64,000 bases of DNA from Echinicola vietnamensis DSM 17526 (lineage in GTDB: Bacteria > Bacteroidota > Bacteroidia > Cytophagales > Cyclobacteriaceae): assembly GCF_000325705.1 (NCBI RefSeq), contig NC_019904.1:5191501-5255500 (forward strand). The letters are read 5' to 3'. Both the position numbers and the translations under genes were made by a program. A model generated the notes under the pieces. That model had not been told where the DNA came from. It did not search any database and saw only the letters and a program-made list of their open reading frames with translations. Numbering within the stretch: position 1 is the first letter of the stretch; every line of letters starts with the position of its first letter. Shown one piece after another: positions 1-64,000 of this stretch.

Positions 1-461
1 ATGGCTGCACCGGAATTGCCAAACGATATGTCCTTTATGCCTATTTGAAGTGTTTTCTTTAAGGACGCGCTTTTCTTGGGCTGGATGCCCACCACCAATT
101 TATGGTCACCGGGAGATAAGGGCCTGTCCATGTTAACCACCGCTTTTTCACCGACCCTTACCAATGCCGCTATGGGTTCTTTATTCCCTCCTGTTCCCTT
201 TTCCAATTCATAGACAGTCAGTGCCTCCAGTTCTTCAGCCCCATCCGTGGCCAATGATATTTGTTCCAAAACATCCCCTTCCTTTAGGGTAAATTCCATT
301 GAAAGTACATCATTGTTTTGCCCCTTGATAACCGGGACGGTGTGTTGGTTTACGGTTACCTGAACCACGTCTGCTGCTCCTGTAGGCCGGGAAGTACAGT
401 TGACCATCATGATCAATAGGCTTCCCATGAGAAATGTCTGAATTTTGCTGAATGTTATCAT
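1..461 (-). CDS. Putative sialidase lipoprotein, N-terminal part (cut by window edge)
   Basis: The frame is open from the ATG at 461 to the window edge, so at least 153 codons are present and the stop lies outside. The product starts with a lipoprotein signal (MITFSKIQTFLMGSLLIMMV, then NCTS), with Cys22 as the likely lipidated residue. The visible ~120 residues after it look like a beta-sandwich (alternating hydrophobic strands, for example TLKEGDVLEQISLATDGAEE), as found in front of BNR-repeat exo-sialidases (BNR_assoc_N type). The catalytic propeller itself is not visible. The gene follows the mutarotase-symporter gene with a gap of 18 bp, so it is probably the next cistron of the sialic-acid operon. 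The sialidase call leans on this context. Another secreted glycosidase with the same leading domain is possible. Confidence 0.6.
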   Translation of the reverse strand, partial: MITFSKIQTFLMGSLLIMMVNCTSRPTGAADVVQVTVNQHTVPVIKGQNNDVLSMEFTLKEGDVLEQISLATDGAEELEALTVYELEKGTGGNKEPIAALVRVGEKAVVNMDRPLSPGDHKLVVGIQPKKSASLKKTLQIGIKDISFGNSGAA

Positions 462-479
462 CTCCAATATTTTTCTTGA

Positions 480-3191
480 TTAGGCATTTTCCAATTTATT
501 ATTCTCTTGTTTTTCTACTTTATTGCCCAAGGAATGGACCGTTAGGCCACTGACATCCAATTTATCGGTAAAGAAGAAACTGCATAAATATGTCATCCCC
601 ATGGCGCTTAACAACCCCGTCAGGGCATATAGGTGAATACTCAATTCCGAACCATACTTTACGGCCACCTGCACCACTGCACTGCACAATAGCCCTAGCA
701 ATGCTCCCTTACCATTGACCTTTTTGGAAAGCATGCCGATCAGAAAGATCCCTCCCAAACCTCCCGCAAAAAGGCCTATGATCATGTTGAACTGATCCCA
801 GAGTGAAGGCAGTCCCAAACGTGCCATTACCAAGGCAAAACCTGTCCCAAAAGCCCCGACAATTACCGTTATCAAACGGGCAAATCCCAGGGTATTTTTC
901 CCTGTGGTATCCTTTGGAAACCAGTTGCGATAGAAATCAGTGGTCACCACGGTGGCCACCGAATTCATGCTGCTGTCCAGGCTGGACATCGCTGCGGCAA
1001 AAACTGCGGCTATCAACAGCCCGGAAACCCCGGTCGGCAGTTGGGTTACAATAAAAAAGGGAAATATACTGTCTGTATTTTGGACTGCAGGGCTAAGCTC
1101 TGCGGGGTGCAATTTATAAAACAGGTAAAGTGCCGTCCCCATGCTAAAGAAGATCAGTGCGGAAGGCAGTGCCATCAGTGCCCCGGTGACAATCCCATTT
1201 GCTGCAGACCGCTCATCTTTGGTGGTCAGGTACCGTTGAACCACCGTTTGGTCACTGCCATATTGTACGATATTGGCGGCTATTCCCCCTACGAGTACTA
1301 CCCAAAAACTGGTACCGGTAAAATCCATTCGCATGTCAAAAATCTTTCCTTTTTGGTTATCCCTGACCATGGCCATTAATTCGGCCGGGCCTTCATGGAT
1401 TTCATAAAAAACAAATCCCAAACATATCAATGCACCTCCGAGCAGTACAACCACCTGTATGACATCTGTCCAGATCACTGCTTCAATACCTCCTAAAACA
1501 GTGTATAAAATACTCAAAAGCCCCATGATCAGAATACATATGGATACATCTATTCCCGTCACCACGGTCAGGGCCAGGGAAGGAAGCAACAATACGATCC
1601 CAAGCCTTCCCAACTGAAGTCCCACATAGATCAGGCTGCCAATGAGCCTTACCGACCGGTTATACCTCAGTTCCAAATATTCATAGGCGGTGGTGATATT
1701 CAATCTTCTAAAGAACGGGAGGAATATACATATGATTACCGGTGCTACAATGATAATGGTCATCAATAAAAAAAACAGCGTCCAATCCGTGGCAAATGTC
1801 TTGGCCGGGATGGCCATAAAGGTAATCGCGCTGAGCTGGGTACCGAAAATACTGATTCCTGCTGCCCACCATGGGACCCTTCCCCCTGCCTTAAAAAAGT
1901 CCTCTGTGGAATGTTGCTTACTGGAAATCAAGATCCCCATCAATACGAGAGATCCCAGATAAAGACCTAAAATGGTATAGTTTACCCAACCGAAGGCCCC
2001 CTCCTTTCTGAACCCGACCGAGTGGATGGAGGCGGTCCGCACCCCAGGAGAAACCTCCCCTGACGGCAGTACCATCTTCCCGTCCCACGAAACGGCCGTG
2101 GTGGTCACAGGCGTCATGAATGGAAGTTTGCCCATGGTGTGCCAACTGTCCGTTATGGTATGATAAACCAGGATATCCCTGTTGAAGCCGGGATGGTTTT
2201 CCATCAGGTTATTCCGGTCCAGCATAAGTTGCCTATATTCCACTGAATCTTCTGGGTCAGAAAGTGCTTCCGCATATCGCTCCAGTTCGTTGAAAACATC
2301 CCCTCTCACGCCCCCATAAAACAGGATTTGACCTGCTCCCTGGGGGCCAGTTGCCCCGGCCGATAAGGTAAGGGGCTTCCCTTCCTCATTTTGTATTTCA
2401 CTCAGTCGCTTCCAAACTTCCTTTTGGGGGTCATAACAATAGGCATCTGTGTACAGCTCACTTACGTCATTTTGCTGCTTTCGCCTTCCTCCAAACAAAT
2501 AAAAACAATCGTTCACCCCATTGCTCTGGACAGCGGACATGGCATGAGAACGCGGCTTACCGGGCCACGGGGACAATCTCTCCCACTGCAATTTATCTCG
2601 ACCAAGATCCATTCGAAAAAAAGCATCCGTGACCTCTTCTCCTTCTCCGCCTGCCAGGTAAACGTTGGTCCCTATTAGGCCACCCGTGGAGTTGCTGAGC
2701 GCCAAGGGCAAATCGGGCAGGTATTGTAGCTCCACCTGCCGTAAGGCTGGATTCCACTTCAGTAGAAATGCTTTGTTGAACGTTTGGCCTTGGTCATTGC
2801 CACCAACGCACAAAACACCATTGGGTGTCGAGATGCTGGTACCATAGGCAACTGGAAAGGGCAATTTCAGTTCCAGTCCTGCTACCCATTGATATCCATG
2901 GGATGATTTCTCCAAAACGTAGATGTGTTGGGAGAAGTGTTTTTTCCCTCCATTCCACGGCGCTTCCTCCGGGAAATTGGCGCCACCTGCCAATATCAAC
3001 ACATCCTGGTGAACACCAGCAAACATTCCCGCATACCCATGGGACGCACTGTCACCTGCATTTGCCGGCAAGTCAGGTAAATCCTGAAAGGTAAAACTCC
3101 CGAGATAATTATCGAAAAGCCCTTGCCCACAGACGACTTTTCCGAAGCTTGTGAAAAATAAGATACAGGTAATATAGATTATAGCTCTCAT
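480..3191 (-). CDS. Sialic-acid mutarotase (Kelch propeller) fused to a sodium:solute symporter
   Basis: The 903-residue protein has two complete modules. A signal peptide (about 1-22) is followed by a Kelch beta-propeller (about 35-395) of the cyclically permuted YjhT/NanM mutarotase family, with blades such as HGYAGMFAGVHQDVLILAGG, FYLFGGRRKQQND and ILFYGGVRGD. From about residue 405 to 885 a multi-spanning SSS-family sodium symporter follows, beginning NYTILGLYLGSLVLMGILIS and containing GGRVPWWAAGISIFGTQLSA. NanM-type enzymes interconvert sialic-acid anomers in the periplasm, and SSS proteins include sialic-acid transporters. In SSS proteins the N-terminus normally faces the periplasm, so an exported propeller on that end fits topologically. 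It lies 37 bp downstream of the lyase gene in the same direction. The C-terminal tail after about residue 885 is short and charged (VEKQENNKLENA). Confidence 0.87.
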   Translation of the reverse strand: MRAIIYITCILFFTSFGKVVCGQGLFDNYLGSFTFQDLPDLPANAGDSASHGYAGMFAGVHQDVLILAGGANFPEEAPWNGGKKHFSQHIYVLEKSSHGYQWVAGLELKLPFPVAYGTSISTPNGVLCVGGNDQGQTFNKAFLLKWNPALRQVELQYLPDLPLALSNSTGGLIGTNVYLAGGEGEEVTDAFFRMDLGRDKLQWERLSPWPGKPRSHAMSAVQSNGVNDCFYLFGGRRKQQNDVSELYTDAYCYDPQKEVWKRLSEIQNEEGKPLTLSAGATGPQGAGQILFYGGVRGDVFNELERYAEALSDPEDSVEYRQLMLDRNNLMENHPGFNRDILVYHTITDSWHTMGKLPFMTPVTTTAVSWDGKMVLPSGEVSPGVRTASIHSVGFRKEGAFGWVNYTILGLYLGSLVLMGILISSKQHSTEDFFKAGGRVPWWAAGISIFGTQLSAITFMAIPAKTFATDWTLFFLLMTIIIVAPVIICIFLPFFRRLNITTAYEYLELRYNRSVRLIGSLIYVGLQLGRLGIVLLLPSLALTVVTGIDVSICILIMGLLSILYTVLGGIEAVIWTDVIQVVVLLGGALICLGFVFYEIHEGPAELMAMVRDNQKGKIFDMRMDFTGTSFWVVLVGGIAANIVQYGSDQTVVQRYLTTKDERSAANGIVTGALMALPSALIFFSMGTALYLFYKLHPAELSPAVQNTDSIFPFFIVTQLPTGVSGLLIAAVFAAAMSSLDSSMNSVATVVTTDFYRNWFPKDTTGKNTLGFARLITVIVGAFGTGFALVMARLGLPSLWDQFNMIIGLFAGGLGGIFLIGMLSKKVNGKGALLGLLCSAVVQVAVKYGSELSIHLYALTGLLSAMGMTYLCSFFFTDKLDVSGLTVHSLGNKVEKQENNKLENA

Positions 3192-3228
3192 GGATGATTG
3201 TTTTGTTGCAATGGGAATTATGCTTGTC

Positions 3229-4158
3229 CTATTGCTCCTGTTTTTCGTTACTACTATATTGGAAAAAACCCAGCTGGTCCAAACATTCTTTCAGTTCCTC
3301 ATAATCTCCCTTTTCCAGCTGCTTTACGGGATAGCGGAACTGGCCACAATCCAGGCCACACAATTTCATGATGGCCTTTCCGCAGGCTGCTCCACCATAA
3401 TGACCGAATAAACTGATCAGGTCAATGGACTTCTCTTGCCAATGTCTAGCCGCTTCCATATCCTGTTGCTGAAAAGCTTCCATGAGGTTCTGGTAAAGTG
3501 GTCCGGCATAATTATATGTGCTGCCGACGGCTCCTTTTGCTCCCATGGACAATCCTGCCAGCATGGTCTCGTCCCAGCCCCATAAAATATCATATTTGCC
3601 ACCTTGAAAACGCAGGCACCTGTTAAATTCCATTAAGTCATTATGTGTGTATTTGATGCCAGCAAAGTTGGGAATCCTTTCACCTACCTCTTCCAAAAAG
3701 TCCAACATGGGCAGCTCTACTTTGGAAAGTAATGGAATATGGTAAAAATAAAATGCCTGGTCCGGCGCTGCGGCGGCAATGGATTCGTAATAGTCTACCA
3801 ACTGCTTGACCGAATTTGGTCGCATGTAATAGGGAGCCGTCATGGCTATCCCATAGATCCCCAAGGCATTTGCCCGATCTGCCAGGGCGATGGCTTCTTT
3901 TTGACTGGTGCCGCCCAGCATGGCCATTACCTTAAATTCGGCAGCTGAAAAAGGTGCCCAGGCCTCCAATAGTCTGATCTTTTCGTCGTAGGTCATGGCT
4001 GCACCCTCACCGGTAGTGCCTGCAATAAATGCCCCTGCCATACCATTGGCCCTTAAGGACTGCGCCAGGACAGGGATTTTGCGCTCGTCAAGGGATCCAT
4101 CTTCGCAAAACGGCGTAAAAGTGGCCGCGATCAGGCCGTGAATTTTCTTGAATTTCAT
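3229..4158 (-). CDS. nanA: N-acetylneuraminate lyase (dihydrodipicolinate synthase superfamily)
   Basis: This cytosolic TIM-barrel class I aldolase would cleave N-acetylneuraminate to N-acetylmannosamine and pyruvate. The 309 residues are normal for the family. Seen directly: the carboxylate-binding GTTGE motif (47-51), the YFYHIP segment holding the catalytic Tyr (139), and the Schiff-base Lys169 in AGIKYTHND. DHDPS itself shares these motifs. The sialate assignment rests on position between susD and the Kelch-symporter fusion and on the YFYHIP and GTTGEG variants typical of NanA. The start at 4158 is the natural ATG, and susD ends 50 bp upstream. Confidence 0.85.
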   Translation of the reverse strand: MKFKKIHGLIAATFTPFCEDGSLDERKIPVLAQSLRANGMAGAFIAGTTGEGAAMTYDEKIRLLEAWAPFSAAEFKVMAMLGGTSQKEAIALADRANALGIYGIAMTAPYYMRPNSVKQLVDYYESIAAAAPDQAFYFYHIPLLSKVELPMLDFLEEVGERIPNFAGIKYTHNDLMEFNRCLRFQGGKYDILWGWDETMLAGLSMGAKGAVGSTYNYAGPLYQNLMEAFQQQDMEAARHWQEKSIDLISLFGHYGGAACGKAIMKLCGLDCGQFRYPVKQLEKGDYEELKECLDQLGFFQYSSNEKQEQ

Positions 4159-4208
4159 GGTTGCTATTTTATGGGCAGGAAGGCTACTGCCCTCCTGCCG
4201 CCTGATAA

Positions 4209-5702
4209 TTAATTTCCGTATCCAGGATTTTGTATGATTTTCGAATTGAGGCTAATCGTATTCAAAGAAATTGGCCACAGGGTCAGATACTGCTCATTTT
4301 CCCTGCCCTGTAGGGAGGGCACCAGTTCAAACTCCTTGTCAAAGCGTACCAGGTCCCACCATCTTTTTCCTTCATAGGCCAGCTCCAGCAGGCGTTCCTG
4401 CAATATGGCCTCATCATTTGCAACCTGCCCCAAGTCCACAAAACGGTGTGCTTCAAAATCTTGTCCATAGGCCCTTGCCCTAACCCTGTTGATCTCCTCG
4501 GAAGGGTCCATTCCCAGGGCATTTTTTGCCTCGGCAATCATCAGCAACAAATCAGCGTAGCGGTACAATACCACATCATCCAAAAACCTACGTCCAGAAG
4601 GGTCTATGTACCCCTTCAGTTTGGTTACTATATTGGCATATGGTTCCATTTGGCCTTCCTCATCGGGGACTGTTAGACTAAGGAACGTTGCATTTTTACG
4701 TTGGTCACCATTGGAAAAAGCGGAGGTCACCACCGGTGATGGTCCCCATCTATTCAGACCACCTCCCTGTCCTACTTGGGCAATTACCTCGGGGGCTGCC
4801 CCGGCTGGAATCTGATCGTCCCTGATGTACATGCCACTGTTGTAGTTAGTCCCTGATTCCAGGTCCCTAAAATGCACGGCCATCAATATTTCATTGTTCC
4901 CTTTGTTATCGTATCGGAAGATATCATCATAATTGGGAAGAAGTTCAAGTGCTGAAACGTCTGCTTCTTGAAGGGCTTCCAGTGCCGTTTGAAAATCAGT
5001 ATTACCACCGTCAAGCTGTTTGGCTGTCCACAGGTACACATCCCCCTTGAGGGCGTTTGCAGCGGGCTTGCTCCACGAAGCCTTTCCTGCGGCCAACGAG
5101 TTATCGGGATAAAGTGACAGGGCCGTATTAAGGTCCTCCTTTACTTGGGTGAATATTGCTTCCACCGAAGAACGTTCCCTAAAGGTCGTTTCGGCATCAT
5201 ATCCTTCGGTTGGGCTGATCACCAGTGGAACACCTCCCCAGGTTTTGGCCATGGTATAGTAAACAAAGGCCCGCATGGTATAGGCTTCCGCCAGCATTCT
5301 GTTTTTGTCGGCCTCATTGGTAAACCCGATTTCGGGGACATATGCTATCAAAAGGTTGGCATCGTGCACCACTGTATACATCCGCAGCCAGTCAGGACCT
5401 GCAAAATTGGGGTCGATCGTATTTTCAAAATATCTTTCCAGCCCTTCAGAAGCCTGAAGTCCATAGGTCAATGTTCCGCTGCGTCCTTCTCCCCAAATAA
5501 ACAGGTTGCTGGCGGACTGGTCCCTAAAGCGAACGTACATCCCGTTAAGTGCCCCCCTGGCGTTGTCCTCTGAGGTCCAAAACCCGGCAACAGTGATTTC
5601 ACTTGTTGGGGTGAGTTCCAAATTCCCGGTACAGGAAACCATAGGCGAAAGCATGCCCAAGCATACTGCGGCCTGCATTAGTTTGATTTTCATACTCTTC
5701 AT
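4209..5702 (-). CDS. SusD/RagB-family glycan-binding lipoprotein (sialic-acid locus)
   Basis: A 497-residue surface lipoprotein that partners the adjacent SusC-like transporter. It has a type II signal (MKSMKIKLMQAAVCLGMLSP, then MVSCTG), TPR-like helices (MLAEAYTMRAFVYYTMAKTW) and the classical C-terminal RagB/SusD stretch LLELAYEGKRWWDLVRF. A longer frame begins at 5732 but would overlap the end of susC by 14 bp and put a basic extension before the signal peptide, so I prefer the ATG at 5702. It binds the sugar at the outer face and acts as a lid on the SusC barrel. It is translated from the same transcript as susC, with 16 bp between the susC stop and this start. Confidence 0.9.
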   Translation of the reverse strand: MKSMKIKLMQAAVCLGMLSPMVSCTGNLELTPTSEITVAGFWTSEDNARGALNGMYVRFRDQSASNLFIWGEGRSGTLTYGLQASEGLERYFENTIDPNFAGPDWLRMYTVVHDANLLIAYVPEIGFTNEADKNRMLAEAYTMRAFVYYTMAKTWGGVPLVISPTEGYDAETTFRERSSVEAIFTQVKEDLNTALSLYPDNSLAAGKASWSKPAANALKGDVYLWTAKQLDGGNTDFQTALEALQEADVSALELLPNYDDIFRYDNKGNNEILMAVHFRDLESGTNYNSGMYIRDDQIPAGAAPEVIAQVGQGGGLNRWGPSPVVTSAFSNGDQRKNATFLSLTVPDEEGQMEPYANIVTKLKGYIDPSGRRFLDDVVLYRYADLLLMIAEAKNALGMDPSEEINRVRARAYGQDFEAHRFVDLGQVANDEAILQERLLELAYEGKRWWDLVRFDKEFELVPSLQGRENEQYLTLWPISLNTISLNSKIIQNPGYGN

Positions 5703-5718
5703 GATCTTTCGTTTTGGA

Positions 5719-8700
5719 TTAAAAATTGACATTTACTCCGAGCAAAAAGCTCCGGGGAATGGGATATCTTCCCGAATCAGTACCGCCTTCTTCAGGATTC
5801 AGACCGGTGTACTGTGTAAAGTAGTATAGGTTGGATCCCGTCATGTACGTCCTGACATTTCCGATTTTCAGGGCATTCACCCACTTTTTCGGTAGGGTAT
5901 AGCTCAGTGTCAGTTCCCGTATGGCCAAGTAGTCGCCCTTCTCATAATACAATGTATTTCCTCGGAATGAATTGTTTTGGGCCAACTGGTCTGCCCAATA
6001 ATACCGGGATATATCGGTCTCATCTCCCTGTTGTTGCCAGGAGGTGGTCGTTTCTTCCAAAATCCCAATATCCCCTTGGTACTGACCGTTAAACCTTGCC
6101 CTGCTTTCGTGATAAATGGTATGTCCAAGGGCAAAATCAGTACGGACAGTGAGGGAAAGTCCCTTATAGCTAAACGTGTTGGTAAATCCTCCGGTCCATT
6201 TGGGATAGATATTTCCAGCATACACCCTGTCCCTACTGTCGATAGAGTCATTTGCATCCAGATCAGCCCAATTGACATCACCTCCAAATTTGCTCTTGTC
6301 CGTTCCGGGCACCAATTCATCATAAGGTCCTTCCGCAGCCTCTTGGTCGGTTGCGTATACGCCGAGCTGTTGATAGGCAAACAAATCACCGACATGTCCA
6401 CCTTCCTGCAAGCCACCTTTCCAAGTGTATTGCCCGGTCATTTGATCATATACCAGGACACCGCCTATCCGGTTGTTCTCGTTATCGTTCTCTGGCAGCT
6501 CCACTACGGTATTAATGTTGTAGGAAGCGTTGGCAGAAACATTCCAAGCGAAATCCTGTTTTTGGATTATTGCGGCACCTATTTCCATTTCTACCCCTTC
6601 ATTCCGCAAGGAGCCCAAATTGGTCAAAATACTACTAAATCCAGTTGACTGTGGAAGCTCCAGATTGGTCAGGAGGTTATCAGTGAGCCTATTATAATAG
6701 TCGGCAATAACACTCACCCGGTCGTTGAACAACCCCAAATCCAAGCCAATATCGAAGGTTCCGGACCGTTCCCATTGAAGGTCCTGATTGGCCATCCTGT
6801 TATTTTGGATGGCGGCCTGATCATTATACCTGTTGCCAACGGAATACAGTCCCTGTGCATGAAAATCGGAGAGGTTGCCGATATTTCCGTTCACCCCATA
6901 GGAAGCCCTTACCTTGAAAGAAGACCATGTCTCGGGCATATTCGCCCAGAACGCTTCCCTATGTAAATTCCATCCTGCGGAAATTCCCGGAAAAAATCCC
7001 CAATAGTTATTTGATCCCAAATTGGAAGCACCGTCATAACGGGCGGTAAGTGACAACAGGTATTTCTTATCAAAATCATAATTCACCCTGCCAAAGTACC
7101 CGATAATGACCTGTTGGCTCAAAGAGCTGCTCACTGCGGTCGGCTCTGCTGATGCATTCAACGTTGGGATCAGGTCGGATGCGGCACCCCTACCCGATGC
7201 ACTGGCCACATAGTTTTGCCTATCATAATAGGAACCTCCCAGCTTGAACTGAAAATTATGGAATCCCAATACTTTTTGATAGCTGAACACGCCATCAAAC
7301 TGTTTCTGCCAATAGGTGGAATTGGAAGCCGAAGCATTACGGGAATCCACCAATTGTGTCGGACCATTGTAGTAGGATTTTTGAAAACTGTTTTGGGTGC
7401 TCTGCACATAATACAGTGAAGCCATCGGTTCAAAGGTGAAATCCTTGAAAATCTCCCAGTTCGCCCCGCCTGACAATGTCATCCTGTGCGTGGCATTCAA
7501 GGCATCGATCCGATCCAATTGATATAATGGATTTCCCATACTCCTGTTTTGGCCGGGCGCCAATGTTCCATCCTCATAATAGAGCTTGGCAGTTGGAGGA
7601 AGTCCCAATGCCCTTTGGAAAAGTTGGTTTTCACTGTAAACCTGACTGTTGGAGCTGGATGTAAAGTTTAGCCTTCCATATACTCCCAGTTTATCGTTCA
7701 CTTGGATATCACCGTTCATGCGAGTGGTAAAGCGCTTAAAATCCGTATTGATAGCCACCCCTTCATTGTCCAGGTACCCTACCCCAATATCATACCTTGC
7801 CTTTTCCGATCCCCCACTGACGTTTACATAATGGTTTTGGCTTACCGCTGTCCTGAAGAGGACATCCTGCCAATCCGTTTCTGCAAAGATGATGGTTTCA
7901 TCAGGGTTGGCCGGATCAGGCATGGATTGCCATCCTTCATTAAGCTTGTATTCATTTTCGGAAGTCAGGTACTGTGGGGTAAAGGCCGTGGCATTGGAAA
8001 GGTCATTCCCAATGCCAAATCCATTTGCCAGCCCCAATCTAAAAAGGTGTTCTGGATGTTTTTCAGAGGTAGCCAGGACTCCGTTTCTATTAAAATAGAT
8101 ATAATCCCTTGCGGAAGCCATATCGTATCTGTTCCACATTTGCGAAGCGCCTATGTTAAACCGGTAGGTAACGGATGTTTTGCCAACTTTCCCTGATTTG
8201 GTAGTGATGATCACCACACCGTTAGAACCTCTGGCTCCATAAATGGCCGTTGCTGCCGCATCCTTCAATACCTGCAGGGATTCGATATCATCAGGATTGA
8301 TATCGTTCATGTTGTCCCTGATCACGCCATCTATAATATACAGGGGTTCGGCGCCATTTGGGTTATTGATGGATGTTCCTCCACGTACAATGATCCTGGG
8401 GGCTGCTCCGGGCTGTCCGGTAGTAGTCTGTACCCTCACACCGGAGACCGTACCTTTCAATGCAGACGCTGCGTTGGAAAAAGGGATGTTTTCAAGGACC
8501 TTTTTGTCGAGTTTGGCTACCGATGAGGTCAATGTCTCCCGGGATTGCTCACCATATCCAATGACGACAATTTCTTCAAGTTGTTTGGAGTCGGTTTCCA
8601 TGCCGACGTTCAGGTTTGAGGCATGATCGATGGTGACTTTTTTGGTCACATAGCCTATATAGCTAAAAATCAATACATCGCCTGTGTTTGCAGTGATGGA

Positions 8701-8892
8701 GAACTTTCCATCCAAATCCGTTACGGTGCCTTGGGAGGTACCGTCTATCAAAATGTTCACGCCGGGAATCGTTTCCCCTGTGCTGTTGTCCGAGACAATG
8801 CCTGTGATGTTTTTCTCCTGGGCAACAAGCCCTTGTGAAAGAAACACCAAAAGCAATATCAGACATGTTCTAAAGTAGTTTTTCCAATACAT
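5719..8892 (-). CDS. SusC/RagA-family TonB-dependent outer-membrane transporter (sialic-acid locus)
   Basis: A 1057-residue TonB-dependent receptor. A signal peptide ending near SQGLVAQ is followed by a carboxypeptidase-like regulatory domain (ITGIVSDNSTGETIPGVNIL), a TonB-box/plug region (EEIVVIGYGEQSRETLTSSV, then the SusC signature with NPDDIESLQVLKDAAATAIY and GARGSNGVVIITTKSG), and a 22-strand-type barrel ending in an aromatic residue (LLGVNVNF). It is the first gene of the operon and is divergent from the hybrid regulator at 9184. Substrate is inferred as sialic acid or short sialoglycans, because lyase, mutarotase, symporter and putative sialidase follow on the same strand. Confidence 0.92.
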   Translation of the reverse strand: MYWKNYFRTCLILLLVFLSQGLVAQEKNITGIVSDNSTGETIPGVNILIDGTSQGTVTDLDGKFSITANTGDVLIFSYIGYVTKKVTIDHASNLNVGMETDSKQLEEIVVIGYGEQSRETLTSSVAKLDKKVLENIPFSNAASALKGTVSGVRVQTTTGQPGAAPRIIVRGGTSINNPNGAEPLYIIDGVIRDNMNDINPDDIESLQVLKDAAATAIYGARGSNGVVIITTKSGKVGKTSVTYRFNIGASQMWNRYDMASARDYIYFNRNGVLATSEKHPEHLFRLGLANGFGIGNDLSNATAFTPQYLTSENEYKLNEGWQSMPDPANPDETIIFAETDWQDVLFRTAVSQNHYVNVSGGSEKARYDIGVGYLDNEGVAINTDFKRFTTRMNGDIQVNDKLGVYGRLNFTSSSNSQVYSENQLFQRALGLPPTAKLYYEDGTLAPGQNRSMGNPLYQLDRIDALNATHRMTLSGGANWEIFKDFTFEPMASLYYVQSTQNSFQKSYYNGPTQLVDSRNASASNSTYWQKQFDGVFSYQKVLGFHNFQFKLGGSYYDRQNYVASASGRGAASDLIPTLNASAEPTAVSSSLSQQVIIGYFGRVNYDFDKKYLLSLTARYDGASNLGSNNYWGFFPGISAGWNLHREAFWANMPETWSSFKVRASYGVNGNIGNLSDFHAQGLYSVGNRYNDQAAIQNNRMANQDLQWERSGTFDIGLDLGLFNDRVSVIADYYNRLTDNLLTNLELPQSTGFSSILTNLGSLRNEGVEMEIGAAIIQKQDFAWNVSANASYNINTVVELPENDNENNRIGGVLVYDQMTGQYTWKGGLQEGGHVGDLFAYQQLGVYATDQEAAEGPYDELVPGTDKSKFGGDVNWADLDANDSIDSRDRVYAGNIYPKWTGGFTNTFSYKGLSLTVRTDFALGHTIYHESRARFNGQYQGDIGILEETTTSWQQQGDETDISRYYWADQLAQNNSFRGNTLYYEKGDYLAIRELTLSYTLPKKWVNALKIGNVRTYMTGSNLYYFTQYTGLNPEEGGTDSGRYPIPRSFLLGVNVNF

Positions 8893-9183
8893 ATCCTTTT
8901 GGGTTAAAGTGTTATGGTAAGTGTAATAAATGATGAAAGCTCTTTAAGTGGTAACTGTACAGTTGCTGATCGCTAACAATAGCTTACCTAACAAAGCTAG
9001 CAAGGGAAATTTTCAGCCATGGGTATCAATGGTCCTTAAAAAGGGGTATAAAAATCCCGTAAGGTTAAATATTGTACTAAAAATGGGGTAAAATCGTACT
9101 GGAATGAAATTTCACAGCTGGCACACCACAAAATATCCTTGAAAAAAATTAGTTTAGAAAGTTCAATAATATTACTAGATGAT
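8893..9183. promoter_or_regulatory. Divergent control region between susC and the hybrid regulator
   Basis: The 291-bp AT-rich gap separates two divergent genes, so both promoters must lie here. Two similar blocks are seen: AAAAAGGGGTATAAAAATCC from 9038 and AAAAATGGGGTAAAATCG from 9079, with their GGGGT cores 42 bp apart, about four helical turns. Hybrid two-component regulators often bind spaced direct repeats near their susC promoter, so these are candidate operator half-sites. No tested site is known, and the assignment is inference. Confidence 0.45.
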
Positions 9184-12100
9184 ATGCTAAATCGCCTTTA
9201 CATTTCAATAATCACCCTGATGTTGACATGTACAGCATTGCATGGCCAGGGCACGGGCCATCCATATTATAAGTTCACCCATTTCAATTCGCAGGAAGGC
9301 CTTCCCCAAAATTCCATTTTGGCCATCCTCCAAGACGATATGGGCTACCTTTGGTTCGGAACCGATGATGGGCTGGCCAAGTTTGACGGATATCAATTTA
9401 CGGTCTATAAACATCAATTCAATAATCCGAACAGCCTCAACAACAATGTCATCAGGGGCTTGGCCCAGGACAAAAACGGGTATATTTGGATCAGTACAGA
9501 AGGCGGGGGCATCAATATTTATGATCCCACTACGGAATCCTTTTGCTCGCTTCGAAACCATGCCTTGATCGGGTCCAAAAAAACGGGGCCTTTATTGTTG
9601 GACCAGCAAGGAAATATTTGGGTCAGCACCTTGACAGATGGTATATATAAGGTTACTGTCCCTCATCCCACGGAAGACTTTGGCTTAGACCAATTGGTTG
9701 GACGGCTCAAAGTCACCCATTACACAAAGGACAATTCAAGGTTAGCCGACAACAATATCTGGCAGGTATATGAGGACGGCAGCCAGCAGATATGGATCGG
9801 CACATATGATCATGGTGCCCAGAAACTGGATCCCGCTACCGGGGCCTTCTCCAAGATAACACTGTCCCACCGAGGGCAGGAGGTAAAATCGGTAAAATGT
9901 TTCTTTGAAGATGGAAATGGAAATATGTGGATAGGCACGGAGCACCATGGTGTTTTCCTAAAGGAACGGGACAGTAATACTTATGTCCCTTTCAAAACCT
10001 CTTCGAGCCTAATGGGAGAAAATATCACCAGCTTTTTGCAGGGCCAACAGGGCAACATCTGGATTGGAACTTTGGGAGGGGGACTTTTTGCCTACGAGAC
10101 CAAGACCTCCACCCTGTTTCATTACGATGACAATCCCAGTGACAGCTACAGCTTGAACGGAAAATCCGTCTATACCATGCTGGAGGATAAAAATGGAAAT
10201 TTGTGGATCGGTATGTATTCCGGTGAAGGACTCAACAAAATCAACCCCTCTTCTCAACACTTTGAACACTACCGTCCCCAGGCTGGAGACAAGGGTAGTT
10301 TATCTGGAAAAATGGTCAAATCCATTCTTATCGACCATCAGAAAAACCTTTGGATCGGGATGTTCAATGGAGGTTTAGACCTTAAAATGGACGGTTCTGA
10401 CAACTTTCGTCCCATTCCTCTCGGCGGGAGTACGGAACAGGGTTCCACCAATGTACAAGTGATTTTTGAGGATAGCCGGCACCAGTTGTGGATAGGCACG
10501 GACGGGTCGGGGCTTTACCTTTATTCCCCTTCTTTGAGCAGCATAAGGGCTTATCACCATGATCCCCATGACAGCACTTCGTTGAGCAAGGATGAAATAT
10601 GGGCGATTGCCGAAGATGGAAGCGGCAGGTTATGGATAGGAATGGCAAATGGAGGGGGGCTGAACAGGTTTGACCCCAATACTGATCATTTTGAGCACTT
10701 CACCCATATCCCCAACAACCCGAGGACCCCTAGTTTCAACGATATACGTACACTTTTGGTCGATTCCAAGAACAGACTTTGGATCGGGACCTATGGAGGA
10801 GGGCTCAACCGATACGATTTTGAGAAAGGGACATTTGAATATTATAAACATGATCCAACAAATCCCAAAAGCATAAGCCATGATATTATCACCTCCCTGT
10901 ACGAAGACAAACGGGGGGGCATTTGGGTTGGTACCTTCGGAGGAGGATTAAACCGGTTGGATCCTGCTACTGGTAATTTTGATCACTTTAGGGAAAAAGA
11001 CGGACTTCCCAGCGATGTCATCAAGGCCGTATTGGAGGACAATGGAGGGCAACTCTGGATCAGCACGGTAAAGGGACTTTCTTCCTTTGACCCGGAGATG
11101 GACACATTCAAAAATTACACAGCAGAAGATGGCCTCCAGTCAAATGAATTCAACCTGGGATCTGCTTTTAAGGCAATCGATGGGAAAATGTATTTCGGAG
11201 GCACCAACGGGTTCAATGCTTTCCTTCCAGAACAGATAGGCCTTCCCCAAAGTCCCCAAAAACCAATATTGACAAAACTCCGTGTGCTCAACCGCTTGGT
11301 CCACCCTGGAGATACCGTAGAGCAAAATGTACTGCTAGAAAAATCCATTGGCTATACGGATGACCTGACCCTTTACGATGACCATAACAGTTTTGAATTG
11401 GAATTCAGTGGCATGGAGTTTAACCAACAGGAAAAAATTGGCTATGCCTATATGTTAGCGGGTTTCGATAAGGATTGGATACATACCGATGCATCCAGAC
11501 GTTATGCAGCCTATTCCAATTTATTACCGGGAAAATATACTTTTAAGGTAAAGAGCACCTCAGAAAACAATCTTCAAAGCTCAGAGGAAAGAACGCTCCG
11601 GATATCGGTCCTCCCACCATGGTACAAAAGCACGATCGCCTACGGGGTATATGGTATCCTTTTTCTTCTCATTGCCTATTTTGTCAAATCCATTATCGGT
11701 TTCAGAATCAAGATGAAAAACGACCTTCGCTTTGAACGCCTCGAAAAACAAAAGCAGGAAGAGATCAACCAACTGAAATTGCGGTTCTTCACCAATATCT
11801 CCCATGAGTTAAGGACACCTTTAATGCTTATTAAATTGCCTCTTGAACAGCTCATCGGTCAGAAGGACCTCCCCCATCAAATCCATCTCCAATTGAACTC
11901 TATCCACAACAATGCCTCTAGATTGTTAAAGCTGATCAATCAACTTTTGGAATTCAGAAAACAGGAAACTGGACATTTAAAGCTGGAGGTACAGGAAAAC
12001 GATCCCATTTATTTCATCAAAGGTGTTTATTCCTCTTTCGAGGCCATGGCCAAACAACGTAATATCGACTTTAGGTTGATACTTGACGATAACTTGCCCG

Positions 12101-13386
12101 AGACCATCTGGTTTGATCTTGACCAAATGGAAAAGGTAGCCTATAATTTATGTTTCAATGCCTTTAAATTTACGCAGGACGGAGGGGCAATATCCCTCCA
12201 ATTAAAAAACCACGTCCTGGCTGAGGAAAACACCGAAATTGAAGGGATTGAAATCAATGTTGAAGATAATGGCAAGGGCATTCCCTTAGTATACCAAGAC
12301 CGTATTTTTGAGCGCTTTTTCCAAATTGAGGACAGCCATCGCAACATTACGGCCGGGACCGGTATAGGGTTATCACTGAGCAAGAACATTGTCGAATTCC
12401 ACCATGGTAAAATCAGCATGTCCAGTATTCCCGGTGTCCGTACCGTCTTTTCGGTTTTTATCAGAAAAGGTATGGCACACTTTAAACCTCATGAAATAGG
12501 CAATATTACTTCCATTGGAAAACCTGAAAGGCCTACGATGGAAAAGGAACTGTCCTCGTTGGATTTACATATGCTGTCCTCTTTTAATCCAAAAAACACT
12601 ACTATTTCAGTAGATGCTTCCCTAAGGACCAAGAAGCTATTATTGGTGGAGGACAATGTGGAGCTGCTGTCCCTTATGAAGTCTGCCTTGAAGGAGCACT
12701 TCCATATCCTAACTGCCTGCAATGGAAGAGAGGGGCTTCAAGTGGCCACTTCCCACTCCCCCGACATTATTATATCGGACGTAATGATGCCAGAAATGGA
12801 CGGTGTGGAGTTATGTAGGCTTTTAAAAAGCGAAATCAAAACAAGCCATATCCCTGTTTTGCTCCTGACCGCCAGGAGTAACCATGATTACCAAATGGAA
12901 GGCTATTCATCCGGGGCAGATGATTATTTGAGCAAACCTTTTCCTTTGGATCTTTTGATTGCCAAAATCCGTAACCTTCTCCACACCAGGAAAAAGTTCA
13001 AGGAAGCTTTTAGGTTAAAACCTGAAATCATGCCTTCCGAAATATCCATCAGTCCAGCCGATACCGAATTGTTGGAAAAAGCCATCAAGGTGGCCGAAAA
13101 ACATATGGACAATCCTGATTTCGATATTACCATGTTTGTCCAGGAGATGGGAATGAGCAGGACGGTGTTATTTGACAAAATAAAAGCCACCACTGATCAT
13201 ACACCAAACGAATTCATTCAGACCCTTCGATTAAAGAGGGCTGCCCAATTGCTCCTGCAAAGTGAATATAAAGTATCAGAGATCAGTTATATGGTTGGAT
13301 TTAATAATCCAAAGTACTTTAGCAAATGCTTTCAAAAACAATTCGGTTCAAGCCCAAGACAATATTCAAAATCAATATTTTCATAA
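9184..13386 (+). CDS. Hybrid two-component system regulator (sensor propellers, kinase, receiver, AraC HTH)
   Basis: One polypeptide carries a whole signalling pathway. A signal peptide (MLNRLYISIITLMLTCTALH) is followed by about fourteen two-component-regulator propeller repeats (DDMGYLWFGTDDGLAKFDGY and similar), a Y_Y_Y domain (LLPGKYTFKVKSTSENN), one membrane span (GVYGILFLLIAYFVKSII), a HisKA dimerisation domain with His874 in NISHELRTPL, an HATPase domain (NAFKFTQDGG, EDNGKGIP, GTGIGLSLSK), a receiver domain with Asp1199 in SDVMMPEMDG, and a C-terminal AraC-type HTH (YMVGFNNPKYFSKCFQKQFG). An earlier TTG at 9139 is in frame, but the ATG at 9184 gives a clean signal peptide and 1400 residues. 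The periplasmic propellers would sense a sialic-acid-derived ligand and the HTH would activate the divergent operon. Confidence 0.92.
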   Translation: MLNRLYISIITLMLTCTALHGQGTGHPYYKFTHFNSQEGLPQNSILAILQDDMGYLWFGTDDGLAKFDGYQFTVYKHQFNNPNSLNNNVIRGLAQDKNGYIWISTEGGGINIYDPTTESFCSLRNHALIGSKKTGPLLLDQQGNIWVSTLTDGIYKVTVPHPTEDFGLDQLVGRLKVTHYTKDNSRLADNNIWQVYEDGSQQIWIGTYDHGAQKLDPATGAFSKITLSHRGQEVKSVKCFFEDGNGNMWIGTEHHGVFLKERDSNTYVPFKTSSSLMGENITSFLQGQQGNIWIGTLGGGLFAYETKTSTLFHYDDNPSDSYSLNGKSVYTMLEDKNGNLWIGMYSGEGLNKINPSSQHFEHYRPQAGDKGSLSGKMVKSILIDHQKNLWIGMFNGGLDLKMDGSDNFRPIPLGGSTEQGSTNVQVIFEDSRHQLWIGTDGSGLYLYSPSLSSIRAYHHDPHDSTSLSKDEIWAIAEDGSGRLWIGMANGGGLNRFDPNTDHFEHFTHIPNNPRTPSFNDIRTLLVDSKNRLWIGTYGGGLNRYDFEKGTFEYYKHDPTNPKSISHDIITSLYEDKRGGIWVGTFGGGLNRLDPATGNFDHFREKDGLPSDVIKAVLEDNGGQLWISTVKGLSSFDPEMDTFKNYTAEDGLQSNEFNLGSAFKAIDGKMYFGGTNGFNAFLPEQIGLPQSPQKPILTKLRVLNRLVHPGDTVEQNVLLEKSIGYTDDLTLYDDHNSFELEFSGMEFNQQEKIGYAYMLAGFDKDWIHTDASRRYAAYSNLLPGKYTFKVKSTSENNLQSSEERTLRISVLPPWYKSTIAYGVYGILFLLIAYFVKSIIGFRIKMKNDLRFERLEKQKQEEINQLKLRFFTNISHELRTPLMLIKLPLEQLIGQKDLPHQIHLQLNSIHNNASRLLKLINQLLEFRKQETGHLKLEVQENDPIYFIKGVYSSFEAMAKQRNIDFRLILDDNLPETIWFDLDQMEKVAYNLCFNAFKFTQDGGAISLQLKNHVLAEENTEIEGIEINVEDNGKGIPLVYQDRIFERFFQIEDSHRNITAGTGIGLSLSKNIVEFHHGKISMSSIPGVRTVFSVFIRKGMAHFKPHEIGNITSIGKPERPTMEKELSSLDLHMLSSFNPKNTTISVDASLRTKKLLLVEDNVELLSLMKSALKEHFHILTACNGREGLQVATSHSPDIIISDVMMPEMDGVELCRLLKSEIKTSHIPVLLLTARSNHDYQMEGYSSGADDYLSKPFPLDLLIAKIRNLLHTRKKFKEAFRLKPEIMPSEISISPADTELLEKAIKVAEKHMDNPDFDITMFVQEMGMSRTVLFDKIKATTDHTPNEFIQTLRLKRAAQLLLQSEYKVSEISYMVGFNNPKYFSKCFQKQFGSSPRQYSKSIFS

Positions 13387-13550
13387 ATGATACACCCTAT
13401 TTTGAGTATAAAATGATTTTATGGTAAAGTAACAAACTTCTAAATCACAGTATAAAATTTGACAAAAGTTGAACAACTGATTTTCATTTAGCAGACCTAG
13501 CCCATTCTATAAAATAGATATCATATTCATTTTGAAATAATGAATAAAAA

Positions 13551-13566
13551 AGGGCCCTAAAGCCCT
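13551..13566 (-). terminator. Terminator overlapping the radC stop codon
   Basis: On the minus strand AGGGC and GCCCT can pair around a short loop, followed at once by TTTTTT. The radC stop TAG (13557-13559) lies inside the hairpin. This is a short but plausible rho-independent terminator. Confidence 0.55.
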
Positions 13567-13718
13567 CCCATATCGGCAAATGAATAGTACCCTTCTGCGG
13601 TCAATATGATATGGTCCATTACCGGCAATTCTAACAACTTGCCTGCCTTGACCATTTTCTCGGTCAGGCGATTGTCCTGGTCACTGGGGCGAAGGGTTCC
13701 GGAAGGATGGTTATGGGC
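13557..13718 (-). pseudogene. radC: radC, C-terminal fragment (separated by the RIT-like element)
   Basis: Reading leftwards from 13718 the minus strand encodes AH, then NHPSGTLRPSDQD, then a further ~38 residues ending in YYSFADMGGL and a TAG. This is the C-terminal half of a RadC/JAB (MPN) domain, including the second His, the Ser and the Asp of the metal-binding motif H-x-H-P-S-G...D. It has no start of its own. The missing front half lies at 17233-17544, on the far side of three recombinase genes, in the same orientation. Joining at the shared GCCCAT restores an uninterrupted frame. RadC-family proteins of this short type are common on Bacteroidota mobile elements, and their biochemical role is poorly settled. 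Confidence 0.88.
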
Positions 13719-13740
13719 TTTATGTAAAGCTTTACATAAG
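13719..13740. repeat. 22-bp perfect palindrome at the left end of the RIT-like element
   Basis: CTTATGTAAAG is followed directly by its exact reverse complement CTTTACATAAG. The same TATGTAAAG word recurs in the terminal and inner inverted repeats, so it is a likely recombinase-binding site. Confidence 0.85.
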
Positions 13741-13743
13741 GTG

Positions 13744-13772
13744 CATTATGTGAAGTATATGATTATGTAAAG
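13744..13772 (+). repeat. Terminal inverted repeat, left copy (29 bp)
   Basis: It begins CATTATGTGAAGTATATGAT and ends TATGTAAAG. It is an exact reverse complement of 17207-17235. A second, inner repeat, CTTTACATAAAAATA, lies at 13818-13832. Confidence 0.92.
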
Positions 13773-13832
13773 TAATCCCTGTAAAAACCTGATACTATGA
13801 GGATTAATCAAGAATCACTTTACATAAAAATA

Positions 13833-14873
13833 TCAGAATCTTTTGAGCCAAGAGATAAGATTCTCATTATTAAGCCATACAGCCTTTTCACCTGGATTTA
13901 CGTCTTCATATGCTTTTTCCAGGGCAATGCGTTTCTGTTTGGAGTCAGCTCTGGCATAAATTTCTGTGGTCTGCACAGAGACGTGTCCCAGTATATCACG
14001 GATATAGACCAGGTTAACACCCGCCTGAAGGAGGTGCATCGCCTTTGTATGTCTGAAGGAATGACAAGTGATTTTTAAAGGTATCATCAGCTTATTTTCT
14101 TTCCTTGCCATTCCTACATACTTCTGGATAATGTAATTGATTCCTGCGCGTGTCAGTTTTTCTTTTTTACTGTTTGAAAAAAGAGGGTACAGTTTCGCCG
14201 AAGGACTATCCAACTCGTACTCTTTCAGATAGTTTTTAAGGTGTACTGTTTGTGCATCAAGCATTGGAACTAACCTTGCTTTATTGCCTTTTCCAATGAT
14301 TTTGATGGTGGCAGGTTTGTCGAGCCGTAACATGGATGGTGTCAGATCAATGATCTCCTGGACCCTTGCTCCTGTGTCATACATTAATGCCAATAAAGCA
14401 AGGTTACGCCTGCCTTTCCTGGTTGTTGTATCGGGTTGCTGTAACAGAAGCCTGATACCCTCAACGCTTAGGTATTTGATGCTGTCTTTGGCTGTTTTCT
14501 TGGATCTAATGGATAAGATACGTTGACATTCGTAAAGGTTGTCCAAGTGTTGATATTGCAAGTACCTGTAAAAGGAATGAATAGCAGCCAACCGTAAATT
14601 GCGGGTTGAGTTACTGCACTTCCTTTCGCTCTGTATCCAATCCAAAAATGCGACGATTGTTTCTTTTGTGATGTAATCCAATGTCAGCTTTTCCAGTTTC
14701 ACCTTCCTATGCTTTTCAATGAAGGACAGCAGTAATACGAATGTATCTCTATAGGCAGTTATGGTATTGAGACTAGCCCCATTTTCATTGGGAAGGTATT
14801 TTGAGATAAAGTCTGAGATATGCTTTGCAAAGTCAGTCGGCCCCATAGTTTCTGAATTTTGGAAAGACATCAA
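13833..14873 (-). CDS. Tyrosine recombinase, third gene of the trio
   Basis: A 346-residue XerC/D-like site-specific recombinase. It has an N-terminal core-binding (SAM-like) domain (about 15-115) and a C-terminal catalytic domain with the full set: Arg170 (YDTGARVQEI), Lys195 (IGKGNKARLV), His271/Arg274 (CHSFRHTKAM), His297 (LGHVSVQTT) and nucleophile Tyr306 (EIYARAD). It overlaps the second recombinase by 41 bp, so the two are translationally coupled. Its stop lies right beside the inner inverted repeat. In RIT elements all three recombinases are thought to act together, and their individual roles are unknown. Confidence 0.9.
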   Translation of the reverse strand: MMSFQNSETMGPTDFAKHISDFISKYLPNENGASLNTITAYRDTFVLLLSFIEKHRKVKLEKLTLDYITKETIVAFLDWIQSERKCSNSTRNLRLAAIHSFYRYLQYQHLDNLYECQRILSIRSKKTAKDSIKYLSVEGIRLLLQQPDTTTRKGRRNLALLALMYDTGARVQEIIDLTPSMLRLDKPATIKIIGKGNKARLVPMLDAQTVHLKNYLKEYELDSPSAKLYPLFSNSKKEKLTRAGINYIIQKYVGMARKENKLMIPLKITCHSFRHTKAMHLLQAGVNLVYIRDILGHVSVQTTEIYARADSKQKRIALEKAYEDVNPGEKAVWLNNENLISWLKRF

Positions 14874-15825
14874 TACACGTTTTATCCATATCCCTGATCA
14901 GGTCCGGGAACATTGAAGCTGTCAACCGCACATAATGGTCAGTTGCTCCTATTGACTGGTGCCCAAGATAGTTGGACAATATCGGTAGCGAGGCATACAG
15001 ATCGATTCCTGCTTCTGCCATACCGGCAAGAGAGTTGACAGCAAAAGTATGCCGTAGATCATGTATACGCGGCCCATGTTTTTCTCCCAAATATGGGATA
15101 TTGGCATGTTCTAAACATTTTCTGAACCATTTCCGAAAACCCTGGCCACACTTATTACCACTGACATTTACGAAGAAAAATCCGGTTGTTGAGTTCTTAT
15201 AAGGAAGCCATGCCCTGTAAGAAAGATATTCTTTACATACCAAGTTCAAAGAAGCTGATATAGGAATGGCTCTCTGCTTTTTATTCTTAGAATCCTGAAT
15301 ACGGATATACCCGTCTTCCAGATTGACATCCTCATCTTTTAAATCAAGCGCTTCACCTATGCGTATTCCTGTTGCATAAAGTAGTCTCAATAGGACGGGC
15401 ATGCAAAACAAGCAGGATTCCCTGTGGGCAATTTGCATCCTTAATTCATCACATGCCTTAAATAGCATGGCAATCTCGTCCCGTGAATATACATATGGTA
15501 TAAACGTATTCTCGGGAAAGCGGGGAAGTTTTGGAATATATGATTCAATCCCTATATCATTTATATAGGAGGATAGTTGTACCAACATCAGCATTCTATG
15601 ATAATGATATCCTCTGGATTCGTTGGGTCGCTTTTCAGCCCACATGTCGGCGAATGCCTTTGTGATGCCTTGTGATGTCTGCCTCGTTTGTGTTGCAAGA
15701 TCATCGATTTTGGATAGCGCAAAAGTCTCTGTCACATACTTGAACCCCAGTTTTCTCTTGGTCTGTATGAACTGCTTTATGTGCAGGCCATATACACTGT
15801 GATAACATTTATCCATAAAACGCAC
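14833..15825 (-). CDS. Tyrosine recombinase, second gene of the trio
   Basis: A 330-residue phage-integrase-family protein. Catalytic residues visible are Arg155 (ATGIRIGEAL), His255/Arg258 (RIHDLRHTFA), His289 (YLGHQSIGAT) and Tyr298 (DHYVRL). The N-terminal ~100 residues are the DNA core-binding region. It overlaps the first recombinase gene by 17 bp and the third by 41 bp, a compact arrangement typical of trio elements and unlike a lone ICE integrase. Confidence 0.9.
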   Translation of the reverse strand: MRFMDKCYHSVYGLHIKQFIQTKRKLGFKYVTETFALSKIDDLATQTRQTSQGITKAFADMWAEKRPNESRGYHYHRMLMLVQLSSYINDIGIESYIPKLPRFPENTFIPYVYSRDEIAMLFKACDELRMQIAHRESCLFCMPVLLRLLYATGIRIGEALDLKDEDVNLEDGYIRIQDSKNKKQRAIPISASLNLVCKEYLSYRAWLPYKNSTTGFFFVNVSGNKCGQGFRKWFRKCLEHANIPYLGEKHGPRIHDLRHTFAVNSLAGMAEAGIDLYASLPILSNYLGHQSIGATDHYVRLTASMFPDLIRDMDKTCIDVFPKFRNYGAD

Positions 15826-17083
15826 CTCCTCTCTGCTGATAAAACTCTGTTGGTACAGGCGGGACGTCCAGCATACATTGCTTCATGGAGGTTAGATCGA
15901 TCCGGAGGTAAAACCTTGTGGACTCTGAACTTTTGTGACCAAAAACCTCCGATATAACGGGGAGCATAGTGCTTTTTTCCAACATTCTGAATCCCAAGCT
16001 ATGCCGTAATGAATGGGGACCAAACCTTCTGTTTTTGGTGTCAATACCGGCTTTTATTATCGCTCTCTGAACAACATGGGTAACCACGTTGCTAGTAGTA
16101 AAACAACCGTATGGCGGCCTTCCTGTTAAAAACACATGGGGTTCTTCTGAAACAGGACGTCCGTATTGTAAATAATCGATGATGGCATTGCCAACGTCTG
16201 GCAACAAGGGGAGCTGTAATGGGTTCCCTGTTTTTACCTGGTCAATCTCAATCGTACTGGTGTTCCAATGTAAATTTTTAAATTTTAATCTGGAGATATC
16301 CGAAGCCCTGAGCCCGAGCCTGGCGGCAAGCATGATAATAGCATAGTTCCTTTTCCCGGTAGGGCTTGATCTGTCTACTGATGCAATCAGTTTTTCTACT
16401 TCTTCCTTTGAATAGAGGGAAGGTATCTTGGGCTGGGTAACTTTTTTACATCTTGGGACCTTAGAAGAATAGTCAATAGCCGTAAGGTTTTCCTTAAACA
16501 GATACCGCAGGAAAATCCGTAAGGTCGAAATCAAGACAATCATTACGGTTTTCTTATCACAGTTGTACTGGTTTATGAAATGAAGCAGTAAGGGCAGATC
16601 AATATACCCAACGCTGCCAATACCTCGCTTTTCACAGTACTCCATAAATTCATATAAATGTCTTTGATAATTGTGGAGACTGCTTCTGGACATCCCCCTT
16701 TGCTGTCTGCGCCTCAAAAAATCCAGAATAACTTTACCAATGGGGCCCCTAAAGTCCAGTGGATATTTACTTGGCAGTGAAGGAATGTTGATCTTGCCTG
16801 TCTGATGATACTCGGTAAGCATCTTCAGCCCATTATAAGTGACTCTTTGACTGACAGTCAGATCCTTCCAACTTTTGTTTTTAAAATTAAACCGTAAAAA
16901 CTGCTCTTCTACTGACTTATCATAATGACTAAAACCATTGGAAAACATAAATTCTCTGAGCCGTTTCCAGACCTTCGCATATTCATAGGATGTCTTTAAT
17001 GAATAACAGAGCTTCTGTTCAAGGTAATTACCTGCACTGTTGGTGAGTTCATTGAACTCTGTGAAATGCTTGTTCATGATCAT
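15809..17083 (-). CDS. Tyrosine recombinase, first gene of the trio
   Basis: The largest of the three, at 424 residues. The N-terminal ~110 residues precede the core-binding domain. Catalytic residues are Arg259 (ARLGLRASDI), Lys284 (DQVKTGNPLQ), His357/Arg360 (GPHSLRHSLG), His383 (FGHKSSEST) and Tyr392 (RFYLRID). It is the first gene reading inwards from the right end, 124 bp from the right terminal inverted repeat. That gap holds the inner repeat and presumably the promoter. All three enzymes keep their active-site residues, so nothing in the sequence says the element is dead. Confidence 0.9.
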   Translation of the reverse strand: MIMNKHFTEFNELTNSAGNYLEQKLCYSLKTSYEYAKVWKRLREFMFSNGFSHYDKSVEEQFLRFNFKNKSWKDLTVSQRVTYNGLKMLTEYHQTGKINIPSLPSKYPLDFRGPIGKVILDFLRRRQQRGMSRSSLHNYQRHLYEFMEYCEKRGIGSVGYIDLPLLLHFINQYNCDKKTVMIVLISTLRIFLRYLFKENLTAIDYSSKVPRCKKVTQPKIPSLYSKEEVEKLIASVDRSSPTGKRNYAIIMLAARLGLRASDISRLKFKNLHWNTSTIEIDQVKTGNPLQLPLLPDVGNAIIDYLQYGRPVSEEPHVFLTGRPPYGCFTTSNVVTHVVQRAIIKAGIDTKNRRFGPHSLRHSLGFRMLEKSTMLPVISEVFGHKSSESTRFYLRIDLTSMKQCMLDVPPVPTEFYQQRGGAFYG

Positions 17084-17206
17084 TTTTTTTGGTGAATACT
17101 ACCCCTAAATAAAATGACCAGGCTCTTTAACAAAAGGAAGACAGCGTATTTTTATGTAAAGTAAACTCTTGTTAACTATCAAAAAATCAAATGTTTACAC
17201 CCAGCG

Positions 17207-17235
17207 CTTTACATAATCATATACTTCACATAATG
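17207..17235 (-). repeat. Terminal inverted repeat, right copy (29 bp)
   Basis: Exact reverse complement of 13744-13772. The paired inner repeat, TATTTTTATGTAAAG, is at 17147-17161. Its outer bases CAT belong equally to the radC codon for the first His of the HNHPSG motif. Confidence 0.92.
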
Positions 17236-17544
17236 GGCGAGGATAATGCCCGATGCCGATGCCTTCATGGCCGCTGCAAAGATCACTTTCAGGTCCACTA
17301 CGGTTCCGCATGTTCCACCGGACGAGGCGTTGACAATGCCCAGTACCCGGTTTGCCCTGTTCAGCAATATCACCTTGAACTCTTCGATGAACTCCAGTTT
17401 GGATTCGTCCCAGTTGGCCCTGAGCACTTTGGCGGCACCTTGGGAGGAAACGATCTGCGGCTTGTCTGACATCTTGGAGTTGGGACGGTAGCTCAAGGTA
17501 ATTTCGGCTACTTGGCTGAGAACGGTGTTCTTGTTGGTATCCAT
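17209..17544 (-). pseudogene. radC: radC, N-terminal fragment running into the RIT-like element
   Basis: The ATG at 17544 opens a RadC/JAB-domain protein whose first 104 residues (MDTNKNTVLSQVAEITLSYR to ASASGIILAH) are authentic. The final YVKYMIM and stop come from the terminal inverted repeat of the inserted element. The break falls just after the first His of the H-x-H metal-binding motif, so the fragment lacks most of the zinc site and is expected to be inactive. Rejoined with 13557-13718 the protein would be about 155 residues. On ICEs of Bacteroidota a radC gene is common, so this may mark ICE-derived DNA outside the tra/mob core. Confidence 0.88.
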
Positions 17545-18178
17545 AACATTTCATGTTTAAGGTTAGAAATTAATTATGGAAGCCCTACAGCTTGAGGGCA
17601 AACAAGGCCAAGTGGCAACGGAATAAAGGAGGGCACAGCGGGAAGCGTGGTGTTTATGCCGTAAGCTCATGGCTGCCCTGCCGCCCGAAAGCTAATTTTG
17701 TGGAGTGATTAATGCACAACCCCCTCCTACTTTTCAAAAAGGAAGGTATGCTAAATAAAATGAAAGGACAGTACTATTGTTATGGGGGTTAATTGTGGGT
17801 AACTTTTGGGAAGTAATCCACTGTTCACGGCCCACTTCAACTTCTTTGCAAAGGGAACGCGCTTTTTCACTTCTCAGCAAAACTGGCCCAGAAGGCAAGA
17901 AAGTAGCCAGAATCCGTCTCAAACAGGCCTTTGATCAAAGGCCAAAAAATCGTATCGGGTGTTTACGGGGCACAACTCCATCGCACGGCAGGGATCGCAA
18001 CGGCATCGCCGCCCCTGGCGGGAAATAGTGGACACCCCGGCCCACAGGGCTGCCCAATTTTGATTTTTATCAAATCATCACATTTTTCCCTTCGATGATC
18101 ATTAAAGACACTGTGATACTTTCCAAAAATGTTTTTGGAAACAAACAGTATTATTGTATACCGATTTAACATCAATTA
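17545..18178. other. 634 bp without a recognisable gene
   Basis: Only short chance frames are present. It holds an 18-bp perfect palindrome, GGCCTTTGATCAAAGGCC (17926-17943). The 170 bases before the sulfatase are GC-rich and then AT-rich, suggesting a joint between DNA of different origin. The radC promoter should be near 17545-17600. No terminator for the sulfatase with a clear T-run was identified. Confidence 0.5.
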
Positions 18179-19624
18179 TTATTTTAAAAGCATTAATCTT
18201 TGCTCTTTCTCAAACTTTTCATCGTACGATGGATTGGGCTCTGTTGGCACAGGAGCATCGTATTTCTTCCTCCATCTCACCAATTTGTCGAGAAGTCCTT
18301 TTACCACCTCAGGATGCTCACTGGCGACATTGTGCTTCTCACCTAGGTCCTCTCCAAGATGATAGAGCTCCAATCCCCCATCTTCAAAATATTGATGCAG
18401 TTTCCAATCGCCGGAACGAATCACTGATCCTGGTCTGGTCCTAAAAAGCGGATCCCTGGCTTGGTCCTCTAAAGGTTTATAAGCTTGCAGGTAAATAGGA
18501 AAATGCCAGAAAAGATCCCTCTCGGCCATTTTTTGCCCTTTCAACGCGGCAGTAATATCACTGCCTTCTAGATCCCAGTCCTCTTTTTCGTCACCAATGA
18601 TTCTGGCTAGTGTAGGAAACAAATCCATTTGGCTCACTGGATCATTATTCACGTCCGCTTGGATAGTGCCAATCCAGCTTATGACCATAGGCACCCTGAT
18701 TCCACCTTCATAGTAACTTCCTTTACCAGCACGAAGAGGATCTTGATGGCTTGTTGCCCTAATTCCTCCATTATCCGAAGTAAAAATTACAATGGTATTT
18801 TCAGAGATGCCCAACTCATTCACCTTTTCCAGCAGTCGTCCTACATTCTTGTCCATGGTATAGATCATGGCCGCATAAGTGGAATTGTTCCTTCCTGGCT
18901 TTCCTTCTTTTGATGAGAAACGTTTGAGATCTTCTTCTTTGGCCATCAATGGACTATGCACAGTATAAAAAGGAAGATATAGAAAAAACGGTGTGTCCCG
19001 ATGGGATTCCACGAAATCAATGGCTTCTGAGGTCAGCCTATCGGTAAGGTATTCTCCTTCCTTTTGGGGTTTAATATGATCCACTTTAAAGGGGCTAAAG
19101 TATCCTCCTCTACCAGGATGGCCCTGTGGGCCGCCCGCTACATTATAGTCAAAACCATATTCCAGGGGATCTACAGAAACATGCCATTTCCCAAACGTAC
19201 CGGTAACATAACCATTTTCCTTAAAAAGATGCCCCAGGGTTTTCATTCCATTGGGGATAAACTTTTCATTATGAGAAGGAATAAGGATCCGGGTTTTGGG
19301 ATCGCCCCTATCTGGTGGGTGCACGGTATATATGCCATGGCTCATACCATACTTACCTGTAAGCATATTTGCTCTACTTGGAGCACAATTGGCAGCTCCA
19401 GCATAAGCCTGTCTAAACACCACTCCACTGCTGGCCAGCCGATCCAGGTTAGGGGTTTCATAAAATTCCGCACCCATAAATCCGAGATCCTTCCAACCAA
19501 GGTCATCTACATTGATCAAAATCACATTGGGCTTTTCTGAGGGGCCAGCAAGCTCCATGGATTGACTAAACACATTGGCTGAAAGGGCCAGAGCAATAAG
19601 AGTACTCGCTATAATCTTACTCAT
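18179..19624 (-). CDS. Secreted sulfatase (formylglycine type)
   Basis: A 481-residue exported arylsulfatase-family enzyme with a signal peptide (MSKIIASTLIALALSANVFS). The metal-binding start ILINVDDLGW is followed by the sulfatase signature with Cys80 in NCAPSRANMLTG, the residue oxidised to formylglycine by a maturase. Further conserved blocks are TFGKWHVS, FTSDNGG and the C-terminal GDWKLHQYFEDGG-ELYHLGED. Its start overlaps the end of the beta-galactosidase remnant by 8 bp, so the two were one operon, pointing to a sulfated galactose-containing glycan as ancestral substrate. That substrate is inference. No anaerobic or FGE-type maturase gene lies in the window. Confidence 0.9.
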   Translation of the reverse strand: MSKIIASTLIALALSANVFSQSMELAGPSEKPNVILINVDDLGWKDLGFMGAEFYETPNLDRLASSGVVFRQAYAGAANCAPSRANMLTGKYGMSHGIYTVHPPDRGDPKTRILIPSHNEKFIPNGMKTLGHLFKENGYVTGTFGKWHVSVDPLEYGFDYNVAGGPQGHPGRGGYFSPFKVDHIKPQKEGEYLTDRLTSEAIDFVESHRDTPFFLYLPFYTVHSPLMAKEEDLKRFSSKEGKPGRNNSTYAAMIYTMDKNVGRLLEKVNELGISENTIVIFTSDNGGIRATSHQDPLRAGKGSYYEGGIRVPMVISWIGTIQADVNNDPVSQMDLFPTLARIIGDEKEDWDLEGSDITAALKGQKMAERDLFWHFPIYLQAYKPLEDQARDPLFRTRPGSVIRSGDWKLHQYFEDGGLELYHLGEDLGEKHNVASEHPEVVKGLLDKLVRWRKKYDAPVPTEPNPSYDEKFEKEQRLMLLK

Positions 19625-20219
19625 TATGATAGTAATTGGATATTTCCTTGTCTATAGGACAGCCAATATACCCCATTTCTATTGATTCCAATACATCTGC
19701 AAATGGTTCTTTGTTTTTCTGTAATTTTATGGTAAATGCATAATAATGGTCATGTGGCAAAATCCTGTACTGGGTATGGGGCCTTTCTCCCCAGCTGTTG
19801 TCTCCTCCTACACCCATCTGTCCATAGTCTATGTTCACCTTGATATAATCTTGTTTTTTCATATCCACTGTATGCCTTACCTCCATTTTTTTCTTTTGGC
19901 CGAAGGAATCCTCATCATAATAACTGGCGCCCCACGAAAACTGGGAATGTCCCACTACCACTAATCCAGTCCCCTCTTTATCGGCAAATCTCACTGCTCT
20001 GGTGTCTGTGCGGTATCCGTTTTCCTGGGGTCTTACATAGGGATGAAAAAGCCCCTCGACACTGGAATGATAAGCTCCCACCAAGGCCAAAGTCTTACGG
20101 TCAAGATAACTTTCATGTGGTCCTGGTCCATCCCAATCCACTTCAGCAAAATCATTTTTTAACTTTAGCCACATTCCGAAGGGAGTTCGATTGAAGATTT
20201 TGAGATACAGTGCTACCAA
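19617..20219 (-). pseudogene. Beta-galactosidase (GH2), C-terminal remnant
   Basis: About 185 residues match the last domain of LacZ-type GH2 beta-galactosidases: PFGMWLKLKNDFAEVDWDGP, GPHESYLDRKT, LFHPYVRPQENGYRTDTR and GDNSWGERPHTQYR are diagnostic. The sugar-binding, immunoglobulin-like and TIM-barrel domains that should precede them (~800 residues) are absent. The frame runs on upstream of about 20205 into unrelated sequence with only a TTG start. The break lies within ~150 bp of the terminator that closes the ICE tra operon, so deletion at the ICE boundary is the simplest explanation. It is very unlikely to be active. Confidence 0.88.
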
Positions 20220-20357
20220 AAATGCGGTGTTGCTCTTTCCCTTCGCGCTGTGAGTAAGCGGTTCATTTTGATTGGTAGAATGTCGTAAAAAATGGCTACC
20301 CCCAGTTTAGATTTAGTGTTTTTACACCAAAGTAAAGGACCGGACCACAAAACAAAA

Positions 20358-20384
20358 AACACCTCCAATCTCATTGAAGGTGTT
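20358..20384 (-). terminator. Terminator of the tra operon
   Basis: On the minus strand AACACCT and AGGTGTT pair, with further pairing of ATTG-type bases toward the loop, and are followed directly by a run of T (TTTTTTGTTTTG). It lies 27 bp after the stop of the last tra-operon gene. Confidence 0.85.
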
Positions 20385-20410
20385 GCCGTATTATCAAGTG
20401 CTGCCTAGGA

Positions 20411-21190
20411 TTACATCTTCGCCCCTCTCCCCTTCTTGGGTTCCTTGGGAGTGTTCTTCACTCCTGCGGCCTGTTGCTTTCCTTCCTGTTTCTCCTGCTT
20501 TGACTCTTTTCCCTGGTCCTTGCCCAGCACCAGGTCGTTTGTCTTGACCATCTTCATCTCGGCATCATGGACTTTTACCGACTTGAACTTGGGATTGGCC
20601 GATACGTACATGATCTCTTCCTTGCCTCCCCTTTCCATGGTCACCGGATAGACATTGCCCTTTTCAAAGGCCTTGACCATCCATTCGGTCTTGGTAGGGT
20701 CCTGCAGTTCCTTGATCGGCAGTTTGGACAGGGCCTCCTTGCTGTCAAATCCATAGTTCTCATGGTAGGACTCTATTTTGAAGTTGTTGTTCTTGTCCTT
20801 TTGGGAAAAGTCCAGTTGCATCCAGGCCTGGTAGGGCTCGTTTTCCTGGTTGAGCATCCCCTTTTTCACCGCCCTACCCTCCAACAGGTTGAAGGCCTCC
20901 TTGGCCGTCACCGATTGGTTGTTGTAGAAGGTGTGCTGTTTGGGGGCAATTTCCGGATTGGGATTGTGGAGGCTTGCATCGTATTTGTTGAGAAAGTACC
21001 GCTCCGACGTATTGGACTTTCTGAAATAAAGCGAAAAGTCCATTTTCTTGCCTTCTATTTCCATTTGGTGCGGCAACTGGAAGGCCTGGTTTCCTGCCTT
21101 GATCTGTTTTTCCAGTGCCGCGTTCAGGTCGGTATCAAAACCTGTGTACTTTAACTTTTCCTTGAGGTATTCCAAATTTTCCTGGTCCAT
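20411..21190 (-). CDS. DUF3945-like ICE protein
   Basis: A 259-residue soluble protein without a signal peptide. The segments KEAFNLLEGRAVKKGMLNQE, YQAWMQLDFSQKD, YHENYGFD and VSANPKFKSVKVHDAEM resemble the repeated DUF3945/DUF4099 region found in proteins of Bacteroidetes conjugative elements. The last ~45 residues are a low-complexity, Lys/Gln/Glu-rich tail, probably disordered. It is the last gene of the tra operon, 3 bp after traN. The role is unknown. Position and basic tail suggest interaction with DNA or other transfer proteins, which is inference. Confidence 0.65.
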   Translation of the reverse strand: MDQENLEYLKEKLKYTGFDTDLNAALEKQIKAGNQAFQLPHQMEIEGKKMDFSLYFRKSNTSERYFLNKYDASLHNPNPEIAPKQHTFYNNQSVTAKEAFNLLEGRAVKKGMLNQENEPYQAWMQLDFSQKDKNNNFKIESYHENYGFDSKEALSKLPIKELQDPTKTEWMVKAFEKGNVYPVTMERGGKEEIMYVSANPKFKSVKVHDAEMKMVKTNDLVLGKDQGKESKQEKQEGKQQAAGVKNTPKEPKKGRGAKM

Positions 21191-21193
21191 GGT

Positions 21194-22069
21194 TTATCTT
21201 GTTTCAGGTTGAACATCGGTCAGGTTTCTTGTTTTCAGGATGTCCCTGCCCCTGACCTTTAGGCGAAGGTTCCTGTCCCCGTTTTTTTCATTGAGCTGTA
21301 TGTCCAGTAGCTTTTTATCGGATAGGGTAAATTGGGGGAATCCGGCCACCAGCAGGTTGTGCCCATGGCCCTGGACCCCTTTGCCCGTTTTCCATTTCAG
21401 GAATATCGGCCCAAGGGACTGCTCCCGGACAGAGGCATGCCCGGACTGCTTTTTATCGGTAATGGAAAACACCGGCTCTTCCGGATCAAAGGCCAGGCGG
21501 GAGCGGTTGTCCAACCGGAACCTGAAGAAGAGCAATCCCTCCTTTTGGTAAATCCCTTCCAGCCTGAATTTCATCCGGTAATCCCTGGACGTCCTTCGAA
21601 GGAACGCTTCTTCTTCCATCACGGCACCTCCTGCCCTTTCCAGCTTATCTATTCCTAAGCCGAGGCCCCTTAACCGCAAATTTTCCCAGAATAATAGATC
21701 CTGACGGGCGATGTTGATGGAAGAGCGGGCAAGGGACTCATCATAGCTGACCCTGAAATGGTACAGCCGCGCATCGGCGGTGACCACATGCAGGTTGGTG
21801 GTCCTGAAGGAGCGCTGCCCTGCCTTCAAGAGCAACAGGTTCGGGGCTTTTGCCTCTACCTTTGCCATGACATGCCCGTGGCCGCGGTCCACGCTCACCA
21901 CCTTGGAACCAAAGACCAGTACGGTGGTGTGGTCCCATCCGACGCTTACCGGGTAGGCAGGAAGGACGGCCTCCTTTGGGACGGGGGTTATGGCCACCTG
22001 TCCCTGCGCCTTCTGTGCAACCGTCAGTATGCACAGAAAGGCCATTATTGCCATTCGTATTTTCATCAT
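21194..22069 (-). CDS. traN: Conjugative transposon protein TraN
   Basis: A 291-residue exported protein (signal peptide MMKIRMAIMAFLCILTVAQK, cleavage near AQGQ). It is TraN of Bacteroidetes conjugative transposons: VGWDHTTVLVFGSKVVSVDR, LLLLKAGQRSFRTTNLHVVT and the C-terminal GHNLLVAGFPQFTLSDKKLL are typical blocks. It is regarded as an outer-membrane-side or periplasmic part of the mating channel, functionally like VirB9. It starts 1 bp after the traM stop and is 3 bp from the downstream gene, in a tight operon. Confidence 0.88.
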   Translation of the reverse strand: MMKIRMAIMAFLCILTVAQKAQGQVAITPVPKEAVLPAYPVSVGWDHTTVLVFGSKVVSVDRGHGHVMAKVEAKAPNLLLLKAGQRSFRTTNLHVVTADARLYHFRVSYDESLARSSINIARQDLLFWENLRLRGLGLGIDKLERAGGAVMEEEAFLRRTSRDYRMKFRLEGIYQKEGLLFFRFRLDNRSRLAFDPEEPVFSITDKKQSGHASVREQSLGPIFLKWKTGKGVQGHGHNLLVAGFPQFTLSDKKLLDIQLNEKNGDRNLRLKVRGRDILKTRNLTDVQPETR

Positions 22070-22070
22070 T

Positions 22071-23285
22071 TTATGCGTTTTGGGTGTTGATGAGTAAAAT
22101 GGGGTGGCCGGCCTTCAGTGTTATTTTTATGGCCTTGTTCTTCTTTCTGAACAGGCCCTTTGCTGCCGATACGCCTGCCGAGGCCATCTGGGTTTCCAGG
22201 GTCATGCCCGAGGCCATATTGGGCATTCCGTTTACCAGGGCATCGCCGGCCCCCTGCTGTATTTCCTGCCCAAGGCTGCCACTGATGGGAATACCGGGCA
22301 TGGCGTCCTGGTCATGGGCCTCCAGTTCCACGGGAAGGATATATTTGCCGGACCGCAAGGAGGTGACGACCAATTTGACCCGGCTTCCGTCCAGGGCCGC
22401 CTCCCCGTAGACCAGGCTCCCTTTTGGGTAGGCCATGCCGTTTACCCGCACTTCCTCCAACAGTTTGATCTTGACCCTGCCCTCCCTTTCAAAGGTGGTC
22501 TCTTCGGCCACCTCTGCGGCAATGGCCGCCTTGACGGCATGTTCCATGGGGGACTGCTCCTCCAGGCCGTAAAAGGCATTTCGCTCGATAGACCCATCTT
22601 CCATGTCGGGCAGGGTCAATTTATCCATGCTTTCCACCTTCCTTTCGTTTTCGGTTAATACCTTGAACCGCGGTCTTTCCATCTGTTTTTCACGGTGGCG
22701 GCTTTCGACCCTTTCCGGGTGCTGTACGTCCAGGATCTTGTCGAGCATCCCTTCCAACTGCTGCAGTTCGGGATCCGGGCCGGTGGGCTGCATCCTGTCC
22801 ATCAACGCTTCCAATTGCCTGACGTCGTTGGACAGTCCGGGTGCCCGTGCCGGGCCATTGGCAGCAGGCTGCCCTTTCCTTTCCAATTGTGCCCCCGGGC
22901 TGCTTTGCTGGAGCTGTTGGTCAAGCTGTTCCAGTTTGTCCAGCAGGTCGCCTTCCCTTTCCCCGAGGTGCCCACCATCGGACAGGGGAAGCAGTGGACC
23001 ACTTACTTTTTCACTATCGGAAGCCCTGTCCTTCAGATAGGGGTCCATCCGCATCAGTTCCTTCCGGTGGCTGGCCGCTTTGGCCTCCTTCCTGTAAAGT
23101 TCCATTTTTCCGAGCGTCCGCTGTTCGAGCTGCGGTTCGGGAAGGGCCGTGCTCAGCCTTTGCTTGGTGGCCCCGTTGTTCTTGTCCAGTCCCTGTCCCG
23201 CCCAGGTAAATGCCAGGATAAAGGGCAGGACGATCAGTGGCAGGACCAGCAAGAGGGTCCGTTGGTTGTTGTTGAATCTTTTCAT
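22071..23285 (-). CDS. traM: Conjugative transposon protein TraM
   Basis: A 404-residue protein with an N-terminal inner-membrane anchor (TLLLVLPLIVLPFILAFTWA, about 10-30), a long low-complexity periplasmic linker rich in Gln, Leu and Pro (40-220), and a folded C-terminal domain (about 230-404; VEEVRVNGMAYPKGSLVYGE-like block, then GQEIQQGAGDALVNG). The layout parallels VirB10-type channel scaffolds that span the periplasm. It lies between the TraL-like and TraN genes as in other Bacteroidetes elements. Confidence 0.88.
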   Translation of the reverse strand: MKRFNNNQRTLLLVLPLIVLPFILAFTWAGQGLDKNNGATKQRLSTALPEPQLEQRTLGKMELYRKEAKAASHRKELMRMDPYLKDRASDSEKVSGPLLPLSDGGHLGEREGDLLDKLEQLDQQLQQSSPGAQLERKGQPAANGPARAPGLSNDVRQLEALMDRMQPTGPDPELQQLEGMLDKILDVQHPERVESRHREKQMERPRFKVLTENERKVESMDKLTLPDMEDGSIERNAFYGLEEQSPMEHAVKAAIAAEVAEETTFEREGRVKIKLLEEVRVNGMAYPKGSLVYGEAALDGSRVKLVVTSLRSGKYILPVELEAHDQDAMPGIPISGSLGQEIQQGAGDALVNGMPNMASGMTLETQMASAGVSAAKGLFRKKNKAIKITLKAGHPILLINTQNA

Positions 23286-23583
23286 GGTCTGTGTGTTTAA
23301 ATTGTTGAACTGTCGAATCGATTAATGGCCGTTGGGGCCCAGGGGGCATTCCTGCTATTTCGGATACGGGCCCATGGTCCGTGCCGGAATGGGCCTGCAG
23401 GGCGATGACGGCCGCCCAGGCGGCAAAGAACAGGGAAAACAGTCCTATCCGCTGGTGGTACACCAACCGGTTGTCCAGTCCGGACAGGTAGGCTGCAAGG
23501 TCCCTTGGCAATCCCCTTATCCAGCTGGGCGGTGTTTCCATGTCGTTGTCTGGGTCCATTACGGTAGTAGTGGTTTGTTTCAT
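23014..23583 (-). CDS. TraL-like small membrane protein with a long overlap into traM
   Basis: The gene between traK and traM starts at 23583, overlapping the traK stop by 4 bp. Its first ~95 residues look real: a charged N-terminus, one membrane span (RIGLFSLFFAAWAAVIALQA, about 47-66) and a short periplasmic tail. TraL-like proteins in this position usually end near 100 residues. Here the frame continues for another ~90 codons inside traM (272 bp overlap), giving low-complexity sequence (GPATDRPALYPGIYLGGTGT) that looks like out-of-frame traM. The extension may be translated but probably has no selected function. A lost stop codon is the likeliest cause. Confidence 0.6.
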   Translation of the reverse strand: MKQTTTTVMDPDNDMETPPSWIRGLPRDLAAYLSGLDNRLVYHQRIGLFSLFFAAWAAVIALQAHSGTDHGPVSEIAGMPPGPQRPLIDSTVQQFKHTDHEKIQQQPTDPLAGPATDRPALYPGIYLGGTGTGQEQRGHQAKAEHGPSRTAARTADARKNGTLQEGGQSGQPPEGTDADGPLSEGQGFR

Positions 23584-24197
23584 CTTTTTTCGATTTTAAG
23601 GTCCTTGTTTTCCAGTGTTTCCCATTTTTCGATCAGCAGGCCATGCGGATTGTGCCGGGAGCGGGCCACTTCGCGCAGCACCCCGGTGGTGACCAGTCTT
23701 CTAGTCAGTTTCGAGGTGGGCCTGGTGATCTGCTGCCTGCCATAAAACCGGAAGCGGTAGGGCCGACTGTCCATGGCCAGTGTCACGCTGTCCACTGCCA
23801 TTTCCTGGCTGATGTTCCCGGTAACCAACCGGTCATAGTACCCCTGCTCCCGCAATACCCGATAGGCGTCCCGCACCGTGCCGTCCCCCAGGTAAAGGGC
23901 CTCGGAGAGTTGCTGATTGATCAGGTCCCCATCAGGGGAAAGGGTAAAGAAGCGGTCATGGAACCGGATGACATGTTCCCTGGCTTCCACTTCCAGGTTG
24001 TCCTGCCTGCCGCTCGCAAAGGCTTCCATGACCTTTCCGTCCAGCAGGATGTACACCCGTTCGGTGGCCTGTTGCTGGAAGCGGTAGGAAAGCCATACCG
24101 CTCCCAGGGCCATCAGTATGGCCCCAAGGGACAGCACCAGGCTAAAGCGTTTCACATGCCCGAAGGCGGTTTCTATATTGGTCAGGTGTTCGAACAT
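23580..24197 (-). CDS. traK: Conjugative transposon protein TraK
   Basis: A 205-residue bitopic membrane protein: short cytoplasmic start (MFEHLTNIETAFGHVKRF), one membrane span (SLVLSLGAILMALGAVWLSY, about 19-38) and a periplasmic domain containing ARSRHNPHGLLIEKWETLEN near the end, the TraK signature. TraK resembles VirB8 in size and topology and is an assembly factor of the channel. It follows traJ by 1 bp and overlaps the TraL-like gene by 4 bp. Confidence 0.9.
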   Translation of the reverse strand: MFEHLTNIETAFGHVKRFSLVLSLGAILMALGAVWLSYRFQQQATERVYILLDGKVMEAFASGRQDNLEVEAREHVIRFHDRFFTLSPDGDLINQQLSEALYLGDGTVRDAYRVLREQGYYDRLVTGNISQEMAVDSVTLAMDSRPYRFRFYGRQQITRPTSKLTRRLVTTGVLREVARSRHNPHGLLIEKWETLENKDLKIEKR

Positions 24198-24198
24198 A

Positions 24199-25239
24199 TC
24201 AGGTAAGGATTTTGGCAGCTGTGGTGGGGGCAGAGGTCACCATACGGCTTGTCTTGTGGAGCAGCGTGTCCCCACCGGCTGCATGGACGATGTAATTGGC
24301 CACCGAGGGCACGGTAAAATAACCGATGATGGCAATGACCAGGAAGATCAAATAGGCGGTATCGGTACTGGAAAAGAAGGTCTTGCCCTGGTTTTCCACC
24401 TGGCCGATGTCGATCAGGAGCATGTTCTCCTGGATCTTGCCGATGATGGCCCCGAAGATATTGGCTACCGGAAGCCACATGTACACGTTGATATAGCGGG
24501 CAATCCAGGAGCGCAGGGAATGCCCGAAACCGTCAAAGACGGAAATTCCCATGACAATGGGGCCCAGGACCGAAAGGATGATCAAATAAAAGACCCTGAT
24601 GGTATTGATGCAAAGGGCGGCAGCATGGTAGAGCACCTCCAGCACTTCGCTCATCCATTTTTTGATGGAGTTGGAGAAGTTGAAGGAGGCCTTTTCCATG
24701 GCAAATTTGATATCATTGCCCAGGCCTTCCCAAAAGCCCTCTTCACTGCCTTCCGGATGGGTGTATTCATACCATCCTTCCCGGTTCCCGCTGCCGCTTT
24801 CGCCCACGTACATTTCCCAGTACTCGGTGGATTCCAATGCCCGCTGCTTTGCCTCCAGCAGACGGTCCACTGCCGCATTCGACCCTTCTACCATCCTTCC
24901 CGTTTCATTTGCCAGCGGGGAAAGCACGGCGTTCATCAAATGGAGCACGGAGGGGAAGAGCATGATGGCCATGCCCAGGGCAAAGGGGCGCAGCAGCGGA
25001 TAGAAATCCACGGCCTCTGCCCTGGCGATATGTCCCCAGACCCTGCTTGCGATATAGAACAGGGCCGCAAAGCCCGCAATTGCCCGTCCTGCCCCGATCA
25101 GTTCGGAGGCCAGCGGCACCATGTCGGCATAGAGGCTGTCCAACACCTGGTGGAGTCCCCCTGCCCCGCCACTTACCCCTTGCGCCCGTGCACCGAGGGC
25201 CACAAAGCCCAATATTGCCGTTGCGATGGCCCTTTTCAT
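24199..25239 (-). CDS. traJ: Conjugative transposon protein TraJ
   Basis: A 346-residue polytopic inner-membrane protein with a signal-like N-terminus (MKRAIATAILGFVALGARAQ). Membrane segments include AGRAIAGFAALFYIASRVWG, PFALGMAIMLFPSVLHLMNA, VFYLIILSVLGPIVMGISVF, WLPVANIFGAIIGKI and AYLIFLVIAIIGYFTVPSVA. It is the VirB6-like translocation-channel component of Bacteroidetes elements. It overlaps the preceding TraI-like gene by 4 bp and precedes traK. Confidence 0.9.
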   Translation of the reverse strand: MKRAIATAILGFVALGARAQGVSGGAGGLHQVLDSLYADMVPLASELIGAGRAIAGFAALFYIASRVWGHIARAEAVDFYPLLRPFALGMAIMLFPSVLHLMNAVLSPLANETGRMVEGSNAAVDRLLEAKQRALESTEYWEMYVGESGSGNREGWYEYTHPEGSEEGFWEGLGNDIKFAMEKASFNFSNSIKKWMSEVLEVLYHAAALCINTIRVFYLIILSVLGPIVMGISVFDGFGHSLRSWIARYINVYMWLPVANIFGAIIGKIQENMLLIDIGQVENQGKTFFSSTDTAYLIFLVIAIIGYFTVPSVANYIVHAAGGDTLLHKTSRMVTSAPTTAAKILT

Positions 25240-25865
25240 GGCCGAAGGGACCGAAGGGTCTTCAGATCTGCTGCCCGCTGCTTTCGCTGCCGGTTCAGGA
25301 CGGCGGCCTCGTTGTTGAAGGCCCGTACAAATACATAGCGGTCCTTGATCTCATCGAAGATCCGGTCAATGGCCGCCATCCTTTCCCCATCGGACATTTG
25401 CAGTTTGCCTCCCGTCACCACCAGCAGCAGCTCTTCCATGTTGCAGACGCTCATGTCGAGCAGGTTGCCGTAGACCAGGGCCAGGTAGTCGAGCTCTTCC
25501 CGGGAAAACTTCCCCCTGTCCAAAAACTGGCGGTAGGCCCTGCGGTATTCGGACAATATGACCTGTTGGTAGTGGATGATCCCGCCCACCTTATGGTAGC
25601 GTTTCACCACGGGGCTTACCGTGGAAAGCCCTTCGATAAAGAGCTTGTGCAGTCCAAAATTTCCCGAGGCAATGTCCCTTACCGCGTTATAGCCACGGCT
25701 CAGGGTCCGGTAGCCCTGGTACATGTCGTTGAGGATCTGCTTGAACTGGTTGAGCTTTTCCACGTTGAGCAGCAACTGTGAGGCTTCTCCGACCTGGGCA
25801 CTGGCCCGGACCGGGGAAAGGCACAACATGCCCAGCAATAGTATTCCCGTCATAAAGTGTTTCAT
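25236..25865 (-). CDS. TraI-like conjugation protein (third of three tandem paralogues)
   Basis: A 209-residue exported protein. A longer frame reaches 26330, but the ATG at 25865 gives a good signal peptide (MKHFMTGILLLGMLCLSPVR, cleavage after ASA) and a 4-bp overlap with the upstream gene, so I use it. The mature protein is helical (EASQLLLNVEKLNQFKQILN) with blocks shared with its two upstream neighbours: a GY-type helix, FSREELDYLALVYGNLLDMS, SDGERMAAIDRIFDEI and a final R-KQRAADLKTLRSL. It is a periplasmic helical protein of the TraI family whose role in transfer is unknown. Confidence 0.8.
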   Translation of the reverse strand: MKHFMTGILLLGMLCLSPVRASAQVGEASQLLLNVEKLNQFKQILNDMYQGYRTLSRGYNAVRDIASGNFGLHKLFIEGLSTVSPVVKRYHKVGGIIHYQQVILSEYRRAYRQFLDRGKFSREELDYLALVYGNLLDMSVCNMEELLLVVTGGKLQMSDGERMAAIDRIFDEIKDRYVFVRAFNNEAAVLNRQRKQRAADLKTLRSLRP

Positions 25866-26512
25866 GGTTTTTTCAGTTGGTTCAGTTGTCGAATCGTTTT
25901 CAAATCCCCCGCATGCCAGGCCCGGTGCCGCAGCAATCGGTAGTTTGTACTGTTGAATTCCCGGAGAAACCGGTCCAGTGCCCGTAGTTCCACGTATAAC
26001 CGGTCGACCAGCTCCAGGCGCTTCCCTTCGGAAAGCTCCAGTCCCGGTTGCAGTGCCACGGCCATCAGCTCGTCGAGCAGCTTGGACGCGGTCGATACCA
26101 CATTTTCGAATACCTGTCCGAGGTACTGCTTTTCGGATGGCTTCAACCTGCCCTGGGCAGCAAACAGCTTTTTGGCCGTGTTTATCCGGCCCAGCAACCG
26201 GAGCTGTAAAGCGATAAATTCCGGGACAACTTGGTAATTTCTGACAGCCGGGCTGATCGAGGCAAGGCCGCCAAAGAAGTCCCCGTGCAGGTTGAACTCC
26301 CCGTTGCGGACCATCTGCACGGCATCCCATCCGGTTCGGAGCGTCTCATATCCTTTCCTGGCGTACCCGATATACAGTTGCAGCCCGGTAATCTGTTTGG
26401 CCAGGTAGGCCTTCTGGGTCTTTTTCTGCCGGAACCATTCGCCGAAGGTCTGGGCCCTGCCCGGCCAACAAAGCAGCCACAGCAGGAGTAAAAGGCTAGT
26501 CGTTTTCATCAT
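25862..26512 (-). CDS. TraI-like conjugation protein (second of three tandem paralogues)
   Basis: A 216-residue exported helical protein with signal peptide MMKTTSLLLLLWLLCWPGRA. It shares with its neighbours a middle helix pair (LKPSEKQYLGQVFENVVSTA), an acidic-basic LSEGKRLELVDRLYVELRAL block and the terminal HRAWHAGDLKTIRQLNQLKK. It overlaps the upstream gene by 17 bp and the downstream gene by 4 bp. The sequences of the three have diverged strongly, so the duplication is old or the copies are specialised. Confidence 0.78.
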   Translation of the reverse strand: MMKTTSLLLLLWLLCWPGRAQTFGEWFRQKKTQKAYLAKQITGLQLYIGYARKGYETLRTGWDAVQMVRNGEFNLHGDFFGGLASISPAVRNYQVVPEFIALQLRLLGRINTAKKLFAAQGRLKPSEKQYLGQVFENVVSTASKLLDELMAVALQPGLELSEGKRLELVDRLYVELRALDRFLREFNSTNYRLLRHRAWHAGDLKTIRQLNQLKKP

Positions 26513-27194
26513 GGATATCCTTTAAGGTTTTTACTGCTCCCTTGGCATGGCTCCGCTGCCGGGCGATCAACAGGTTGCGCTCGTTGAACCGCATCAGGTC
26601 GCTGAGGTTAAAGCGCACCTTCTTTTCCACCCTGTCGATCAGGGCAAGGCGTTCGCCGTCGTCCATTTTCATGTTGAAGGCGCTGACCACGCCGAGTACC
26701 TGTTCGAGGTTGCGCACCGAATGGTCGAGGATGCCCAGGTACACTTTTTCCATCCAGCGGAGTTCGGATGCCGAAAACTGGCCGCTGGCCGTGATGTGCC
26801 GCCAGGCCTTTTGGTATTCGGTGACCAGCCTGCCCTGCATCCGGGCAATGTCCCGGACCTTTTGGTACTGGGCAATGGCGCTCTTCACCTTCCAGAGACC
26901 GTCGTAATAATCCCCGTAAAGCTCCTTCTGCCGCTCGCCCCACTCGGCGATCTCCTCCAGCTTGAGCTTGTTGAGCGTATTTTCCAGCACCTTCTGGGCA
27001 TTCTGCAGCCAGATGGTGTTGTTCTGCATGCGCTGGATCTTCAGGTCGATGGCCACGATGGCCTTTTTCACCCCTTTGCGGATGATCTCCAGGATATAGG
27101 CCGGTACTGCTGCCTCCGTGCGGGGCATTTGCGGGGCCCCAAATAGCAGCAGCCCGGCCAGTATCACTGTTTTCACTCCCTTTGGCACCCTCAT
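26496..27194 (-). CDS. traI: Conjugative transposon protein TraI (first of three tandem paralogues)
   Basis: A 232-residue exported protein, and the best match to the usual TraI: after the signal peptide (MRVPKGVKTVILAGLLLFGA) come VPAYILEIIRKGVKKAIVAI, DLKIQRMQNNTIWLQNAQKV, LKLEEIAEWGERQKELYGDY and a C-terminal helix pair ending SHAKGAVKTLKDIHDEND. It directly follows traG with a 4-bp overlap, the expected position. It is thought to be periplasmic and coiled-coil rich, comparable to VirB5-type minor components. That parallel is inference. Confidence 0.85.
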   Translation of the reverse strand: MRVPKGVKTVILAGLLLFGAPQMPRTEAAVPAYILEIIRKGVKKAIVAIDLKIQRMQNNTIWLQNAQKVLENTLNKLKLEEIAEWGERQKELYGDYYDGLWKVKSAIAQYQKVRDIARMQGRLVTEYQKAWRHITASGQFSASELRWMEKVYLGILDHSVRNLEQVLGVVSAFNMKMDDGERLALIDRVEKKVRFNLSDLMRFNERNLLIARQRSHAKGAVKTLKDIHDEND

Positions 27195-29659
27195 TCCTGA
27201 CCTCCCTTCATTTCCATGGCCACCGAGGCGATCCCCTTTTCAAGGTCGCCCCCGAAGGCACGGGCCCTTTCCTGCACCTTTATCTTCTCCTTTTGTTCGG
27301 TGGTATAGGCCAGGTATTCCTCCGGCGACACCTCGGTACGGTACACCTTGCCCACCGGGCCCAGGCCGATGAACACTTCCTTGTACTTTCTGCCCGGTTC
27401 GTTGGCCCTGTTGATCGACATGACCTGCATGGTCTCCTTCTCGGTAAGGCCCAACAGCTCGCGGATCCCGTCGAACTTGTTGCGGTACTTGGACTGGTCG
27501 AGCAGGATCTTGCAGTCCGAGTTGTTGATGATGGCCTGTTTGATGATGGGGCTCGAGATGATGTCCTCTACTTCCTGGGTGACCACTACGGCCTCCCCGA
27601 AGAACTTGCGGACCGTCTTGAACAAATATTTGATGTATTCTGCCATCCCTTCCTTGGCAATGGCCTTCCAGGCCTCCTCGATCAGGATCATCTTGCGCAC
27701 GCCGCGCAGCTTCCGCATCTTGGAAACGAAGATCTCCATGATGATCAGCGTGACCACCGGAAACAGGATGGGGTGGTCCTTGATGTTGTCGAGCTCGAAG
27801 ACGATAAACCGCTGTTCGAGCAGGTCGAGGTTTTCCCGCGCGTTGAGCAGGTAGTCGAACTCCCCGCCCCGGTAATAGGGCCGCAGCACGTACAGGAAGT
27901 TGTCGATGTCAAAGTCGCGGTCCTTTACGCCCTGCGCTTCCAGCTGCTGTTTGAAACCTGTTGAACAGAATTCAAAAAAGGTATCAAAACAGGGAAAGGT
28001 CTCCCCGTCGAGTCCTTCATAATAACTTCCCAGGGCGTTGGAGATGGCCACGTACTCGCTGCGCGTAAAGGTCTCGTCGTCCTTTTTCCACAGGGCCAGC
28101 AGCAGCGTCTTGATGCTTTCCTTCTTTTCGGTGTCCAGGGGCCTTCCCCCCAGGTGGAAGGGGTTGAAGCAAATGGGACGGTCCTGCTCATAGGTAAAGT
28201 AATAACCGCCCACCAGCTCGCACAGTCCGCGGTAGGAATGCCCCACGTCCACCAGCACCACATGGGCACCTTTGGCATGGTAGCTGCGCACCATATGGTT
28301 GGTAAAGAAGCTCTTGCCGCTGCCCGATGGCCCGAGGATGAACTTGTTGCGGTTGGTGGTCCAGCCGCGTTCCATGGGCTCATCGGAAAGGTCCACGTTG
28401 ACCGGCTTCCCCGTCTGCCGGTCTCCCAGCCGCATGCCAAAGGGCGAGGGGCTGGAGACATAGCCCGTTTCCATGTTGAACAGGCAGCTGGCCTGCCGGC
28501 CAAAGGTCAAAAAGGTCTCCTCCTTGGGCAGTGCCGCCGCATTGCCGGGGATCCCTGCCCAGAACAGCTGTGGGGCGGCAAGGCTTTCCTCCTTGGCCAC
28601 CGCATCGAGCCTGGCAAAGGCCGCGCCCGTTTTGTTCCTGACCGCTTTGGTTTCCTCCGGGTCCTCCGACCAGGCGACCACATTGAAATGCGCCCTTACC
28701 GGCCGGCTGCCTTCCCGGATGCTCTCGTTGAGGTATTCCTGGATCGCCTGCCCGGAATGGAGGTTCTCCCTGCTGTAGGCGGAAAGGCCCTGCATGCGAA
28801 GGGCCCTGCTCTCGAGCTCCTTTGCCACGGCCTGCCCGTTTTCCATGACCACATACTGGTTGTAGATATGGTCGATGTCCAGCAGCTGGCCCAGAGGGGC
28901 TGCCTGGCCGATGGCAAAGGTCCTCTTGTCGGTACCGTATGCTTCATGCGACATGTGGTCGTGCAGGACATTGGGCAGGCATTCCATTTCGGACAGGGAA
29001 AACACCTGCACCCTGGAAGTGCCTATCCGCAGTTCCGGCTTGAAGGCAATGTCTTTTATCCGGGGCTTTGCCGCACAGGGATCCAAAAACAGGTAGCTTT
29101 CCAATAATCCCGGGGCTTGGGAAGTACCCAGAAGGTCCGCATCGGCCATTCTCACGATTTCCGTTCCGCCGTCGGCGACCGTTTGGACAAACTGGCCCAG
29201 CACGTTTTCAAACTCCTCCAACCTTTTGCCGTCCAGCAGTTCGGGCGAAAGGAACCTTGGCGCCAGCAGGTTGGAGCTGGCCAGACCGCTAGGCCCCTTC
29301 CCCTTTCGCGGAAGCGTCAGGAAAAGGCAACAGCGATGGTCAAGGTAGGGACGCTCGTGGAAGAACAGCCCGCTGCTCCTGTCCAAAAAGTCCCTGCCTT
29401 CGGTTGGGACAGTCCCCTTAAAGCCCTTTCGGACAAACCAGTCCTGTTTATGGAGGATGCACCCTTCCGGTAAAAGCCGGATCGCTTTGGCCCAGTTGGA
29501 CTGCAGGGCGGAATAGCCAGGTCCATCGAGGGTAAAGATTTCCGGTAACCGGAGCGCATAGCTTGCGGTGATGTCCCCTGCTCCGCTGATCAGGAATCCC
29601 TTTTCCAGCTTCCTGATGGGAAACCACCTGTCCAGTTCCCTTACATTGCTCCTATCCAT
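27191..29659 (-). CDS. traG: Conjugation ATPase TraG (VirB4-like)
   Basis: An 822-residue ATPase that powers assembly of the conjugative type IV secretion system on the cytoplasmic face. Walker A is FILGPSGSGKSFFTNH near residue 440, followed by HVVLVDVGHSYRGLCELVGG. The Walker B region is MILIEEAWKAIAKEGMAEYI near 660, and the motif EAVVVTQEVEDIISSPIIKQ follows. It starts 8 bp inside the end of traF. The length is normal for the family and no disruption is visible. Confidence 0.93.
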   Translation of the reverse strand: MDRSNVRELDRWFPIRKLEKGFLISGAGDITASYALRLPEIFTLDGPGYSALQSNWAKAIRLLPEGCILHKQDWFVRKGFKGTVPTEGRDFLDRSSGLFFHERPYLDHRCCLFLTLPRKGKGPSGLASSNLLAPRFLSPELLDGKRLEEFENVLGQFVQTVADGGTEIVRMADADLLGTSQAPGLLESYLFLDPCAAKPRIKDIAFKPELRIGTSRVQVFSLSEMECLPNVLHDHMSHEAYGTDKRTFAIGQAAPLGQLLDIDHIYNQYVVMENGQAVAKELESRALRMQGLSAYSRENLHSGQAIQEYLNESIREGSRPVRAHFNVVAWSEDPEETKAVRNKTGAAFARLDAVAKEESLAAPQLFWAGIPGNAAALPKEETFLTFGRQASCLFNMETGYVSSPSPFGMRLGDRQTGKPVNVDLSDEPMERGWTTNRNKFILGPSGSGKSFFTNHMVRSYHAKGAHVVLVDVGHSYRGLCELVGGYYFTYEQDRPICFNPFHLGGRPLDTEKKESIKTLLLALWKKDDETFTRSEYVAISNALGSYYEGLDGETFPCFDTFFEFCSTGFKQQLEAQGVKDRDFDIDNFLYVLRPYYRGGEFDYLLNARENLDLLEQRFIVFELDNIKDHPILFPVVTLIIMEIFVSKMRKLRGVRKMILIEEAWKAIAKEGMAEYIKYLFKTVRKFFGEAVVVTQEVEDIISSPIIKQAIINNSDCKILLDQSKYRNKFDGIRELLGLTEKETMQVMSINRANEPGRKYKEVFIGLGPVGKVYRTEVSPEEYLAYTTEQKEKIKVQERARAFGGDLEKGIASVAMEMKGGQE

Positions 29660-29978
29660 GTGCTGTCGGGTTCAGTGTTCTGACAAAGTCCCGGTCACGC
29701 ACCTTGATCCCCAGGGGGACCTTGCGGTGGACCAGCCGTTTTTTCAGGCCGTGCCGGCCATATTTCCTGTTCATTTTGAAGGTCCCTTCCACCAACAGGT
29801 AGCCCATAAAGCCACAGGCCACCCCGTTGGTCCAAAAGGACAGGCCCAGCACATAGCCCATCGCAAATACCAGCAGCAATACCACCAGGCCAATGCCCAG
29901 GTACAGGATGTACTGTGCCTGCAGGCCCTTAAAGGAAATGGGCCGGTTGACGCCCTTGTTGACCGTATAGCGCTTCAT
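29652..29978 (-). CDS. traF: Conjugative transposon protein TraF (DUF4133)
   Basis: A 108-residue protein starting MKRYTVNKGVNRPISFKGLQ, the TraF/DUF4133 signature, with two membrane spans (YILYLGIGLVVLLLVFAMGY, LSFWTNGVACGFMGYLLVEG) and a basic C-terminus. It corresponds in position and size to VirB3-type inner-membrane proteins. It lies 1 bp after traE and overlaps traG by 8 bp. Confidence 0.92.
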   Translation of the reverse strand: MKRYTVNKGVNRPISFKGLQAQYILYLGIGLVVLLLVFAMGYVLGLSFWTNGVACGFMGYLLVEGTFKMNRKYGRHGLKKRLVHRKVPLGIKVRDRDFVRTLNPTAHG

Positions 29979-29979
29979 G

Positions 29980-30285
29980 TCAACCGAAGAAGCTGGTGAG
30001 CACGGTGGCCACGATGACCAGGAACACGCAGCTGCCGAACCATGCGGCGGCCACCTTGCCGGTATCCGGCTCCCCGGAGTTCCACTTGTTGAAGACCTTT
30101 ACCGCGCCGATCAGCCCGACGATGGCACCGATGGCGTACATCAGGTTGACCCCGGACTGGAAGTAGCTGCGCACCTTGGTGGTGGCCTCCATGATGCCGG
30201 CATTGCCGTCCTGTCCGAATGCCGACAGGGAAATCCCCGTCAGCAGCAGAATGAGCAGCCCTTTACTGAGTTGGTTGTGTGTCAT
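29980..30285 (-). CDS. traE: Conjugative transposon protein TraE (DUF4134)
   Basis: A 101-residue protein with a signal peptide (MTHNQLSKGLLILLLTGISL), then GIMEATTKVRSYFQSGVNLM and two membrane spans (AIGAIVGLIGAVKVFNKW; AAWFGSCVFLVIVATVLTSF). This is the DUF4134 family, similar to VirB2-type pilin-like subunits in size and topology. It overlaps the end of the upstream small membrane gene by 23 bp. Confidence 0.92.
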   Translation of the reverse strand: MTHNQLSKGLLILLLTGISLSAFGQDGNAGIMEATTKVRSYFQSGVNLMYAIGAIVGLIGAVKVFNKWNSGEPDTGKVAAAWFGSCVFLVIVATVLTSFFG

Positions 30286-30610
30286 GGTGTGATGGTTTGG
30301 TGTTTTCCCTTTCCACCGCCCGGCAGAAAGGTGCTTGTGAAAGCAGGTCCAATTGGATATGGGAAGGGACGATCAGTTTGCCCTTTTTGAACCTGGGCGG
30401 GTCAAGGCCCGCATGGATACGGGCATACTCCTGGAAGGCACGGCAGAGCGTTTCCTCCCCTGCCGGGGAAATGCGTGCATGTTGACGGGCTTTCCTTTTT
30501 GCAAGGGCAAACGGTCCGAACAGGATGGAGAGCACGATCATATAGTACAGGAGAACGGTTCCGGCCAATGCTGACCAGAAACCCGGGCCAAACGAGATCC
30601 ATTCCGGCAT
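30263..30610 (-). CDS. Small membrane protein, first gene of the tra operon
   Basis: A 115-residue protein with one N-terminal membrane span (FWSALAGTVLLYYMIVLSIL, about 11-30), then a basic stretch (AKRKARQHAR) and a soluble tail ending NTKPSHHDTQPTQ. I do not recognise the family. It overlaps traE by 23 bp and follows the shared tra/mob control element, so it is probably co-expressed with the transfer genes. The topology predicts a cytoplasmic tail. Confidence 0.65.
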   Translation of the reverse strand: MPEWISFGPGFWSALAGTVLLYYMIVLSILFGPFALAKRKARQHARISPAGEETLCRAFQEYARIHAGLDPPRFKKGKLIVPSHIQLDLLSQAPFCRAVERENTKPSHHDTQPTQ

Positions 30611-30697
30611 ATCCTTTTTTGGTTTGATGATGGTACAAATCTCAAAAAGGCCGCAATAAAAAATTCACCAGTCGGTGCGGACTCCGGTAAAAAAAAT
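30611..30697 (-). promoter_or_regulatory. tra operon promoter and operator (shared with the mob operon)
   Basis: Read on the minus strand: an eight-T run, a CCGGAGTCCG quasi-palindrome and ACTGGTGAA (30664-30697), then 23 bp further on a TTTG-type promoter core (GAGATTTG, 30636-30643), then the start codon at 30610. The same blocks occur upstream of the mob operon (52994-53076): TTCACCAGT lies 54 bp from the start codon here and 52 bp there. The TTTG core resembles the Bacteroidota -7 box (TAnnTTTG). Regulator binding is inferred. Confidence 0.65.
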
Positions 30698-30869
30698 CTC
30701 CGAAGCACCAATCCTTGGCCCCTCCCTTGGGACCAGGGCCCTTTCCGACCACACGGGCCAAGGGTACCAGGCCCGGAGGGAAACTTCACTCCATGACCGG
30801 TTGCACTGCCCCGGCCATTGGGCAATGCCAAGCCGCACCCAGGACGGTCGCCCCATGCATTGGAAGGGA

Positions 30870-31709
30870 CTAGAGTCCTTCACTCTCCAGTATATAGTCC
30901 TCCAATTTCTCCTTCAGCACCTCCAGGAACAATGTCCTTCCCTTTTTACGGATCCTGATCTCCTGGAACCGTTTATATACGTCCCCCATGTCCCCACCGA
31001 GCAGTTGCCCCATGACCTTGGCCACTTCCCTGATCTCTGCCTGTCCATGGTTGAGCACTCCGGCCACTTTTAGGGCATAGACGAGTTCTACCAACTGGTT
31101 TTTCTTCCCCGTCCATTTGAGTGTCACCTGTTTCTGTGCCGTGGCCGGCGGTCCTTGGAGGGACTGGATGGCCGAATTGATGTACTTGTTGATCCTGATA
31201 GCGGCAAGTATGGTCGAGATCCCCAAGCAGGCCACGGTACAACTGCTCCTGTCGATCGGTGTGTGAAAGGCCCTTGACACCAGAAAGTCGGCCCTTCCCG
31301 CCCGCAAAAAATAATGCCGGTCGAAATGGGTCCTGTCCAGCATGTAATATTGGTGAAGGTCCCTGTTGAAATTCAAAAATGCCTGGAGCTTTTGCTGTTC
31401 TTTCAGGAGGTATTTGACCTGGTCACCTTTTTGGGAAATCGGCCGTGCTGATTCCAGGTTGAACAGTTCGGCATAATAGATGGATTCCGAATGGAAATCC
31501 GGCTTTATGTGCTTAAAAAAATGGATTTCCGCTGCCTCGTCACCGAATTCATATTTTGCCAGGGCCACATCGAGCTCCCCCAGTACCTTTTCGGCATTTT
31601 TGTGTGCGGCCTGCAAATGAAACAAACGGTCCTCTCCCAGGGCACTGGCCTCTGGCAGCTCCCTGTCCAGGCGTTCTTTTAGCGTTTGGGCCAATTTTTG
31701 AATATCCAT
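30870..31709 (-). CDS. rteC: RteC-domain regulator
   Basis: A 279-residue protein of the RteC family, which in CTnDOT activates the excision operon. Seen: the helical N-terminal part, EIHFFKHIKPDFHSESIYYA, the DRHYFLRAGRADFLVSRAFH block and the winged C-terminal region LKWTGKKNQLVELVYALKVA followed by FQEIRIRKKGRTLFLEVLKE. It starts 4 bp after the stop of the Crp-like gene, so the two are co-transcribed. No RteA/RteB pair lies next to it, so its control differs from that of CTnDOT. Confidence 0.88.
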   Translation of the reverse strand: MDIQKLAQTLKERLDRELPEASALGEDRLFHLQAAHKNAEKVLGELDVALAKYEFGDEAAEIHFFKHIKPDFHSESIYYAELFNLESARPISQKGDQVKYLLKEQQKLQAFLNFNRDLHQYYMLDRTHFDRHYFLRAGRADFLVSRAFHTPIDRSSCTVACLGISTILAAIRINKYINSAIQSLQGPPATAQKQVTLKWTGKKNQLVELVYALKVAGVLNHGQAEIREVAKVMGQLLGGDMGDVYKRFQEIRIRKKGRTLFLEVLKEKLEDYILESEGL

Positions 31710-31713
31710 GGTT

Positions 31714-33243
31714 TCAGTTGGTTTTCCTTGCGTGCATCAAAATTGTCCTGTACCAGGTCTCCCATGCGGCCACCTGTCCTTCCATCAATTCCAAAAATGC
31801 CGACATTCCATTTCGTGCTTCATTTGGCCTTTCGGCAAAAAACTTTTCCTTGAGGGCATTCATGAGCTCCCTTTCCTCTCCGTACGCTTCCATGAGTTCC
31901 CGCACCACCCTTTTGCTGTCCTTGCGTTCCGCCCTGCTTTTAAGGGGTACCAGGTTATGGGGAAGGTTGCCGAACACCACCGTGTCCACGGCCAATATTT
32001 CATTGGACAACCGTACCAGGTTGCTGCCCATTTCCATATAGGCCTCCAAAAATCCCTGGTGGGGCCTCAGTTCCCGCCACTGTTCCCTGTAGACGATCTT
32101 CAGCAGCTGCATGCACAGTTTACCTTCCGAAAACCGTTGGCGCTGCCGTTCATATTCCCTTATTTGGGATTCGGTCTCAATGGGATAATGGATGAATTGC
32201 CAGTCCCTGCCGCCGACATAGTCCCCTATCAAGGCCGACAGTAATTCAACTCCTTCGGCATCCATGGAAATTTCATTGAACAGGTCTTTTACTGCCGTAA
32301 CATAGGCCTGTCCCCGTACCGGTACATCCGACTGTGTTCGTGTCCGTAGACCGGGATCTATCCATGTCTTTACCTCCTTCCAATATTTGGATCGTTCCCT
32401 TAGCGGTACCTGGTACATAAAAACATCAATGGCGGTAAGCAGGGAGATCACCCTACCTGCCCAGGCCACCCGCTCCTCGTTCCCCAGGGGATATAGCCTC
32501 CCCACCAAAAAATCCATTTTCATTTCCCCCAAGGTCCTGGCCGCCTCGGTATTCAGTGGCACAAAAAAATAGGTCCGCCAGGCATCCAGTGAGCCTTTGA
32601 TGAATTCCCGCTCACGGTGGTCCCGCAAGGGGAAGCCCTTGTGCAGGACCATTGAGGTCCGGTCTGAGGTCCTTTCCCCGGGATCCGTCCCGATCCTTGC
32701 CATGGTCCTGATGGAGATGTCCAGCAGTTGCGCCAACTGCTTCTGGGTCAGTTTTCCCACTTCACCCCTTAATTTCTCCCTGACCATCCGCCATGCCGAT
32801 CGATAGGGCAGTCCATCGATTTCCGTCCAAAACCGCTCCCAGCTTTCCGTATGGGCCACCACCCTTTCGTATAAAATCCTAAAACCCTCCATATTGGGAA
32901 GGATCATCTCCAGGTTGTCCCTTGAGCAACAGGCCACCCTGCACGGTTGCAGGGCGACCACTTCATGGTTGCTGTCCAATTGCTTCTCGAAACTTGCCAG
33001 GTCCATGGCAAAATACTGTGGCGGGTATACCCGGCGTAGCCTGTTGTTCAGGGTGATCCCCGCCAACCCTTCCATGATAAAATTCACTTCGTTTTCTTCC
33101 CTGCCCTTTTTTCTGATCACTTCGTTTTTCCGATAGGTAAAAAATTTAACCCGGTGCTCGATGGATTCATAGTGTTCCATATCCACCTTGTAAAAATCGT
33201 CCAGCAGGTCTTTGAGTTTTTCGAGGTCCGATAACTTTTTCAT
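31714..33243 (-). CDS. Crp/Fnr-like regulator with a large unknown C-terminal domain
   Basis: A 509-residue protein. Residues ~15-125 look like a cyclic-nucleotide-binding jelly roll (HRVKFFTYRKNEVIRKKGRE, VNFIMEGLAGITLN). A helical linker follows, then a short HTH-like segment (KLTQKQLAQLLDISIRTMAR, near 180-200). Usual Crp/Fnr proteins end near 220; here ~300 further residues follow (for example REREFIKGSLDAWRTYFFVP and a helical C-terminus) that I do not recognise, though the RTYFFVP...DFLVGRLYPLG stretch is loosely reminiscent of RteC (DRHYFLRAGRADFLVS). It precedes rteC by 4 bp in one operon. It may be an input sensor for ICE excision or transfer, which is inference. Confidence 0.7.
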   Translation of the reverse strand: MKKLSDLEKLKDLLDDFYKVDMEHYESIEHRVKFFTYRKNEVIRKKGREENEVNFIMEGLAGITLNNRLRRVYPPQYFAMDLASFEKQLDSNHEVVALQPCRVACCSRDNLEMILPNMEGFRILYERVVAHTESWERFWTEIDGLPYRSAWRMVREKLRGEVGKLTQKQLAQLLDISIRTMARIGTDPGERTSDRTSMVLHKGFPLRDHREREFIKGSLDAWRTYFFVPLNTEAARTLGEMKMDFLVGRLYPLGNEERVAWAGRVISLLTAIDVFMYQVPLRERSKYWKEVKTWIDPGLRTRTQSDVPVRGQAYVTAVKDLFNEISMDAEGVELLSALIGDYVGGRDWQFIHYPIETESQIREYERQRQRFSEGKLCMQLLKIVYREQWRELRPHQGFLEAYMEMGSNLVRLSNEILAVDTVVFGNLPHNLVPLKSRAERKDSKRVVRELMEAYGEERELMNALKEKFFAERPNEARNGMSAFLELMEGQVAAWETWYRTILMHARKTN

Positions 33244-33515
33244 AGTTTCTTATTTAGATTAAAAAAACCAACATTCAGGCATGGCAAAAAACCCATTCCT
33301 CAACAGTCAAGGAAAAAGCAACCACACATTAAAACAATGGCTTTCAATAGATTATGGAATCAAACTAAAAAGAGTTCAAAAATCAAGTCAAGTTTTTCAA
33401 GCACTTTTTTCCATTTAACCTCAAAAAAAGGACATTTTCGTACCCAAAGTATGACATTTTCATACTTTACGACCCTCCTATTGTAATTTTCTATGTTATC
33501 GTCGAATTTGAAGCC
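33244..33515. promoter_or_regulatory. Divergent control region, Crp-like regulator / mauE-like gene
   Basis: The gap contains a direct repeat, GACATTTTCGTAC (33431-33443) and GACATTTTCATAC (33453-33465), exactly 22 bp apart, and an interrupted palindrome AAAGTATGA-CATTT-TCATACTTT (33446-33468). Both lie 50-85 bp upstream of the mauE-like start. The 22-bp period (two turns) is that of an operator bound by a dimer or by two monomers on one face. The regulator encoded next door is a candidate. The leftward promoter for the regulator is not obvious. Confidence 0.5.
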
Positions 33516-33947
33516 ATGAAAACGACGGCAACAGATTCAAAGGATCCATTATATCAAACGGCAGCCATCCTTTACCTGTCCCTATGGACATTTACGGGGA
33601 TCGAAAAGTTAGTGGATTACGCTAGCTACCTTGGAGAAATCAGGAACCAGGTTTTCCCCCTGGCTTGGGCAGAAGGGCTAGCTCCGACCGTCCTGATCAT
33701 CGAATTGCTATTGGCATTGCTGCTTTTGAACAGCAAGACCAGAAAAACCGCCCTATTGCTTTCAACCCTGTTGATGACCGCTTTTACGACCTATATCGGT
33801 CTTGTCTGGATGGGGGCATTCCCAAGGGTTCCCTGCTCGTGTGCGGGCTTTCTTGAGGCAATAGGCTGGAGTGGACATTTACTGTTCAACGCGGCATTTA
33901 TACTCTTGGGAATAATAGGCCTGATAAGGCCACTAAACACGATATAG
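33516..33947 (+). CDS. MauE/DoxX-like redox-associated membrane protein
   Basis: A 143-residue protein with four membrane helices (TAAILYLSLWTFTGIEKLVD; LAPTVLIIELLLALLLLNSK; ALLLSTLLMTAFTTYIGLVW; LFNAAFILLGIIGLI). A Cys-x-Cys pair (Cys107, Cys109 in FPRVPCSCAGFLEAIGW) sits at the end of the third helix, the expected periplasmic side. MauE is needed for disulfide-rich methylamine dehydrogenase maturation and its relatives are suspected electron donors or acceptors for thiol chemistry. In Bacteroidota such genes sit beside DUF6520 genes and SusC/SusD/TlpA clusters, as here. The partner is unknown. Confidence 0.78.
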   Translation: MKTTATDSKDPLYQTAAILYLSLWTFTGIEKLVDYASYLGEIRNQVFPLAWAEGLAPTVLIIELLLALLLLNSKTRKTALLLSTLLMTAFTTYIGLVWMGAFPRVPCSCAGFLEAIGWSGHLLFNAAFILLGIIGLIRPLNTI

Positions 33948-34079
33948 AAGAAAATCAACAATAACTGCCCAATCTCACGGGAAAAAGTCATTAGGTGAGA
34001 TTAATCTTTTCCCCAGGCAGCAAATGGAGGAAGCCGAAAATCCCGATAAGAGTAGGCAACGTAACCATAAAACGTTTAT

Positions 34080-34104
34080 GGGATTTTGATGGTCAAAAAT
34101 CCCG
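34080..34104 (+). other. Hairpin before the small secreted protein
   Basis: GGGATTTTGA and TCAAAAATCCC pair with one bulge around a TGG loop, ending 10 bases before the ATG at 34114, so the hairpin would sit on the ribosome-binding region of the mRNA. It could set the translation level of the small gene relative to the mauE-like gene upstream. Role inferred. Confidence 0.4.
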
Positions 34105-34113
34105 ATTTCAATC

Positions 34114-34383
34114 ATGAAAAAACTATTGAAAAACATGCCGCTATTGGCCTTTGTACTGGCAGCGGCCAGCGCGCTGGCCATTAACCTTCCGGCTGAAGAG
34201 GTCCAAGGGACCAAAGAGGCGCTGAACCCGGCCAATAACCAGTGGGAGGACATCACTGGACAAATGCAGGGCATCCACTATAACTGTGACGAGGAAGTGG
34301 AAACGGACTGTACCCGTGAACTGGACGAGTTCGGCCAGGAAATCGCCGGCACCCGTGTGGAAGGAGAATACCAACCACTTTAG
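34114..34383 (+). CDS. DUF6520-like small secreted protein
   Basis: An 89-residue preprotein. The signal peptide (MKKLLKNMPLLAFVLAAASA, cleavage near LAINLPA) leaves an acidic mature chain of ~65 residues with only two cysteines (Cys58, Cys66 in HYNCDEEVETDCTREL). It matches the DUF6520 pattern of small exported Bacteroidota proteins. It lies 166 bp after the mauE-like gene on the same strand and ends at a strong bidirectional terminator. The two cysteines could form a disulfide, with the neighbouring MauE-like and TlpA-like proteins supplying redox control. That link is inference. Confidence 0.7.
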   Translation: MKKLLKNMPLLAFVLAAASALAINLPAEEVQGTKEALNPANNQWEDITGQMQGIHYNCDEEVETDCTRELDEFGQEIAGTRVEGEYQPL

Positions 34384-34398
34384 GGGCAGGGGTTAAAA

Positions 34399-34427
34399 AA
34401 AGGCCAGGGGCAGAACCCCTGGCCTTT
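34399..34427. terminator. Bidirectional terminator between convergent genes
   Basis: A perfect 12-bp stem, AAAGGCCAGGGG / CCCCTGGCCTTT, with a CAGAA loop lies between the converging DUF6520-like and susD-like genes. On the minus strand it is followed by a T-run (TTTTTTAACC), and on the plus strand by TTT in the stem. Confidence 0.9.
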
Positions 34428-34430
34428 GAT

Positions 34431-35786
34431 TTACCTTGGATTCTGTGGGATTCCGTTCATTTGGATTTCGTCCATGGGTATTGGAAAGGCATATTTTGCA
34501 TCGCCAGGATTCAGCCGATAGGTAAGGTCCCCTAATTGCCGGACGATCGTTTTTTCATACCTACTACCAGAAAGCCGTCTCAGGTCTTCCCATCGCAGCC
34601 CTCTGAACACCAACTCCTTCCTTCTTTCTCTGAGGACCTTTCCCAACAGTTCCTCTCCGGCAAGGCCCGATACTTCTTCAAAAGCCCCATCCTCATAACG
34701 ATGTTCCAAGAGCTCATTCAGACATCCCAGGGCCAGGGCATCATCACCCAGCCTTACGGCGGCTTCCGCTCTGGACAGCAACAGTTCATCCGTCGCTATC
34801 CCATCAAATTGATAGAGATTGCCCATATAGGTACCTTTGAACTTAACCTGTCCCTCTTCATTCGGAGCGGTAAAGAACAAATCCTTTCTAAGATCACCCG
34901 GGCCGTACTCATCATACAGTTCCGGTACAATAAAAGCATCGGATGTATAGGCAACGGACCCAGAGGAAAAGTAGCTGCAATAGATGATTTCCTTGTTCAG
35001 TCCCGTGAAGCCGAAAGGTCCACTTGAATTTAAAGCGGCGTAGTCCATCAGCTCGGCATTCAGGTCAAGGGCCTTACCGGTAGATTCCAACACCTTTTCA
35101 TAATTTCCCATCGTAAGGTATACTCTTGAAAGCAGGCCGTATACGGCCTGCTTGGATGGCCTTGTGGTCACCGGGACCTTGTCGGGAAGATAGGGCAGTG
35201 CCTGCTCCAGGTCCCCTATCACCTGTTGGTAGCATTCCGATATTCCGGACCTGCCGGCCAACTTGTTGACATCTGCTTCCAGCCGGATAGGAATACCCAA
35301 CTCTTCCGGTGCTAGATGGAAGGGCATCGTAAATATCCTGAGCAGGTTGTAGAACGCACTGGACCTGTAGACCAATGCACTTCCGTACAGGTGCTCCCAT
35401 TTCTGCCCTTCACTGTCTTCCCGGATCCTTCCAAGTTGTTCGATGGACACATTGGCATAGAAAACCTGCTCGTACAGATTGTTCCAGGCCACCGAACGGC
35501 CGGAGGGAAAGACCTGGTCGTTCCATATATGGGCGTTCCTTGCGGTCTCGCTCCAGCTATCCCATTCTGCCCTGGTTATTGTATAGTCATCGGAGGCGAT
35601 CTCCCCCAGGTCTGCATTCCTGTTCATAACGTAATCATTGTCCAATAAGGCCTGGATGTCCTCTAGGTTATCGGGAACCACCAGTCCGGTATTCGGCTTT
35701 TCATCCAAAAAACTATCACAGGCAGTCAGTAGGTGTACGATACTGATTATCATAATGGCAATGGGGTAAGGAGTTATCTTTTTCAT
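34431..35786 (-). CDS. SusD/RagB-family lipoprotein (ICE cargo)
   Basis: A 451-residue surface lipoprotein with type II signal MKKITPYPIAIMIISIVHLL, then TACDSF, Cys23 being the lipidated residue. It has SusD-like helices (SALVYRSSAFYNLLRIFTMP) and the C-terminal signature LRERRKELVFRGLRWEDLRR. It is shorter than polysaccharide-type SusD proteins and closer to the RagB-like group paired with peptide or unknown-substrate transporters. It is separated from the susC-like gene by 264 bp, an unusually wide gap holding a small hairpin (CCACCG / CGGTGG, 35917-35938), which may uncouple the expression of the two. Confidence 0.88.
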   Translation of the reverse strand: MKKITPYPIAIMIISIVHLLTACDSFLDEKPNTGLVVPDNLEDIQALLDNDYVMNRNADLGEIASDDYTITRAEWDSWSETARNAHIWNDQVFPSGRSVAWNNLYEQVFYANVSIEQLGRIREDSEGQKWEHLYGSALVYRSSAFYNLLRIFTMPFHLAPEELGIPIRLEADVNKLAGRSGISECYQQVIGDLEQALPYLPDKVPVTTRPSKQAVYGLLSRVYLTMGNYEKVLESTGKALDLNAELMDYAALNSSGPFGFTGLNKEIIYCSYFSSGSVAYTSDAFIVPELYDEYGPGDLRKDLFFTAPNEEGQVKFKGTYMGNLYQFDGIATDELLLSRAEAAVRLGDDALALGCLNELLEHRYEDGAFEEVSGLAGEELLGKVLRERRKELVFRGLRWEDLRRLSGSRYEKTIVRQLGDLTYRLNPGDAKYAFPIPMDEIQMNGIPQNPR

Positions 35787-36050
35787 GGATTATTAACTTA
35801 TTAGGTCAAAGAAAAAAGGTCCCGGTTTCCCGTATGGAAACTTGTCCCGCTTTTGGTTTTTAATGTATGGTACTTACATATGAAGAAAGTGGCGGTTAGG
35901 GACCTGAAGCCTGTAACCACCGTATCATTTTTCGGTGGCTCCATTTATGTTAAAAGCAGCCACTGCCCGGTCTTCCCCTTAGTGCTATTAGGTAGTTTTC
36001 ATTTATTGTTGAACATATAAATAAATGGGCAGGGCTGCTTATTTGTGGTT

Positions 36051-39000
36051 TCAGAGGTCAATGCGTACCCCCATGGAAATGCTCGACAAGGGCCTGGCAT
36101 TTCTAAAATCAGGATCCAGGGGATCGTCCTTCGCCGCTTTCCACAGGATCCCCAGGTTATTGGCATACAGGTAGATCTCCGCATGCCTGAAGGGCATGTT
36201 TGGGAACAAGCCGGTTTCCAGTCCATAGCCCAGCCTGACATCCTGTAACCTGACATGGTCACCCCGTTCGACCAATACCGAAGAGTAACTGTAGAAATTA
36301 TCACGGTTCGCGTCCGTGCGCTCAGGGAGGGAAGGCACATGGGTAAATCTTTCATCTCCTTCTTCCTTCCACCTGATGGCAAAGTCCCCGTGGCCGCCTT
36401 GTCCGGAAAGGACCGTGGCGTACCGCACGCTTTCCTTTCTGTAATAGTATCCCAACCGATAACTGATGTTTATCGAAAGGCTGAGGCCCTTCCAGCGAAG
36501 GTCGTTCCGCACCGCGCCAAAATGGGTTGGCCGTGAGGGCCCGTGATAGGTCAGGCTTTGAGGACTTGCCCCCGTTATGATGGCCCTGTAATCTGTTGAA
36601 GGCTCCCCGTCCACCCATCCCATTGGGTCCCCGGTCTGTGGGTCGAGCCCTGCCCATTCATAGCTGTATATCGCATAAAGGGGCTTTCCGCTCAGCGGAA
36701 TAGGGGTATCCTGTTGGCTCCCCATCCCCCGTGACAAGTATTGGTTGACCGGGCCCTCAAGTGAGTAGTCCCCTACCTCTTCCTTTACCCAGGAATGGAA
36801 GTTATTGATCTTCCATTTAATACCTTTGTCCAGCACCACGGTGGTGAAGGAAGCGTCGATCCCCCGGGTCCTTGTGTCAGCGGTATTTCCCCGAAATTCC
36901 GATATACCCGTACTTGGGGGATATGGGGTATCACCGATCAGATCTAGCCCATGCTTGCTGTAGTATTCGATACTGCCTGAAAACCGGTCGTCCCTGGAGG
37001 CCCAGTCAACGCCGATATTCACTATTTTGATGCGCTCCCACTTCAGTGAAGGATTTGGAGGATTAACCACAATGGCCGTAGGCAGTCCAGTGATGGAACT
37101 GTTGTTCCTTCTTAAAGCAGTGGTGTATGCGGATATCCCCTTGTCAATATTCCCGTTATACCCATAGGACATCCGTAGCTTGACATAGGGCAGCCAGTTG
37201 GCCGCAGGATAAAACCCCTCGTCACTCAAGGTCCATGCCAGGCCTGTTGACCAGAGCGGCACCCCTTTCTGGTTGGCATCCACTCCAAACAGGTTGGACG
37301 CATCCTTTCTTGCACTGGCCGAGATGGTATATTTGTCCTTGTGCGTATAGGCCGTGTTGAGGTAATAACTGACATACCGGTCAATGGCCCCTCCGATGTT
37401 GTCCAGGTAGGGAATTCGAAGGCGAGCAGCCGGGTAATAGTATACCGGATATGGATTGACATAATCCATTTGTGCTATGCTGCCCACTCTTGCGTTGTAC
37501 CCGTAGAAGCGGTTGCCCATCGACCTGCTGTTTTGGGACTTGATTTCCGCCCCTGCGATGCTCGTCCATTCACCGCTTTCCCCTTCGGCCGCATAACTTA
37601 TCTGTGCCCTACCGTGGTGGGAATCCGATGAAGTGCTCGAGTGGTCAAGTATCCCCCCAAGGGGGATTATCCTGGTCAGTTGACCGGACTCTGACACCTG
37701 TGTATATTGGTTGATCAGGTCCCTGGCATAATAGCTGTCCGCGGTATAATGTTGCGTCACCTCCTGCTGATTACTCCAATATTGATAAGAAAGCCCCATT
37801 TTCAACCCTTCCACAGGACTGTATACCACCCCCGCATTCATCCTGATATCACTTCCTGTCAGGACATTGCTTCGCTCCGAAACATCCTTTAGGGGTACGT
37901 AGGTCCAGTCCAGCAACCCTTCTTCGTGTGCGGCTTCCAAAAATCCCGTCCTGTAGTCCTTGGTTACGGGCAATGGATCCCCGTTTTCGTCCCTGAACGT
38001 GGTATATGGTGGCAATACATCGTTGGCGGATTGCTTCATCTCCCCGTATGCCAAACCATTCCGGGCATTTTTGGATTTCACATAGTAAATTCCGGTATTC
38101 AGTTGAAGCTTTCCCCCTCCCATTTCCAGATGGTGTTTTCCCCCGATGGTCATCCGCTCCTTCCCATCCCCTATATTGCCTTCCAGGTTCCGGTCCCAGC
38201 CCGCGGACAGGTAATAGTCCTGATATTCGTCCCCTCCGGATATGTTCATGGCATATTGCTGGTTGACCGGTCGTCGATAGAATTCGCGCAGAAAATCCTC
38301 GCGTACATCCTGCCGGCGAAAGGCCTGGATTGTTGAGGTGGCCTCTTCTGGACTGATCACCCCATCACGCGCGGCTATCAAGGTCTCGACCACTGGGCTG
38401 AGGGCGGTCTTTCTTGCCGAGTTTTCCATGGAAACATAATATCCCTTTTCGAATAGGTCCAACTCCGTATCAATAAAATCACCGACATCCATGACCGGAA
38501 GGTAGTAGGGGTCAAACCGTTCCCCTATGGTCAAATTGCTGTTGGCCGACACCTTGATCCCTCCGCCTGCTTTTCCTTTCTTGGTGGTAATGACGATCAC
38601 TCCATTTCCTGCTCTCACTCCCCAGATGGATGCCGCGGCGGCATCCCTTAACACATTGATGGTTGCCACGTCATTGGGATTGATGGATCCTATCGGACCG
38701 TCATAGGGGAAACCGTCCACCACGATCAAGGGCTGAGTATTGGAAAACAGGGTACTCCTGCCCCTGATGGAAATGGCATCGGAATCGGGGCCCGTACGGT
38801 TGAATACCAGTCCAGGGGTCACATCGGCCAGCCTGTCCAGCACATCGGTACTGACAGGCCTGTTCACAAGGGTGCTGTCCAACTGGACAAACGAGCCCGT
38901 GGCCCTTTCCTTTGCAACCTGCTGGTATCCCGTTGAGACCACCTCCACCGCATCCATGTCCAGGCCATCAGGTTCCAGTACAAATTCCGGCTGCCCGGAA

Positions 39001-39257
39001 ATGGGAACATTGATCTTTTTAACCTGCTTTTCATATCCCAGGAAACTTACCGAAAGCCGATGTTCTCCTGGTGGCAGGACAAGGCTGAACGTCCCGCTTT
39101 CATTTGTTACGGCTCCATTATTGCTTCCCACAACCTGGACCACCGCCCCAAAGAGGGGCGTTCCCTGAACATCTTTTACGCTCCCGGTCAGGGTCTCCTG
39201 TGCCATTGTGTCCATGGCCCAAAAGAAAAAGTAGGCTATCAGAATATATCTTTTCAT
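36051..39257 (-). CDS. SusC/RagA-family TonB-dependent transporter (ICE cargo)
   Basis: A 1068-residue outer-membrane transporter. The ATG at 39257 gives a signal peptide (MKRYILIAYFFFWAMDTMAQ). A TTG seven codons earlier is possible but unlikely. Domains: carboxypeptidase-like domain (LTGSVKDVQGTPLFGAVVQV), plug with VDGFPYDGPIGSINPNDVAT and AAAASIWGVRAGNGVIVITT, then the barrel ending in SSISMGVRIDL. The signature has TISVLRDAAAASIWG-type spacing typical of RagA. It follows the TlpA-like gene at 17 bp. Substrate unknown. The thioredoxin partner points to a peptide or thiol-containing compound rather than a plain polysaccharide (inference). Confidence 0.9.
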   Translation of the reverse strand: MKRYILIAYFFFWAMDTMAQETLTGSVKDVQGTPLFGAVVQVVGSNNGAVTNESGTFSLVLPPGEHRLSVSFLGYEKQVKKINVPISGQPEFVLEPDGLDMDAVEVVSTGYQQVAKERATGSFVQLDSTLVNRPVSTDVLDRLADVTPGLVFNRTGPDSDAISIRGRSTLFSNTQPLIVVDGFPYDGPIGSINPNDVATINVLRDAAAASIWGVRAGNGVIVITTKKGKAGGGIKVSANSNLTIGERFDPYYLPVMDVGDFIDTELDLFEKGYYVSMENSARKTALSPVVETLIAARDGVISPEEATSTIQAFRRQDVREDFLREFYRRPVNQQYAMNISGGDEYQDYYLSAGWDRNLEGNIGDGKERMTIGGKHHLEMGGGKLQLNTGIYYVKSKNARNGLAYGEMKQSANDVLPPYTTFRDENGDPLPVTKDYRTGFLEAAHEEGLLDWTYVPLKDVSERSNVLTGSDIRMNAGVVYSPVEGLKMGLSYQYWSNQQEVTQHYTADSYYARDLINQYTQVSESGQLTRIIPLGGILDHSSTSSDSHHGRAQISYAAEGESGEWTSIAGAEIKSQNSRSMGNRFYGYNARVGSIAQMDYVNPYPVYYYPAARLRIPYLDNIGGAIDRYVSYYLNTAYTHKDKYTISASARKDASNLFGVDANQKGVPLWSTGLAWTLSDEGFYPAANWLPYVKLRMSYGYNGNIDKGISAYTTALRRNNSSITGLPTAIVVNPPNPSLKWERIKIVNIGVDWASRDDRFSGSIEYYSKHGLDLIGDTPYPPSTGISEFRGNTADTRTRGIDASFTTVVLDKGIKWKINNFHSWVKEEVGDYSLEGPVNQYLSRGMGSQQDTPIPLSGKPLYAIYSYEWAGLDPQTGDPMGWVDGEPSTDYRAIITGASPQSLTYHGPSRPTHFGAVRNDLRWKGLSLSINISYRLGYYYRKESVRYATVLSGQGGHGDFAIRWKEEGDERFTHVPSLPERTDANRDNFYSYSSVLVERGDHVRLQDVRLGYGLETGLFPNMPFRHAEIYLYANNLGILWKAAKDDPLDPDFRNARPLSSISMGVRIDL

Positions 39258-39274
39258 GTTACGGCTATTATCTT

Positions 39275-40633
39275 TCAATTATCATTTTTCCTTTCGGAGT
39301 CCCTGATGACCAATATATCGATGGGCATTTTCTTTTTGATCAGGTCCAGCCCATAGGGACGAAGGCATTTTCTGATTTCACCAAGGTCACTCATTTTTCC
39401 TTCCAACAGGATGTCCACGGGATAATCCATTCCCGTGGCATCGATTATGGGGAGTTTCAAATGCTGCAGGTAATACCGCCAGTAATAGGCCAGCAGTGAT
39501 ATCTTTTTATTTTTCAGGGAGGCTCCCACATAGTCCATGTCGCTGTAAGGTTCCCCACCCGCTGTCCCCAGTCGGATGCTGTCGTCTGTCCGCACCAGGG
39601 CCAGTACTTCGGTTTTACGTTCTTCTATGGTGGCCTTATATTGTGGAAACATCCGCTTGAGGTCCTCTTTCATGATATCATACTCCTGTCCCGGGTATTT
39701 TGGGGATACCAATAGTTCGTAACAGAACCTGTTGGCCAATTTCCATTCATCATAATCGTCCCTTGAAAGGCTGTGACGAAGTTTGCCTGGGTCATCCACC
39801 TCCAAGGCCCTCCTGTTGCGGTTAAATTCCACCTTACCGACCCCATAGGCCAGTCCAAAAAAAGTAGGGATAGTGGAATTGGTCAAAAGTATCCGCATCC
39901 GGCTCCTGTCGGGTTTTCCTGAAACTTTGTACATGGCCGGCATGTCCTTTATATATGGGAGGAAGACCGATTGCAGCAGGATTTCCTTATCCTCGTCAAA
40001 TCCGTGGTTTCCCATGAGCAAGAGCTGGTTGCGGTCGAACAGGGCCTTGGGTGGCTCCTTGGTCTCCAACATTTCCTCTCCTTCAAGGACCTGCCGGATG
40101 GAATCCTTGGCCACGGCCTCCTTTCCTGTAAATGCTATCACCACTCCCTCTCCATTTATCCAAACATAATGGGGCAGGGTCCTGTGAGGAAACAACTTCC
40201 TCAGCTGTTCGTCCGATACGGCCATGGGCATGGATACTTCCTTCAGGTAATCCAATCGGGAAAACAACTTCTCCACCTCCTCCTTGTCCTGATAGGTCAC
40301 CGGGAGTATGGCAACCTCGTCCAGTTCCTGGTCAAGTGCGGCTATTTTTGGCATTCCCTTCACGCAAGGGGCGCACCAGGTAGCCCAAAAATCAAGGATC
40401 AACAACTTACCCCTGTAGTCCGATATCCTTAACTCTCCTTCCCGATGGTTGATGACATTTTCGATGGCCAGATCAGGAACCCTGTCCCCTATCTCCAGTG
40501 GCTTTAAGTCCTGTAGGTCCGAAAACTTGTTTTCTTCGGTGGAAGGGTCTTCGTTCAATTTGAGCTGTGCAAGGGCAGCCTTGCCATAAAGGCATAGGTA
40601 TGCCAGTAAACATAAGTATATTATTTTTTTCAT
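39275..40633 (-). CDS. TlpA-like thioredoxin-fold protein with long C-terminal region
   Basis: A 452-residue exported protein. I use the ATG at 40633, which opens a signal peptide (MKKIIYLCLLAYLCLYGKAA, cleavage after LAQ). The longer frame to 40732 has no such start. A thioredoxin-fold domain (about 45-185) has the redox motif WATWCAPC (Cys87, Cys90) and LPHYVWINGEGVVI with the expected cis-Pro. The following ~270 residues are unique and of unknown fold. It is the first gene of a TlpA-susC-susD operon and likely acts in the periplasm as a thiol reductase on the imported ligand or on the transporter. Confidence 0.85.
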   Translation of the reverse strand: MKKIIYLCLLAYLCLYGKAALAQLKLNEDPSTEENKFSDLQDLKPLEIGDRVPDLAIENVINHREGELRISDYRGKLLILDFWATWCAPCVKGMPKIAALDQELDEVAILPVTYQDKEEVEKLFSRLDYLKEVSMPMAVSDEQLRKLFPHRTLPHYVWINGEGVVIAFTGKEAVAKDSIRQVLEGEEMLETKEPPKALFDRNQLLLMGNHGFDEDKEILLQSVFLPYIKDMPAMYKVSGKPDRSRMRILLTNSTIPTFFGLAYGVGKVEFNRNRRALEVDDPGKLRHSLSRDDYDEWKLANRFCYELLVSPKYPGQEYDIMKEDLKRMFPQYKATIEERKTEVLALVRTDDSIRLGTAGGEPYSDMDYVGASLKNKKISLLAYYWRYYLQHLKLPIIDATGMDYPVDILLEGKMSDLGEIRKCLRPYGLDLIKKKMPIDILVIRDSERKNDN

Positions 40634-41540
40634 GTTTTTAGGATTAAGTAGAAAACTCCAACACCCACTAGTAGCCGATCCCCCTTGTCCTCCCATAGTA
40701 CGGGAAAATATTTCTGGAAGGATCCTGACCAAAATCGGGTGTCCCCATCTTCAACGGGGATTCCTCTTTCTACCTGGATAAGAAATAAATTGAATATCAC
40801 TGGTCTTCTTCCGGTATCCCGGGCAACCGGAAAAATGGACAGCAGTGCTAGCCTCCCGAAGGCGGCCAAAAATCACTTGCCGAAAAGCAGACAAGGAACA
40901 GATAGGAAAATGGGGCAAGCCGAGAGCAGGCAAAAGCACCCATTATATAATAGGTTATATCGGATTCTTTGGTTTCCGACGAAAGACGATCTCGAAATTA
41001 GTGATTCCTTGCTTTATTTGTATGTATAGAGTTGTTTTTGAATCAACCCAAGCAGGATTATCAGTTTGATAGTCTGTTATTAAAAAAGGATATACAATAT
41101 GTCCCATATTTTGTAAAGTCTTTTATGGAACGCCTTTCGCAAAAAATAAAGCGTGAGCTCTCTTTCTTGCCGAAACTGAGGTACGACCAAGCACCTTGGA
41201 ACGAACAAGCGAGTAGCTCACGCCAATGGCGTGAGCATTTCCCCACTTTTTGTCTCGTTCCTTTTAAATTGGTCGTTTTCAGTTTCAAGACGCAAAGTGC
41301 GAATGCTTCGAATGTTAAACGAAAGATTCGCTAAATTAACTTATTCTTTTCAATAAACTAAATCATACATGCATAGTTAATGTTTATAGTTTTTTATTGG
41401 TAAAGAAAGTTTAAAATATTAACTCAATGCATAAATATACATATAAATATATTAAAATACAACTTTTTACATATAGATATTATACACTCTTAATATTTAC
41501 CTTGCGATTTAATAATGAGCATTCATAATAAGGTACTACT
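40634..41540. other. 907-bp stretch without a convincing gene, with an internal base-composition shift
   Basis: The right-hand 200 bp (about 41340-41540) are extremely AT-rich, unlike the tlpA side. A minus-strand frame of 79 codons (40630-40869) and a plus-strand frame of 100 codons (41032-41334) exist but lack domain features. The promoter of the leftward tlpA operon must lie in the first ~200 bp. A large inverted repeat occupies 41166-41289 (separate entry). Confidence 0.5.
41166..41289. repeat. Large nested inverted repeat (possible structured RNA or MITE-like remnant)
   Basis: Three nested pairs are seen: CTTGCCGAAACTGA...ACGACCAA (41166-41190) with TTGGTCG...CAGTTTCAAG (41269-41289); GGAACGA (41198-41204) with TCGTTCC (41255-41261); and the core GCTCACGCCA-A-TGGCGTGAGC (41216-41236). 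GCGTGAGC also occurs just outside at 41151. The order is consistent with one ~124-nt branched hairpin. Nature unknown. Confidence 0.6.
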
Positions 41541-41939
41541 GTGCATAGAGGAAAGGTATTAAAATCGATTATTAATTCTCATCCTGATTCAGGAAAAGTT
41601 ATTGCTAAAAGAGCAGGGTATGAACCTGGAACATTATATAAACATTATCAAATAGAAAATCTTTCTTACCAAATTATAACTAAATATGCTAAGGCAATGT
41701 GGCGAGACTTATCTATTGAGTTTCCCGAGATAAATAAAGAAATATCATTCCAATCATTTAAACAAGAATACGATAATAGAGATAAGCAACAAAATGCAAA
41801 TACAGCTTATGAATGGAAAGATAAATACCATCGCCTCCTAGAAAGTCACAACGAAATTCTTAAAATGAATATGAATCTTAAGGAAGAAATTAGAAACTTA
41901 GAAAATGAATTGAAGAATTTGAAAAGAAAAAAAATATAG
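41541..41939 (+). CDS. AT-rich HTH protein with coiled-coil tail
   Basis: A 132-residue protein starting at GTG (no ATG in frame nearby). Residues ~18-60 (GKVIAKRAGYEPGTLYKHYQ, then ENLSYQIITKYAKAM) read as an XRE-like helix-turn-helix. Residues ~90-130 are a heptad-rich coiled coil ending in a Lys-Arg tract (NMNLKEEIRNLENELKNLKR). Codon use is strongly AT-biased compared with the neighbouring genes, a sign of separate acquisition. No family recognised. It stands alone on the plus strand between the large inverted repeat and a membrane-protein gene. A small DNA-binding regulator is the likely nature. Confidence 0.6.
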   Translation: MHRGKVLKSIINSHPDSGKVIAKRAGYEPGTLYKHYQIENLSYQIITKYAKAMWRDLSIEFPEINKEISFQSFKQEYDNRDKQQNANTAYEWKDKYHRLLESHNEILKMNMNLKEEIRNLENELKNLKRKKI

Positions 41940-42210
41940 AATTCCTAACCAAAATCAATCAGACTTTAACTAAACAAATACAAGGCTGTCAAAGGGTTAC
42001 CTGCAATAGCAATCACTTAAAAAATTTAGTCTTAATGGGTGTGTTTGCGAAACTTCGATTATGTCAACCCGGAAAGTACCCCCTATTTTCACAATAGAAA
42101 GTCAGCCTTTAAAATTCCCTCCACCAAACAGTTGCCCTATAAGGTGAAAACCCTTTATTTTGCAAAAGGCTGGAAATGGCGGATAGATTTCATATCAAAA
42201 CACTCCCAAT

Positions 42211-42762
42211 ATGCCCAATCCCAAACTACAGGTTTACTTGATGGCCTTTATGGTAGTCGTTACCCTGATCATCCTCTTTTGGAACAAGCTGAGGTTGGAC
42301 AGGTTCTCCATCAAGGAAGTTGCACGGCCGGAAATGGTAAAGGAATATAAGCTGCTAAAAAGGATTAGTGGTTATTATTGGTTGATCTTTTCTTGCTTCG
42401 GCCTTATGACCATAGTATATGCAGGGCTGCCCCAATTCTATTATTTATTCCTACCGTTGGACGCCTTTGACTTGCCTGTAATCAATACGATGGGACTCCT
42501 TATTCTCGGGGTTTCACTTGTATGGATCATCATTGCCCAGATCCAGATCGACAAGGAACTTTACCGACTTTCAAGGAATATTGAAAAGCTGGAGGCAATG
42601 GAAATGGTCCGGTTTTCCGAAAGGCTTCTGATCTCGGGAATGTTTATCCTGTTCCTTGGTTTTTCTACTACCATCACCAATATTATGGGCATTGTCCTGG
42701 TCCTTATCAGTGGTTTCATTTATCTAAAGCAGTTTAGTATAAGCAGAGACCTATACATATAG
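42211..42762 (+). CDS. Four-helix membrane protein, unknown
   Basis: A 183-residue protein with membrane segments VYLMAFMVVVTLIILFW, YYWLIFSCFGLMTIVYAGLP, TMGLLILGVSLVWIIIAQIQ, and a C-terminal pair (LISGMFILFLGFSTTITNIM / GIVLVLISGFIYLKQFSI). A charged cytoplasmic loop (DKELYRLSRNIEKLEAMEMV) lies between. Codon use matches the chromosome rather than the AT-rich gene upstream. No recognised domain. It is monocistronic, with 271 bp of non-coding sequence in front and 422 bp behind. Confidence 0.6.
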   Translation: MPNPKLQVYLMAFMVVVTLIILFWNKLRLDRFSIKEVARPEMVKEYKLLKRISGYYWLIFSCFGLMTIVYAGLPQFYYLFLPLDAFDLPVINTMGLLILGVSLVWIIIAQIQIDKELYRLSRNIEKLEAMEMVRFSERLLISGMFILFLGFSTTITNIMGIVLVLISGFIYLKQFSISRDLYI

Positions 42763-43184
42763 CGAAAAGGTAATGGACGTCATCATAAACTGAGGAATTT
42801 TCCAATAGTGCCGACAGAAAAAGGTGACAAGAACCTCCCGGACCTTTTTAGAACACCTGCAAGGACAATTGTTATTTTTATATCTCAGCCATAGGTACTC
42901 ATTGGCCGGGGTTTCTTCCAAAAGGAACTATTGGCCGGCACTTTATTTATCCATCTGTTTTACCCTTCACAAAGAGCTGCATGGTTACCAGATCATGAAC
43001 GGAATTACACCTATTGGTTTGCCTGATTAATTGCTCCAAATATTGCCTTATACTGGGCACCTCTAAACCAAAGGGGTGTCAACAGGACCACAAGGACAAC
43101 CTTTTGTCCCTCTTGAATTTCAATCAGCTTGTTCACCTTGATCCCCTCTTAACTTTTATTGGTTCTTTCTCCTCTCCCTCATTA
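42763..43184. other. 422 bp without a recognisable gene
   Basis: Short frames only, on both strands. No hairpin with a T-run was noticed. It separates the plus-strand membrane-protein gene from the converging response-regulator gene, so terminators are expected but not evident. Confidence 0.5.
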
Positions 43185-43568
43185 TCAAAAAGACAAATCG
43201 ACTTTTATTTCCTGTAGTATTTCACGGGAAAGGGGTTTTGGTAAATAATCATGAACAATATCAATTCCCTTTGCACGGCCAACATCCCTGGGATCGATGG
43301 AAGATGACACGATAAAGACATGTACCCTATCGGTCAGGTCCATTCTGAGCAATTCATCAATAAATTCCCAACCGCCCATTTGTGGCATATGTATATCCAG
43401 GAACAAGAGAAAACAAGTCTTTGGATTGAGCATTACGTAATCCAGACAGCCCCTAGCTGATGTATGCACAACCAGCTTGAGGGAAGGAAAATTCTTTTTG
43501 ATCATTCTTTGATGCACCAAGTTGATCACGTGGTCATCATCCACCAATAAAATTTCGCGTTTGCGCAT
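43185..43568 (-). CDS. Stand-alone response-regulator receiver protein
   Basis: A 127-residue CheY-like protein with no output domain. The acidic pocket (LLVDDDHVIN), the phospho-acceptor Asp58 (LLFLDIHMPQMGG), the switch Ser (HVFIVSSSIDP) and the conserved Lys (YDYLPKPLS-type, HDYLPKPLSREI) are all present. Such single-domain receivers of Bacteroidota often relay phosphate between kinases. The TPR histidine kinase 770 bp to the right on the same strand is a possible partner, but that kinase is frameshifted. Confidence 0.88.
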   Translation of the reverse strand: MRKREILLVDDDHVINLVHQRMIKKNFPSLKLVVHTSARGCLDYVMLNPKTCFLLFLDIHMPQMGGWEFIDELLRMDLTDRVHVFIVSSSIDPRDVGRAKGIDIVHDYLPKPLSREILQEIKVDLSF

Positions 43569-44339
43569 AAAATGTTAGTTGAAATATAAAAACATTACCA
43601 AGGCCCTTGAAATTCTAACCAATACCTTCATGACACTAAAAATGGAGTCAACTGGTTCTTTAACCGGGACTTTCCTATCCCAAAAAGGGCAATTGGATGG
43701 GGATTAAAATCGATAACTAAAAAGCCTGACATTTGTCACCCCGCCCTGCTGATCCACTTGACTTCTCCAAGTGACCGCTTTAAATTAACAATATTATTTA
43801 TACATATCCCATTAAACATTTTATTATATGCATTTTACTAAAAATCAGCACACATAATCTATAATACGCATTTGAAATGCGTATTATTTATTTTCACACC
43901 TTATGACAGCTGTTCTTGCTTTCCGATCGTCTAAAATAAACATCAAATAAAACCTGTATTTTATGTGTTTTATCCCAAAAAACTTTCTAAGACAAGTTAT
44001 GAATAAACCTTGTTTTATAATGTCCAATTAATGATGTATATCAGCAGAACGAAAGGGTCCGTGAGTGAATGCGGATAAGGAGGCCGAAAGTTCCCGCTAG
44101 CGGTCGGATTTATTATCGCCATCTCACTGTTTGGCGCTTTTTGGGACCTTCCATTGTCATGAAGTTCAGCAACAAAAAGTAAATACCTCCTACTGGTCAA
44201 AACTATCAAATAATAGGAGGATATTATGCCTCCACGTTAAAAATGTGTGGAAACCTTGAAAATTTAAGCACAATATCCCCAGCCAGCTCTCTTGGTGAAC
44301 ATAATGGATCTACCGATGGGAAAAGGCCAAGGCATACCA
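43569..44339. other. 771-bp gap with one strong hairpin
   Basis: No gene recognised. At 43862-43886 a perfect 11-bp stem (TAATACGCATT / AATGCGTATTA, loop TGA) is followed by TTTATTTT on the plus strand, resembling a rho-independent terminator although no plus-strand gene ends close by. The rest is AT-rich and probably holds the promoter of the response-regulator gene at its left edge. Confidence 0.5.
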
Positions 44340-46405
44340 TCAAGAAGGTTGTTCATCCAATGGAATGGCAAACCAAAAGGTACTTCCTTTTCCCTGTTCT
44401 GACTCTACCCCAATTTTTCCATTGTTCATTTCAATGTATTGCCTGCTCAGGACAAGCCCCAGCCCTGTACCTATTTCATGGTGGGTACCTTCTGTGCTCA
44501 TGTTCACTTCATCGAAGATATGCGGCAACCTTTCTGCTGGAATACCTGTACCAGTATCCACCACGGAGACCATCAACAACCTTCCCCCACTATTGGTCTT
44601 ATTGTTAATGATGATCTGGTCACCCTGTCCAGAATATTTAATGGCATTGGCCAGAAAGTTACGTACAACAATTTTGACCATTTCCACATCGGCAAGGACC
44701 ATCCTTGGTCCTGTACGATCAATGATCTCTATCCCTTTCTTTGTTGCGTCAGGGAGGAGTAAAGATATGGTCTTTTTCACTATTTCCTTTATTTCAAACC
44801 TGACCGGACGTGCTGAAGTTTCGGTCATCTGGCTTTTCGCCCACAAGACGAGGTCCTTTACAAAATAATTGACCTCGCTTAATTTCGTGCCGATCTCCTT
44901 GGTAAGCATTTCCATTTCTTCTTTGGTGAACATCCCTTCCTGATACATGTCAATGGTACTTTTAAGGGAGTTCAACGGTGTCTTTACATCATGTGCCACT
45001 ACTGACAATATCCTGTCCTTGAAATTCCCCATCCTTTCAAGTTCCCTGTTCTGAGCATCCATCTCTTCTTGGTGTTTTTTTTGTATCCTATTGGTACGGC
45101 GTATATTTCGGAGATAGAGAAATAACAACAGGACCATCAAGACCAATAATATCGATAGGACGAGGATAAAATAGGTGAAATTACGCTGGCGAAGCAATTG
45201 CTCCCTGTGCTTTTGGTTGACTGTTTTTATCGCTTGGTCATGCCGGAACTGCTCCTCGGCTCTCACCAATTGAATCCTTACCTCTTGATTCATCAAACTG
45301 TCTCCAAGAAGGGTATATTCCTGATAACTGTCAAGTGCTGCTTTATAATCGCCCTTTGCCGCTTGTATCCCACTTAAGACAAGTAATCCCTCTCTTGTCA
45401 GGGCAATATGGTTGATTTTCCGTGCCATATGGAGTCCTCTTTGCACTTGAACATAAGCTTCAGTCGGTTTCCCTGCCTCAAGTAGGCATTTTGCTATTTT
45501 AAGGTCTGCTTCGGCTACTTTTTGTTCGGTCCCCATCTTCATCGCAATATTTATTGCTTCAGCATACTTTTCCATGGCCGTCACCGGATTTCCCGTCTGC
45601 TCCAATAAGTCCCCCAAAGCCATATAGGACCTGACCATTCCGGCCCTATGCCCCCCCCTACTTTCTTTTAATGCCCGCTCATAAAACTCATTGGCTTTTG
45701 CATGCAGGTTTTCCTGGAGATACGACCGGCCTATCCTTATATCCAACATGTGCTGGATATCGTGGTAACCTGAACGGTCATATAGGGACTTGCTCAGGGT
45801 ATAGGACTTCCTTGCTTCCCGTAAATTCCCCTGAAGCTCATGGACCTGTCCAATGGTCCAGTGATTTCGGGCCACTTGCTTGTCAAAACCGTTTTGGGTG
45901 GCGATTTCCAAGCCTCTATAAGCCAGTTGCTGTGCCTTTTCGTACAAACCTATATCCAAGTAGACCATCGACAGGTTTATGCACAATACCCCTATTTCCT
46001 TTCTGAATCCCAATTTTTCGGCCTGTGCCATTGCATCCTTTTCCACCACTATGGCTTCCTTGAAGTTTCCTTTTTCATAATGGGCCGTACCGATATTGAT
46101 CAGCGCGGCCAACACTCCCCGTTCGTATCCTATTCGATTGCTAACCAGAAGGGCCCTTTTCGATATGGCCATCACCGAATCCGGGGCGGTACTCCAATAC
46201 CGGAATTGATATAGCCTGTGTCCTTTTCGTAACCGGGATCTTGCTGAAACTGCTCTACTTTTTTCCGCAAACTATCCCTGTCCAGCTCCTGGGCGAACGT
46301 TACGGAGGACAGTACAATATTTACTGCCCAAAGGTACCAAGATGCTATACAGGACTTACGTACCATAAAAATGTACACTTTAGTTTTCTTGCTCTTGGTA
46401 TACAA
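44340..46405 (-). pseudogene. TPR-containing sensor histidine kinase, frameshifted near its N-terminus
   Basis: The kinase frame (44340-46175) encodes TPR repeats (about 1-290), a membrane span (FTYFILVLSILLVLMVLLLF), HisKA with SVVAHDVKTPLNSLKSTIDM, and HATPase motifs NAIKYSGQGD, VVDTGTGIP and GTGLGLVLSR. Its signal peptide and first ~60 residues are in another frame (46172-46405: AVNIVLSSVTFAQELDRDSL, then QFQQDPGYEKDT) that stops at 46172. Upstream of its first start, the kinase frame still reads YQFRYWSTAPDSVMAISKRA, matching the usual beginning of the TPR region, so one protein has been split by an indel near 46180-46260. It is probably inactive unless translated by re-initiation, in which case it would lack a signal peptide. 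Confidence 0.78.
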
Positions 46406-46696
46406 TAAATAAACTTTGACATTAAATAACCATTATTCCCCCTTAAAATTTTCGAAAAAACCACTTTGCCACCATTGGTTTTGCCATGATGAATTTTATA
46501 AGAAAAGCCCATTTAAGTCCTTCAATCCAAGAATGGAGGGAAACCATTTCTGAATACTAAAAGGCACCTTCCATACGGATTTCGCAATTCCTTGGCCTTT
46601 CATGAGCCTGACTTAGTTTACCATTCAGCTACCTTACTTTTGCAATTCAACCATGGTTCAATCCGCTATGGGCTTCAAGTCACCAATTATGGATCT
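46406..46696. other. 291 bp between the kinase and the mob operon
   Basis: No gene recognised. The kinase promoter should lie at the left edge and the end of the mob transcript at the right edge. No hairpin with a clear T-run was identified after the mobC stop at 46697. Confidence 0.4.
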
Positions 46697-48679
46697 TTAT
46701 CGCTTTCTGATGATCAGGCCTGCCAGTCCTGGGCTGTCCAGCATCCTGTCCAGTTCCGACTCTATCAGTTCGCTGACCTCGGATTTGATCCTTTTGTAAT
46801 TATTGGCCACTTCGTGTTCGGTTAGTTTCCTGCATGGTGGAATGGGCCGGTATCCTCTTTCTTCCCTTCGGATTGCCTCATGGTCATTTTGGATAGCGGC
46901 ATGAAACCCCTTTAATTTGATGGGCTGATCGGGCGTATCGGCCACCATCCCCACAAATTCCCCCGAGGACAGGGAGGCGATCGTAGATTGGGGCACTGCA
47001 AGGTCAAGCTGTACCGAATGGCTTATGGAGGTATCGTTGGAATTGACGGACCTGCTCTGCCTGGGCTGTCGGATCTTCCCAAACCGTTCGGACAATTGCT
47101 TTGCCGTATCGCCAAGCACCTGCCCTGAAACGATATTGCCCACCGTGTTCATGATCACCTCTGCATGCTCCCTGCCGTAGTCCTTTTTGAGCTGGCTGTA
47201 ATCCTGAACGCCCAGACAGGTCGCCACCTTGTTGCTCCTTGCCGTGGCGATCAGGTTATCTATCCCGTTAAAATAAATGGTCGGAAATTCATCGAAGACC
47301 AGGCTGGACTTGAGCTTTCCCTTCTGGTTGGCCAGCTTGGTGATCCTGGAAATATACAGGCTCAGCACTGCACCGTACACCTGTTGCTTTTGTGGGTTGT
47401 TTCCCATGCATACGATCTTCGGCCTGTCCGGATTGTTGATGTCCAGGGTAAATTCACTTTCGGAAAGCACATAGTAAAGCTGTGGGGAGGATAACCGGGC
47501 CATGGTGATCTTTGCACTGGCAATCTGGCCTTCAAGTTGATCGGCAGCCCCTTGCATAAATGCGGAGACAAAGGGATTGATCAGCACCTCTATCTCCGGT
47601 TCACACCGCAGGACCGAAAACAGCTTCTCGTACTCTACCTGCATCATTTCAATGACATGGGGAAGGGTACAGTACTTCCCTTCCTTGTACCGTTTGAGAA
47701 ACCAGATCACGGCAGTTAGAAAATTAATCGGCGATTCTACAAAGAAGTCCCCTTGTTTTTTAATCCATTCCCTGTTTAGCCCCATCATAATGGTCCGAGA
47801 AGCCTCGCTGGCATCGGTGATGTCCAGCATGGTGGACGGTTCAAGGGGATTGCACCGATGACTGCGGGAAAGGTCATCAAAATTGATGGTGTAGAATGTC
47901 GGTGCTATCCTGTAGGCGGCCTTATTTTTCCGCAGGGCATTATAGGCAATTCGGGAGAGGTCATCGTACTTAAAATCATAGATAAACATGGAAAAGCCCT
48001 TAGCTATGTGTTGAACGATCACATGCCGGATGACAAAATAGCTTTTCCCTGAACCTGGTGTTCCCAATACCAACAGGGCCCGGAAGGGGTTGATGATGTT
48101 GATCCAGCTGGGCCTGCTTTTTTGTTTCAGGCGGTATATCGCCGGTAGGTTCACCGAATATTCATTTTCAAGCAGGCGCTCCTCTTGGGGAAAGGTCTCA
48201 TTGTCATGATTGAACACGTCCTTGCTCACCTGCTCTTTTAAACAGCGCGACAACCTACTCCCTCCCCATAGGACCATAAGGTAGCCTGTCACCATGGAGA
48301 TAAGGTAGCAGTATCCGAAAACCAAACGGCCCAGCACTACTGCCTCCCAATAGGTGGCCAAGAAAAACAGGACACTTCCCAGCACCATGGTGATCAAGGC
48401 CGGCAGCCACTTTATGGCGGTATCTTTTTTCCCCTTTGCACCAAGCAGGCTAACGTAGAGCATTCCCAAACATAGTATTTTTGCATAAATGTCGTCCTTC
48501 AGAAAAGGCAATTCCCCTACGTTCTCCACAAATACCGTTAGGACGGGCAAGGAAAGTCCCCATTTTGAAAAGACGCATGGAAGTTCCAGGTAAAGGTGGA
48601 TGAGCAAGATGGCAATGCTTACCTTACGGGTGAGGTCAAGGATCTTACGAAGGGTCTGTTGGTTCTCTCCTGTAGCCAT
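46697..48679 (-). CDS. mobC: Type IV coupling protein MobC (VirD4/TraG family)
   Basis: A 660-residue coupling ATPase that brings the relaxase-DNA complex to the mating channel. N-terminal membrane helices (about 18-135, for example YAKILCLGMLYVSLLGAKGK and AVVLGRLVFGYCYLISMVTG) precede the ATPase domain: Walker A LVLGTPGSGKSYF (Gly206-Ser213), KSSLVFDEFPTIYFNGID with Walker B near 455-460, and ATCLGVQDYSQLKKDYG. It shares one base with the relaxase stop, so the two are coupled. Bacteroidetes elements place mobC downstream of mobA and mobB, as here. Confidence 0.92.
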   Translation of the reverse strand: MATGENQQTLRKILDLTRKVSIAILLIHLYLELPCVFSKWGLSLPVLTVFVENVGELPFLKDDIYAKILCLGMLYVSLLGAKGKKDTAIKWLPALITMVLGSVLFFLATYWEAVVLGRLVFGYCYLISMVTGYLMVLWGGSRLSRCLKEQVSKDVFNHDNETFPQEERLLENEYSVNLPAIYRLKQKSRPSWINIINPFRALLVLGTPGSGKSYFVIRHVIVQHIAKGFSMFIYDFKYDDLSRIAYNALRKNKAAYRIAPTFYTINFDDLSRSHRCNPLEPSTMLDITDASEASRTIMMGLNREWIKKQGDFFVESPINFLTAVIWFLKRYKEGKYCTLPHVIEMMQVEYEKLFSVLRCEPEIEVLINPFVSAFMQGAADQLEGQIASAKITMARLSSPQLYYVLSESEFTLDINNPDRPKIVCMGNNPQKQQVYGAVLSLYISRITKLANQKGKLKSSLVFDEFPTIYFNGIDNLIATARSNKVATCLGVQDYSQLKKDYGREHAEVIMNTVGNIVSGQVLGDTAKQLSERFGKIRQPRQSRSVNSNDTSISHSVQLDLAVPQSTIASLSSGEFVGMVADTPDQPIKLKGFHAAIQNDHEAIRREERGYRPIPPCRKLTEHEVANNYKRIKSEVSELIESELDRMLDSPGLAGLIIRKR

Positions 48680-49947
48680 TATGATCGGTTTGGGGAAAAT
48701 TTGGAATTTCGGGACCTTGGGAGGGAAATAGACTGTTTGGGCAGGACATCCCTGAGCCTGCTCACCCTTTCAACGAATTTCTGGAATTCCGGTGCGGTAT
48801 CCAGCTTCCATACAGGTATTTCTTCCTTCCGATAAGCATTATCCACGGTTTCTTCATGCCCTCCATTGCTTGACTTTTCCTCTAGTGCTTCCTGGATCAC
48901 GGGATACCTTTCCACCAACTTAATGGCCACTTGCCGTGAAACTTCCCGTAACAATTTCCCGGAGATGGTGAACGTCGTCCTGTTAAGGTGGTCTATGGCT
49001 ATTGCCCTTTTCTTATCCCTTCCCATTTGGATACTGATGGCAAATCCATTTTTTTTAAATGTTCCATCCAGGTCCATCAATGCATCTTTTACCATGTTAT
49101 CCTGCACTTCCAAAAAGCGTTCTTTTGCTTCAGCCACTTTGGAGGGAGACACTCTTTTATTCCGTTCCATCCGATTGGTTATACTTCCAAATGTGGGACG
49201 CAGGGATAAGGAACTTGCTTTCACCAAACCTCCCAAATGCCTTCCATGATCGTCCAATGGACAATAGGCCAGTCCACGGTTCCTCCACATCCTCCCTCCT
49301 CTTTTGCCCTGTACCAGCCCCACGTTGAACTGGTGCAAAACAGCTGCAAATTCAGCTATTGAGCCAAAGGTATACTGGCGCAAGACTCCCTTTATGATGC
49401 TTTCCATCCTACCGAGGGTTTCTGTTTTACCATACTCAAGTTTCTCCAAACGTGCCGGATATGAATGTTGCTCCGGTGGTTGAGGAGAAGAATGACGTCC
49501 CATCTCGGCCACCAACTCCCTACAGGCCTTCTTGGAGAGTGTCTTACCCAAATGATGGGTTTCCAACCGTTTTCCGTTTTTGGATATGGTAGTACTGAGG
49601 ACATGTATGTGGGGTTTGTAACTATCTGTATGGTTGAACACCACATAGGGTTGTTTGCCGTAACCGATTCGTTTCATGTATTGCTGGGCTATGTATCGTA
49701 AACTGCGTTTATCCAAACTGTCCGTTTGGGAAAAATGCAGGAAGATATGGATCGCATTTACCTTTACCCTATTGTTCCTGAGAGTATAGGATCGAAAATA
49801 CGCATTCAATTCCTTTCGGTCCATACGCTCCCCCTGGCCCCCAAAACCGTGTACCGTGATCAAGTCGGCCTTGCCTTCACTGATCTTCCTGAAATGGTAA
49901 TAAAGGATGCTGTTTATGTTCCTTCCTACCTTTATCACTGCCATCAT
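48679..49947 (-). CDS. mobB: Relaxase MobB
   Basis: A 422-residue relaxase of the MobB type found on Bacteroidetes elements. It nicks at oriT and leads the strand into the recipient. The metal-binding triad is visible as His106 (VFNHTDSYK), His113 and His115 (KPHIHVLSTT). The catalytic Tyr probably lies near the N-terminus (ILYYHFRK, Tyr16/Tyr17). It starts with a 4-bp overlap with mobA. The C-terminal ~200 residues carry basic DNA-contact sequence. The oriT itself was not located and is expected near the mob promoter. Confidence 0.9.
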   Translation of the reverse strand: MMAVIKVGRNINSILYYHFRKISEGKADLITVHGFGGQGERMDRKELNAYFRSYTLRNNRVKVNAIHIFLHFSQTDSLDKRSLRYIAQQYMKRIGYGKQPYVVFNHTDSYKPHIHVLSTTISKNGKRLETHHLGKTLSKKACRELVAEMGRHSSPQPPEQHSYPARLEKLEYGKTETLGRMESIIKGVLRQYTFGSIAEFAAVLHQFNVGLVQGKRGGRMWRNRGLAYCPLDDHGRHLGGLVKASSLSLRPTFGSITNRMERNKRVSPSKVAEAKERFLEVQDNMVKDALMDLDGTFKKNGFAISIQMGRDKKRAIAIDHLNRTTFTISGKLLREVSRQVAIKLVERYPVIQEALEEKSSNGGHEETVDNAYRKEEIPVWKLDTAPEFQKFVERVSRLRDVLPKQSISLPRSRNSKFSPNRS

Positions 49948-50324
49948 TTCCTGAAATGTCCTTGTACCACTTTCTCCAAAACCTCCAATTTCACCAGCGC
50001 CTCCTTCACCATTCCTTCCAGCCGTCTGGCCATTTTCCGGTTCCTGGGAGTATCATGGTTGACCAAAAATCCATGGACCATTTGGTCTACGTTCACCCCT
50101 ATTTCCTGGATTTCCATGTGAATGGCATGCATCCCTTCCAGGACCCTTTCATAGGTCTGATCATGTGTTCTACACTTGATAGGCCTGTTTGACAGGATTT
50201 GCCTTATCAGCGCACTCATGGAGTGGTTGGTTGATTTCGACAACAGTCCCAACAGCTCTTGGTAGTGGTCTTGGGATATCTTGGACATCACCACAACTTT
50301 TTCCGTCTTTTGCTTTGTCGCCAT
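49944..50324 (-). CDS. mobA: Mobilisation accessory protein MobA (ribbon-helix-helix)
   Basis: A 126-residue protein with an N-terminal RHH-like DNA-binding segment (KVVVMSKISQDHYQELLGLL, then SMSALIRQILSNRP) and a helical C-terminal half (LEGMHAIHMEIQEIGVNVDQ). This is the relaxosome accessory factor that helps MobB at oriT. It begins 6 bp after the stop of the small IS-disrupted gene, so it is downstream of the insertion and may be expressed poorly or from an IS-borne promoter. Confidence 0.88.
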   Translation of the reverse strand: MATKQKTEKVVVMSKISQDHYQELLGLLSKSTNHSMSALIRQILSNRPIKCRTHDQTYERVLEGMHAIHMEIQEIGVNVDQMVHGFLVNHDTPRNRKMARRLEGMVKEALVKLEVLEKVVQGHFRK

Positions 50325-50330
50325 AAAACA

Positions 50331-50542
50331 CTAGTTTTCGAGATTGTACAACCAGTCATGGGCAGCCTCTTTCCAATTGCCTAGCGGCATGCCATTTTCC
50401 TTGTGCCACCCGGTGGACTGGTAGTAAAAATAAAACACTTCTGCCTCGGAAACGGGGACGGACTGTTGTAAAAAAAATGACTTTACCTCTTCAAAATGCG
50501 GTGTCGAGGAAAGGATATTGTTTGATGATTTTGTGTTATAGT
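50331..50542 (-). pseudogene. Small mob-operon gene, 3' part (interrupted by IS66)
   Basis: The minus strand from the IS edge to the TAG at 50331 continues the frame begun at 52993. Joined at the 8-bp duplication the gene has 72 codons: MANYNTKSSNNILSSTPHFE to GNWKEAAHDWLYNLEN. The C-terminal part (EAEVFYFYYQSTGWHKENGM, then PLGNWKEAAHDW) looks like the short helical tail found in small proteins of Bacteroidetes mobile elements. Function unknown. It was the first gene of the mob operon. After insertion only 5 codons remain on the promoter side. Confidence 0.8.
50535..50542. repeat. IS66 target-site duplication (left copy)
   Basis: GTTATAGT here is repeated exactly at 52979-52986, directly outside the GTAACC ends of the IS. 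Eight bp is the duplication size expected for IS66-family elements. Its perfection implies a fairly recent insertion. Confidence 0.95.
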
Positions 50543-50554
50543 GTAACCGCCCTA

Positions 50555-52108
50555 TTAACCGCGTGTTGTTTGGTTAAAGTTTTGTGGGTATAGGTCACGG
50601 ATGTTCTTATGGTTGGTGGTCATGATATTTCTCAGAGCATGTTCGAGCCACTGTTGGGGATTGACGTCATGTAATTTACAGATGCCGAAGAAGGAATAGA
50701 TCATGGCCGCCCTTTGGGCCGCTTTATGGGAGCCGGCAAACAGGTAGTTTTTTCTGCCGACCACCATTGATCTGATTTCCCTTTCCACGGGATTGTTGTC
50801 GATCTCCAGTTTACCGTCATACAGGTAATTGGACAGTTCGGCCCATCTGTTTGCCGAGTAGAACAGGGCTTTTCTCAGCCCACTTTTGGGCAGGGCCTTG
50901 GGCAGCTGCTTCTTGATCCACTCGGACATTTTGTTGATCACCGGCAAGGCCTCGTCCAAACGGAGCTTCTTGCGGTCTTCGGCAGAGAGGTTTTCCTTCT
51001 TGGCCTTTCTTTCCACATCGTAAAGCTTGCCGATAAAGCCCAGGGCCTCGGAAGCGGCCTTCTTGTTTTCCACCAAGGTCTCAAAAAACTTTCTCCTTGC
51101 ATGTGCCCAACAGGCCAGGTGGGTGACCTGCTTATTGGCCACATAATGTTCGTACACGCCATATCCATCACTCTGCAGGTAGCCCTGAAAGTTTTCCAGT
51201 ATGGCACTGGGGCCTTCCTTGCTCCGGGTAGGCCGGTAATCAAAGAGTACGGTGTTTTCCAAAGGGTTATGGTATACCCAGTAGTAACCCGTGTGGCAGG
51301 CGCCCTTCTTGTTGTCGCTGTCCAATACCCGGATGGTACTCTCGTCCACCATAAGATAGCCCATGGCCTTGGTGTCGTCCACCAGACAGTCGTACAGGGG
51401 TTCGAGTTTTTCCAGCCCCTGTTTCACCCATCCCTCAAGTGTGGTGGGCGCTATGGGGATCTTTTCCCGTTTGAAACGCTGCGCCTGCCGGTACAGCGGC
51501 ATATGTTCCAGGTATTTCCTTGTAAGGATGTCGGTGAGCAGGCCGTAACCCGGGATGCCCTTTGGAATGGCCCTTTCCGGCAACAGGCCGATCTTTACCC
51601 CGGCACTGCTGTACCTGTCCTTTGGGGCATACTTATAGCGGATGTATCTTCTGCGGATATATTGGGCAGGGATATAGTCCAGCTCTTCGGTCACTTCCTT
51701 GCCGATACACTCCATGCCGGAAAGGTCCCCTTCCGGATGGATCTCGATCTCTTCCACGGGAAGGTGGTCGGGCAAGGGCTGTCTGCCCGTATGGGCGGGA
51801 CGTTTCTTGCGGATGTATTCCACCTTGCGGGAAAACCCTTCCTGCTGTTGCTGTTCTTGCTCTTGGTCAGGTTCAAAGGGCAGGGCCATCTGGTCCTTGT
51901 TCCCTAAAAAGCGCTCCCGCTTCTGGGCAAAGGACATGCGCTTGAACTTCTCGATCATCGCCAACAACTGCTTCTCATAAGCTTCTTTCTCGGCCAGGAT
52001 ACGTTCCTTCTCGGCTATCACCCGCTCACGGTCGGCCACCTGTTGCTCTGACTTTTGCAGCAGGGCAAGCAGTTCGGCTTTGGTCAACTGGTCGAGTGGC
52101 TTTGACAT
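50555..52108 (-). CDS. tnpC: IS66 transposase TnpC
   Basis: A 517-residue DDE transposase. A coiled-coil start (LLALLQKSEQQVADRERVIA) is followed by a zinc-binding-like domain lacking most cysteines (KRPAHTGRQPLPDHLPVEEI), the catalytic core (DESTIRVLDSDNKKGACHTG, then LQSDGYGVYE and HLACWAHARRKFFE) and the C-terminal EIDNNPVEREIRSMVVGRKN with the final acidic residue. The length is standard for IS66 TnpC. Confidence 0.95.
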   Translation of the reverse strand: MSKPLDQLTKAELLALLQKSEQQVADRERVIAEKERILAEKEAYEKQLLAMIEKFKRMSFAQKRERFLGNKDQMALPFEPDQEQEQQQQEGFSRKVEYIRKKRPAHTGRQPLPDHLPVEEIEIHPEGDLSGMECIGKEVTEELDYIPAQYIRRRYIRYKYAPKDRYSSAGVKIGLLPERAIPKGIPGYGLLTDILTRKYLEHMPLYRQAQRFKREKIPIAPTTLEGWVKQGLEKLEPLYDCLVDDTKAMGYLMVDESTIRVLDSDNKKGACHTGYYWVYHNPLENTVLFDYRPTRSKEGPSAILENFQGYLQSDGYGVYEHYVANKQVTHLACWAHARRKFFETLVENKKAASEALGFIGKLYDVERKAKKENLSAEDRKKLRLDEALPVINKMSEWIKKQLPKALPKSGLRKALFYSANRWAELSNYLYDGKLEIDNNPVEREIRSMVVGRKNYLFAGSHKAAQRAAMIYSFFGICKLHDVNPQQWLEHALRNIMTTNHKNIRDLYPQNFNQTTRG

Positions 52109-52278
52109 GCCCGAAAATAAAACCTCCCGCTTATAAAACCATGGACTTTTTTTCCACAGCCCCTGTGGAAAAAAACCTCAGGAGATGATTTCGGCCATTC
52201 TGGCTTCAAAAAGCTGTCCGTAGGACTAACAGAAGGGCATACAGCCCCGAAAAGCTGAACACGGGTCAGTAAAAAAAA

Positions 52279-52620
52279 TCAACCGGGGATATACCGGGGA
52301 CGCTGCCGGTAGCCTTCCACCTGGATGCCCGCGACCATCAGCACCAGTTCGGGCCAATCCAGCACGCCGTCACCCCTGTCCTCCGGGAGCAGGAAAGTGC
52401 CTTTTTCCAATCGTTTGTAATAGACCACGAAACCGCCCTTCTCCCAGTGCAGGAGTTTGATCAGGTTGCGGTGGCGGTTGACAAAGACGAACACTTCCCC
52501 GGAGACCGGGTCACGGTCCAGTTCATTGGTGACGATCCCGGAAAGCCCGTTGAACCCTTTGCGCATGTCAACCGGGCTGCGGTACAGGAAATATTGGTGG
52601 TGGGAGCCCAGCGAAAACAT
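52279..52620 (-). CDS. tnpB: IS66 accessory protein TnpB
   Basis: A 113-residue IS66 Orf2 protein (MFSLGSHHQYFLYRSPVDMR, KGFNGLSGIV, FVFVNRHRNLIKLLHWEKGG, FVVYYKRLEKGTF). The frame is open to 52797, but the ATG at 52620 overlaps the tnpA stop (TGATG), the usual coupling in this family, and gives the normal length. Required for efficient transposition. The biochemical role is unclear. Confidence 0.93.
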   Translation of the reverse strand: MFSLGSHHQYFLYRSPVDMRKGFNGLSGIVTNELDRDPVSGEVFVFVNRHRNLIKLLHWEKGGFVVYYKRLEKGTFLLPEDRGDGVLDWPELVLMVAGIQVEGYRQRPRYIPG

Positions 52621-52907
52621 CAGTACAGCCTGATCAGGTTGGACAACAGCGATAGGTCCTCGGACGGCACCCGCAGCTTTACCCCGTTCGGGTACACCAC
52701 TTCCACCGCCTCTGCAGGAACACTGCTGCCCTGGGTACGGACCGGTAGAAAACCAGTGGGTTCCCGGACCTGTTCCCCCGCCAGCTTTCGGTACCAATAA
52801 TTGAACTTGGGATAACCGATCCCCTTTCGCGCACTGAAGGATTTCTGCGTCAGACCGCTGCTCTTGTACTCTTTGACAAGGGCGGCCATTTCTTCTTGTA
52901 GGTTCAT
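52620..52907 (-). CDS. tnpA: IS66 accessory protein TnpA
   Basis: A 95-residue IS66 Orf1 protein with an HTH-like start (MAALVKEYKSSGLTQKSFSA, then RKGIGYPKFNYWYRKLA). I take the ATG at 52907. A GTG at 52925 would add six residues. It is the first gene of the IS, 71 bp from the right end, and overlaps tnpB by one base. Confidence 0.9.
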   Translation of the reverse strand: MNLQEEMAALVKEYKSSGLTQKSFSARKGIGYPKFNYWYRKLAGEQVREPTGFLPVRTQGSSVPAEAVEVVYPNGVKLRVPSEDLSLLSNLIRLY

Positions 52908-52978
52908 CACTTTTGCTTTTTCCACAAAGCTATGCGGTCAAAACACGCCATGAAACATGTACTTTATAAGGTGGTTAC

Positions 52979-52993
52979 GTTATAGTTTGCCAT
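52979..52993 (-). pseudogene. Small mob-operon gene, first five codons (MANYN)
   Basis: The ATG at 52993 reads MANYN before the IS66 right end. The 8 bases next to the IS are the second copy of the duplication. The continuation is at 50331-50542. Confidence 0.8.
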
Positions 52994-53076
52994 GATCAAT
53001 AGTTTTTGATTCAATGGCAAATTCACAAACAGAAAGAAAACAATTTCACCAGTTGGACCGGAGTCCTGAAAAAAAT
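52994..53076 (-). promoter_or_regulatory. mob operon promoter and operator (shared with the tra operon)
   Basis: On the minus strand: a T7 run, GGACTCCGGTCC (near-palindrome) and ACTGGTGAA (53045-53076), then 22 bp later a TTTG-type core (GAATTTG near 53018-53024), then the ATG at 52993. Element identity, order and spacing match 30611-30697 upstream of the tra operon. The rest of the two regions is otherwise unrelated. Confidence 0.65.
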
Positions 53077-53084
53077 GCAATAAA

Positions 53085-53112
53085 AAAGCCATTCGCTTTC
53101 GCAAATGGCTTT
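53085..53112 (-). terminator. Terminator after the nucleotidyltransferase gene
   Basis: AAAGCCATT and AATGGCTTT pair, and on the minus strand the stem is followed by TTTTTTATTGC. It lies 32 bp after the stop at 53144 and insulates the chromosomal gene from the mob promoter just downstream. Confidence 0.85.
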
Positions 53113-53143
53113 CATCCAATTTATAATACTGAAATTCTTCTAT

Positions 53144-54070
53144 CTACATCCGGACTTTTTTAGGCTCCCATAATTTCCCTGGATAAACACCTTTCTGGTG
53201 CATGAAATTCAGGGCTTCTTCCACGGTGACCTTGTCCTCGGGGTAGGTCACGCCAAACCAGGTCTTTCCTCCTTCCAATATCCTGACGGAAGCCTTGCTT
53301 TCGGCAATCAGGTCATTCACCACGGTAGGGATATAGAATTCCGCTTTACTATTGTCCTTGTTTTCTTCCAAGAAAACTTTCCATCGCTTTTCTGTTTCCG
53401 CAAAGAAGGATGGCTGAAATCCCCAGCAGTTCATGGAAACCGGAGTATTTTCACTGATTTCAAGAACGTCCTCACCCATGCGGCTAATGACCTTCTCTCC
53501 TTCCCGGGAGATCTTTTCACGTTCTGTCATCCCCGTAAGTTCTCCCTTATCATTGGCATCACAAACGCCACGGTTAACGGTGCCATGCTGAGAGAGGACA
53601 TTTTTAAGGGCATACCCCACCATGCAGTGCTGGTGATCCCCTTGGGGATGGGTCAGAAATTTCCCTAAACGATCAATAGCTTCTTTCCCGTAGAAATCAT
53701 CTGCATTGATGACCGCAAAAGGTTCTTCTATTACCTCTTTGGCACAGAGTACTGCATGTGCTGTACCGTAGGGTTTTGTTCGTTCAGGGTTTTGATAAGC
53801 TGCAGGTACCAGGCTGGTGAGGGATTGGATCACAAATTCGACCTGGATCAGATCATTTATCTTATCCAGAAAACGATCTTTTACCAAGTCAAGGATCTCC
53901 GCCCTTACGACAAACACTACCTTGCCGAATCCGGCCTGAATGGCATCGTAAATGGCGTATTCCAAAATGGTTTCGTTATTAGGGCCAAAGCCATCAATCT
54001 GCTTGTTCCCCCCATACCGCGAGCCCATACCCGCAGCCAATATCAAAAGGGCTGGTTTTGTTGTTTGCAT
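53144..54070 (-). CDS. Sugar nucleotidyltransferase
   Basis: A 308-residue NTP-transferase-family protein that would activate a sugar-1-phosphate. The nucleotide-binding loop LAAGMGSRYGGNKQIDGFGP (11-30) and the catalytic INADDFYGKEAI block (metal-binding Asp pair near 120) are clear, and RTKPYGTAHAVLCAKEVIEE is typical. Substrate cannot be read from sequence. It resembles RfbA-like proteins that Bacteroidota encode near polysaccharide genes. It is separated from the wecA-like gene by 247 bp containing a hairpin (54228-54259), so it has its own promoter. It closes the polysaccharide locus next to the ICE. Confidence 0.82.
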   Translation of the reverse strand: MQTTKPALLILAAGMGSRYGGNKQIDGFGPNNETILEYAIYDAIQAGFGKVVFVVRAEILDLVKDRFLDKINDLIQVEFVIQSLTSLVPAAYQNPERTKPYGTAHAVLCAKEVIEEPFAVINADDFYGKEAIDRLGKFLTHPQGDHQHCMVGYALKNVLSQHGTVNRGVCDANDKGELTGMTEREKISREGEKVISRMGEDVLEISENTPVSMNCWGFQPSFFAETEKRWKVFLEENKDNSKAEFYIPTVVNDLIAESKASVRILEGGKTWFGVTYPEDKVTVEEALNFMHQKGVYPGKLWEPKKVRM

Positions 54071-54227
54071 TATATGTTTTGTTTATTAGGGTCTGTTGTT
54101 GTCTGGTGTTGTATTGTGGAATCAAACAACTACTACACGCAGAACCACACTACTACAAGAGTATTGACAAAATAAAATTTCGAACTAAAACTTTATATTA
54201 TACAATTCATTGCCTGGAGGTAGGGCT

Positions 54228-54259
54228 AAGCAATCTCATATCCAAATATAAGATTGCTT
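54228..54259. other. Intergenic hairpin between wecA-like and nucleotidyltransferase genes
   Basis: AAGCAATCT / AGATTGCTT with inner ATAT / ATAT pairing forms an extended stem. No T-run follows on the minus strand, so termination is uncertain. It may be a pause or processing site. Confidence 0.5.
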
Positions 54260-54317
54260 CTTTGCTCGGATCTTCGCCATACGAACTTTTCGAGTAGGCA
54301 TCCCTTCCTTTGTTATA

Positions 54318-55472
54318 CTATTTTCCAATTTCTAATGAGGGGTTATCGCCTACTTTATTATACTCTTTTTGGATTTTCTGAACTGTATATGGAGATTTTG
54401 CAAGAACTCGTGGAGCGTTTTTTACTTTTTCCCTTACCCTTCTTAAGGTAAGGGCATTGAGCATACTTCCCATAGCCACAACAAGCAATACCACCCCTGG
54501 CAATAAAAAGATTTCCTGAACGTCTTTTAAGAATAATACTAAAATGATCAATCCGCACTTAATCCCTCCCAAAAAAAGCGCTACCTGATCATGCCGGTAT
54601 CCCATTCGTATCAAAAAGTGGTGTACATGGGATTTATCAGGCGCAAAAGGCGATTTCCCTTTTTTTAATCTCCGCACAAAAACCCGCAAGGTGTCATAAC
54701 AACAAATGACCAACATTATTAACCCTGCCGTAATAGGAGCCTGAAACTTATAAAACGAATAATCTGGTAATATTCCATTGTATTGAACAAAAATCAACAA
54801 AAAGACAGTGACAAAAAATCCTATGGGCAAGGAGCCGGTATCTCCCATAAATATCTTAGCGGGGTACCAATTATATACGAGAAAGGACAATAAACTTCCT
54901 GCCATCACTAAACAGATAACTCCTTCTGACATATGTTTAGTAGCCAAAAACCAGGCACCTAAAAAGCTACAAGAAATCAGCCCCAAGGTCCCAGCTAGCC
55001 CATCCAATCCATCAATTAAATTATATGCATTGGTGAGTCCTACAAAAAGAAAAATCGATAAACCATAACTTAACCAAAGCGGCAATTCTCCAATACCCAA
55101 CAACCCATAAAAACTCACTAATCTTACCTCACCAAGCACTACAACTAATGTAAATGCCAATAATTGTCCTATAAGTTTTTGTAGTGCAGACAACTCCTTC
55201 CAATCATCTAAGAATCCTATTAGAAATAACACTGCCATACTTACAAGCAAATATTGATACTTTCCTATGGGAATATGGGCTATATCAAGAACAATAATCA
55301 AGGCAAATGCAATCAATATCCCAATGCCTCCCATGGATGGAATAGCTGCTTTATGGATCTTTCTGCCCCCCGGCAAATCCATTAAATTGCTCTGCTTAAT
55401 CCACCTTATCAAAAAAGGGAAAATGATCAGTCCAATGCAAAAAGCCAATATACTGGAAAAAACAATATACAT
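54318..55472 (-). CDS. Undecaprenyl-phosphate sugar-1-phosphate transferase (MraY/WecA family)
   Basis: A 384-residue polytopic inner-membrane enzyme that would start a polysaccharide repeat unit by moving HexNAc-1-P from UDP to the lipid carrier. About eleven membrane helices are seen, with family motifs GGIGILIAFA, GFLDDWKELSA, TNAYNLIDGLDGLAG, KIFMGDTGSLPIGF and the C-terminal DKSHVHHFLIRMGYR (HxHH of the WecA branch). The last ~60 residues are a charged cytoplasmic tail. It is the last gene of the polysaccharide operon, 48 bp after the Wzi-like gene. Confidence 0.9.
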   Translation of the reverse strand: MYIVFSSILAFCIGLIIFPFLIRWIKQSNLMDLPGGRKIHKAAIPSMGGIGILIAFALIIVLDIAHIPIGKYQYLLVSMAVLFLIGFLDDWKELSALQKLIGQLLAFTLVVVLGEVRLVSFYGLLGIGELPLWLSYGLSIFLFVGLTNAYNLIDGLDGLAGTLGLISCSFLGAWFLATKHMSEGVICLVMAGSLLSFLVYNWYPAKIFMGDTGSLPIGFFVTVFLLIFVQYNGILPDYSFYKFQAPITAGLIMLVICCYDTLRVFVRRLKKGKSPFAPDKSHVHHFLIRMGYRHDQVALFLGGIKCGLIILVLFLKDVQEIFLLPGVVLLVVAMGSMLNALTLRRVREKVKNAPRVLAKSPYTVQKIQKEYNKVGDNPSLEIGK

Positions 55473-55520
55473 AATTATCTAACTAAACAATCAAAGTATT
55501 ATCCTATCTAATAAAGGTCG

Positions 55521-57227
55521 CTATTTTAACAAATAAATCAAATGCGCTTGTGCAAACACACTGAACTTATCTTTTCCCACAGGAAACTCTTCCGTGCTTG
55601 CCGGGTCTAGTTGCCACTGGTAATTCAAGCCATTGATCATTTGTAAACGGGAACTCAGTAAAAACCGATCCCATTGGTAGTCGAACAAGAATCCTAGCGA
55701 TAAATCTACCCACGGTTGCTTTTCTTCTTGCATCCCTAATCCTAGATAATAAACATCTTGATGATTAGCTATTCTTTCAAAAAGAAGCCCAAACTTATTA
55801 AGATCCTCTATTAATGAAATTTCAATATTCTGGGAATTACTGCCTGTTCCAATACCACCACCAAGAGGTTGGCCATTATTAACAAAACCTCTAAGCTGAT
55901 AATGAGTACTCCATGCCCCTCCACTACTATTTTTATACCTAATCAATCCATTAATAGATCCCTGTTGCTGTAACATTTCACCACGCACCTGTAAAAATTT
56001 ATTTTTGACTGGTAAACTAAATAATTTTTTAAACCCTAATAAATAAGCTCGTGCATGCTCAGGGTTTAATATAAACTCCCTCCAATTATATGCATGATCA
56101 CGACGTCCAAACTCAAAATAAATTTCAGCTTTAGCTTTGCTTAAATTATATCGTCCAAAGATTGAAATTTGTTGATCTTGGCGTCTACCATCATATTCAA
56201 CACTATTCCCCCCCTCAAATAATTTGTTTTTGGTGAAAGTCTCAAAAATGGGGAAATAATACTTAAAAGATCCGTCATTATCCTCGAAATATTGCTGATA
56301 TGTTCTTGTAAAACCGAGAAACAAGCCTGGTATCCATTTAGGATTATAACTAATCATTATACCATTTAGGTATTTATCATCATTAGGTAGCGGATCATAA
56401 TATTTATCATTTAACTCATTTATCTGAGAAGGTTCGGTACCGCTATTAGTTAATTTCCCCATTAAAATTTGTCCTTCAAAATTCCCAACCAAAGTTTTGG
56501 CTGGTTTAGTTGTATTAAAGGTTAGGTGTGGAAACCCATCTGCATTATTGGAAAAAATTAAAGCGTTAAACTGTCCTGGTCCCCACCAAATATTTTGTGA
56601 GGCTACTCCAACCTCAAAAGCCCCATAGTTCAATGAAATTTTTGATTGCCCTAATCCAAATTTAGAATAACCTATTTTTCCAATACGCTCCGGTGTATCC
56701 CCTAGATTCCAATTTATATATCTTGCCTTGTAAAATGCATCTGAATACCCAATTGGAAGGCCATCATATTTTTTGTTTTCCGCAAAAACGAATTCAGGAT
56801 ATAGCTGAACACTTAAAAATTTAAATTTTAAAAATACTCCTGCTGAAAATAAATTCTGAAATCCAACACTTGGAATCATAACTCCATCTCCATATCCATA
56901 AGGTCTTTTTGAAGTAAATTTTATTGAATTCCTTATTGGTAATACAAATAAATATTTCCCTTTTAATTCCTTTTCATTATTCAGGTAATTGCTACTTCCA
57001 AATTGAAACAAGTCATAATTTTCTTTACTCTTACTATCTCTTTTTATAGGCATTTGAATTGGTCGCAAATTAAAACTATAAGACGAATCAAATTTACTGC
57101 TTAGTTGATGCCTTCTTATAGCTTCTTCAAAAATAGGATACCCACTAGGGATACCCTGCCCCTTTAACTTAATGTTTATGAACAAACAGAATATTGCAAA
57201 AAACAAGAGTTGTTTACCTTTCATCAC
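55521..57227 (-). CDS. Capsule assembly protein, Wzi-like outer-membrane barrel
   Basis: A 568-residue exported protein with a signal peptide (MMKGKQLLFFAIFCLFINIK). The block VASQNIWWGPGQFNALIFSN, NNADGFPHLTF, and repeated beta-strand pattern through an aromatic C-terminus (FAQAHLIYLLK) fit the Wzi family of surface-polysaccharide anchoring barrels. Family length is usually 450-560. It follows the unrecognised exported protein by 5 bp, so both are probably outside the inner membrane and linked in function. Confidence 0.82.
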   Translation of the reverse strand: MMKGKQLLFFAIFCLFINIKLKGQGIPSGYPIFEEAIRRHQLSSKFDSSYSFNLRPIQMPIKRDSKSKENYDLFQFGSSNYLNNEKELKGKYLFVLPIRNSIKFTSKRPYGYGDGVMIPSVGFQNLFSAGVFLKFKFLSVQLYPEFVFAENKKYDGLPIGYSDAFYKARYINWNLGDTPERIGKIGYSKFGLGQSKISLNYGAFEVGVASQNIWWGPGQFNALIFSNNADGFPHLTFNTTKPAKTLVGNFEGQILMGKLTNSGTEPSQINELNDKYYDPLPNDDKYLNGIMISYNPKWIPGLFLGFTRTYQQYFEDNDGSFKYYFPIFETFTKNKLFEGGNSVEYDGRRQDQQISIFGRYNLSKAKAEIYFEFGRRDHAYNWREFILNPEHARAYLLGFKKLFSLPVKNKFLQVRGEMLQQQGSINGLIRYKNSSGGAWSTHYQLRGFVNNGQPLGGGIGTGSNSQNIEISLIEDLNKFGLLFERIANHQDVYYLGLGMQEEKQPWVDLSLGFLFDYQWDRFLLSSRLQMINGLNYQWQLDPASTEEFPVGKDKFSVFAQAHLIYLLK

Positions 57228-57232
57228 ACAAA

Positions 57233-58537
57233 TTATAAATCAACCAAATCTTTATAGACTTTGAGCATAATAGGATTAGGTGAAAATTTTTTTAATTGTA
57301 TTGAGGTATATTCAGGAAAGTTATTAGAAATTTCTCCATAAACTTTGTAAATACGCTCATCATTCAACAATTTCCACCAGCCCCAGTAAATATGTAAGCA
57401 ATTCGTATAAGGAGTATATCCAGAAGACTTTCCCTTGAAGCGATAACGAAAAACACCATTGTTTCCATCCATAAAATTATTAAACTGAATCAAATCATTC
57501 TTGTTTTTAGGATAAACAACAACTTTTTCAATAAATTGATTTGACAGTCCCTCTATAAGACGATCAACATACCTTCTTTGTGGAGAATCCTCCCTTAAAA
57601 TAGATTTTAATGTAACTAAAAATGCTGGAAATCTTGAAAAATGAGAAGCGTCCCAAGAAATCCCAGAAACTTTATTCACTTCGATATTTGCTGTGATCTG
57701 TTTGTTGCCAGCATATTTATAATCACGATGTTCTGAAAATGCTCCTGGTTGAAAAACCCATCTTTTCTCATCTAAAAATTCCACCTTTCTTTTAAAAACT
57801 TCAAAAAAGTAGTATACTATTTCAGTTAATTCATCACTTACCTCATTTTGATAAATCAATTCACAAGCAGCCAAATTAGTACCAATAGCCATCAAAAAAA
57901 GATCCTGATCGACAATTGCACCATGAAATCTTTCTTCCTTTTTAAAATCATTTAACTCATGATCTAATAAATATGCAACTCTACTTCTTTTTCCCTTATA
58001 ACCAAACGGTTCAGCTTCCCAATTATTTCCAACATCCTCTATCCAAAAATCTAATATATAACCTTTTATGATTTTATATATTTCATTCAATCTGACCTTC
58101 TCTTCCTTATTACCCAAATGACATTTATATTTCAAATAATTTGATACCAAATAGAAATATGTCAATTCATTTAGTCTGTCATTACCTAATGAACTTATTA
58201 AATGGGACAGCTTACTTTCACTAAATAAGGTATCATATTGACTAATGACGTCCATCCTCTTTTCCTTAAAGGCAATAATTAAGGGTAAATATATCTCATG
58301 AGCTACTCCATAATAAGCTATATTGGATTCATTAGAATTTAGTTTAATTAAATATTTAGTTAAACTATTAAAATCACAATTTGAACTTCTATAATCAGGT
58401 AAACTGAATTTAAAGTTTTTCTTAAACTCATTTAAATTTGGGTTGAACAATTTATAATCTAGTGTTTGTCCACTACATTGCCCCCCACTTAAAAGAATCA
58501 ACAGAAATATGGACGTTTTAAAAAGATGTCTATTCAC
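57233..58537 (-). CDS. Exported protein of unknown function in the polysaccharide operon
   Basis: A 434-residue protein with a lipoprotein-like start (LFKTSIFLLILLSGGQCSGQ, Cys near residue 22). The sequence is largely helical with aromatic-rich stretches (RKVEFLDEKRWVFQPGAFSE, NCLHIYWGWWKLLNDERIY). The layout and the YYGVAHEIYLPLIIAF and AFSEHRDYKYAGNKQ blocks are loosely like alpha/alpha-toroid polysaccharide lyases, but I see no decisive catalytic motif and make no function call. Wzi-like and epimerase genes flank it at 5 and 17 bp. It could trim or modify the exported polysaccharide (inference). Confidence 0.7.
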   Translation of the reverse strand: MNRHLFKTSIFLLILLSGGQCSGQTLDYKLFNPNLNEFKKNFKFSLPDYRSSNCDFNSLTKYLIKLNSNESNIAYYGVAHEIYLPLIIAFKEKRMDVISQYDTLFSESKLSHLISSLGNDRLNELTYFYLVSNYLKYKCHLGNKEEKVRLNEIYKIIKGYILDFWIEDVGNNWEAEPFGYKGKRSRVAYLLDHELNDFKKEERFHGAIVDQDLFLMAIGTNLAACELIYQNEVSDELTEIVYYFFEVFKRKVEFLDEKRWVFQPGAFSEHRDYKYAGNKQITANIEVNKVSGISWDASHFSRFPAFLVTLKSILREDSPQRRYVDRLIEGLSNQFIEKVVVYPKNKNDLIQFNNFMDGNNGVFRYRFKGKSSGYTPYTNCLHIYWGWWKLLNDERIYKVYGEISNNFPEYTSIQLKKFSPNPIMLKVYKDLVDL

Positions 58538-58554
58538 TTTTAACTAAATCTTTT

Positions 58555-59535
58555 CTATTCGGTAAAAAACACCTCTCCCTTTTTTCGGTCTACGAATTCA
58601 TATTTAATTGTTTGTGATAGACCTTCTTCAATGGATACCGGAGCTTCAAACCCTGATTTAACAATACTAGTATTAAAACTTGTATTAGAGCAAAACTTTT
58701 TCACTCGAATTGAGCTAATAGGAAGTTTTTTACCTGAAATTTTCGCTCCTAAATCTAATATTTTCCCCATTCCATATCCAATTGAATAGGGAATTCTAAT
58801 TCCCACCTTTTCTTCTTTTCCTAATGCTTTAAATACTTTTTTCACCAAAGTATTCATGGTAAAATCAGGTTTATCAATATAATTATATATATGAATTCCA
58901 GATTTAAAATCAAGAGAGTATTCAAGAAAAGCTGCAACATTCTCTACATAGGCCATCGATTTAACATTTTCTCCATTACCCACCATCATAAATTTGCCTG
59001 ATGCAATTTGTTTAAGTAAGTTATAAACATTCCCTCTGTTTTGCTCACCAAATACCACCGTCGGTCTAACAATTACCAAAGTTCTATTTTGAGAATCTCT
59101 CTTTTGCCATTCCTTATAAACTTGTTCTGCTAGATATTTTGTCCTTCCATAATCATTAAAGTAATTTATATCACCAGATTCATCTGTTCCAATGGGAGCA
59201 AAGCCATACACAGCTACAGAACTTGTAAAAATTATACGATTTATTCCCTTTTCTTCTGCAACTTCGCAAACTCTCTTTGCTCCTTCTACATTTACTTCAT
59301 CATATAGCGAAAGAGGTGTTACATCATCCCTGTGTTCTGCTGCTAAATTAATTATTACATCCCCTTGAATAGCTTTGGACAAAACATCAAATTCTCTTAC
59401 ATCTGAGTATTTCCATAAATCTGGAAATGTTCCACTTGACCTTTTGTCAATGATTACTATATCTTTTCCCGATGATATTAGTCTATTTGATAACCTAGTC
59501 CCTATAAATCCAGAACCACCTATTATTGAAATCAT
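58555..59535 (-). CDS. NAD-dependent sugar epimerase/dehydratase
   Basis: A 326-residue extended short-chain dehydrogenase acting on a nucleotide sugar. The Rossmann motif IIGGSGFIGTRL is at the N-terminus, the active-site Ser/Thr lies in IIFTSSVAVYGFAP and the catalytic pair is YGRTKYLAE (Tyr-x3-Lys). DESGDINYFNDYGRTKYLAE is typical of the epimerase branch. The exact sugar is not readable. It overlaps the GT2 gene by 4 bp. Confidence 0.85.
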   Translation of the reverse strand: MISIIGGSGFIGTRLSNRLISSGKDIVIIDKRSSGTFPDLWKYSDVREFDVLSKAIQGDVIINLAAEHRDDVTPLSLYDEVNVEGAKRVCEVAEEKGINRIIFTSSVAVYGFAPIGTDESGDINYFNDYGRTKYLAEQVYKEWQKRDSQNRTLVIVRPTVVFGEQNRGNVYNLLKQIASGKFMMVGNGENVKSMAYVENVAAFLEYSLDFKSGIHIYNYIDKPDFTMNTLVKKVFKALGKEEKVGIRIPYSIGYGMGKILDLGAKISGKKLPISSIRVKKFCSNTSFNTSIVKSGFEAPVSIEEGLSQTIKYEFVDRKKGEVFFTE

Positions 59536-60266
59536 TTTCTAAATTTATTTAAAATATTCTTACACAAATAATATACAGATCTTGTAAAACTTAATTTTTC
59601 AACATTCCTAAACAACTCCCAGTTATATCTAATTAATTTAATTTTGTTACTAGAAACAGAACTGGATCTAATAGTGTATTCTGCTAGGACTTCATTTATA
59701 CAGTAAGCATATTTAACCTTTTTCAATAAATTTAACCAAAGCCCATAATCTTGTCGTTTTAGGATGTTTGGCATATAAACCTTTCCAACCTTATGTGAGT
59801 CATATACAGCAGTTAAACAACCAATATAATTGGACTCGAGCATTTTTTTATAATCTACTTTTATTGGAGGTATTTTTTCACCCAAATATTTTCCATTTTC
59901 ATTTACCATCTTATAACATGTATATGAAAAAGGTATATCTTCGTTGTGCATAAATGAAATTTGTTTTTCCAACTTTTGAGATGTCCATCTATCATCACTA
60001 TCTAAAAAAGCAATAAAACGCCCATTTGCCATTTCTATTGCTTTATTTCTGCTGATAGCTGGCCCACAATTTTCCTCATTTCTAAAGAAATTAATTCTTT
60101 TATCATTTTTGGCAAAAGACTTCACAATTTCTGGACCTTTATCCTGAGAACCATCATCTACTATTATCATTTCCCAATCGGTATAAGTTTGGGAAATCAC
60201 TGACTCAATTGTCTCAGAAATAAAGTTCTCACCATTGAATAATGGTGTTATAATAGACACTTTCAT
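59532..60266 (-). CDS. Glycosyltransferase family 2
   Basis: A 244-residue GT-A-fold transferase: SIITPLFNGENFISETIESV, then WEMIIVDDGSQDKGPEIV and the metal-binding FIAFLDSDDRW. The C-terminus (LSFTRSVYYLCKNILNKFRK) is basic and may associate with the membrane. It adds one sugar of the repeat unit in the cytoplasm. Its stop overlaps the epimerase start by 4 bp, and the GT4 gene lies 5 bp upstream. Confidence 0.9.
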   Translation of the reverse strand: MKVSIITPLFNGENFISETIESVISQTYTDWEMIIVDDGSQDKGPEIVKSFAKNDKRINFFRNEENCGPAISRNKAIEMANGRFIAFLDSDDRWTSQKLEKQISFMHNEDIPFSYTCYKMVNENGKYLGEKIPPIKVDYKKMLESNYIGCLTAVYDSHKVGKVYMPNILKRQDYGLWLNLLKKVKYAYCINEVLAEYTIRSSSVSSNKIKLIRYNWELFRNVEKLSFTRSVYYLCKNILNKFRK

Positions 60267-60271
60267 AATAT

Positions 60272-61462
60272 TTAATAAAAGTTAACTTGACGATTTACAA
60301 AAGAATCCCATGAATATTCTCTAGATGCTTCAACAATAGATTCTCTTATTTGATTTTTTTCACCTTTTATTACCTCAATAGCCCTTGCGTAATCTTTTGC
60401 AGCGAATCCATTACTAACTACTCCAACCTTTGAACTCTCAACATAATATTGTAGTTGTCCTCCAGGAGAAACAACTACAGGTAAACCATAGGTCCGCGCA
60501 TCACTAACGGGACCACTTGCTGAAGGGAATGTTTTAGAATGACACGATAACAGTACATCAGAAATAGAAAAATATTCCTCGAATTTATTTTTTTGCAAAA
60601 AGCCTAAATCAGTAACTACCTTATGGCCTACCTTATATTTATCAATCAAATAATCAATGTCTGACAGGGAATAATCAGTCGGATTACCTGCAATTAGTAA
60701 ACAATATTCTTCAGAAAGTAAACTAATGGTTTCTAGGGCTATTTCAATTCTTTTATCTCTTCTGATCATTCCAATGAATAATACCAAAGTTTTATCCTTT
60801 GGTATTCTAAGATTTTCTCTTATCAAACTTTTAGAAGATAGATTCTTATATACTTGGCTAGGGTAATTTAATGCTAAAATTCTTTCGGAGACAGAAGGAA
60901 ATGATTTCTGTAACCTATCCTTTATCCAATCCCCATGACATATTACTCCATTAACTTTATTAAAGCTCCGATTTAACAATTTTCTAATACATGATTTATA
61001 AATGGAACCAAAAGTAAAACTATTAAAGTAAAAGTCAGAAGCATGTAGTGTAATATAAATTTTTCCTTCCTCATTTATTGAATTCAAAAAACTTAAAAGT
61101 GAAATATATTCAGAATCCAAAATATGAATAATGTCAAAATCTGATTTTTTAATTAAAGATATCAAGTCTTTATAGATAGATAAACTATCTCTAACTCTCG
61201 CTCCCCCTCTAATTACTTGCGATAATTTTCCATATTTCTTATACTTCTCCCTTTCAATTGCACCATATCCATATCTACTTTTATAAACAGTTATCTCTGA
61301 AGACAATTCCTTTTGTAAATCTGTATCTGAAGGAACAAACACTGAAACATTAGAACTTTTTGAAGTTAAATTAGCAATATTTGTCAAATATTCTCTTCCA
61401 TGCCCTTTATTACTGACAACAAAACTGACTAACAATATATTCTTTGACATCACATTACTCAT
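60272..61462 (-). CDS. Glycosyltransferase family 4 (second)
   Basis: A GT-B-fold transferase of ~396 residues. The frame extends to 61501, but that start lies inside the upstream gene (stop 61467), so I prefer the ATG at 61462. Seen: the N-terminal Rossmann start (MSKNILLVSFVVSNKGHGRE), the donor domain LVLFIGMIRRDKRIEIALET and FSISDVLLSCHSKTFPSASG, with DARTYGLPVVVSPGGQLQYY where the usual EPFGLVxxE pattern would be. The acidic nucleotide-contact Glu is replaced in the canonical position, so activity or donor choice may differ. Confidence 0.83.
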   Translation of the reverse strand: MSNVMSKNILLVSFVVSNKGHGREYLTNIANLTSKSSNVSVFVPSDTDLQKELSSEITVYKSRYGYGAIEREKYKKYGKLSQVIRGGARVRDSLSIYKDLISLIKKSDFDIIHILDSEYISLLSFLNSINEEGKIYITLHASDFYFNSFTFGSIYKSCIRKLLNRSFNKVNGVICHGDWIKDRLQKSFPSVSERILALNYPSQVYKNLSSKSLIRENLRIPKDKTLVLFIGMIRRDKRIEIALETISLLSEEYCLLIAGNPTDYSLSDIDYLIDKYKVGHKVVTDLGFLQKNKFEEYFSISDVLLSCHSKTFPSASGPVSDARTYGLPVVVSPGGQLQYYVESSKVGVVSNGFAAKDYARAIEVIKGEKNQIRESIVEASREYSWDSFVNRQVNFY

Positions 61463-61466
61463 CTTA

Positions 61467-62591
61467 CTATTCTTTAATGCTCTTGTTATATATACTAACA
61501 ACTCTACCTGCTACCTTTCCAATACTAAAACGTTTTGAAACATTGACGGTATTAGTAGAAAACGAGCTGAAATTGTTAGCAACTTCTTCCATCGCTGATT
61601 TAATCGAATAAATACTATCTGCTTCTACACTTATACCTATCATATCTTCTTTATTAAAAAAGCCATCAACACCTTCATTTTTTGTATATATAATTGGACA
61701 TCCCTGACTCAGTGCTTCAATATAAACCAAACCAAAAGACTCCCTTTTTGAAGGTAAAACGAACACATGACATCTTTTATAAATATTAATTAGTTCCTCA
61801 AAGTCATTTATCCTATCCAGTAATTTAACATTTGGATCCAAGGAATACTTACTTTTTAATTTAATTTCAAATTTTGAAAGATTCTCAAAACCAACAATAT
61901 ACAGGTCACCTTTATTTTTTATATTTACTGAATTATAAGCTTCAATTAATTTATCAAAATTCTTTCCTGGCACTATCCTTCCTACACTTAAAAAATTGAT
62001 CCGACTTGTATCTTTCTCCAAATTGTCATTATTTTGTAACCATTTACTTTTTAATCCACTAGGAACGACTTCAATTTTATGTACAATTTTATCTGATTCA
62101 TTTTTAGGCAACAAATCCAGCAATTTTAACTTATAGGAAGGAGATAAAACTATAATTTTCTTGGCGCTTTTGAGTATTTCATAGGCCACTCCTCGTAAGT
62201 CAATCCTCCATTTGTAAATACTATTTATATCAGAATTCCTAACTGTAATGACATATGGAATATTAAACTTCTTAAATATCTCATAAGCAACACCACCATC
62301 AACAAACCAAGTATGTGCATGTATTAATTTTAATTTATTATAATCAACACTGATGCTCTCTAACGACTTATTTATCCTACTTCTATAATTTATTCTATCA
62401 AAAGGATTCCACGATGGGCTATAGAATATTTCTCCTTGTTGTAAACAAACAAAATTCTTTTTATTCCAATCTTCATATCTCGACTTTAACATAGGGACAT
62501 GAATATGTTGTTCATAAACCTTATCTATTTCACTGAATAGTATTCCATGGATAACATTACTGGGATAATACGAACATATCTGAAGTATCAT
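61467..62591 (-). CDS. Glycosyltransferase family 4 (first)
   Basis: A 374-residue GT4 enzyme. N-terminal domain MILQICSYYPSNVIHGILFS with LIHAHTWFVDGGVAYE, then the donor-binding domain INFLSVGRIVPGKNFDKLIE, VFVLPSKRESFGLVYIEALS and GCPIIYTKNEGVDG, with a canonical E-S-F-G-L-x4-E motif. It lies 7 bp after the flippase gene, so the two are co-translated. Confidence 0.9.
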   Translation of the reverse strand: MILQICSYYPSNVIHGILFSEIDKVYEQHIHVPMLKSRYEDWNKKNFVCLQQGEIFYSPSWNPFDRINYRSRINKSLESISVDYNKLKLIHAHTWFVDGGVAYEIFKKFNIPYVITVRNSDINSIYKWRIDLRGVAYEILKSAKKIIVLSPSYKLKLLDLLPKNESDKIVHKIEVVPSGLKSKWLQNNDNLEKDTSRINFLSVGRIVPGKNFDKLIEAYNSVNIKNKGDLYIVGFENLSKFEIKLKSKYSLDPNVKLLDRINDFEELINIYKRCHVFVLPSKRESFGLVYIEALSQGCPIIYTKNEGVDGFFNKEDMIGISVEADSIYSIKSAMEEVANNFSSFSTNTVNVSKRFSIGKVAGRVVSIYNKSIKE

Positions 62592-62598
62592 ATTTTTT

Positions 62599-63873
62599 CT
62601 ATTTACCTAATCCAAATACAGACTTAAAAATTATAACTAAATAAAAAACATAACTCACTAAAACTCCTATACTGTATAAAAATAATAAGTCGAAATAATC
62701 CAATCTTAATAAATCTGCTCCTATAAAAAGTAGAAAAACCATTAGTATAAACCTACCGTATTGCCAATACGCATTTAGTTTGATTTTATTTATTCCAACC
62801 AATATGATCCCTAATGGACTAACTAAAATTTGGGAAATAAAAACTAAACTAATTATCTCCACCACTTTACCTGATATTTCCCAATCTTTTCCAAAAATCA
62901 ATACGATAATATCCTCTCCATAAAATTTTAATGTAAGAAAAACTGGAATTCCAAATAAAAGCAAAATTCCTAATGTATTTAAAAACGTAGATTTCACCTC
63001 AGATACTTTACCACTTTTAAATGATTCAACGACCTTTTCAAAGAAAATATTACTAATAGTTTGAGCGACAAAAGATACAGGCAAAACAACGATCATATTG
63101 GCAAGGCCAAAATATCCAACTTCTTCCTTGGTATAATAAATCCCTAAAAAAACTACAATTAGCTGGATCCCAACAATATTAATCATATTAGATGGAACAT
63201 TATGCAGAGGAAAATCTTTATATTTTAAGAATATATTTTTCATACTCTTAAAATTATACTTTACAACAGGAAGGCTCGATTTAGCTTTCAGAAATAGGAA
63301 CAAACACCCAATGATTACACCAGTAATTTTACCTATTGCCAATCCAAATTCATTTCTTCCAAAAACCTTTGCTACGAGTAAGGCTAATGCCACATAAATA
63401 ATTGATTCAACAATTTTAGAAATTGCCTTTAATGTGAATTTTTTCTCTCTAATAAACCAATAATTTAAAATATTAAAAAATGCATAAAAGAGAACATAAA
63501 AGGGAACTAAATAAACCGTATGGTTTAATTTGAAACTACGAACTAAAAAATCCTTAAAAATAAAAACTAATGCGAATACAATTACAAAAAAAATGAATGC
63601 AAATAAGGTGTTTAATCCTAATACATCTTTTATTCTTCCTTTATTTTTTTCTAAAACTAAAGCATTTTCCAACTTTCCAGTTGAAGCAACAATTAATATG
63701 CTACATAACGAAACCAAGCCCGTAACTTCGGCCATTCCATTTTCATCATATACTCTCGTAAGAATAGGGCTACAAATAACAGGAATTAATTGGGCTATGA
63801 TTACATAAATAGCTTGATTTGCTATTAATCTAAAATAACTAGACTTACTCAAATTCAAAATTACACCTATCAC
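62599..63873 (-). CDS. Polysaccharide flippase (Wzx-like, MATE/MOP superfamily)
   Basis: A 424-residue inner-membrane protein with about twelve to fourteen helices (for example LIANQAIYVIIAQLIPVICS, TLFAFIFFVIVFALVFIFKD, FGLAIGKITGVIIGCLFLFL, FLLFIGADLLRLDYFDLLFL). It would flip lipid-linked repeat units across the inner membrane. The start at 63873 is GTG. The flippase begins 10 bp after a hairpin (63884-63910). It is the first gene seen of the operon running down to 54318. Confidence 0.87.
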   Translation of the reverse strand: MIGVILNLSKSSYFRLIANQAIYVIIAQLIPVICSPILTRVYDENGMAEVTGLVSLCSILIVASTGKLENALVLEKNKGRIKDVLGLNTLFAFIFFVIVFALVFIFKDFLVRSFKLNHTVYLVPFYVLFYAFFNILNYWFIREKKFTLKAISKIVESIIYVALALLVAKVFGRNEFGLAIGKITGVIIGCLFLFLKAKSSLPVVKYNFKSMKNIFLKYKDFPLHNVPSNMINIVGIQLIVVFLGIYYTKEEVGYFGLANMIVVLPVSFVAQTISNIFFEKVVESFKSGKVSEVKSTFLNTLGILLLFGIPVFLTLKFYGEDIIVLIFGKDWEISGKVVEIISLVFISQILVSPLGIILVGINKIKLNAYWQYGRFILMVFLLFIGADLLRLDYFDLLFLYSIGVLVSYVFYLVIIFKSVFGLGK

Positions 63874-63883
63874 GAAAAGAACT

Positions 63884-63910
63884 CCACCCCTCTTTTATTG
63901 AAAGGGGTGG
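63884..63910. terminator. Hairpin between aminotransferase and flippase genes
   Basis: CCACCCC and GGGGTGG pair around a short AT-rich loop. On the minus strand the stem is followed only by GAGTTCTTTTCG, so it is a weak terminator at most. It sits 8 bp after the upstream stop codon. Confidence 0.5.
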
Positions 63911-63918
63911 ATTATATT

Positions 63919-64000
63919 TTAAATTATTGAATATAAATAATTAATTTGATCCTTAAGATCAATTTGATGATTACCTACAAATAATCCATTTGTATCCAAC
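63919..64000 (-). CDS. DegT/DnrJ/EryC1-type aminotransferase, last 26 residues
   Basis: The frame is open from the window edge to TAA at 63919 and reads LDTNGLFVGNHQIDLKDQIN followed by YLYSII. The GLFVGNHxxD motif near the C-terminus is characteristic of PLP-dependent sugar aminotransferases/dehydratases of surface polysaccharide synthesis (RfbH-like branch). The rest lies outside the window. Confidence 0.65.
   Translation of the reverse strand, partial: LDTNGLFVGNHQIDLKDQINYLYSII

What the first reader, a model, noticed from the sequence alone, without database searches (positions are those of the whole stretch)
30611..53076. tra and mob operons share one ~30-bp operator and the same promoter spacing
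Upstream of the tra operon (30664-30697) and of the mob operon (53045-53076), 22 kb apart, the same element occurs: TTCACCAGT, a GGANTCC quasi-palindrome and an A-run (plus-strand reading). The CAAAT core (TTTG on the coding strand) follows after 23 and 22 bp, and the start codon is 54 and 52 bp from TTCACCAGT. The surrounding sequence is otherwise unrelated, so selection for a common site is the simplest reading: a two-operon transfer regulon. The likely binding protein is RteC or the Crp-like neighbour. I know of no described operator of this form.
Basis: seen in the sequence. Interest (0 to 1): 0.78.

Follow-up and report, generated by a model that had tools for sequence, protein, structure and literature searches.

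The report
RteC box driving two transfer operons
Two distant promoters of a conjugative element in a marine bacterium share one DNA switch, most likely bound by the regulator RteC, so that the element's DNA-export and DNA-processing genes would be turned on together.

Summary
The same 24-bp element lies upstream of tra (30664-30687) and mob (53045-53068). Of 898 pairs of upstream regions compared, this pair scores 21 and the next 13. It is an 11-bp palindrome, 4 bp, then ACTGGTGAA, with ATTTG 23 bp (tra) or 22 bp (mob) on. It recurs at 9 of 9 tra operons of this type and 12 of 28 relaxase loci, the 12 most similar to the window's. In genus genomes 18 of 20 pattern hits are at these promoters.

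RteC is the best candidate binder. It is the only regulator gene found beside all 9 tra operons; the Crp-like gene is replaced by a LytTR gene in 4. The RteC C-terminal domain groups with the box, the N-terminal part does not. A similar architecture recurs upstream of excisionase-like genes beside rteC in other Bacteroidota, including a CTnDOT-like element of B. fragilis; RteC is reported to activate excision genes in CTnDOT.

So this is probably an RteC box at tra and mob themselves, a variant of the CTnDOT cascade, where transfer genes follow the excision proteins. In this window an IS66 copy interrupts the first mob gene. Binding and transcript starts are untested.

The parts
30664..30687 (-). 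RteC-type box of the tra promoter: coding strand CCGGAGTCCGC (palindrome, plus-strand 30677-30687) + ACCG (30673-30676) + ACTGGTGAA (30664-30672)
   Evidence: read; conserved in 9 of 9 tra operons of this type
30688..30697 (-). T-run (A-run on + strand) upstream of the tra box
   Evidence: T at columns -21 to -18 in 17-20 of 21 boxes
30636..30643 (-). predicted -7 element GAGATTTG of the tra promoter; the ATTTG is 23 bp from the box
   Evidence: 23 bp in 9 of 9 tra operons; start of transcription not mapped
30263..30610 (-). first gene of the tra operon (115 aa, no Pfam family), followed by traE, traF, traG
   Evidence: homologues at the same place in 8 other elements
27191..30285 (-). traE (DUF4134), traF (DUF4133), traG (TraG P-loop), start of the tra operon
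   Evidence: Pfam
30870..31709 (-). rteC: RteC protein (PF09357), proposed binder of both boxes; C-terminal helix-turn-helix-like domain about residues 196-279
   Evidence: Pfam E 5e-69; trees by domain; models
31714..33243 (-). Crp-like 509-aa protein (N-terminal cNMP-binding match, below Pfam cut-off), 4 bp upstream of rteC on the same strand
   Evidence: a LytTR-type gene stands beside rteC in 4 other elements
53045..53068 (-). RteC-type box of the mob promoter: coding strand CAGGACTCCGG (plus-strand 53058-53068) + TCCA (53054-53057) + ACTGGTGAA (53045-53053)
   Evidence: read; conserved in 12 mob loci
53069..53075 (-). T-run (A-run on + strand) upstream of the mob box
53018..53025 (-). predicted -7 element TGAATTTG of the mob promoter; the ATTTG is 22 bp from the box
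   Evidence: 22 bp in 11 of 12 mob loci; the twelfth has no such promoter
52979..52993 (-). 5' end (5 codons) of the small first mob gene, cut by IS66; its other part lies at 50331-50542
   Evidence: the start of the gene runs on without IS66 in L075 and L076
50543..52978 (-). IS66-family insertion sequence (tnpA, tnpB, tnpC) with 8-bp target duplication GTTATAGT (50535-50542 and 52979-52986)
   Evidence: Pfam for tnpB and tnpC; ends read
46697..50324 (-). mobA (MobC_2 / Bacteroid_MobA), mobB relaxase, mobC coupling protein (YWFCY, TraG/TraD type)
   Evidence: Pfam; NCBIfam (for mobA and mobB, below NCBIfam cut-offs)

Best explanation
The element is an RteC box: a binding site for the element's own RteC protein, placed just upstream of a Bacteroidota-type promoter ([AT]TTTG at -7) at both the tra and the mob operon. 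RteC binds with its C-terminal helix-turn-helix-like domain, and its site is a palindromic pair of half-sites plus a further half-site (ACTGGTGAA) about one helical turn closer to the promoter. It then activates both promoters together, so the secretion apparatus (tra) and the relaxase and coupling protein (mob) are made at the same time. The Crp-like gene next to rteC, or a LytTR gene in other elements, is proposed as the input that governs RteC. Shown: the box, its conservation, fixed spacing, its near-restriction within the genus to tra and mob, the recurrence of a similar lay-out at excisionase-like promoters beside rteC, and its co-segregation with the RteC C-terminal domain. Inferred: that RteC binds it, that binding activates, and the order of inputs.
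For: (1) Conservation: 9 of 9 tra operons of this type and 12 of 28 relaxase loci (the 12 best-scoring, 210 bits and up) carry the box; the other 13 of 22 TraE loci have 5 or more mismatches to it. Of 20 pattern hits in genus genomes, 18 are at tra or mob; the reversed control has none there. (2) The palindrome centre stands out: 3.67 of 5 pairs against 0.5-2.4 at all other centres tested. (3) rteC is beside 9 of 9 tra operons (with an in-frame stop in G006b), the Crp-like gene in 5 and a divergent LytTR-type gene in 4; G009 has no Crp-like homologue at E <= 1e-5 in its whole genome and G006 only a short 25% match. (4) The 8 intact box-bearing RteCs form one group by C-terminal domain (94/91; 91% of 200 bootstrap trees) and in none by N-terminal domain. 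Across the two subgroups C-terminal identity is 55-72%, N-terminal 18-24%. (5) Arms CCGGAGTCC / GGACTCCGG go with K246-R247, and arms CCC...GGG with R-[IV], in 3 and 6 RteCs; G005 (Echinicola rosea by P0003) holds one element of each kind, each with matching tra and mob boxes. (6) Out of sample: the rule [TG]GTGA[AT]-N21-24-[AT]TTTG hits downstream of rteC in 7 of 29 loci from other families, against 1 of 29 upstream and 1 of 29 antisense; palindrome score 3.0 at the predicted centre against 0.6-1.9 elsewhere. (7) A widened box score is significant (p < 0.05) in 12 of 24 promoter regions of excisionase-like genes, among them CTn214 of B. fragilis; RteC activates excision functions including Xis2c in CTnDOT (passage in PMC5729914). 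(8) Five further rteC elements of the family have an analogous shared element at tra and mob (two of the five, G000b and G008b, have 99% identical RteCs).
Against: No binding or transcript data. The change of arms and helix is one evolutionary event, not several. rteC lies next to tra, so linkage could explain part of the co-segregation at tra (less so at mob, 22 to 76 kb away box to box in the seven elements with an unambiguous pair). A Crp-like homologue (33%) exists in G008 over 1 Mb from its elements, and a 22% match to the first 183 residues lies about 31 kb from rteC in G009, so a Crp-like role in trans is not fully excluded. Four more distant rteC elements (G011, G023, G025, G034) show no shared tra/mob element above shuffles. 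The invariant ACTGGTGAA does not change with the arms between the two groups. Both trees carry long-branch warnings, and the branch that joins the LytTR-type N-terminal parts to G006a and G005b has 83/83 only. Foldseek gave no significant match for either RteC model. The score was widened after reading, its rows are partly related, 12 of 24 are not significant (including L005 and L006, in which one search shows a box-like stretch), and by that score the second-type boxes are weak one by one (p 0.05-0.63).
Confidence: 0.8

Rival explanations
1. The box is bound by the Crp-like protein encoded beside rteC.
For: The Crp-like gene (31714-33243) is 4 bp from rteC on the same strand and has a cNMP-binding match (below cut-off). 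Homologues, if distant, exist elsewhere in G008 (33%, over 1 Mb away) and as partial matches in G009 and G006.
Against: The box occurs in 4 elements without a Crp-like gene in the 40 kb around rteC, which have a LytTR-type gene there instead; G009 has no homologue at E <= 1e-5 in the genome. Arm type does not follow the Crp-like gene: G005d and G010a have it and share arms with the LytTR group. By recall, the Crp half-sites TGTGA...TCACA have the opposite polarity.
Confidence: 0.06
2. RteC represses rather than activates: the box blocks tra and mob until RteC is displaced.
For: ACTGGTGAA overlaps the place where a -33 element would be, so a bound protein could hinder polymerase. The sequence alone does not tell the sign of control.
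Against: The palindrome centre is about 46 bp upstream of the end of the -7 element, outside the core promoter; a -33 TTTG or TTG at the usual distance (consensus recalled) is not seen; in CTnDOT RteC is an activator (passages in PMC5729914, and PMC10865816).
Confidence: 0.08
3. A host-encoded regulator or the vegetative polymerase, not RteC, reads the box (for example ACTGGTGAA as an unusual -33 region).
For: TGGTGAA is nearly invariant (6 of its 7 columns identical in 21 of 21 boxes) while the arms vary; the distance to ATTTG is fixed at 22-23 bp.
Against: The box is not found elsewhere in the genome and within the genus 18 of 20 hits are in this element type. The arms change with the RteC C-terminal domain. 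Similar boxes recur beside rteC in other families.
Confidence: 0.07
4. An RNA-level element: the inverted repeat with following T-run at tra is an intrinsic terminator or attenuator.
For: At tra the repeat CxCCAGT-N8-ACTGGxG is followed by a T-run; of 7 tra copies folded, energies are -3.1 to -9.0 kcal/mol, of 7 mob copies -6.5 to -13.4.
Against: The predicted folds differ from copy to copy and the tra form is not shared by mob (14 of 21 copies folded). The window mob copy has no T-run after it. A predicted -7 element follows at fixed distance, which places the box before the transcript. Rfam finds nothing there in the window.
Confidence: 0.03
5. Two copies of a mobile-element end or a recent duplication of one promoter.
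For: An IS66 copy ends 66 bp from the mob box.
Against: The IS66 ends are defined (50543, 52978) and do not include the box; the flanks are unrelated; the palindrome core is AGT (TGT in two G008 copies) at tra and ACT at mob in all copies read; relatives without the IS keep the box.
Confidence: 0.01

Closest known systems
RteC control of the xis2c excision operon in CTnDOT (Bacteroides)
   Same: Same regulator family (PF09357). In B. fragilis record NZ_OR675140 (by its strain name, 214, the CTn214 strain), the promoter of the first excisionase-like gene of the forward pair carries GTGAGTCACGT-AGTG-AGTTGTTAA and, 23 bp on, TTTTG, the same lay-out as the window boxes, the palindrome centred 1 bp further out. 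RteC activates excision functions including Xis2c (passage in PMC5729914).
   Different: Here the boxes are at tra and mob themselves. In CTnDOT transfer genes are activated after the excision proteins (passages in PMC5729914 and PMC9956884), and the mob/tra gap of CTn214 has no box by the same score (p 0.5-0.6). The published RteC site (Park and Salyers 2011) could not be read (not held), so letters were not compared with it.
Xis2d binding between mob and tra of CTnDOT
   Same: A common regulator for mob and tra of a Bacteroidota conjugative element (only the title of Hopp 2015 was seen, in a reference list).
   Different: There mob and tra are neighbours and the protein is an excisionase; here they are 22 kb apart with two copies of one box, and the candidate is RteC.
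AcaCD or SetCD regulons of IncC plasmids and SXT elements
   Same: One master activator with several copies of one site upstream of transfer operons (recalled).
   Different: Unrelated proteins and sites; Bacteroidota promoter type (recalled, not compared here).

Membership tests
RteC regulator family (PF09357) | Match to PF09357 over its length and above cut-off | tested here: met
   232.7 bits against cut-off 25.3, positions 1-217 of 219
RteC regulator family (PF09357) | DNA-binding C-terminal domain | tested here: inconclusive
   Model shows an all-helical C-terminal domain with an HTH-like helix 244-253; many Foldseek hits are homeodomains but none is significant (best E 0.83)
RteC box (as at excisionase promoters beside rteC) | Palindrome centred 10-11 bp before the right half-site | tested here: met
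   Centre -10 best of all centres in 21 boxes; 4 or 5 of 5 pairs in 4 of 7 outgroup hits, 0-2 in the other 3
RteC box (as at excisionase promoters beside rteC) | Right half-site 22-24 bp before [AT]TTTG | tested here: met
   23 bp in 9 of 9 tra, 22 bp in 11 of 12 mob; for outgroup promoters this spacing was part of the score
RteC box (as at excisionase promoters beside rteC) | Bound by RteC | not testable with these tools
   needs a binding assay
CTnDOT-type regulatory cascade (RteC to xis2c to tra/mob) | RteC box at an excisionase operon of the same element | tested here: inconclusive
   No third copy of this box in the genome at up to 3 mismatches beyond what the control gives; a more diverged box would have been missed and no excisionase gene of this element was sought
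CTnDOT-type regulatory cascade (RteC to xis2c to tra/mob) | tra and mob lack their own RteC box | tested here: not met
   Boxes at both operons here; none at CTn214 mob/tra

The most novel reading that the evidence does not exclude
In these cyclobacterial elements the RteC regulon has been rewired: RteC boxes were placed on the tra and mob promoters, so transfer genes answer directly to RteC instead of waiting for excision proteins. RteC is also modular: its N-terminal half and the neighbouring input gene (Crp-like or LytTR) have been exchanged while the DNA-binding half and the boxes stayed. Arm sequence and recognition helix changed together once, which would keep two elements in one cell (as in Echinicola rosea) from triggering each other.
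Probability: 0.53. Interest if true: 0.72.

Novelty: new variant of a known kind. Interest (0 to 1): 0.6.

Why it matters
RteC is a late step of the regulatory cascade that controls transfer of CTnDOT-type elements, well-known carriers of gene exchange in Bacteroidota. A box with fixed geometry that can be found from sequence alone would let RteC targets be predicted across the phylum. It suggests that the same regulator can be wired either to excision genes or directly to transfer genes. Paired changes of operator arms and recognition helix offer a simple code to test for specificity and insulation between co-resident elements.

Tried and rejected
Rejected: the Crp-like protein as main binder (not beside rteC in 4 of 9 elements); a terminator or RNA element; an IS or duplication origin; oriT (by reading only: the tra copy has no relaxase gene nearby). 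Led nowhere: full-length RteC fold search (0 matches at E <= 0.001, top hits are helical proteins unrelated in function); sequence search of RteC against the PDB (none); operator pattern in viral contigs; first tra gene in plasmids (none) and in 291 genomes of the order (only the window's own genome); pattern in the family outside the genus (by my count 43 hits in 41 genomes against 26 hits of the reversed control; flanks not inspected except for G079, whose hit begins like a mob promoter but lies inside a 428-aa open frame). One genome-contig scan with the first tra gene found only Echinicola shivajiensis (close relatives of the window may be left out there, and its two word patterns reach close kin only). 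Shared tra/mob element in G011, G023, G025, G034: none above shuffles. The CTTCGG-type search downstream of rteC in 29 phylum loci found none in sense; a similar architecture with other letters was then seen. The published RteC site could not be read (a guessed PMC number, also not held). No paper on such an operator was seen in the listings of searches of the held library, which lacks most subscription journals. The other 8 TraE loci and 10 relaxase loci without either box type were searched only with the patterns (and four pairs).

Rows left out: rteC loci G000a, G005a, G008a have no tra match in 40 kb and were not used in tra counts; the 40-kb surroundings were taken around 20 of the 29 rteC matches. 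G006b rteC has an in-frame stop and was left out of the trees; only its downstream open piece was read. L188 is probably chance (palindrome 0) but is counted in 7 of 29. The C-terminal structure alignment used 22 RteC loci. In one search, three promoters (CTn214, L206, L207) came from named plasmid records and 21 from fetched loci, four of them (L005, L006, L020, L021) of the window's own family.

Full report
Observation. Upstream of the tra operon (first gene 30263-30610, minus strand) and of the mob operon (first start codon 52993, minus strand) lies the same element. On the coding strand it reads CCGGAGTCCGC-ACCG-ACTGGTGAA (tra) and CAGGACTCCGG-TCCA-ACTGGTGAA (mob), each preceded by a T-run and followed after 23 and 22 bp by ATTTG. 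TTCACCAGT occurs only at these two places in the window. Among 898 pairs of 120-bp upstream regions of the window the tra/mob pair scores 21, the next best 13, and 1000 shuffles of the pair reach at most 13. In the whole genome (5.6 Mb) only these two places match exactly; allowing 3 mismatches adds two, as many as the reversed control gives.

Surroundings. The tra operon begins with a 115-aa protein without Pfam family, then traE, traF and traG; upstream lie rteC (PF09357) and, 4 bp from it on the same strand, a 509-aa protein with a weak cNMP-binding match. The mob genes are MobA-, MobB- and MobC-like. Between mobA (50324) and the promoter sits an IS66 element, 50543-52978, flanked by GTTATAGT on both sides, after codon 5 of a small first gene. 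Two relatives (L075, L076) show that gene start without the IS. The mob operon of this copy is therefore probably not read normally from its promoter.

Conservation. The genome belongs to the genus Echinicola (inferred from same-genus records named). rteC loci were sought in 59 genomes, own included (15 of 59 have a match), and 40-kb surroundings were taken for 20 of the 29 matches (one reaches 34 kb). Nine elements have the 115-aa first tra gene. All nine carry the box, with ATTTG 23 bp on. Of 28 relaxase loci in 16 genomes, the 12 best-scoring carry it, 11 with ATTTG 22 bp on; the twelfth (L093) has no such promoter. Of 22 TraE loci the nine of this type match with 0-3 mismatches and the other 13 have 5 or more. 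A pattern made of box and promoter, run on 390 genomes of the family, gave 20 hits in the genus, 18 of them at these tra and mob promoters, and 43 outside the genus against 26 for the reversed control, which has none in the genus. The two G008 tra boxes (ACTTGTGAA) and L093 are misses of that pattern. One outside hit was inspected and lies inside an open frame.

Anatomy. In the 21 boxes six of the seven columns of TGGTGAA are invariant, and the best dyad is an 11-bp palindrome centred 10 bp before ACTGGTGAA (3.67 of 5 pairs; other centres 0.5-2.4). A second dyad joins CxCCAGT with ACTGGxG over 8 bp, mainly at tra. Two arm types exist: CCGGAGTCC or its reverse complement (window, G003a, G005c) and CCC.....GGG with small departures (the rest). 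The core reads AGT at tra (TGT in the two G008 copies) and ACT at mob, that is, the palindrome is inverted between the two promoters. G005 (Echinicola rosea by its RteC record) holds one element of each arm type, and each element's tra and mob boxes agree.

Which protein. rteC is beside all nine tra operons (in G006b with an in-frame stop, and there the tra palindrome is degenerate, CCCCAGTAAAG). The Crp-like gene is there in five; the other four have instead a divergent gene of LytTR type (Pfam for the one scanned, 32-84% identity for the others). Genome-wide, G009 has no Crp-like homologue at E <= 1e-5, G006 a short 25% match, and G008 a full-length 33% homologue more than 1 Mb from its elements; a 22% match to the first 183 residues lies about 31 kb from rteC in G009. 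The RteC proteins are mosaics. Between the Crp-type and LytTR-type subgroups the N-terminal 190 residues are 18-24% identical and the C-terminal domain 55-72%, whereas the LytTR-type N-terminal part is 42-44% identical to those of G006a and G005b, elements without this box form. Trees agree: by C-terminal domain the eight intact box-bearing RteCs form one group (94/91; 91% of 200 bootstrap trees), by N-terminal domain in none of 200; the tool warned of long branches in both, and the N-terminal join with G006a and G005b has 83/83. The C-terminal domain is predicted as a helix-turn-helix-like bundle with helix 244-253 in the recognition position, with pLDDT 88 when folded alone. Foldseek finds no significant match; homeodomain-DNA complexes make up much of its weak list. 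Fifteen of the last 84 columns separate the two arm groups; eight lie in residues 231-247, among them K246-R247 against R-[IV]. This is one event on the tree, so it suggests and does not prove a specificity code.

Generality. In five other rteC elements of the family (G006a, G005b, G000b, G000c, G008b) the best shared stretch between the region upstream of tra and that of mob is again box-like, CC.C.CTTCGG...GTGTGA[AC]C, about 500 bp before traE and about 860 bp before the relaxase match, each scoring above 15 shuffles (18, 24, 17, 17, 16 against maxima of 14, 14, 16, 15, 15), with TTTTG or CTTTG 22-23 bp on in the eight copies shown. G000b and G008b have nearly identical RteCs, so these are not five independent cases. 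Four more distant elements show none. In rteC loci from 395 genomes across the phylum (39 of 395 have a match at E <= 1e-30) the core rule [TG]GTGA[AT]-N21-24-[AT]TTTG, taken from the window, hits downstream of rteC in 7 of the 29 loci handed out from other families and in 1 of 29 upstream and 1 of 29 antisense. At those hits palindromy peaks at the predicted centre (3.0 of 5 on average; single values 5, 5, 2, 1, 0, 4, 4; other centres 0.6-1.9). An excisionase-like gene lies nearby in many of these loci; the query used is an HTH_17 protein (PF12728), the kind to which, by recall, Xis2c belongs. A score widened after reading reaches p < 0.05 in 12 of 24 such promoter regions (10 at p about 0.01 or less; Fisher 1e-16, overstated because rows are related). 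In B. fragilis record NZ_OR675140, by its strain name the CTn214 strain (CTn214 is described as holding many CTnDOT genes, passage in PMC10865816), GTGAGTCACGT-AGTG-AGTTGTTAA, then 23 bp, then TTTTG precede an excisionase-like gene, but there is no box between mob and the ParA-type gene that opens the other side (p 0.5-0.6).

Reading. In CTnDOT, RteC activates excision functions including Xis2c, and transfer genes follow (passage in PMC5729914). The window's element keeps RteC and has box copies at tra and mob. The simplest account is an RteC regulon of two transfer operons, with interchangeable inputs (Crp-like or LytTR) and a fixed DNA-binding output. RteC binding, activation rather than repression, and transcript starts are inferred. 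Whether the element also has an excisionase under RteC was not settled. The published RteC site could not be compared (paper not held).

Verdict. It is a new variant of a known kind: a known regulator with a definable box, apparently wired to new targets.

Noticed in passing
50543-52978: IS66-family element with GTTATAGT target duplication inside the first mob gene; the mob operon of this copy is probably cut off from its promoter.
   Followed up: yes
33244-33515: Two GACATTTTC-TACT-like repeats about 21 bp apart in the gap upstream of the Crp-like gene, largely conserved in two relatives; possibly the operator of the Crp-like protein or another regulator.
   Followed up: no
34024-34058: Rfam match to DUF805b RNA (RF02914, 43.9 bits against cut-off 35.6) on the plus strand near the MauE-like gene.
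   Followed up: no
13833-17083: Three tandem tyrosine recombinases downstream of the tra region.
   Followed up: no
L085, L087, L093: mob loci with this box that have no tra or rteC match within about 20 kb; remnants or mobilisable elements that could be switched on by a resident element's RteC.
   Followed up: partly
L070/L071 (G006b): rteC with an in-frame stop beside a tra box whose palindrome is degenerate on one side (CCCCAGTAAAG).
   Followed up: partly
G008:C1:5333072-5334598: A full-length Crp-like homologue (33%) in G008, far from its rteC elements; not examined further.
   Followed up: no
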